From positions 1-23,174 of the IMG/VR virus record IMGVR_UViG_3300032304_000815: a stretch of 23,174 nt of DNA. The stretch is one strand, 5' to 3'. The stretch's first letter is position 1. Every line of letters starts with the position of its first letter. Under the pieces are notes generated by a model that was not told the origin of the DNA, did no database searches, and was given only the letters and a program-made list of their open reading frames with translations. The DNA is from a virus. A program made the translations under genes and the position numbers. Shown piece after piece: positions 1 to 23,174 of the stretch.

Positions 1-1045
1 CACCTGGAGTCAAATTGGTGCGAACATTATCTTCAACTTTATGCCAGCGTGATGCGCTGTAGCGGAATAAACGATTTGGCAAATAGTCAAGACGTAGAAA
101 GTAATCTCCTTCGCTGGCCTGACTTGGGAAAGCAACACCAGCACCAGTAACAACACTATTCGGTGCCAATCCATCTCCGGTCAAGTAGCCTTTGATTTTA
201 CTAGTAGGACTAGATGAGCCTTCATCGGCAGTGGTTGTGGAATTATCGGCAGTTGGCAGTATATTATCGGCTGTGATGGCAGCTTCTGGATGTTGGCCAC
301 TTGGATCAGTTGGTAACGTATAAAACGTACTGGTGTCGTAACCAGACTTTGGAACTTGTATTTCTGCTTCAGCAACAACCTGTTCATTGATGTTGATGTA
401 CTTGTTGTAGGTGCTGAGAATTTCACCAATTGGTGTAGTAGTGGTATTGCTTGCGGCAATGTTGTCTAGGATATCCTTGTATTCTTGACTGTCCACCAAT
501 GGGTTAAGTTTGACACGCCACAGGTGTGGCCACCAGGTAGGCGTAAACCCTTCGGCAGCAAAGCTGGCGTCGCCGACCACGTAATATCTTTTTAATGCCG
601 CAGGTAAATCCCCGTCCAGCGCATCATAATCTTTCAAGTGTTGGAGTTCTAGTACGTCTCCACTCATTAACTTACGACCAATTTGGTCAACCATGTCACG
701 TAAATGGAACACCATAAAAATAGTTCCAGTTTGCAAAAATAAACCAAACTGGCTCAGGTCAAAATCTTGATCAGCACGTTGATAAATGCCACGCATCTTG
801 TAAACATCTTTATCGTACTTGCGATCACGGTTTTCTAACCATAATAAATCTTGTATATTTGATTCTGATTGATTTAGGTAATCGGGCTTGGTAGGGTCAG
901 TGCTGCCAATTTGCTGCTGAGTGCCCAGATACTTGTTGAGTAGTACACCAGTGCCGCCAATGGTAAACATTTCGGATATGCGTCTATCCATAAATTTATA
1001 ATCGTTTGTGTGTTGCCCGTCTTTCCAAAGACTTAACCGTGACAT
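1..1045 (-). CDS. Virion structural protein of marine T4-like phages (3' end cut by window)
   Basis: The reading frame is open from the ATG at 1045-1043 to the window edge, so only the first 348 residues are seen. The N-terminus reads MSRLSLWKDGQHTNDYKFMD. The middle (about residues 75-220) is rich in aromatics and contains QFGLFLQTGTIFMVFHLRDM and a TWWPHLWRVK segment. I recall this type as a conserved virion structural protein of aquatic T4-like phages, but I cannot assign a T4 gene number. It does not resemble T4 gp14. Residues 312-340 carry a GDYF-x(8)-LFRY-x(4)-W module similar to those inserted in the tail sheath of this window. The start has an AGGAA Shine-Dalgarno about 8 bases upstream and a late box 20 bases upstream, so late expression is likely. 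The gene is divergent from the 89-aa gene at 1112. Confidence 0.75.
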   Translation of the reverse strand, partial: MSRLSLWKDGQHTNDYKFMDRRISEMFTIGGTGVLLNKYLGTQQQIGSTDPTKPDYLNQSESNIQDLLWLENRDRKYDKDVYKMRGIYQRADQDFDLSQFGLFLQTGTIFMVFHLRDMVDQIGRKLMSGDVLELQHLKDYDALDGDLPAALKRYYVVGDASFAAEGFTPTWWPHLWRVKLNPLVDSQEYKDILDNIAASNTTTTPIGEILSTYNKYININEQVVAEAEIQVPKSGYDTSTFYTLPTDPSGQHPEAAITADNILPTADNSTTTADEGSSSPTSKIKGYLTGDGLAPNSVVTGAGVAFPSQASEGDYFLRLDYLPNRLFRYSASRWHKVEDNVRTNLTPG

Positions 1046-1065
1046 AGCAGTTCCTGTGTATCTAG

Positions 1066-1073
1066 TATTTATG
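1066..1073 (-). promoter_or_regulatory. Late promoter box CATAAATA for the minus-strand structural gene
   Basis: Read on the minus strand, CATAAATA matches the T4 late promoter consensus TATAAATA at 7 of 8 positions. It lies 20 bases upstream of the ATG at 1045, leaving room for a leader with a Shine-Dalgarno. It is back to back with the sigma70-type promoter at 1077-1105, so the divergent pair would switch from early (rightward) to late (leftward) use. Confidence 0.7.
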
Positions 1074-1076
1074 GGC

Positions 1077-1105
1077 TTGACCCATTAAGGGTTTTATAGT
1101 ATAAT
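1077..1105 (+). promoter_or_regulatory. Sigma70-type (early) promoter for the 89-aa gene
   Basis: TTGACC (1077-1082), a 17-base spacer and TATAAT (1100-1105) form a near-perfect host-type promoter. The predicted start point, 7 bases after the -10, is the A of the ATG at 1112, so the mRNA would be leaderless; there is no Shine-Dalgarno. A 13-base palindrome, TAGTATAATACTA, covers the -10 (1097-1109). A second dyad, ACCC-ATTAA-GGGT (1080-1092), lies over the end of the -35 and the spacer. Either could be an operator. Confidence 0.75.
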
Positions 1106-1111
1106 ACTAGT

Positions 1112-1381
1112 ATGGAGTCAGATTCTACCCTAAAAACCCGTTTGGATAACATATTTTTCCATACTATACAACTGCCCCCGGGCATGCGGGAAGACATGCG
1201 TCGACTATGGCGCCCTGCAAGAGCATTATGGGACGAAATGGACAAAGAATTAGTGGAGTGTCGCCGGTATAACAAGCCCACAGCACGCTATCAAGAAATA
1301 GAGCAAGATCTACGCAATCGGTTAGACATAATGGAGCAGTACATAACTTTTGCTACATTATTGACACCCAATGATAATTAA
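1112..1381 (+). CDS. Conserved small phage protein, 89 aa, unknown function
   Basis: The product is an 89-residue, charged, mostly helical protein with no membrane segment or signal peptide. The central stretch LWRPARALWDEMDKELVECR is the most distinctive part and resembles small conserved unknowns of aquatic T4-like phages. The start is set by the near-perfect sigma70-type promoter at 1077-1105, whose predicted start point falls on this ATG; no Shine-Dalgarno is present. The gene ends at 1381, three bases before the -10 of the next promoter, so the two are probably separate early units. Function is unknown. Confidence 0.75.
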   Translation: MESDSTLKTRLDNIFFHTIQLPPGMREDMRRLWRPARALWDEMDKELVECRRYNKPTARYQEIEQDLRNRLDIMEQYITFATLLTPNDN

Positions 1382-1389
1382 TGTATAAT
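1361..1389 (+). promoter_or_regulatory. Consensus sigma70-type (early) promoter for the 393-aa gene
   Basis: TTGACA (1361-1366), a 17-base spacer and TATAAT (1384-1389) form a perfect consensus. It overlaps the end of the 89-aa gene. Predicted transcription starts near 1396, giving a leader of about 16 bases that includes the AAAAAGGA Shine-Dalgarno of the gene at 1412. The ten bases from the -10, TATAATACTA, are identical to those at 1100-1109. Confidence 0.85.
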
Positions 1390-1411
1390 ACTATATCCAA
1401 AAAGGACATAT

Positions 1412-2593
1412 ATGGCTAATATCAAAATCAACGGTAAAGCAACAAAGATTAAAAAAGCGGCTCCCCGCAATAGTTTAATGTTGGACGAAAAGTACACAGG
1501 TGATGAACCCATCTGGGATACCGAACGTGCTCGGACCATGTCGTTTGAAGAATTTGATCACCATATGCGTAAAAGCCTGAATTATTACAATTACTTCTTT
1601 AGCCAAAAAGATCTAAAAAAGCACGTGGTTGCCTGGATGAAGGAAGTCAAAGACTTTACCACAGACGAAATTCGGGCATTTGAACGTGCCGGCGATCGCA
1701 CAGTCAGTATGACCACTTGCGGACTTATCATGGCACACCGTCGAGGCATGCCCCTACAAGAGCGTCACATTGAATTTATTGATGCCAACATCCTGGAAAG
1801 TATCAACAGCAAATCAGCAGAAATAGAAGTTGAAGTTGTAGCAGAAGAAAAACCCAAGGCCTATGTACCAACTATCCAGGATCGCTTGAACGAAAAAACA
1901 GCCGACACCATTGGCGAACTCGAAGGACACTACGATGCATTTATCACTGACCCCAAGTACAGTTTCAAGCCGTATGATTATCTTGTGGCCAATAATGTGC
2001 CTCAGAGTCAGCTGACAAAATACGAAGCGGTATATCAAGCTCGCTTTGATGAACTTAAAACAGCATTTGAACGCACAGATGAACAATTAACAGAAGGATA
2101 TAATCATTACAAAGCCGCAGACTTCAAACGCATGTTTGCTTTTATTGATCAGATCCTGAACGACATTATCCAGTATCGTGGAGTTAAAAAAGCCACAAAG
2201 AAAGTGCGTGCTCCTAAGAGTGTCAGCAAGGAGAAAGTGGTCAGTAAACTCAAGTACGCCAAGGAAGATAAAGTCCTGCGCCTGATCAGTATTAATCCTG
2301 CAGACATCGTTGGCGCCCAAGAACTATGGGTTTACAACACCAAAACACGTAAACTGGGCAAGTATATAGCTGACACGTTAAAAGGACCTCTAAACGTCAA
2401 GGGAACCGGCATTATTGGCTTCGATGAACACCGATCCGTGACAAAAACACTCCGTAAACCCGACGAAAAGCTCAAGGAGTTTGCCAAGGCTACCAAGATA
2501 CAGTTACGCAAGTTCTTAGAGGATATCAAAGCAACTGAGTCAAAACTCAACGGACGCATCAACGCAGAAACCATACTACTCCGAGTTCAGTAA
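1412..2593 (+). CDS. Conserved T4-like phage protein, 393 aa, unknown function
   Basis: The 393-residue soluble protein has a lysine-rich N-terminus. Its N-terminal half is helical and aromatic-rich (NYYNYFF near residue 56). An acidic linker rich in E and V (about 136-147) precedes a central helical segment (about 155-260). The basic C-terminal half (about 262-393) contains KKATKKVRAPKSVSKEK and ELWVYNTKTRKLGKYIAD, and is the part that looks most like conserved unknowns of marine T4-like phages. The basic linker suggests nucleic-acid contact, but this is inference. Translation is supported by an AAAAAGGA Shine-Dalgarno before the ATG. Its own perfect early promoter at 1361-1389 argues against a purely virion role. 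The TAA stop overlaps the late box of the neck gene. Confidence 0.85.
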   Translation: MANIKINGKATKIKKAAPRNSLMLDEKYTGDEPIWDTERARTMSFEEFDHHMRKSLNYYNYFFSQKDLKKHVVAWMKEVKDFTTDEIRAFERAGDRTVSMTTCGLIMAHRRGMPLQERHIEFIDANILESINSKSAEIEVEVVAEEKPKAYVPTIQDRLNEKTADTIGELEGHYDAFITDPKYSFKPYDYLVANNVPQSQLTKYEAVYQARFDELKTAFERTDEQLTEGYNHYKAADFKRMFAFIDQILNDIIQYRGVKKATKKVRAPKSVSKEKVVSKLKYAKEDKVLRLISINPADIVGAQELWVYNTKTRKLGKYIADTLKGPLNVKGTGIIGFDEHRSVTKTLRKPDEKLKEFAKATKIQLRKFLEDIKATESKLNGRINAETILLRVQ

Positions 2594-2599
2594 TAAATA
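2592..2599 (+). promoter_or_regulatory. Late promoter box AATAAATA for the gp13-like gene
   Basis: AATAAATA overlaps the TAA stop of the upstream gene and lies 19 bases before the ATG at 2619. A CGGAG Shine-Dalgarno (2608-2612) lies between, so the transcript would have a normal short leader. Confidence 0.7.
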
Positions 2600-2618
2600 C
2601 TTGATAACGGAGTAATGT

Positions 2619-3575
2619 ATGTCTTCACCATATAGTGGCAATGTAACAGTAGAGTCAAACTATCTAGCAGGTAACAAACTAGACGCCAAAAGCCTCTTTG
2701 ATCCCGCAACCGGATCTCAATCTGGTGCACACATAGCCTTTGACGGCAACCCCACAGTAACAGGTCCGGGCGTACGAGACCCAAATTGGGAGTACGGCAA
2801 CACCACCGATTCCATGCGAGCCGCGATCACTGATTATGTTCGTATGAGACTGGGCGACGGCATCGTTGATGTTGAACTAGAAAAAGAACACTATGAAATG
2901 AGTATCAATCAGGCCCTGATTAGATATCGCCAGCGTGCTCAAAATGCTGTGGAAGAAAGTTATGCACACCTGACACTTCTGCCGGAAACACAAGAATACA
3001 TACTGCCTAGAGAAGTACAACAGGTACGTCAGATCTTCCGTCGCGGTATTGGAAGTGTGACAGGTACAACTGCCAGTCAATTTGAACCATTTGCGTCAGG
3101 TTACCTAAACACCTATATGTTGACCGCTGGTCGTGTTGGCGGACTAACCAATTATGAATTGTTTGTTGACTATCAAAAACTGGCCATGCGTATGTTTGGT
3201 GGTTTCATGAACTACACATTTAACCCTGTTACCAAAAAGCTAACAGTGGTACGCAAGATGCCATTCCAAGGTGCTAATCCACCGATCGATCAGCAAGAGT
3301 CCGTGCTACTTTGGATCTACAACACCAAACCCGATCAGATGATCTTTAACGATACCTATGCTTATCCATGGATCCAAGACTATGCGTATTCGTTTGCTAA
3401 ACGCATACTGGGACAGGCATACAGCAAATTTAGCCAAATCGCTGGACCACAAGGCGGTGCTAGCCTAAATGGTGCGGCCATGGTAGCCGAAGCCAACGAA
3501 GAAATGAAAGAGCTAGAAGAACAACTCAAAAACTATGTGGATGGTTCGCAACCGTTGACTTGGATAACCGGCTAG
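2619..3575 (+). CDS. gp13: Neck / head-completion protein, gp13-like
   Basis: The product is 318 residues; T4 gp13 has 309. The recognisable part is the region after about residue 75, where DYVRMRLGDGIVDVELEKEH leads into INQALIRYRQRAQNAVEESY. This is the pattern I recall for gp13-type neck proteins of cyanophages and other aquatic T4-like phages. In T4, gp13 and gp14 seal the filled head and make the surface to which the tail joins. The first 65 residues are extra and low in conservation. The C-terminus ends in an acidic helix (EEMKELEEQLKNYV). It has a late box, a CGGAG Shine-Dalgarno, and a terminator hairpin beginning 27 bases after the stop. No gp14 homologue is recognised in the window. 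Assignment rests on remembered patterns and T4 context. Confidence 0.7.
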   Translation: MSSPYSGNVTVESNYLAGNKLDAKSLFDPATGSQSGAHIAFDGNPTVTGPGVRDPNWEYGNTTDSMRAAITDYVRMRLGDGIVDVELEKEHYEMSINQALIRYRQRAQNAVEESYAHLTLLPETQEYILPREVQQVRQIFRRGIGSVTGTTASQFEPFASGYLNTYMLTAGRVGGLTNYELFVDYQKLAMRMFGGFMNYTFNPVTKKLTVVRKMPFQGANPPIDQQESVLLWIYNTKPDQMIFNDTYAYPWIQDYAYSFAKRILGQAYSKFSQIAGPQGGASLNGAAMVAEANEEMKELEEQLKNYVDGSQPLTWITG

Positions 3576-3604
3576 TTGACTTAGTCTGCAAAGTATGTAA
3601 TAAT
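3576..3604 (+). promoter_or_regulatory. Sigma70-type promoter for dNMP kinase
   Basis: TTGACT (3576-3581), a 17-base spacer and AATAAT (3599-3604), with a TG just upstream of the -10 (TGTAATAAT), form a plausible extended -10 promoter. The predicted start is near 3611, inside the loop of the hairpin at 3602-3624. RNA made from this promoter would lack the 5' arm of that hairpin, leaving the GGAG ribosome site free. Confidence 0.55.
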
Positions 3605-3629
3605 GCTCCCATACACGGAGCATTTTTTT
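3602..3629 (+). terminator. Rho-independent terminator overlapping the dNMP kinase ribosome site
   Basis: AATGCTCC (3602-3609) and GGAGCATT (3617-3624) form a perfect 8-bp stem with a 7-base loop, followed by five further T residues, a standard intrinsic terminator for the gp13-like unit. The 3' arm contains the GGAG that serves as Shine-Dalgarno for the ATG at 3630. Read-through RNA would therefore also have this ribosome site paired. Confidence 0.8.
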
Positions 3630-4265
3630 ATGATCATTGGCGTTTGCGGGTTTATTGGGTCGGGCAAAGATACCATTGCTGACTATCTTGTGGGATTCCA
3701 CGGTTATCGTAGGGATTCATTTGCCGGCACTCTTAAAGATGCTGTGGCCGCAGTGTTTGGGTGGGATAGAGAACTGCTAGAAGGACGTACCCCTGAAGCT
3801 CGGGCCTGGCGCGAGCAAGTAGACGCCTGGTGGGCCAAACGATTAGATATGCCCAACTTGACTCCACGCTGGGTACTACAGTATTGGGGTACAGAAGTAT
3901 GCCGTCGAGCATTTCATGATGATATCTGGATTGCTGCACTAGAAGCACGGTTGAGTCGCCGCAGTGATAATACTGTCATCAGTGATGTGCGCTTCCCTAA
4001 TGAAATAGCCAGTATTAGAAACGCCGGTGGTCGTATTGTGTGGGTACGCCGTGGCGAGCTTCCTGAATGGTATGATTTGGCAGTGGAATCAAACCATGGC
4101 ACGTTCAATCATATGAAAACAGCATATCCCGATGTACATGTTAGCGAAACTGCTTGGGTGGGTACCAAGTTTGATGTTGAAATTGACAACAACGGCTCAA
4201 TTGAAGAACTATATACAGCAGTTAAAAATCTGGTACTATTGGACCAGCCTTCCACGCCAGCCTAG
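3630..4265 (+). CDS. Deoxynucleoside monophosphate kinase, T4 gp1-like
   Basis: The 211-residue protein begins MIIGVCGFIGSGKDT, a P-loop (GxxGSGKDT, residues 7-15) right at the N-terminus as in T4 gene 1 dNMP kinase (241 aa). The enzyme phosphorylates dNMPs to dNDPs for phage DNA synthesis in the cytoplasm. Other family marks are WVLQYWGTEVCR (81-92), VISDVRFPNE (117-126), and a closing region with HVSE and a short helix after an IDNNGS turn. I chose the ATG at 3630 over the one at 3603 because the P-loop strand should start the protein, GGAG lies 9 bases upstream, and 3603 lies inside the terminator stem. An early-type promoter precedes it. The last 44 bases overlap, on opposite strands, the end of the zinc-finger gene. 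Confidence 0.88.
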   Translation: MIIGVCGFIGSGKDTIADYLVGFHGYRRDSFAGTLKDAVAAVFGWDRELLEGRTPEARAWREQVDAWWAKRLDMPNLTPRWVLQYWGTEVCRRAFHDDIWIAALEARLSRRSDNTVISDVRFPNEIASIRNAGGRIVWVRRGELPEWYDLAVESNHGTFNHMKTAYPDVHVSETAWVGTKFDVEIDNNGSIEELYTAVKNLVLLDQPSTPA

Positions 4266-4572
4266 ACTTGTATACTTCCTGTTGGCAGTTCAAACACACA
4301 GTTTTTAAATTTAACCAATTGTTGTTTTTGAGATTACCGTCGACATAAAACACATTTGACTGTTCAGAATGTTTCATCTTAAAGCCACAGCGTTCGCATT
4401 GTGGCTTTTTCTTATAACCGCTCTTGAACCATAATGGTGCCTCTGGTTTAAGTTTCTTTTTCTTTCTAATGCAACTGGTGCAACTGTTTCTGTAATGAGT
4501 AATACTATCTCGGATATAATTGATAGCGACTGGATTATTACGGCATACAGGGCATAGATCTCGTTTTAACAT
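4222..4572 (-). CDS. Small double zinc-finger protein with a degenerate HNH-like fold
   Basis: This 116-residue protein has four CxxC knuckles: C7/C10, C31/C34, C59/C62 and C93/C96. They suggest two zinc sites. The second half, from CERCG through VFYVDGNLKNNNWLNLKTVC to LNC, follows the layout of a treble-clef HNH nuclease (CxxC, HxDGN, NL, CxxC). However, the catalytic histidine before DGN is replaced by tyrosine/valine, and no H follows the last CxxC. It may bind DNA or RNA without cutting it. Such genes recur in aquatic T4-like phages with unknown role. A perfect T4 late box TATAAATA lies 5 bases before the ATG with no Shine-Dalgarno. It is convergent with and overlaps the dNMP kinase gene by 44 bases. 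Confidence 0.82.
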   Translation of the reverse strand: MLKRDLCPVCRNNPVAINYIRDSITHYRNSCTSCIRKKKKLKPEAPLWFKSGYKKKPQCERCGFKMKHSEQSNVFYVDGNLKNNNWLNLKTVCLNCQQEVYKSRLAWKAGPIVPDF

Positions 4573-4577
4573 GTAGG

Positions 4578-4585
4578 TATTTATA
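4578..4585 (-). promoter_or_regulatory. Perfect T4 late box TATAAATA, leaderless spacing
   Basis: On the minus strand TATAAATA is followed by five bases (CCTAC) and the ATG at 4572. T4 late promoters start about six bases after the box, so the first transcribed base would be the A of the ATG. Confidence 0.8.
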
Positions 4586-4635
4586 GCTAAACCTTCCCAA
4601 AGGCACCTTTAATGCTACCATTTTTTCCTTTATTA

Positions 4636-4643
4636 ACTAAATA
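4636..4643 (+). promoter_or_regulatory. Late promoter box ACTAAATA for the tail sheath gene
   Basis: ACTAAATA lies 31 bases before the gp18 ATG at 4675. The leader of about 26 bases contains an AAAGGA Shine-Dalgarno at 4661-4666, 8 bases before the ATG. This is the leadered class expected for an abundant structural protein. Confidence 0.7.
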
Positions 4644-4674
4644 TTCATAACATGTAATATAAAGGAATATAACC

Positions 4675-7600
4675 ATGGCACTAGTATCCCCAGGAATTTT
4701 GATTTCCATTAATGATCAGAGTCAGTACGTAAACTCAAACGTTGGCTCAGTCCCGCTAGTTGTATTAGCCACAGCACAAGACAAGACCTACAACGGTGGG
4801 TCGGCGGTGGGCACAAGCAAAGCAAATGCTGGTAAATTGATGAGCTTTACAAGTCAACGTGACTTAGTAACAGCAATGGGCACACCAACCTTTGAACTTA
4901 GTTCAGCTGGTACTCCAGTTAATGCTAGCGAGCGTAACGAATACGGTTTATTGGCTGCTTATTCGGCGCTGGGACTAGGTAACCGTTTATTTGCTATTCG
5001 TGCAGATGTTGACTTAGAGCAACTTAAAGGCACAAGTGTTCGTCCAGCTGGCGAAGTTGCTGATGGAACTTACTGGTTAGATCTTGCCAACACAGAATTT
5101 GGTATCAGCGTGTTAAATCGTGTAACCGACACATTTAGTCAAGTTAGCCCTTTGCTAATCACAGACAAAACACAAGTACAAAATGTAACATACGATGGTA
5201 CACAAGATGTACCAACTCCTTTATCATCAGTTGGTCAGCAAGGCACCTATGCACTTGTTTTTGTTGATGACACTGGTGCTACAGCTAACATTGTTAGACT
5301 ATTTTACAAAGCTACCAAAGTAAATGCTTATGCTGGCACAGGCAGTGACTTGGTTAATACCTGGATCCAGGTTGGTTCCACTGAGTGGGCGTATAGCAAT
5401 CCAATCACACAAGGCACAGAAACAAGTCCAACTTTTATAACAGGAAGTCTTTATACCTGCACAATCAATGCGGTGACTGTTTCGGCAACAGGAATTACCA
5501 CTGTCGCTCAATTTGCCGCAGCAATCAACACCGCAAATATTCCCGGTGTTAGAGCTGCCAGTATCGACGGTCAATTAGCATTGTTTGCCACTGCTGCTGC
5601 CCGCAGCAATAATATTACCGCCGACGGCAAAGTCGTATTATCCGACGGAACAAACACACCATTGGATAATTGTGGAATTACTGTTTTAACATCACCAAAT
5701 GGATATTTCTGTCCAGAGTTCTTTTATGGCACATACTCACAGTCTCCTGCCGGTGGATGGTACACATACGATACAGCACCTCGTCCAACAGGCAGCATCT
5801 GGTGGAAAACAACCACAATTGGTGGCGGATATAGTCCAGTATTGAAAAAATACAACGCTGGTTTAAAAGAGTGGGTAAGTGTAACTACTCCTCTGTATAT
5901 AGATCCAGCAGATGCTATCTATGCATTGGATCCAATTGGCGGCGGCGTTAATATTGCCAAAGATCAATTGGTGACTCTAATTAGTCCAGTTGATACTACA
6001 GCTAATAGTTTACAATTTTTTGTACAACAAAAATCTGGAGCTTTAGAAGTTACTGGCGCGGTCCCAACATCTTCTATACTTGGTAGCTTTACTTTATTTC
6101 CAACTTCTCCGGGATCTAATACATTTGCCTCGGGTGTATCCATTGAAATACCAGCACCAAATAATGCTTCAAGTTTTGTTGAAGCTATACTGAATGCAGG
6201 CATCCCTCATGTAAGTGCCAGACTAAACAGCAATGGTAGTATTACTTTAATACATTCTACTGGTGGATCAATAGTTTTACAAAATGACATATCTGATACT
6301 GCAATCGAAGATGCTGGATTCGTCGTTTCTGCAAGTCCTTATATTTTAAATTCGAATGATCAGACGTTATTAACTAATTTTGTAGCGATCACTGCTGCTA
6401 TAAACTATAGTACAGAAACTCCTTATGCTACACCAACAGATGGTTCACTGTGGTATTACAGCAATCTAGCCGACGTTGATATTATGATCAACAACAATGG
6501 CTGGAAAGGTTATACGCAACCAAGTCCGGATGTACGTGGTTACGATTTAACAGCAACAGACCCCAATGGTGTAATAATAAGTGCAACAAGACCTACTAGC
6601 CAAAGTGATGGTATGACAGCGCTGGCAGCTGGAGATTTGTGGTTGAACAGTAGCGATGTTATCAACTATCCAAACTTATCACGTTGGACTGGCTCTGTCT
6701 GGGTAAGCATTGACAATACTGATCACATCAGCAACAACGGTATTATTTTTGCCGATGCACGATGGGACACGGATGGTACAACCGATCCAGTTAGCGATGC
6801 ATTGCCAAGTGTTGCTAGTTTGTTAGACAGTAACTATGTTGATCTAGATGCTCCGGACTGGAGACTATATCCACGTGGTACATTGCTGTTCAACACACGT
6901 CGTAGTGGTTACAATGTTAAGAAATTTGTTAAAAACTATTTTAATCCTACAAGTTTCCCACCAGCTTCGGCAGGTAATAATCCTGCATTTTATCCAACAA
7001 GTACTCCGTCGGCAACAGATGCATGGGTGACCGATAGCGGTCTGAATGAACGAGGTGTTATGAATGCAGGTGCAGCCGCTCAGCGTTCTATCGTTGTAGC
7101 AGCATTAAAATCAGCCATTGATAGCAACACCGATGTACTAGATGCTAATTATCAATTTAACTTGTTGGTTGCTCCTGGTTATCCAGAGTTGATTCCTAAC
7201 CTGGTAACATTAAACGATAATCGTGGTGCCACAGCGTTTGTCATTGGGGACACACCAATGACATTGGCCCCAACAGCTACCGCATTAACAGCATGGAACA
7301 GCAACGCAGATGGCAACGGCTTGGCAACAAGTAGTGCATATCTAGGTGTTTATTACCCAGCAGGTTTAACCAATGACTTGGCAGGTAACCGTGTGGCAGT
7401 TCCAGCAAGTCACGCAATATTACGTACATTCTTATACAATGATAATGTAAGCTATCAGTGGTTCGCTCCGGCTGGTGTAAACCGCGGCCTAGTAAGTAAC
7501 CTAAATGATATTGGTTATGTTAATGCCCAGACTGGTGCATTCATACACAATGGTGTCAACCAAGGCCTGCGTGATACCCTATACACATTAAGTATTAACC

Positions 7601-8007
7601 CAATTACACAACTACCTGGCACAGGATTGGTTGTATGGGGTCAGGAAACAAAGAGCGGTGATTCAAGTGCTAGAAATCGTGTAAACGTTGTTCGATTAGA
7701 AAACTATCTACGTACAATTTTTGCTACTATTAGTAATAGCTTCTTGTTTGAGCCAAATGATACAGTTACACGTAAATCAATTTCTACTCAGATTGAAAGC
7801 GCATTGCATAATGTATTGAGTAAGCGTGGCGTATATGACTTCTTGGTTATTTGTGATACAAGCAACAACACATCAAGTACTATTGCCAACAATCAACTAT
7901 ACGTTGATGTTGCAGTAGAGCCAATGCGTGATGTTGAGTTTATTTACATTCCTATTGCGTTGTATAATCCGGGAACAGTGGCTAGCCTAGGCGCAGCTAA
8001 CACCTAA
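4675..8007 (+). CDS. gp18: Tail sheath protein, gp18-like, greatly enlarged
   Basis: At 1110 residues it is far longer than T4 gp18 (659). The ends carry the sheath core. The N-terminus is MALVSPGILISINDQSQYV with SVPLVVLATAQDKTYN. The last 150 residues include NVVRLENYLRTIFATISNSF, FEPND, and DVAVEPMRDVEFIYIPIALY, the C-terminal domain joining sheath subunits. The protein polymerises around the tail tube and contracts during DNA injection. Between about residues 128 and 681 lie insertions. Short modules with a (D)GS-L/I-W start and a later YN/W pair are at about 128, 371, 587 and 651. Two related domains are at about 257-340 and 470-555. These would decorate the tail surface. A late box and Shine-Dalgarno precede it, and gp19 follows 33 bases downstream. 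Confidence 0.93.
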   Translation: MALVSPGILISINDQSQYVNSNVGSVPLVVLATAQDKTYNGGSAVGTSKANAGKLMSFTSQRDLVTAMGTPTFELSSAGTPVNASERNEYGLLAAYSALGLGNRLFAIRADVDLEQLKGTSVRPAGEVADGTYWLDLANTEFGISVLNRVTDTFSQVSPLLITDKTQVQNVTYDGTQDVPTPLSSVGQQGTYALVFVDDTGATANIVRLFYKATKVNAYAGTGSDLVNTWIQVGSTEWAYSNPITQGTETSPTFITGSLYTCTINAVTVSATGITTVAQFAAAINTANIPGVRAASIDGQLALFATAAARSNNITADGKVVLSDGTNTPLDNCGITVLTSPNGYFCPEFFYGTYSQSPAGGWYTYDTAPRPTGSIWWKTTTIGGGYSPVLKKYNAGLKEWVSVTTPLYIDPADAIYALDPIGGGVNIAKDQLVTLISPVDTTANSLQFFVQQKSGALEVTGAVPTSSILGSFTLFPTSPGSNTFASGVSIEIPAPNNASSFVEAILNAGIPHVSARLNSNGSITLIHSTGGSIVLQNDISDTAIEDAGFVVSASPYILNSNDQTLLTNFVAITAAINYSTETPYATPTDGSLWYYSNLADVDIMINNNGWKGYTQPSPDVRGYDLTATDPNGVIISATRPTSQSDGMTALAAGDLWLNSSDVINYPNLSRWTGSVWVSIDNTDHISNNGIIFADARWDTDGTTDPVSDALPSVASLLDSNYVDLDAPDWRLYPRGTLLFNTRRSGYNVKKFVKNYFNPTSFPPASAGNNPAFYPTSTPSATDAWVTDSGLNERGVMNAGAAAQRSIVVAALKSAIDSNTDVLDANYQFNLLVAPGYPELIPNLVTLNDNRGATAFVIGDTPMTLAPTATALTAWNSNADGNGLATSSAYLGVYYPAGLTNDLAGNRVAVPASHAILRTFLYNDNVSYQWFAPAGVNRGLVSNLNDIGYVNAQTGAFIHNGVNQGLRDTLYTLSINPITQLPGTGLVVWGQETKSGDSSARNRVNVVRLENYLRTIFATISNSFLFEPNDTVTRKSISTQIESALHNVLSKRGVYDFLVICDTSNNTSSTIANNQLYVDVAVEPMRDVEFIYIPIALYNPGTVASLGAANT

Positions 8008-8014
8008 GATAACA

Positions 8015-8022
8015 GATAAATA
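8015..8022 (+). promoter_or_regulatory. Late promoter box GATAAATA for the tail tube gene
   Basis: GATAAATA lies 18 bases before the gp19 ATG, with an AGGAG Shine-Dalgarno at 8030-8034 between them. It would give gp19 its own late transcript besides read-through from gp18. Confidence 0.7.
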
Positions 8023-8040
8023 AGAATACAGGAGAATAAC

Positions 8041-8655
8041 ATGGCCGTAGCAAGTTTAAGCAAATTTACAGTTCCATTAGCGAACAACCAGAGCGCAGAC
8101 AGTCAAGGTCTGTTGATGCCAAAGTTAAAGTATCGCTTCCGTGCGAGCTTTACCAACTTTGGTGTTACAAATCAGACAAACGAATTGACAAAACAAATCA
8201 TTGACATCAAGCGTCCTAATGTAACTTTCCCGGTTCAGACAATTGACGTATACAACTCAAAGGTATACTTCCAGGGCAAGCCAGAATGGCAAGAAACAAC
8301 AGTTAACCTACGCGACGACGCCAGTGGCTCAGTTAGTAAGTTGGTTGGTGAGCAAATTCAGAAACAATTTGACTTCCTTGAGCAAAGTAGTGCACCAGCA
8401 GGCATTAACTACAAATTCCAAATGGTATTTGAAATACTCGACGGTGGCAACGGAAACACACTTCCAACAGTTCTTGAAGCATGGGAACTTGATGGTTGCT
8501 TCCTAAGTGCTGTAGACTACGGTGATATGGCGTATAACAGTAATGATGCAGTTCAAATTGCATTGACTGTTAAGTTTGACAATGCTATCCAAACAATTGG
8601 CGGCGGAGTTGGTCGTACAGTAGTTAGTCAGACACCTGGCGACTCAGTGAACTAA
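8041..8655 (+). CDS. gp19: Tail tube protein, gp19-like
   Basis: The 204-residue protein (T4 gp19 has 163) lies directly after the sheath gene as in T4. The recognisable features are MPKLKYRFRASFTNFG near the N-terminus, IIDIKRPNVTFP followed by VYNSKVYFQGKPEWQ, and, near the C-terminus, a WELDGCFLSAVDYGDMAYNS stretch followed by VQIALTVKFDNA. This is the tube fold of stacked beta strands that forms the inner DNA channel of the contractile tail. A strong AGGAG Shine-Dalgarno 6 bases before the ATG and its own late box match the high copy number needed. An intrinsic terminator lies 21 bases after the stop. Confidence 0.92.
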   Translation: MAVASLSKFTVPLANNQSADSQGLLMPKLKYRFRASFTNFGVTNQTNELTKQIIDIKRPNVTFPVQTIDVYNSKVYFQGKPEWQETTVNLRDDASGSVSKLVGEQIQKQFDFLEQSSAPAGINYKFQMVFEILDGGNGNTLPTVLEAWELDGCFLSAVDYGDMAYNSNDAVQIALTVKFDNAIQTIGGGVGRTVVSQTPGDSVN

Positions 8656-8675
8656 TTCAAATTGGTTGATAAAAC

Positions 8676-8703
8676 AAACCTGGATTAAAACCCAGGTTTT
8701 TTT
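8676..8703 (+). terminator. Rho-independent terminator after the tail tube gene
   Basis: AAACCTGG (8676-8683) pairs with CCAGGTTT (8692-8699) around an 8-base loop, followed by T residues to 8703. It ends the gp18-gp19 unit and insulates the next gene, whose late box begins five bases later. Confidence 0.85.
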
Positions 8704-8707
8704 ACGG

Positions 8708-8715
8708 GCTAAATA
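8708..8715 (+). promoter_or_regulatory. Late box GCTAAATA, leaderless spacing (tube-baseplate gene)
   Basis: GCTAAATA is followed by TTAGT and the ATG at 8721. The predicted transcript starts at the ATG. The upstream terminator leaves this as the probable sole source of transcript for the gene. Confidence 0.75.
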
Positions 8716-8720
8716 TTAGT

Positions 8721-10157
8721 ATGGCACAGTATAAAACACTTAATGATGGGTCCGTCGGTACAGTAACCTTGCGTGATTATCGCCATGCGGCCCGCATCTT
8801 CTCAGACGACAATTATCGGTTAAGTCCCAAGTACGGTTTTCTCTTTTATGTTGAATTTGATTTCAATCCACTGATTACAGCAATCAGTAATCAAGCTACG
8901 CAAGAGCTAGGCATGATTGTTAAAAGTGTTAGCCTGCCAAAGTTTACCATTGATACCAAGACTCACAATGCTTACAATCGCAAGAACATAGTACAAAATA
9001 AAATTAATTACGACCCAGTTAATATCAGCTTCCATGACGACCAGAGTGATAATGTACGACAGTTCTGGTACGACTACTACAGTTATTTTTATCGTGATCC
9101 GGACTATGCTGATGCTACATATTCAGCGCCACACAAATATCAAAGTCGCCCAAGTTTTGATTGGGGCTACACACCACGTCCGGCTGTGGGCCGTTCGGTA
9201 TCAACCGACGTACAACCTTATCAATACATACAGGCAATTCGTATCTACAGTCTTTATCAACAAAACTTTAGTGAGTATGAATTAATTAATCCTACCATTA
9301 CCAGTTTTAAACATGGCGATCATGCCAATGGAGAAAATAATTTTTTAGAACACCAGATGAGTCTACAGTTTGAAACTGTAAAATACAAAACTGGTTACGT
9401 AACAAGAAGTACTGCTGGCGGATTCATTGACTTACACTACGACAACGTGGAAAGTCCTAATCCTACAGAATTCAACAAGGGTGAAAGACCACCAAACTCA
9501 TACCCAGATAATATTGTAGATTTGGCCAGTGCTCAAACCACTGTGAACCCATATGCCGATGTTGGTCTTGCTGCAACTTCACCATCACTGACTGGTTCAT
9601 TTAGTAATGCACTCAGCGGATCGTTGGTTGGGGCGATTGGCGGAGGCGGATTAAACGTTGGCGGATTTAGCATACCAAGCCTTGGTAGTTTGAATCAAGG
9701 GATTCCTAGCACGGCTGCACTGAGTCAACAAATACAAGCTCGTACTTTACAATTAATTGGGTCCAGTGCCAGTAGTTTGGCCAATGGTGTAGTTGGTGGC
9801 ATAGCATCGGGACTCGGGCCCAGTGGAAACAGTCTGATTAAACTGGCCGCTGGCGCAATCGTCAATCCACAAGGTACCTTACGCACAATAGAAAATGCTG
9901 CCATTGGCTACGCCAGTGGCTTGGCAACCAATTATGTCAGCGGTAAGGTAACAGAATTAAGTGCTGAAATATCAGGTCAGCTCAGCGGATTTGTTTCAGA
10001 AAATATCACAGGGCCATTGAGTCAGGCATTTGGTGATGCCAGCAGTTATCTAACCAATCAATTCTACGATACCTTTGGTGATGCCACTGGTGCCCTAGGC
10101 ATTGATACAATAGGAGATGCTTTTGGAACAGATCTTGCTGGAAGCTTTGACTTTTAA
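8721..10157 (+). CDS. Tube-baseplate junction protein, gp48/gp54-like
   Basis: The first 260 of 478 residues match the pattern I recall for tail-tube initiator or cap proteins of aquatic T4-like phages. They contain TLRDYRHAARIFSDDNYRLS, MIVKSVSLPKFTIDTKTHNAYN, then NISFHDDQSDNVRQFWYDYY, SEYELINPTITSFKHGDHAN and a GGFIDLHYD strand. In T4, gp48 and gp54 (a tube-like fold) sit on the baseplate hub and start tube growth. I cannot tell which of the two this is; T4 gp54 has 320 residues. The C-terminal 200 residues are rich in G, S and A with short hydrophobic repeats (VGAIGGGG, SIPSLGSL, GVVGGIASGLGPSGN), unlike the T4 proteins. It has a leaderless late promoter, and the next gene follows 3 bases after the stop. 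Confidence 0.75.
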   Translation: MAQYKTLNDGSVGTVTLRDYRHAARIFSDDNYRLSPKYGFLFYVEFDFNPLITAISNQATQELGMIVKSVSLPKFTIDTKTHNAYNRKNIVQNKINYDPVNISFHDDQSDNVRQFWYDYYSYFYRDPDYADATYSAPHKYQSRPSFDWGYTPRPAVGRSVSTDVQPYQYIQAIRIYSLYQQNFSEYELINPTITSFKHGDHANGENNFLEHQMSLQFETVKYKTGYVTRSTAGGFIDLHYDNVESPNPTEFNKGERPPNSYPDNIVDLASAQTTVNPYADVGLAATSPSLTGSFSNALSGSLVGAIGGGGLNVGGFSIPSLGSLNQGIPSTAALSQQIQARTLQLIGSSASSLANGVVGGIASGLGPSGNSLIKLAAGAIVNPQGTLRTIENAAIGYASGLATNYVSGKVTELSAEISGQLSGFVSENITGPLSQAFGDASSYLTNQFYDTFGDATGALGIDTIGDAFGTDLAGSFDF

Positions 10158-10160
10158 ATT

Positions 10161-10547
10161 ATGAACAATCAAATCTCTACCGCAACCAATCTGCAAGGTC
10201 CAGACCTTTCAAATACAGCCAACGACGCTAGAAAATATTTTAATAACTTTTACACCATAGACTTTAATGTCAGTGCCGGAGCCAACGATGCAATGATTGG
10301 TTTCTTTGAGCAATATACAAAAAACAAAACAGCCGCGAAGAATTTGGCTGCCGCGGTGTTGTACACAGCAGTGGCACAAAACCTAAATCCATTGCAAGTG
10401 TTAAGCGATTTTCAATCATTGCCCAAAGGACAACTCGATAACTTTTTAGTAGCATTCTTAAATATTAACCGAGCACCAACTAGTGTGATTGGTACTAAAA
10501 GTTCAGTAAAAACAAACCCATATGTTACAAGATCAATATTGCTATGA
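10161..10547 (+). CDS. Conserved T4-like phage protein, 128 aa, probably virion assembly
   Basis: The 128-residue protein contains FYTIDFNVSAGANDAMIGFF, a helical middle (AAKNLAAAVLYTAVAQ), then NPLQVLSDFQSLPKGQLDNF and FLNINRAPTSVIGTK. I recall this last pattern (L-N-N-R-TS-G) from a conserved unknown of cyanophages and pelagiphages that sits in the tail and baseplate gene block. No catalytic motif, signal peptide or membrane segment is seen. It lies 3 bases after the tube-baseplate gene and overlaps the gp4 start by ATGA, so it is probably translated by coupling; no Shine-Dalgarno is visible. A structural or assembly role is inferred from position only. Confidence 0.8.
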   Translation: MNNQISTATNLQGPDLSNTANDARKYFNNFYTIDFNVSAGANDAMIGFFEQYTKNKTAAKNLAAAVLYTAVAQNLNPLQVLSDFQSLPKGQLDNFLVAFLNINRAPTSVIGTKSSVKTNPYVTRSILL

Positions 10548-10975
10548 GTAAATACGCCCAAGGCAAATTTCAATTATTAAATCCAACAAAATATGTAGGA
10601 AATAAACAACCAACGTATCGTTCAAGTTGGGAATATGTGTTCATGCAATTTTGTGACCAAAATCCCAACGTGCTACAATGGGCCAGCGAAGCAGTACGTA
10701 TCAACTACAAAAATCCCTTGACAGGTAAGAACACTATATATGTTCCTGACTTTTTGATTACCTATGGAGATGCCACAGGCAAACAACACGCTGAGTTGGT
10801 TGAAGTTAAGCCCAAGAAAGAAACCACGTTAGAAGGTGCCAAAAACATACGTGACCAAGCCAGTGCTATTCTTAACATGGCAAAATGGGAGGCCGCTCGT
10901 GCCTGGTGCAAAGCCCACGGACTAACATTTAGAGTGGTAACCGAAGACATGATTTTCCATCAAGGTCGGAAGTAA
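10544..10975 (+). CDS. gp4: Head completion nuclease-fold protein, T4 gp4-like
   Basis: The 143-residue protein aligns by eye along its length with T4 gp4 (150 aa). Shared blocks are YRSSWEYVFMQF (25-36), NPNVLQWASEAVRI, YVPDFLITY (66-74), ELVEVKPKKET (84-94), and at the C-terminus WEAARAWCKAHGLTFRVVTED. The PD...ExK arrangement (D69, E87, K89) with E30 is the core of the PD-(D/E)XK nuclease fold. In T4, gp4 (also called gp50) is needed to finish filled heads for tail joining, and its nuclease activity is thought to act on DNA ends. The start overlaps the stop of the preceding gene (ATGA), so translation is coupled. Confidence 0.9.
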   Translation: MSKYAQGKFQLLNPTKYVGNKQPTYRSSWEYVFMQFCDQNPNVLQWASEAVRINYKNPLTGKNTIYVPDFLITYGDATGKQHAELVEVKPKKETTLEGAKNIRDQASAILNMAKWEAARAWCKAHGLTFRVVTEDMIFHQGRK

Positions 10976-10994
10976 TACCAATAAATATTGGTAT
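10975..10994 (+). promoter_or_regulatory. 20-base palindrome containing a late box at the small terminase start
   Basis: ATACCAATAAATATTGGTAT is a perfect inverted repeat with 9-base arms around AA. It includes the late box AATAAATA (10980-10987) and the first two bases of the ATG at 10993. The box-to-ATG distance is 5 bases, predicting a leaderless transcript. In RNA reading through from gp4, the repeat would fold and pair the start codon. Confidence 0.75.
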
Positions 10995-11487
10995 GACTAA
11001 AAAATTAGAATCACTTTTTAATCTTCCTCCGTCTGCCGACTCGGAAGATACCACCCCAGAACAAGCTAACGATTTTATTCGAGACAATAGAGATTTAATC
11101 ACCGAAGTAGATGCTGCTATCAGCAAGATTGACATAGCACTTCCTACTGTGCGTGACTTAGAAACTGGCGATGCTGAACTGGATGAACTAGCAACACTGG
11201 CCAAAGAAAAAGCCGAAGACCTCATTGATTTGGGTATGAACGTAGAACCGCGTTTTAGTGGTGTTATACTACAGACAGCTGGTGTGATGTTGGGGCATGC
11301 TATTACAGCCAAAACTGCCAAACTAGATAAGAAATTACGCATGGTCAGTTTACAGCTACAGAAAGCTCGATTAGATCATCAAATTAAAAAAGATACCAAA
11401 GACCCTGCTGAAGAAGCGGTAGAAGGACAGGGCGTAGTGCTAGATCGCAATGAATTACTAAAACAGATCTTAGCCAAGAAAGACTAA
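10993..11487 (+). CDS. gp16: Small terminase subunit candidate, gp16-like
   Basis: The product is 164 residues, the same length as T4 gp16. The layout also fits: an acidic N-terminal arm (about 1-55), a central helical hairpin (about 67-130, including AEDLIDLGMNVEPRFSGVIL and QTAGVMLGHAITAKTAKLDK), and a variable tail. In T4 the gp16 central coiled coil assembles into rings that recognise concatemer DNA and stimulate the gp17 motor. Sequence identity to T4 is low, so the call rests on length, helical pattern and the neighbourhood of gp4 and gp17. Unlike T4, genes 16 and 17 are not adjacent here; five genes lie between. It has a leaderless late promoter within a 20-base palindrome. Alternative: another helical packaging or scaffold protein. 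Confidence 0.6.
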   Translation: MTKKLESLFNLPPSADSEDTTPEQANDFIRDNRDLITEVDAAISKIDIALPTVRDLETGDAELDELATLAKEKAEDLIDLGMNVEPRFSGVILQTAGVMLGHAITAKTAKLDKKLRMVSLQLQKARLDHQIKKDTKDPAEEAVEGQGVVLDRNELLKQILAKKD

Positions 11488-11490
11488 ATA
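11483..11490 (+). promoter_or_regulatory. Late promoter box ACTAAATA for the 195-aa gene
   Basis: ACTAAATA overlaps the TAA stop of the small terminase gene and lies 21 bases before the ATG at 11512. A TAGGAAT Shine-Dalgarno (around 11500) falls between them, giving a leadered late transcript. Confidence 0.7.
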
Positions 11491-11511
11491 CTACAATATA
11501 GGAATATTAAG

Positions 11512-12099
11512 ATGCTAAAGCCATTCCAATCATACATTTATGAACTAAACAAGCCAAGTGAGTTCCGCATTAAACTAGCGGGCATTAATCCCACCGGCGA
11601 AGTTATGGACCGTATTAAAAACGCTCTTGAAGCATATCAGCTTGAGAGTGTAAGTGCAGTAAAAAGCCTGCCAATCCAGGAACACCGCGAATTCCCACAG
11701 TGGGGCGGTCCTTGTGAGTGCTGGCAATTTGACGTTACAGTTGCTTACCCAACAACAACAACAGTCATACGTCAGTTGATCAAAGAACGTGCTCAACTGA
11801 CTCTGGATTGTATTTGTGTACGTAATTTACACGAAGAAGAATATACCAGCGAAGCTGAATCGCGCGGTAAAGATCATGAAGGTGCGATCCTGACTGATGG
11901 CGAATTAAAAGCCGACGAAGGTGGCCAAGAACTAGCAGGACAAAGCCGCATTGGCAGTTTATTAAAAGAATTAGAATCACGTCAATTTGAATTTGCTCAA
12001 GACAGTAACGAAGCAGGCAAGACAACAAACGATGCACCACAGGGCGAATCGAGTCCGGTTGGCACACATCAAAATAAAGTTTATAAAGCAAAAGGTTAA
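11512..12099 (+). CDS. Conserved T4-like phage protein, 195 aa, possible ferredoxin-like fold
   Basis: The N-terminal 105 residues look like beta-alpha-beta units: SEFRIKLAGINPTGEVMDRI, then NALEAYQLESVSAVKSLPIQ, and a second set with CWQFDVTVAYPTTTTVIRQL. I recall this pattern from conserved unknowns of aquatic T4-like phages that sit among head and packaging genes. After about residue 110 the protein becomes acidic and low in complexity, with a helix near SLLKELESRQFEFAQ and a hydrophilic tail ending KVYKAKG. No catalytic motif is apparent. It has a leadered late promoter. The 708-aa gene follows 4 bases after the stop, so the two are probably co-translated. The function is unknown; a head-associated role is inferred from place and timing. 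Confidence 0.8.
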   Translation: MLKPFQSYIYELNKPSEFRIKLAGINPTGEVMDRIKNALEAYQLESVSAVKSLPIQEHREFPQWGGPCECWQFDVTVAYPTTTTVIRQLIKERAQLTLDCICVRNLHEEEYTSEAESRGKDHEGAILTDGELKADEGGQELAGQSRIGSLLKELESRQFEFAQDSNEAGKTTNDAPQGESSPVGTHQNKVYKAKG

Positions 12100-12103
12100 G
12101 ACA

Positions 12104-14230
12104 ATGAGCAAGAATCATCCACACGACAATATCTATAGCATCCTTGGAAAGTTAGAAGCCCTAAAGCCAACACCAGAAGAGAAACGTTTCGCTCTTGTAA
12201 AAGAAATTCGTGAAAGCGTCGAAGCACAAGGTTCCATATTGGAAGGTGTAGACGCTGTTGAAGCTAAACTAGCTCGCCAATTTGCTGAAGCTAAAAAGGC
12301 CAAGCCAGACTTCTTGGATCTCGACGGCGACAAAAACGAAAAAGAGACAATGAAGCAAGCTGCCAAAGATAAAATTGAAGAGAAGGCCGTTAGCCAAGCT
12401 CAACAAAAGTTCATGGGTATGGTTCATGCTGCACAAAAAGGCTCTGAGGCCGCAAGCCCGGCCGTGGCTAAAGTTGCCAAGTCAATGGGCAAGAAAGATG
12501 CCGCGGACTTTGCCGCCACCAAGCACAAAGGTTTGCCACAACACGTTGGGGAAGGCACATGCAACGAATGTGGTATGACCGAAGGCACCTGCGAACACAC
12601 CATGCGTGAAGACATGAGTCGTGCAGCCAAAGGCTATGAGAAGTATGGCAAAAAAGGCATGCAAGCACTAGCCAAGGCCGGTCGTGATGGTGCCAGCGAA
12701 GAAGAATTAGATACAATTCGTGACAAGCACGATCAATACAACGAAGCCGCTGAAGAATGTTGTTGCAAAGAATTAGGACAAAAAGAGTGTCCGGTTCATT
12801 GCGATGACGAACCAAGAGCTAATGTCAAAGAAGCAGAAACAACACATACCGGTGGTGAAAAAGTCTCAACTAACAAAGGTATTATACATAAAAGTAAAGC
12901 CACAGTTGACACAGAAAAATTATTGAGTCGTGGTGATGTAACAGATCCTGATGCAGATGATGCACCAGCTGCCAGCACAGAAAAGAAAGGTCGCGGTCGT
13001 CCAAAGATGGCTGACAAAGATCGTTCACAAGCTAGTATGCCATGGGGCGGCAAGCCACCCAAGGACACGTACAAACACCAGAAAGGTGCTTACGTACACA
13101 AGATAGCCGAAAGTCGTATTATGGACGAGTCCGGCGAGACACTGGATCATGTACTAAATCGTTTTAAATTTGAAGTTAAACAATTCGAACAAGGCGGCGA
13201 GCTAGATCAAGACCTGTACGAAGCATTGTTTGATTACTACAGTGACAGCGGCGAAATGCCATATGGCACAGCCAAGGCACGCACAGGCGACCCATATGAG
13301 TGGGTAGCGAAAAACTTAGAAAGTCATTTAAACGGTGGCGGCGTTGTTGGTGGTGCTCAAGAAGAAGATCCACTGTTAACACGCGAAGCTGGAATTCCGG
13401 GCAACGTTCCTGCAGAACAAATTCCGGGCAAAGAAGATTTACTACGCGGCAAAGGTCGCAGTTACTACGAAGAGGAAGTAACAATGGAAGACGAATTAAA
13501 TGAACTAGCACGTCTAGCTGGTATACACACAGATGAAGGCAATGCATTCACAGGTAAACTGAAGAATACAGCCAAAGGTGAAAAATTTAATCTAGATGGC
13601 AAAGAGTACACAGATACAAGCACCTTGGATGAAGAACCAAACGAAGGCAATGCATTTGGCGCTGCAGTTGCTAAAGCCAAAGCTGATGGTGTACAACCTG
13701 GCGAAAAGATCCAAGTTGGTGGCAAGGCATATCCGGTCAAAGAAAGTATTAGCGGTTCCAGTGAGTCACACCCACAGGGCGATTTTAATATCAATACTAG
13801 TATGAGTAGCAATGGTGACAAAAACGTTACTGTCACAGCCACAGGAGATCATGCCGGCGAACTGCTACAGATGTTGCGTATTGCTGGTCTAGGCGGCGGC
13901 GCCAAAGCACAAGAACTACAACCACAGATGACTCAGGCACCAGAAGTTGTAATGATCGACGAACCAATGCAAGAAGTAGTAGCCGACGAAGGTGCCGAAC
14001 TAGCCAATGCACCTGATCCACAATACATGTCGATGAGAGGATCCACCATGGGTCCCGGCGAAGGCGATGCTGGCGAGAAACAGATGAATCCAGACCGTCC
14101 AACATTTAAGAATGGCGACAATGCATTAAGCAATCCTCCAGCAAGAGGTAAAGACGTACTTAAAGCTGTAGCTGCATTGGAATCCAAATTGGCTGCCGAA
14201 TACGAAAGTATTAAAAAAATCTCTAAATGA
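12104..14230 (+). CDS. Large mosaic acidic/lysine-rich phage protein, 708 aa, possibly head-internal
   Basis: I chose the ATG at 12104 (MSKNHPHDNIYSILGKLEAL), with AAAGG at 12091-12095; an in-frame ATG upstream lies deep inside the previous gene. Visible parts: a DLDGDKNEKE acidic loop (72-81) resembling an EF-hand; Cys clusters C153/C156/C163 with H165 and C219-221/C229/C233; an AT-hook-like GRGRPK (296-301); a KIAES segment (near 334) followed by a conserved GEMPYGTAKARTGDPYEW block; two EGNAF...GEK...GK.Y repeats (478-513, 514-548); and LAG motifs (461-475, 587-596). Most of the chain is hydrophilic and likely disordered. It resembles head-core or internal proteins in composition, but the role is inferred. 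It overlaps the next gene by ATGA. Confidence 0.8.
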   Translation: MSKNHPHDNIYSILGKLEALKPTPEEKRFALVKEIRESVEAQGSILEGVDAVEAKLARQFAEAKKAKPDFLDLDGDKNEKETMKQAAKDKIEEKAVSQAQQKFMGMVHAAQKGSEAASPAVAKVAKSMGKKDAADFAATKHKGLPQHVGEGTCNECGMTEGTCEHTMREDMSRAAKGYEKYGKKGMQALAKAGRDGASEEELDTIRDKHDQYNEAAEECCCKELGQKECPVHCDDEPRANVKEAETTHTGGEKVSTNKGIIHKSKATVDTEKLLSRGDVTDPDADDAPAASTEKKGRGRPKMADKDRSQASMPWGGKPPKDTYKHQKGAYVHKIAESRIMDESGETLDHVLNRFKFEVKQFEQGGELDQDLYEALFDYYSDSGEMPYGTAKARTGDPYEWVAKNLESHLNGGGVVGGAQEEDPLLTREAGIPGNVPAEQIPGKEDLLRGKGRSYYEEEVTMEDELNELARLAGIHTDEGNAFTGKLKNTAKGEKFNLDGKEYTDTSTLDEEPNEGNAFGAAVAKAKADGVQPGEKIQVGGKAYPVKESISGSSESHPQGDFNINTSMSSNGDKNVTVTATGDHAGELLQMLRIAGLGGGAKAQELQPQMTQAPEVVMIDEPMQEVVADEGAELANAPDPQYMSMRGSTMGPGEGDAGEKQMNPDRPTFKNGDNALSNPPARGKDVLKAVAALESKLAAEYESIKKISK

Positions 14231-14583
14231 AAATAGTTGAAGTCATTGCAGAGTCAAAATTTAGAAAAACGACTCAGTTGGCGTTGAGCAACTTAGAAAG
14301 TTGGCCCGACACCTACAATGACCCATATCTGGCATATCGGTTTGGTTTGGCATTAGCGGCTGCACCAAACATCCATGTTGACATCGAAGGTCCAACTGGC
14401 CCCGAGACAACCACCCTGGCTTACAGTGATGCTGACGAAGAAATCGTAAACACAGCCGCAGCACATTTAGGTATGAAAAGTCGTAATAACACCGGCCGCG
14501 GCAGCAAAGAACATCCGCTGGTCAACAAACAGAGTGTAGTCAACGCAGTTGGTCCCGTGACCCTTAGATCTAAAAACAAATGA
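14227..14583 (+). CDS. Conserved 118-aa phage protein with capsid-targeting-like N-terminus
   Basis: The N-terminus MKIVEVIAES resembles the T4 capsid-targeting sequence MKTYQEFIAEA of internal proteins I-III, which the prohead protease gp21 cuts after IAE (consensus L/I-x-E). The next part, ALSNLESWPDTY then DPYLAYRFGLALAAAPN, resembles a conserved unknown of aquatic T4-like phages that starts with a similar MKI..VI.E peptide. The tail is basic and hydrophilic (KSRNNTGRGSKEH, LRSKNK). Translation is coupled at both ends by ATGA overlaps with its neighbours, and no Shine-Dalgarno is seen. The sequence supports the N-terminal peptide match directly; packaging into the head is inference. Confidence 0.75.
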   Translation: MKIVEVIAESKFRKTTQLALSNLESWPDTYNDPYLAYRFGLALAAAPNIHVDIEGPTGPETTTLAYSDADEEIVNTAAAHLGMKSRNNTGRGSKEHPLVNKQSVVNAVGPVTLRSKNK

Positions 14584-14981
14584 AAACATATCGCTACACC
14601 AGCGAACACTTTGTAACCCAGGGCGAGACTGGTGATGCCGATGCTTTTATTGATCCCGCAGAATTAAATAAATTACGTCAATTGGCTGGCATGGCACCAC
14701 TTGCAGAAGATAATGGCGCTGGTCTAGTTGGTGGCAATTTAGACAATGTACCAAATGCATCCGGCAGCAATGATCAAAGTCCTGTGGGTAGTAATATTAG
14801 TTTTACCGCACAAGAACGCAACAACTTGCTAAAAGAATTTCATGTCATGCCAGGCACAGACTTGTGGTTTATTATTATGTTTACTAAACCATTCCTCAAT
14901 GGTAGCCTGCGCAGCAAAGTTGAAGAATATCTAAAACAACATCCTGAGTATCGTCCGCGTAGTTTTCCCAACAACGACTAA
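14580..14981 (+). CDS. Conserved T4-like phage protein, 133 aa, unknown function
   Basis: The 133-residue protein starts MKTYRYTSEHFV. It has an acidic region with the LAG motif AELNKLRQLAGMAPLAED (28-44, the same pattern as in the 708-aa protein), then a glycine/asparagine-rich linker. A better-ordered C-terminal part (about 78-133) contains NNLLKEFHVMPGTDLWFIIM, FTKPFLNG and VEEYLKQHPEYRPR. This last part resembles conserved unknowns of aquatic T4-like phages. The start overlaps the stop of the 118-aa gene (ATGA). Its TAA stop overlaps the stop of the convergent HNH gene, so the two units end on the same four bases with no hairpin terminator visible. Confidence 0.75.
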   Translation: MKTYRYTSEHFVTQGETGDADAFIDPAELNKLRQLAGMAPLAEDNGAGLVGGNLDNVPNASGSNDQSPVGSNISFTAQERNNLLKEFHVMPGTDLWFIIMFTKPFLNGSLRSKVEEYLKQHPEYRPRSFPNND

Positions 14982-15508
14982 GCGATTCGCTTGTCTAACC
15001 CCAAGTATTGATTCCACGAATCCTGTTTAACAGTAAAGTCCATTTTTTTCCATTGTCCTACTAGACTATAGTAATCTGGCTTGTATGGTTTAACTCTGGG
15101 TTTGATATTAGTTTGGTGTCCTTTGGCTCCATTGCAACTCTTGCAACTAGTGGCACAATTTTCCCATGTACTCTTACCGCCGTGCATTCTAGGAACAACG
15201 TGGTCAATGGTTAGTTCATCGTAGTCAAACACATCATCACAGTATTGGCACTTAAACAAGTCACGCATATACAAATTATAGCGGCTAAACTTAACGTGTT
15301 GCTTGTAATGAAAATAGTCTTTGGTAACACATACACTAGGTACGTTTATTGCCAAGCGTTCTGAGTGTACTATCCAGTCTGGGTATGTTTCAAGCACATG
15401 GACCCGGCCTAGATACATTAGTTTGATAGCGTGTTGCCAATTGATAACACTTAGTGGTAGTACGCTGATTGGCTCGTAATTAGAATTTAGTAAGAGTGTG
15501 TCTGACAT
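14978..15508 (-). CDS. HNH endonuclease next to the large terminase
   Basis: The 176-residue protein has a typical HNH core. A zinc knuckle C87-x2-C90 precedes ELTIDHVVPRMHGGKSTWEN (D102, H103, N117), followed by C122-x2-C125. This is the McrA-like layout of a single-domain, metal-dependent DNA-nicking nuclease. The first 80 residues (MSDTLLLNSNYEPISVLPLS...) form the helical and beta part common to stand-alone HNH proteins of this kind. I use the ATG at 15508 rather than an upstream in-frame ATG inside the terminase gene, since MSDTLLLN is the usual N-terminus. It diverges from gp17 with only 11 bases between starts. HNH proteins beside terminases help packaging in some cos phages; here that is speculative. 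A mobile, homing-like role is also possible. Confidence 0.88.
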   Translation of the reverse strand: MSDTLLLNSNYEPISVLPLSVINWQHAIKLMYLGRVHVLETYPDWIVHSERLAINVPSVCVTKDYFHYKQHVKFSRYNLYMRDLFKCQYCDDVFDYDELTIDHVVPRMHGGKSTWENCATSCKSCNGAKGHQTNIKPRVKPYKPDYYSLVGQWKKMDFTVKQDSWNQYLGLDKRIA

Positions 15509-15514
15509 TAAATA
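15507..15514 (+). promoter_or_regulatory. Late box ATTAAATA, leaderless spacing (large terminase)
   Basis: ATTAAATA, GTTAT and the ATG at 15520 repeat the five-base spacing seen elsewhere. The box occupies most of the 11-base gap between the divergent HNH and terminase start codons and overlaps the last two bases of the HNH ATG codon. Confidence 0.65.
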
Positions 15515-15519
15515 GTTAT

Positions 15520-17082
15520 ATGAGTAAAGAATTAGAAACCGCAATTATCAAGGCACCGTATAAACGGATGTCTTATACCGAAGAGCAAATACTAGAAATT
15601 GCTCGCTGTGTTGATCCTGTCGATGGTCCGCAATACTTCATGGATCACTACTTCTTTATACAACACCCAACCAAGGGTGCTATACAATATCATCCGTTTG
15701 AGTACCAAGACAGATTAATCAGCTCGTATCACAATTATAGATTCTCTATCAGCCTAATGCCAAGACAAACGGGCAAATCGACCACGGCCGCCGGCTACTT
15801 GTTATGGTATGCTATGTTTGTTCCGGATTCAACTATTCTGGTAGCTGCACACAAATATCTAGGTGCTCAAGAGATCATGCAGCGTGTTCGTTATGCGTAT
15901 GAAAACTGCCCGGACTTTATCCGAGCAGGAGTAACAAGTTATAATAAAGGTAGCTTGGATTTTGAAAATGGTAGCCGTATAGTAAGTCAAACAACAACAG
16001 AAAACACAGGACGCGGTATGAGTATATCCTTACTGTACTGTGACGAGTTTGCGTTCGTTCGCCCTACTATTGCAAGTGAATTCTGGACTTCTATCACACC
16101 CACACTAGCAACTGGTGGTAAGTGTATTATTACTTCAACACCCAACTCAGACGAAGATCAGTTTGCACAAATCTGGCGCGGCGCCAACAAGTGTATAGAT
16201 ATCAATGGCAACGAAACGGAACTTGGGATCAATGGGTTTAAGGCATTCCGCAGCAAATGGGAAGAACATCCGGACCGAGACGAAGCATGGGCCGCACAGA
16301 TGAGAGCCCAACTCGGCGAAGAACGTTTCCGCCGTGAGATGGAATGTGAATTCATTATCTTTGACGAAACACTTATCAATCCCTTACACTTGGTAGAAAT
16401 GTCGGGAATAGATCCATTTGAACGTCAAGGACAGGTGCGTTGGTATAAACGTCCCAGTAAGGATTGTACATACTTTGTAGCATTAGATCCAAGCCTGGGT
16501 ACCGGCGGCGACCCGGCGGCTATACAAGTATTTGAATTACCTGGTCTAAAGCAAGTAGCTGAGTGGTGCGATAATAAAACACCAGTGCAGCGTCAAGTAC
16601 GGATCTTACAAGAAATTTGTTCATATATTACAGAAACAGCAAGTAATCAAAATAATGTATACTATTCAGTAGAAAACAACACATTGGGTGAAGCTGCATT
16701 GGTAAGCATTGCTGAAATAGGTGAAGAAAACTTCCGTGGCATATTCTTAAGTGAACCTGCTCGAGCAGGCAATGTCAGACGATTCCGTAAGGGATTTAAT
16801 ACAACTAACAAAACTAAATTGGCCGCTTGTGCTAAATTTAAGAGTCTAATAGAAACCAAGCGTATGCACATATCCAGTAAAGCCCTGGTGAGTGAATTAA
16901 AAACATTTGTAGCCAGTGGACAAAGTTTTGCTGCCAAATTGGGCGAACACGACGATTTAGTTATGGCTACGTTGCTGGCACTAAGAATGATGCAAACCTT
17001 ACAGAATTACGACGCTAATTTAGACGCAGAAATCAAGGATGCTAACGAATTTATTGAACCCATGCCGTTCATTATGATCTAG
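15520..17082 (+). CDS. gp17: Terminase large subunit, gp17-like
   Basis: The 520-residue protein (T4 gp17 has 610) is the DNA-packaging motor and headful nuclease. The ATPase domain shows the Walker A variant PRQTGKST (81-88, R82, K86), Walker B SLLYCDE (170-176, D175, E176) and the coupling motif TSTPN (206-210). The RNase H-like nuclease domain shows YFVALDPSLGTGGDP with D323, SVENNTLGE with E385, and GEHDDLVMA with D478/D479, the acidic triad as in T4 D401/E458/D542. The start at 15520 (MSKELETAI) is favoured over an upstream in-frame ATG because a late box sits 5 bases before it. The shorter length compared with T4 probably reflects shorter ends. A 12-base gap leads to the next gene. Confidence 0.95.
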   Translation: MSKELETAIIKAPYKRMSYTEEQILEIARCVDPVDGPQYFMDHYFFIQHPTKGAIQYHPFEYQDRLISSYHNYRFSISLMPRQTGKSTTAAGYLLWYAMFVPDSTILVAAHKYLGAQEIMQRVRYAYENCPDFIRAGVTSYNKGSLDFENGSRIVSQTTTENTGRGMSISLLYCDEFAFVRPTIASEFWTSITPTLATGGKCIITSTPNSDEDQFAQIWRGANKCIDINGNETELGINGFKAFRSKWEEHPDRDEAWAAQMRAQLGEERFRREMECEFIIFDETLINPLHLVEMSGIDPFERQGQVRWYKRPSKDCTYFVALDPSLGTGGDPAAIQVFELPGLKQVAEWCDNKTPVQRQVRILQEICSYITETASNQNNVYYSVENNTLGEAALVSIAEIGEENFRGIFLSEPARAGNVRRFRKGFNTTNKTKLAACAKFKSLIETKRMHISSKALVSELKTFVASGQSFAAKLGEHDDLVMATLLALRMMQTLQNYDANLDAEIKDANEFIEPMPFIMI

Positions 17083-17089
17083 CTAAATA
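17082..17089 (+). promoter_or_regulatory. Late box GCTAAATA, leaderless spacing (487-aa gene)
   Basis: GCTAAATA begins at the last base of the gp17 stop codon and is followed by GTATT and the ATG at 17095. No Shine-Dalgarno is present. Confidence 0.72.
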
Positions 17090-17094
17090 GTATT

Positions 17095-18558
17095 ATGAAA
17101 GAAATTGAATCAATCTCCGCTGCATTATTTGATAAAATACGCTCACGTTTCCCTAACGTAACGCTGGGCGACGAAAAAGCCAAGGCTGAAACAGACCCTA
17201 CTAAGGCTCGCTTCTTTAACTTCACTTATACTGGAGCAGATGGGGCAGAATTTGGCAATGTAACTGTTAGTTTAATTGATGAAACTGCATTAAAAATATA
17301 TTTTGGGCAAAACATCTCTGGCGAGATGGATCGCGAGCAACGCAAAGAGTGGTACGAATTTCTACGCAATTTAAGACAGTTTGCAAAACGCAATTTACTT
17401 ACATTTGATACACGTGATATCAATAAATCTAATTTAGACTTAAAAGACATTAAACAACAAAGCAAAGCCGACAGTACATTTAATGCCGATGATGTACTGT
17501 CGGTGACTGAAAGCAAGTTATATGGTACACCGGGACGTCCCTACAACAGTTTTGCTGACAGGGGCGCAACTAAAATTTTAATTCGTCACCAAGACAAAGT
17601 CAATGATGAAGTTCGCGGAAGCCGTGCTCGTAAGATTCAAGAAATTTTCCTAGAAACAGAACGCGGCGAACGCTTTTTATTGGGGCATACAAATTTACAC
17701 GGTGCTTATGCCATGGCAGAACATCTAAATCATGGTGGTACAATGCATGATGAAATTGCCAAGCATATTGATAGTATTGTGGCTGAGATGGCATCAATGC
17801 GCCATTTTGTTCGTAGCACCAAACATCGTCAATTTGAAGATCAAGAAACAGCTGACATGACTCGTAGTGCTGTACATCACTACGACCAACAAAAAAGAAT
17901 CCTACGTCAGATGCGTGGTGCACGTGGATATCGAAGCTATTTTGAAACATGGGCAGCAAATGATTCTGTTGTTGAAGATGACGTAGATGTAGATGCTCTA
18001 CGTGAACGTTTTGTTAAAAAGATCTATGATGATCGATTTACTGAAGCACTTCCTATTGTGTACAAAGCATATAAAAAATATAAATCTGAGGCTGCTGGAC
18101 AGCTCGGCGATGAATTAGCCGAATGGGCAGATGCAGTAAGCGAAGGAACCTGGGCTCGCCCGGATTCAGAAGATAAAGTTAAAGCCTTGGTGGAACTGTT
18201 AAAAAATCCACTCGCAGTTGGGATCGAAGGAATGGATGCCATTGCTAACCTAGAGCCCATCATAGGCGACGATGATTTAAACGATGCAATCTATCACTTG
18301 GCTGATAGTCAAGGCCCAGATGCTGATGCTACTCCGACCATTAAAGAATGGTTACAGACTCATATGCCGCAGGTTGCAAATGAGTTAGATGCTATGTTAC
18401 AATCTAACGGTAGGGATCAACAGACCGATTGGGTCCAACCAGTAAGTCCCAAGCAAGCACACCCGAGTGATACATTTGGCGCAACAAGTTTGGACGAACC
18501 TGTAACCGAAAGTGATGATTTATCATTTATTCGCACTTTAGCCGGTTTGGCAAAATAA
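17095..18558 (+). CDS. Conserved aquatic T4-like phage protein, 487 aa, unknown function
   Basis: The first 100 residues (MKEIESISAALFDKIRSRFP) look like a small alpha/beta domain with NVTVSLIDETALKIYFGQN. The central part (about 140-310) is the most conserved in memory: LYGTPGRPYNSFADRG, ILIRHQDKVNDEVRGSRARK, NLHGAYAMAEHLNHGGTMHD and HFVRSTKHRQFED. It is rich in H and R. The C-terminal part (about 320-487) is acidic and helical and ends SFIRTLAGLAK, a form of the LAG motif seen in two other proteins here. I know this type as a widespread unknown in pelagiphage-like and related genomes. No enzymatic motif can be named. It follows gp17 and has a leaderless late promoter, which suggests a low-copy late product. 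Confidence 0.82.
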   Translation: MKEIESISAALFDKIRSRFPNVTLGDEKAKAETDPTKARFFNFTYTGADGAEFGNVTVSLIDETALKIYFGQNISGEMDREQRKEWYEFLRNLRQFAKRNLLTFDTRDINKSNLDLKDIKQQSKADSTFNADDVLSVTESKLYGTPGRPYNSFADRGATKILIRHQDKVNDEVRGSRARKIQEIFLETERGERFLLGHTNLHGAYAMAEHLNHGGTMHDEIAKHIDSIVAEMASMRHFVRSTKHRQFEDQETADMTRSAVHHYDQQKRILRQMRGARGYRSYFETWAANDSVVEDDVDVDALRERFVKKIYDDRFTEALPIVYKAYKKYKSEAAGQLGDELAEWADAVSEGTWARPDSEDKVKALVELLKNPLAVGIEGMDAIANLEPIIGDDDLNDAIYHLADSQGPDADATPTIKEWLQTHMPQVANELDAMLQSNGRDQQTDWVQPVSPKQAHPSDTFGATSLDEPVTESDDLSFIRTLAGLAK

Positions 18559-18571
18559 TAAAAAAAAGTAT

Positions 18572-18601
18572 TTGACTTCATAAATAACATTGTTATATAC
18601 T
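18572..18601 (+). promoter_or_regulatory. Overlapping sigma70-type and late promoters of gp32
   Basis: TTGACT (18572-18577), an 18-base spacer and TATACT (18596-18601) form a host-type promoter. Inside its spacer lies a late box, CATAAATA (18579-18586). The predicted starts are near 18608 (early) and near 18592 (late), giving leaders of about 60-76 bases. This fits a protein needed both early and late. Confidence 0.65.
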
Positions 18602-18614
18602 AGCAGGGTGCTAG
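18600..18614 (+). promoter_or_regulatory. Hairpin at the 5' end of the gp32 leader
   Basis: CTAGCA-GGG-TGCTAG is a perfect 6-bp stem. It is followed by an A/T-rich, unstructured-looking stretch up to the AAAGGA Shine-Dalgarno before the ATG at 18668. T4 gene 32 mRNA is self-repressed by gp32 through a 5' pseudoknot followed by an unstructured region. The layout here is similar, but no pseudoknot partner for the GGG loop is evident. RNA started near 18608 would lack most of the 5' arm, so only late-promoter RNA would carry it. Confidence 0.45.
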
Positions 18615-18667
18615 AATATATCTAGGCAAAGCAGTACATAAAGACCATCTTATAAAGGAAAACTATC

Positions 18668-19657
18668 ATGGCAACAACATTAGCAGAAATTCGCGCAAAG
18701 TTACAAGCATCAGACAACCGCGGCGGCAGTAAATCATCAGGTGGCGACAACGCCATTTATCCACATTGGAACATCGCAGAAGGCTCAACAGCTCGCGTTC
18801 GTTTCTTACCAGACGGTAACACAAAAAATTCATTCTTTTGGGCCGAACGTGCAATGATTCGTTTGCCATTTGCTGGTGTTAAAGGCCAAGCAGACAGCAA
18901 GCCAGTTATTGTGCAAGTTCCATGCATGGAGATGTATGGCGAAGCTTGTCCAATATTGGCCGAGGTACGTCCTTGGTTTAAAGATCCTAGCCTAGAGGAA
19001 ATGGGTCGTAAGTATTGGAAAAAGAAGAGTTATGTATTCCAAGGCTTTGTTCGCGAGAACGCACTTTCAGATGATCAACCACCTGAGAACCCAATCCGTC
19101 GTTTCACTATCAGTCCGCAGATCTTTAATATCATCAAAGCGGCATTGATGGATCCTGAAATGGAAGAATTGCCAACAGACTTGCAACGTGGCCTGGATTT
19201 CCAGATCATTAAAACAAGCAAAGGTGGCTATGCTGACTACTCAACAAGCAAGTGGGCACGTAAAGAGTCCGCATTAACTGAAGCAGAACAAGCCGCAGTT
19301 GATCAATTTGGTTTGTTTAACTTGTCAGACTTCTTGCCTAAGAAGCCAAGCGAAGTGGAACTCAAAGTTCTTAAAGAAATGTTTGAAGCAAGTGTCGACG
19401 GTCAACCATACGACGCCGACAAATGGGCGGCTTACTACAAGCCATATGGTTTGAATGTTGGTACATCGGCACCAGCGGCGTCAGACGATGACACTCCTGC
19501 ACCAGCAGTAGTGGCCAAGCCAGCTCCGGCTGTAGTTGAAGAAGACGACGAAATGCCAGCTGCAACAGCTCCTGTTCAAGCTCCGGCAGTCGATGCTAAA
19601 CCTTCCAGCCAACGTGCTGAAGATATTTTAGCAATGATTCGTAACCGTAAGCAGTAA
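18668..19657 (+). CDS. gp32: Single-stranded DNA-binding protein, gp32-like
   Basis: The 329-residue protein (T4 gp32 has 301) coats single-stranded DNA and joins replication and recombination proteins. The N-terminal arm (MATTLAEIRAKL) is the cooperativity region. The core starts at YPHWNIAEGSTARVRFLPDG (31-50) and continues with FFWAERAMIRLPF and VQVPCMEMYGEACPILAEVR. Only two cysteines (C86, C94) lie where T4 has a His-Cys3 zinc site, as I recall for cyanophage gp32. The C-terminal third is a proline/alanine/acid linker (SDDDTPAPAV, EEDDEMPAA) that should bind partner proteins. It ends in a short helix, RAEDILAMIRNRKQ, unlike the T4 acidic end. It has a strong AAAGGA Shine-Dalgarno. UvsX follows after a hairpin. 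Confidence 0.92.
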   Translation: MATTLAEIRAKLQASDNRGGSKSSGGDNAIYPHWNIAEGSTARVRFLPDGNTKNSFFWAERAMIRLPFAGVKGQADSKPVIVQVPCMEMYGEACPILAEVRPWFKDPSLEEMGRKYWKKKSYVFQGFVRENALSDDQPPENPIRRFTISPQIFNIIKAALMDPEMEELPTDLQRGLDFQIIKTSKGGYADYSTSKWARKESALTEAEQAAVDQFGLFNLSDFLPKKPSEVELKVLKEMFEASVDGQPYDADKWAAYYKPYGLNVGTSAPAASDDDTPAPAVVAKPAPAVVEEDDEMPAATAPVQAPAVDAKPSSQRAEDILAMIRNRKQ

Positions 19658-19666
19658 TAGCGCATA

Positions 19667-19688
19667 GTGGGGGACTAACATCCCCCAC
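19667..19688 (+). other. Strong hairpin between gp32 and uvsX
   Basis: GTGGGGGA (19667-19674) pairs perfectly with TCCCCCAC (19681-19688) around the loop CTAACA. No T-run follows, so it is not a standard intrinsic terminator. It may protect the 3' end of a gp32 mRNA, be a processing site, or slow transcription into uvsX. It lies 26 bases before the uvsX start codon and leaves its AAAGGA ribosome site free. Confidence 0.75.
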
Positions 19689-19714
19689 AACTCTTCAATT
19701 AAAGGATTTCTATC

Positions 19715-20836
19715 ATGGCAAAGCCATTTGACGTATCAAAGTTTCGCAAGAGCATTACCAAGAGCATTGATGGTATCTCTGTGGGCTTCAATGATCCAAC
19801 TGATTGGATCTCAACAAATAATTACGCATTAAACTATCTTATAAGTGGAGACTTTAACAAAGGTGTTCCATTGGGCAAGGTTACTGTATTTGCCGGTGAA
19901 TCTGGTGCAGGTAAAAGTTTTATTTGCTCGGGTAACTTGATTTCTAATGCACAAAAGGATGGCATTTATGTTATTCTTATCGACAGTGAAAATGCACTTG
20001 ATGAAAAGTGGTTACACGCATTAAACGTAGACACTAGCGAGGACAAGCTTCTCAAGTTGAACATGGCCATGATTGACGATGTGGGCAAGATGATTTCGGA
20101 GTTTGTCAAAGAATATAAAACATTACCAGAGGATCAACGTCCTAAAGTGTTGTTTGTAGTTGACTCCCTGGGTATGTTATTGACACCAACTGACGTTAAT
20201 CAATTCGAAGCAGGCGATATGAAAGGTGACATGGGTCGTAAACCCAAAGCACTTGCAGCACTGGTTCGTAACTGTGTTAATATGTTTGGTAACTTGAATC
20301 TAGGTCTGGTGTGTACAGCACACACATACGCAAGTCAAGACATGTTTGATCCAGACGACAAGATCTCGGGTGGTCAAGGCTTTATATATGCGTCTAGTAT
20401 TGTTGTTGCTATGCGTAAGTTGAAACTCAAAGAAGATGAAGATGGCAACAAGGTTTCGGAAGTAAACGGTATCCGTGCCGCTTGTAAGATCATGAAAACT
20501 CGTTATGCTAAACCATTTGAAAGTGTGCAAGTTAAGATTCCATACGAAACAGGGATGAACCCTTACAGTGGCCTGACTGACATGTTTGACGGCAAGGAAT
20601 TATTAAAGAAGGAAGGCAACAGTCTGGTATATACTACAGCCGCCGGGGAAGTTATTAAGAAATTCCGCAAAGGATGGGAAAGAAACGACGATGGCTGTTT
20701 AGACGTCGTGATGTCCGACTTTATGGCTAACCCACATCAAAAGGCCCCAATGATTGATGAGGAAGTGATTGAGGAAGCACCGGCGGAGATCGTTGAGAAA
20801 CCTAAAAAATCTAAAAAAGAGGAAGTCGCAGAATGA
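19715..20836 (+). CDS. uvsX: RecA-like recombinase UvsX
   Basis: The 373-residue protein (T4 UvsX has 391) is the strand-exchange ATPase of phage recombination-dependent replication. It shows the Walker A motif GESGAGKS (61-68), the catalytic glutamate in LIDSENALDE (E92), and Walker B VLFVVDSLG with D150. It also has the GRKPKALAALVRN helix, VCTAHTY, and ISGGQGFIYASSIVV near the DNA-binding loops. The last 45 residues are charged and lysine/glutamate-rich. It lies directly downstream of gp32, its ssDNA partner, and two genes before UvsY, its loading factor. The start has AAAGGA 8 bases upstream. The stop overlaps the next start (ATGA). Confidence 0.96.
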   Translation: MAKPFDVSKFRKSITKSIDGISVGFNDPTDWISTNNYALNYLISGDFNKGVPLGKVTVFAGESGAGKSFICSGNLISNAQKDGIYVILIDSENALDEKWLHALNVDTSEDKLLKLNMAMIDDVGKMISEFVKEYKTLPEDQRPKVLFVVDSLGMLLTPTDVNQFEAGDMKGDMGRKPKALAALVRNCVNMFGNLNLGLVCTAHTYASQDMFDPDDKISGGQGFIYASSIVVAMRKLKLKEDEDGNKVSEVNGIRAACKIMKTRYAKPFESVQVKIPYETGMNPYSGLTDMFDGKELLKKEGNSLVYTTAAGEVIKKFRKGWERNDDGCLDVVMSDFMANPHQKAPMIDEEVIEEAPAEIVEKPKKSKKEEVAE

Positions 20837-21060
20837 CAATTGATGTTGATGTACTAAGCGAAATGTACACTATCCTTAAGCAGTATATTCCACAAAAGGA
20901 TCGTCAAGAAGCCGCAGATAACTTGATGAGCGTAATGGTTGATATGTTGGGCGACCAAGAACTCAAAGAGTTTGGCGGCACTGACAATATTTTAAAGAGA
21001 GCACTCAAAGAGTACTCATCTGATGATGACACGGACGAAGACGAAGACGGCGAGTGGTAA
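20833..21060 (+). CDS. Small acidic protein between UvsX and UvsY, 75 aa
   Basis: The 75-residue protein has two predicted helices (VLSEMYTILKQYIP and EAADNLMSVMVDMLGDQEL) and a strongly acidic tail (SSDDDTDEDEDGEW). No known motif is visible. The start overlaps the UvsX stop by ATGA with a GAGGAA Shine-Dalgarno inside the uvsX end, so it is translated together with UvsX. The UvsY frame begins 5 bases after its stop. The place suggests a factor acting with the UvsX/UvsY/gp32 machinery, and the acidic tail could bind a basic partner or mimic DNA; both are inference. Confidence 0.75.
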   Translation: MTIDVDVLSEMYTILKQYIPQKDRQEAADNLMSVMVDMLGDQELKEFGGTDNILKRALKEYSSDDDTDEDEDGEW

Positions 21061-21065
21061 TCTAA

Positions 21066-21518
21066 GTGTGGTATAATAAGGTAGTTAAAAACCTAGGCGA
21101 GATTCCTGCTTTCATAGACTACTATGAGCAGGAACTTTCTGCGGCCAAAGCAGATATCAAAATCCGTGGCAGAGTTGAAAAAGAACTCAGTGACCTACCT
21201 GGGCAAAGTGAACATCGTTTTAATCAACTACAAGAGATTGAAGCAATCCTGGAACATCTCAACATACAATTACGTAAAATTAGACAACGGCATTACAAAA
21301 AGTATTTAGAAGCCTACGCCAGAGCATTGACCAGCCGCGATGCAGAAAAATATGCTGAAGCCGAAGATGAAGTGATTGATATGGAAACTATCATTAACGA
21401 AGTGGCACTGTTGCGTAACAAATGGTTAGGGGTTATGAAGGGTATCGAATCGAAGAACTTTATGCTGGGACACGTGGTTCGTTTACGTACAGCAGGAATG
21501 GAAGACATTGTAGTATGA
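21066..21518 (+). CDS. uvsY: Recombination mediator UvsY, GTG start
   Basis: The 150-residue, highly helical protein (T4 UvsY has 137) matches UvsY in length, position after UvsX, and C-terminal pattern: RNKWLGVMKGIESKNFMLGH followed by VVRLRTAG. T4 UvsY has a similar block containing GFAIKHIQDMR. UvsY forms heptamers that load UvsX on gp32-coated DNA. The N-terminal 100 residues are charged helices with RKIRQRHYKKYLEAYARALT, like the basic DNA-binding part. The GTG at 21066 follows an in-frame TAA directly, and the next in-frame Met codons lie near the middle of the frame, so GTG is the best start. No clear Shine-Dalgarno is seen. The stop overlaps the next ATG. Confidence 0.85.
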   Translation: MWYNKVVKNLGEIPAFIDYYEQELSAAKADIKIRGRVEKELSDLPGQSEHRFNQLQEIEAILEHLNIQLRKIRQRHYKKYLEAYARALTSRDAEKYAEAEDEVIDMETIINEVALLRNKWLGVMKGIESKNFMLGHVVRLRTAGMEDIVV

Positions 21519-22447
21519 GAATTTTATGTACACGCAGTAATTCACACGAAACAGATCATCTTAGCGATTTACTTATACACGGCTTTACTGATCTAGGCCA
21601 TGAAGTTGTTGATGCTCCCAGAGTCTGGCATATACATTCCGACGGCCAACCTGGCCCCAATGGCAAACAACGTAACGAATTACACGGTCGCGGATTTACG
21701 CTGACCAACATCATGCCAAACGATAGTCAAATTGATCGCACAGACATTGAAGATAAAATTCGCGCCAAGCATTTTGATTTATGTGTACTAAGTCGAGCAG
21801 ACTTTGAAAGTCCGTATGAGCAACTAATACTTGAAACTTATAGCCCCAGTGAACTTATTATCATTGACGGCAAAGATCAAGATAATCTCTGGCACTACAG
21901 AGATCATCAACACTTGGTGGGACGTGGCAGTTATTTCAAACGTGAACTAACATTTGATCATGACCAGATACATCCAATTGGGTTTAGTTTTCCCAAGCAG
22001 AAGATAGTCGACCGTGCGGGTGTTAAGAAAGAGCGTATACTGTCTGGGGCTAAACCTGTTGAAGGCGACAATGCAACCAAGAAGTATATGTTTGACAATG
22101 AAACAGAATATTATCTTGACTATGCCAGCAGCTACTTTGGTGAAACCACACGCAAGGGCGGGTGGGACTGTATGCGACATCATGAGATCATGGCATCGGG
22201 CGGAGTTCCGTGGTTCAAAGATCTTAAGTATTGCCCAGAACAAACTTGTACATTTTTACCCAAAGAAGAATTACTGGCAGTATGTCAATTAATTGATGAC
22301 AACGGCATTGAGTGGTTCGAATCCGGTGTTGGTAGAGATATGTACGATGCCCTACAGACAACTATATTTGAACATTTCTTAAACCATTGCACTACAGAAG
22401 CAATGGCTAAGTATGTATTAGACACACACAAACAAAATTATGGTTAA
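21515..22447 (+). CDS. Glycosyltransferase-like (GT-B type) protein, 310 aa
   Basis: The start at 21515 (MRILCTRSNSHETDHLSDLL) overlaps the UvsY stop (ATGA) and gives a Rossmann-like first strand. The C-terminal half holds the best signature: SSYFGETTRKGGWDCMRHHE followed by IMASGGVPWFKDLKYCP, with G215-G216-W217-D218 and H222-H223-E224. This pattern recalls the donor-binding half of GT-B glycosyltransferases and related exostosin-like proteins. The middle includes an ELIIIDGKDQDNLWHYRDH stretch. Donor and acceptor are unknown; it could modify phage DNA bases, virion proteins or host surface sugars. The last 8 bases overlap the next gene, and it probably shares a transcript with the recombination genes. 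Confidence 0.65.
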   Translation: MRILCTRSNSHETDHLSDLLIHGFTDLGHEVVDAPRVWHIHSDGQPGPNGKQRNELHGRGFTLTNIMPNDSQIDRTDIEDKIRAKHFDLCVLSRADFESPYEQLILETYSPSELIIIDGKDQDNLWHYRDHQHLVGRGSYFKRELTFDHDQIHPIGFSFPKQKIVDRAGVKKERILSGAKPVEGDNATKKYMFDNETEYYLDYASSYFGETTRKGGWDCMRHHEIMASGGVPWFKDLKYCPEQTCTFLPKEELLAVCQLIDDNGIEWFESGVGRDMYDALQTTIFEHFLNHCTTEAMAKYVLDTHKQNYG

Positions 22448-22694
22448 TTTTAAGCAACATGCTCGAGAACTACTAGAAGAATTTAGTCTTTGCTGCAAGG
22501 CCAGGCCTAAACACGATGCTGTGGGAGTTCAACTAGAAAAAGATGCGTGTGCAAAGTTTGCTCATCATTTAAATACACAGCTGGGTTGGGGAACCGATAA
22601 CGAAATAGCCGAAGCTTGTTATCAACTCGAACCTAGACTACAACGATTAAAAGAAAAATTGGTAATGGAGATACTAACACATGGCTCTGTTTAA
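22440..22694 (+). CDS. Small hypothetical protein, 84 aa
   Basis: The 84-residue, helical, charged protein starts MVNFKQHARELLEEFSLCCK. It contains a middle segment with VQLEKDACAKFAHHLNTQLG and a closing amphipathic helix (PRLQRLKEKLVMEIL). No family is recognised. It overlaps the glycosyltransferase-like gene by 8 bases and the methyltransferase gene by 14, so it lies in one translationally linked unit. No strong Shine-Dalgarno precedes it; overlap with the gene before supports coupled initiation. The tight packing on both sides is the main evidence that it is a real gene. Confidence 0.65.
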   Translation: MVNFKQHARELLEEFSLCCKARPKHDAVGVQLEKDACAKFAHHLNTQLGWGTDNEIAEACYQLEPRLQRLKEKLVMEILTHGSV

Positions 22695-23174
22695 GAATGC
22701 CTACGCTAGCCACAATCACAGTTTAGAAATACTAAACATGTTGTATGGATATGACAGCTTTTTAGATAGTCTTAAGGTTATTGCTGACATGGGCTGTGGC
22801 CGAGGCCTTGACACAGAATGGTGGGCTACACTGGAAACTCGAGACGACCCGCCAGAACCACACAATTATTTGGTATATGCTGTGGATCAAAATATTGAAG
22901 ATATTGAACCCGATATTCTTAAAAATAATAAAAATGTTGTACCGATCAATGGCAATTTTGAAGAACGAATAGTTCCTCGTCAAGTTGACCTAATATGGGC
23001 ACACGATAGTTTTCAATATGCACGTGATCCTTTAAAATGTCTAGCGACGTGGAAAAGCACCCTGAATGAAAATGGCATGTTGATCATGGCAGTCCCGCAG
23101 ACTACCTATATGCACAACAACAGGCTGGTAGTGGCAAATCATAGCCATCAGTACTATAATTACAACATATTGAA
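22681..23174 (+). CDS. SAM-dependent methyltransferase (class I), 3' end cut by window
   Basis: The first 164 residues are visible and the frame is open to the window end. Motif I is VIADMGCGRGLD (33-44), the SAM-binding glycine loop. The acidic residue after strand 2 is D69 in VYAVDQN. The motif IV region is VDLIWAHDSFQYARDP (102-117). The following NGMLIMAVPQTTY is strand 5. This layout is that of small-molecule or sugar methyltransferases rather than DNA methyltransferases, as no NPPY/DPPY motif is seen. A GGAG Shine-Dalgarno 10 bases before the ATG supports the start. Being coupled to a glycosyltransferase-like gene, it may modify the same glycan; this is inference. Confidence 0.8.
   Translation, partial: MALFKNAYASHNHSLEILNMLYGYDSFLDSLKVIADMGCGRGLDTEWWATLETRDDPPEPHNYLVYAVDQNIEDIEPDILKNNKNVVPINGNFEERIVPRQVDLIWAHDSFQYARDPLKCLATWKSTLNENGMLIMAVPQTTYMHNNRLVVANHSHQYYNYNIL

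Follow-up and report, generated by a model that had tools for sequence, protein, structure and literature searches.

T4-type late promoters placed next to the start codon suggest a conserved class of leaderless late mRNAs in uncultured freshwater phages and the marine phage HTVC008M

Late promoter boxes and their genes

The window analyzed here, a stretch of viral DNA of 23,174 nucleotides, comes from a T4-like phage of a large, uncultured freshwater group (hereafter the window clade). As summarized in Table 1, the arrangement TAAATA-N5-ATG occurs at exactly five places in the window, against a mean of 0.38 expected from dinucleotide-preserving shuffles, and a count of five was reached in none of 100 such shuffles. 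A preliminary description had listed these five sites as lacking a Shine-Dalgarno (SD) sequence; all five positions proved exact, and no SD was present at any of them. It had further stated that the other six late boxes preceding an ATG are followed by an SD. An SD-like sequence was indeed found after each, but the box at 18579 is doubtful as a late promoter because the box is rare in the orthologs of ssb (at 14-60 bases in only 8 of 99).

The identities of the short-spaced genes were also revised. The 487-aa product, formerly called unknown, matches PHROG 13484, a virion structural protein (E 8.8e-19), and the supposed zinc-finger protein (4572), whose divergent upstream neighbour is the sheath gene, is HNH-like and zinc-binding, but falls below the Pfam cut-off. 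The large terminase gene (TerL, 15520) likewise has a divergent neighbour, an HNH gene starting at 15508 on the opposite strand. That both terminase subunits belong to the short-spaced set holds with the reservation that one of them, the product of the gene at 10993, is only putative. Its assignment as the small terminase, judged from size and neighbours, is plausible; the product had no Pfam family and no PDB fold match, its comparison with the gp16 profile gave an hhalign probability of 3.9%, and neither a PDB sequence search nor a fold search with its AlphaFold model (pLDDT 66) proved it to be a small terminase.

Table 1. Late boxes and RNA structures in the window
Feature	Position	Strand	Spacer or spacing	Gene and remarks
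Leadered late box CATAAATA	1066..1073	-	20	SD
Leadered late box	2592..2599	+	19	Neck gp13 gene (2619); SD ACGGAG
Late box TATAAATA (4585-4578) to ATG 4572	4570..4585	-	5 bases	HNH-like gene 4572-4222
Leadered late box	4636..4643	+	31	Sheath gene (4675); SD AAAGGA
Leadered late box	8015..8022	+	18	Tail tube gene (8041); SD AGGAG
Intrinsic terminator AAACCTGG-ATTAAAAC-CCAGGTTT + T-run	8676..8703	+		Between tube gene and next promoter
Late box GCTAAATA to ATG 8721	8708..8723	+	TTAGT	Tube-like, baseplate-side protein
Hairpin AUACCAAU-AAAU-AUUGGUAU	10975..10994	+		Only on read-through RNA
Late box AATAAATA to ATG 10993	10980..10995	+	TTGGT	164-aa putative small terminase
Leadered late box	11483..11490	+	21	ORF 11512; SD AGGA
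Late box ATTAAATA to ATG 15520	15507..15522	+	GTTAT	Large terminase
Late box GCTAAATA to ATG 17095	17082..17097	+	GTATT	487-aa putative virion structural protein
Box CATAAATA	18579..18586	+	81	5' of ssb (18668); late promoter role doubtful

Spacing classes in relatives and other T4-like phages

Across the relatives, the spacing between box and ATG was found to be two-peaked, with one peak at 4-8 bases without SD and the other at approximately 18-25 bases with SD, and spacings of 10-15 were nearly empty. At spacings of 4-8, no SD-like site lies between box and ATG, the spacer being too short. Genome-wide, the short-spaced genes numbered 31 and 27 in the relatives G003 and G001, respectively, and 14 in HTVC008M, a cultured marine phage of Pelagibacter, one of the SAR11 bacteria. 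In the control with 14 permuted hexamers, the means were 7.1 (G003), 7.6 (G001), and 3.7 (HTVC008M), and even the maxima (17, 16, and 9, respectively) stayed below the TAAATA counts. The excess of the 5-base spacing that had been proposed as a check, both genome-wide and in relatives, was therefore found. In HTVC008M the same class appeared on the GenBank start codons, 11 of which lie exactly 5 bases past the box, and, as judged from its sequence, the class occurs there independently. On the other hand, genome-wide counts revealed no such excess in T4, PA5oct, Syn9, P-SSM2, 121Q, KVP40, or phiM12, which rules out short spacing as a trait of all T4-like phages.

The spacing class is largely kept gene by gene across the relatives. 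An exact box at a spacing of 4-8 was present in 39 of 50 orthologs of the HNH-like gene, in 66 of 95 orthologs of the gene at 10993 (plus 11 with one mismatch, and 3 leadered), and in 49 of 123 TerL orthologs (plus 27 with one mismatch and without SD). For the gene at 8721, 59 of 92 orthologs were short-spaced and 16 leadered, and for the 487-aa gene 99 of 115 were short-spaced and 16 leadered, with 8 changes between the two states on the tree. Some orthologs of TerL and of the gene at 8721 have a leader, or no exact box. Among the leadered genes, leaders were present in 27/28 orthologs of gp13, 43/43 of sheath, and 85/89 of tail tube; for ORF 11512, 71 of 84 orthologs were leadered and 13 short-spaced.

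The start codons at spacings of 4-8 in G001 and G003 comprised 58 ATG, 2 GTG, and 4 TTG, a scarcity of non-AUG starts that is suggestive only. The A+C content and the folding just past the ATG differ only slightly between the classes, and few non-AUG starts occur in SD-leadered genes likewise.

Promoter identity and predicted start site

The boxes fit a T4-type late promoter, being TATAAATA-like with a TAAATA core and a variable position -13, features that the window clade shares with the gp55/gp33/gp45-dependent late promoters of T4. The pairs GA, AA, and CA are enriched immediately before TAAATA at genes and rare at other TAAATA sites, and homologs of gp55 were detected in G001 (6.5e-08) and G003 (6e-07). 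Furthermore, the boxes precede late genes, namely those of sheath, tube, gp13, and terminase; no box was found at the dNMP kinase orthologs, and only 2 of 73 uvsX orthologs have one. T4 itself differs in that its box lies mostly 21-29 bases from the ATG with an SD, and a single gene genome-wide falls at 4-8.

Since the late boxes of T4 occupy positions -13 to -6 (PMC1524935), a spacing of 5 should place +1 on the A of the ATG. Among the 211 distinct sites with a spacing of 5, 184 have a T directly before the ATG. Where the spacing is 7 or 8, the ATG is preceded by an A at box+5 or +6 and then two pyrimidines in 44 of 67 and 14 of 22 cases, respectively. The stretch from box+5 to +7 is rich in A/T at leadered boxes as well. 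The letters before the ATG are thus predicted to put the start on the A of the AUG, or three bases earlier (ACU-AUG). In the HTVC008M record, the 5' ends are predicted to fall on the A of the annotated ATG at positions 6280, 7562, 11972, 16007(-), 18916(-), 18943, 19456, 31132, 49760, 75559, and 75830, and for 59714 on the A six bases past the box.

RNA structures upstream of the short-spaced genes

The region of the terminator in front of the gene at 8721 (8670-8740) folds with -14.6 kcal/mol as RNA, and of the 58 short-spaced orthologs of this gene, 52 have a terminator that ends just 5' of the box; a terminator is also present in all 16 leadered ones. At 10993, a hairpin engages the A and the U of the start codon in pairing (fold of 10961-11010, -9.6 kcal/mol, z -3.4), and its arms match within sequences more than re-dealt arms do (0/1000). 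It would hide the start on read-through RNA and is absent from the predicted late transcript. No covariation of arms was found at the 487-aa, TerL, and 8721 genes, and only weak covariation at the HNH-like one. Clear support is thus confined to 10993, which rules out such a hairpin as a feature of every leaderless site.

A comparable arrangement is known from T4 e, soc, 49, and I-TevI, whose late transcripts lack the 5' part of an inhibitory structure and are translated (PMC3014915). That type of gating, however, sequesters the SD and/or the AUG and keeps a leader, whereas the present case has no SD, and its AUG is the predicted start of the RNA.

Proposed leaderless late mRNAs and alternative explanations

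The reading that fits these observations best, and a very probable one, is that the T4-type late mRNAs of these phages include a leaderless class that is conserved. The class of spacing and the extent to which it is kept, the lack of an SD, and the start-site letters can be read directly from the DNA, and we infer from them that the RNA 5' ends lie at the AUG and that translation is leaderless. The proposal of such a class in the preliminary description is strongly supported by the spacing excess and the letters at the ATG, and its view on dosage only weakly so. In the mechanism envisaged, gp55-dependent late promoters would start transcription at the first base of the start codon or, as ACU-AUG, three bases earlier, and ribosomes accepting a 5'-terminal AUG would translate the short-spaced genes from leaderless mRNAs, while the other late genes would receive leaders of approximately 15-25 bases with an SD. 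More speculatively, an SD-less AUG would be translated chiefly when it lies on its own late transcript, read-through RNA being a poor template, a separation that the terminators, the divergent neighbours, and the hairpin at 10993 might reinforce. Low dosage may be a further effect of the leaderless design.

Chance or a compositional artefact has virtually no probability: the hexamer is AT-rich and common, but the dinucleotide shuffles, the 14 permuted hexamers, GTG/TTG controls, and the seven negative phages refute this explanation. Translational coupling, in which ribosomes from the upstream gene reach the ATG and TAAATA is mostly the stop of that gene plus AT-rich sequence, has more in its favor. 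A same-strand stop lies within 30 bases in 16 of 34 short-spaced genes of G003, 16 of 30 of G001, and 7 of 13 of HTVC008M, the commonest distance being 8, where the TAA of the box is the upstream stop; for roughly half of the short-spaced set, reinitiation after such a stop could contribute. In the others, however, the neighbour is divergent, a terminator intervenes, or the gap is longer; in the window, the first applies at 4572 and 15520 and the second before 8721. Considering also that the letters preceding the box match those of leadered promoters, and that on the tree one gene, the 487-aa gene, changes between the short-spaced and the SD-leadered state, coupling is a very unlikely account.

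Two further proposals concern the reason for the leaderless class and are compatible with it. Genome compaction, with the box as upstream stop, the next ATG as start, and minimal intergenic DNA, would agree with the many cases in which the TAA doubles as a stop and with the compact 147-kb genome of HTVC008M; many short-spaced genes nevertheless have intergenic gaps, terminators, or divergent neighbours, and the T4-like Syn9 (177 kb) has no short spacing, so that this reason appears unlikely. The dosage view, which the preliminary description put forward for packaging and initiator proteins, holds that leaderless mRNAs are poorly translated and keep these proteins, and enzymes as well, low; it is a tentative possibility. 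Short-spaced genes tend toward enzymes, homing endonucleases, terminase, and baseplate proteins, and leadered ones toward fibres, endolysins, sheath, tube, and other virion proteins; an SD precedes the sheath, tube, portal, and major capsid genes of HTVC008M, and short spacing is seen there for gp2, gp3, gp4, gp48, and the baseplate wedge proteins. In codon usage, leadered genes resemble sheath and tube more closely, a difference that is significant for one genome (p=0.002) but not the other (p=0.15). The neck protein gp13 of T4 is low-copy, and its leadered state in the window clade therefore counts against dosage, as does the short spacing of bS21, a protein that many ribosomes would have to receive. 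As reasons for the leaderless class, gating, dosage, and compaction of the genome are all candidates only.

As predicted here, the leaderless mRNAs known from bacteria and phages, of the lambda cI type, have the AUG at or near the 5' end and no SD (PMC9031893). The present case, with 5' ends that are predicted, differs in covering an entire class of late genes that share one phage sigma factor and keep their class gene by gene. In a literature search that covered few subscription papers, no description of leaderless T4-type late mRNAs was found.

Possible relation to phage-encoded bS21

Unexpectedly, the phage bS21 gene was short-spaced in 44 of 55 contexts in the window clade and never SD-leadered. 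It was found in five large relatives (G001, G002, G003, G005, and G006) and in HTVC008M, all of which belong to short-spacing lineages. Among solved structures, those that match the phage bS21 best align with bS21 sequences of the E. coli type, which no more than suggests a proteobacterial host for the window clade; scans of genome contigs with TerL and bS21 yielded no relatives.

Parts of the published work on bS21 of HTVC008M and aquatic phages describe its expression as late (PMC9723584) and report that E. coli ribosomes carrying HTVC008M bS21 made only ~5% of a GFP reporter (PMC6375957); the short-spaced late promoter seen here in the window clade goes unmentioned in those parts. Leaderless late mRNAs and bS21 might form one translation-takeover system, in which late bS21, itself leaderless-made, would enter ribosomes and shift initiation from SD-led to 5'-terminal AUGs. 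The co-occurrence with short-spacing lineages and the low GFP output would agree with such a system, but PA5oct, Phosso, Atu_ph07, and a Vibrio phage have bS21 without an evident leaderless class, the bS21 gene of HTVC008M has no late box, and SDs are still present at the major late proteins; we regard it as quite unlikely.

Implications

In the textbook picture of late transcription in T4, a late gene carries a leader and a ribosome-binding site. In two distant T4-like lineages, the same promoter is positioned so that transcription of a fixed and conserved set of genes is predicted to begin at the start codon, a choice that is kept gene by gene and is not made by classic T4. If true, this would offer a natural comparison of leaderless with leadered translation under a single sigma factor, conserved by gene and including lineages in which the same gene has switched class. 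Phage-encoded bS21 gains a concrete, testable hypothesis of its purpose, and HTVC008M is a cultured phage in which the leaderless class is directly testable.

Placement of the late box in the window

The preliminary description had placed NNTAAATA-N5-ATG at five genes of the window. This 23-kb stretch comes from a T4-like myovirus, and by large terminase the jumbo phages PA5oct, Phosso, and Atu_ph07 rank as its closest cultured relatives (~54% identity). The motif was indeed found at the HNH-like (4572, minus), tube-like baseplate (8721), putative small terminase (10993), large terminase (15520), and 487-aa (17095) genes, exactly five matches; dinucleotide-preserving shuffles averaged 0.38, and 0/100 reached five. 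The bare late box TAAATA was not enriched in the window (17 sites vs 20.5 expected); its placement was the unusual feature, with a start codon downstream of 11/17 sites. A Shine-Dalgarno (SD) sequence was absent at all five boxes with a spacing (bases from box to ATG) of exactly 5, and an SD-like sequence accompanied each of the remaining six, at spacings of 18, 19, 20, 21, 31, and 81, the last of which, upstream of ssb, is doubtful as a late promoter.

Short spacing in relatives and whole genomes

Among the best 80 IMG/VR relatives by large terminase (1.1 Mb including the window), which were picked by homology and are not independent, and whose start codons are inferred, 97 ATGs were located at spacing 5 and 65 at 7 vs ~5-20 at neutral spacings, with a further hump at 18-21. 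The double peak was not seen in this set with permuted hexamers or with GTG, and was present but shifted with the box-overlapping hexamers ATAAAT and AAATAT. When the count was restricted to ORFs, around half of the starts associated with a box fell at spacings 4-8, invariably without an SD; spacings 10-15 were nearly empty, and 18-25 mostly had an SD.

The excess extended genome-wide in two large relatives read piecewise, G001 (374 kb) and G003 (354 kb), which had 27 and 31 genes at spacing 4-8 vs means of 7.6 (maximum 16) and 7.1 (maximum 17) for 14 permuted hexamers, a conservative control because some overlap the box. The genome-wide counts for T4 (1), PA5oct (3), Syn9 (1), P-SSM2 (4), 121Q (5), KVP40 (0), and phiM12 (0) did not exceed the permuted maximum, and 50-kb stretches of Phosso and Atu_ph07 had none. 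PA5oct, lacking the class overall, has a single candidate leaderless late gene, for a structural protein, at 144985 (TATAAATA-CGTGT-ATG), with a divergent neighbour.

An independent case was provided by the cultured Pelagibacter phage HTVC008M (NC_020484), with 14 genes at spacing 4-8 vs a permuted mean of 3.7 (maximum 9); the spacing was exactly 5 in 11 of them, as given by the GenBank start codons. These 11 encode mostly minor structural proteins. Its gp13 has spacing 8, and an SD is present in sheath, tube, portal, and major capsid. The relatives of HTVC008M also peaked at spacing 5, often with a T-run directly before the box, and their totals were only modestly above the permuted maximum (15 vs 10, 19 vs 17).

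Conservation gene by gene

Orthologs of the window genes were traced in all fetched relatives, using the exact hexamer and spacings of 4-8 (short-spaced) and 14-60 (leadered), cut-offs chosen after a first view of the spacing histogram. Sheath (43/43), tube (85/89), and neck gp13 (27/28) orthologs were leadered. Short spacing was found for the 487-aa gene in 99/115 orthologs, the gene at 10993 in 66/95 (one-mismatch box in 11 more), the HNH-like gene in 39/50, the baseplate gene in 59/92, and the large terminase in 49/123 (a one-mismatch box without an SD in 27 more). The late box was not found upstream of dNMP kinase orthologs and was nearly absent upstream of those of uvsX and ssb. In most orthologs the short-spaced ATG coincided with the start of the homologs, the gene at 10993 (66/66) being the clearest case. 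By parsimony on quick trees, the class changed a few times (487-aa gene, 8 changes; baseplate gene, 5; gene at 10993, 1; large terminase, 15).

Predicted transcription start

Since the T4 late box spans -13 to -6 (PMC1524935), +1 would fall on the A of the ATG at spacing 5, as previously proposed, and the letters around the ATG agree with this prediction. The base before the ATG was T in 184/211 distinct contexts at spacing 5, and an A-pyrimidine-pyrimidine triplet, usually ACT, directly preceded it in 44/67 distinct contexts at spacing 7 and 14/22 at spacing 8. The A of this triplet lies at box+5 or box+6, as does the A of ATG when the spacing is 4 or 5. Leadered promoters were likewise A/T-rich at box+5 to +7. 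The start-site letters therefore suggest two subclasses, AUG at +1 and ACU-AUG, the latter with its three-base leader seen in relatives at spacing 7-8. GA or AA was the commonest pair preceding the hexamer in both promoter classes, unlike at TAAATA sites away from starts, and gp55 homologs were found in G001 and G003.

Gene neighbourhood, predicted hairpin, and possible coupling

An intrinsic terminator preceded the baseplate gene in 52/58 short-spaced and 16/16 leadered orthologs, its T-run beginning ~12-13 bases upstream of the hexamer, and the large terminase in 13/46. The large terminase and HNH-like genes have divergent neighbours in the window. At 15506-15522, the starts of an HNH endonuclease (15508, minus) and the large terminase (15520, plus) are separated by 12 bases, and the late box falls between them.

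Translation might instead be coupled to termination at an upstream stop, which is possible for the closely packed half of the short-spaced genes: genome-wide, about half lie within 30 bases downstream of a stop on the same strand, often the box's own TAA. Coupling cannot account for the remainder. Such TAA stops, 8 bases from the ATG, recur genome-wide in G001, G003, and HTVC008M. The gp4 stop lies 17 bases upstream of the gene at 10993, where read-through RNA is predicted to fold into a hairpin pairing the A and U of AUG (-9.6 kcal/mol, z -3.4). Its arms matched within-sequence in 9/22, a frequency reached in 0/1000 shuffles re-dealing arms among sequences. The hairpin follows the same logic as structure-gated translation of T4 e, soc, 49, and I-TevI (PMC3014915), although this locus has no SD.

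Features of the window and its relatives
Genome	Feature	Position	Strand	Remark
Window	Hairpin around late box and start codon of gene at 10993	10975-10994		Covarying arms in relatives
G001	bS21 gene	225236-225388	minus	
G002	bS21 gene	120879-121037	minus	
G003	bS21 gene	232992-233144	minus	
G005	bS21 gene	35424-35582		
HTVC008M	Spacing-5 genes			2OG oxygenase, CsgF, adenylate cyclase, tape measure, gp2, gp3, gp4, tail-tube cap gp48, two baseplate wedge genes, small gene after terminator

Dosage and phage bS21

In G003, the short-spaced genes include baseplate wedge, homing endonuclease, Clp-like ATPase, acetyltransferase, nucleotidase, radical SAM, and resolvase-like genes, and the leadered ones tail fibres, endolysins, and virion proteins together with a single homing endonuclease. 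Codon usage was weakly in line with higher expression of leadered genes, significantly in one genome (p 0.002) and not in the other (p 0.15). Because of this functional split and weak agreement, the suggestion that the leader sets protein dosage is a possible one.

The ribosomal protein bS21 encoded by HTVC008M is incorporated into E. coli ribosomes and lowers GFP synthesis to ~5% (PMC6375957); phage bS21 is reported as late-expressed (PMC9723584). Searches found bS21 in G001, G002, G003, G005, and G006, and likewise in four phages without an evident short-spacing class: PA5oct, Phosso, Atu_ph07, and a Vibrio phage. Within the window clade, the bS21 gene was short-spaced in 44/55 distinct contexts and SD-leadered in 0/55; an exact box at a start was not found in the remaining 11. 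The box lies 30 bases upstream of the gene in G006, and the HTVC008M gene has no late box. On the basis of two lineages, we hypothesize that phage bS21 and short spacing are associated.
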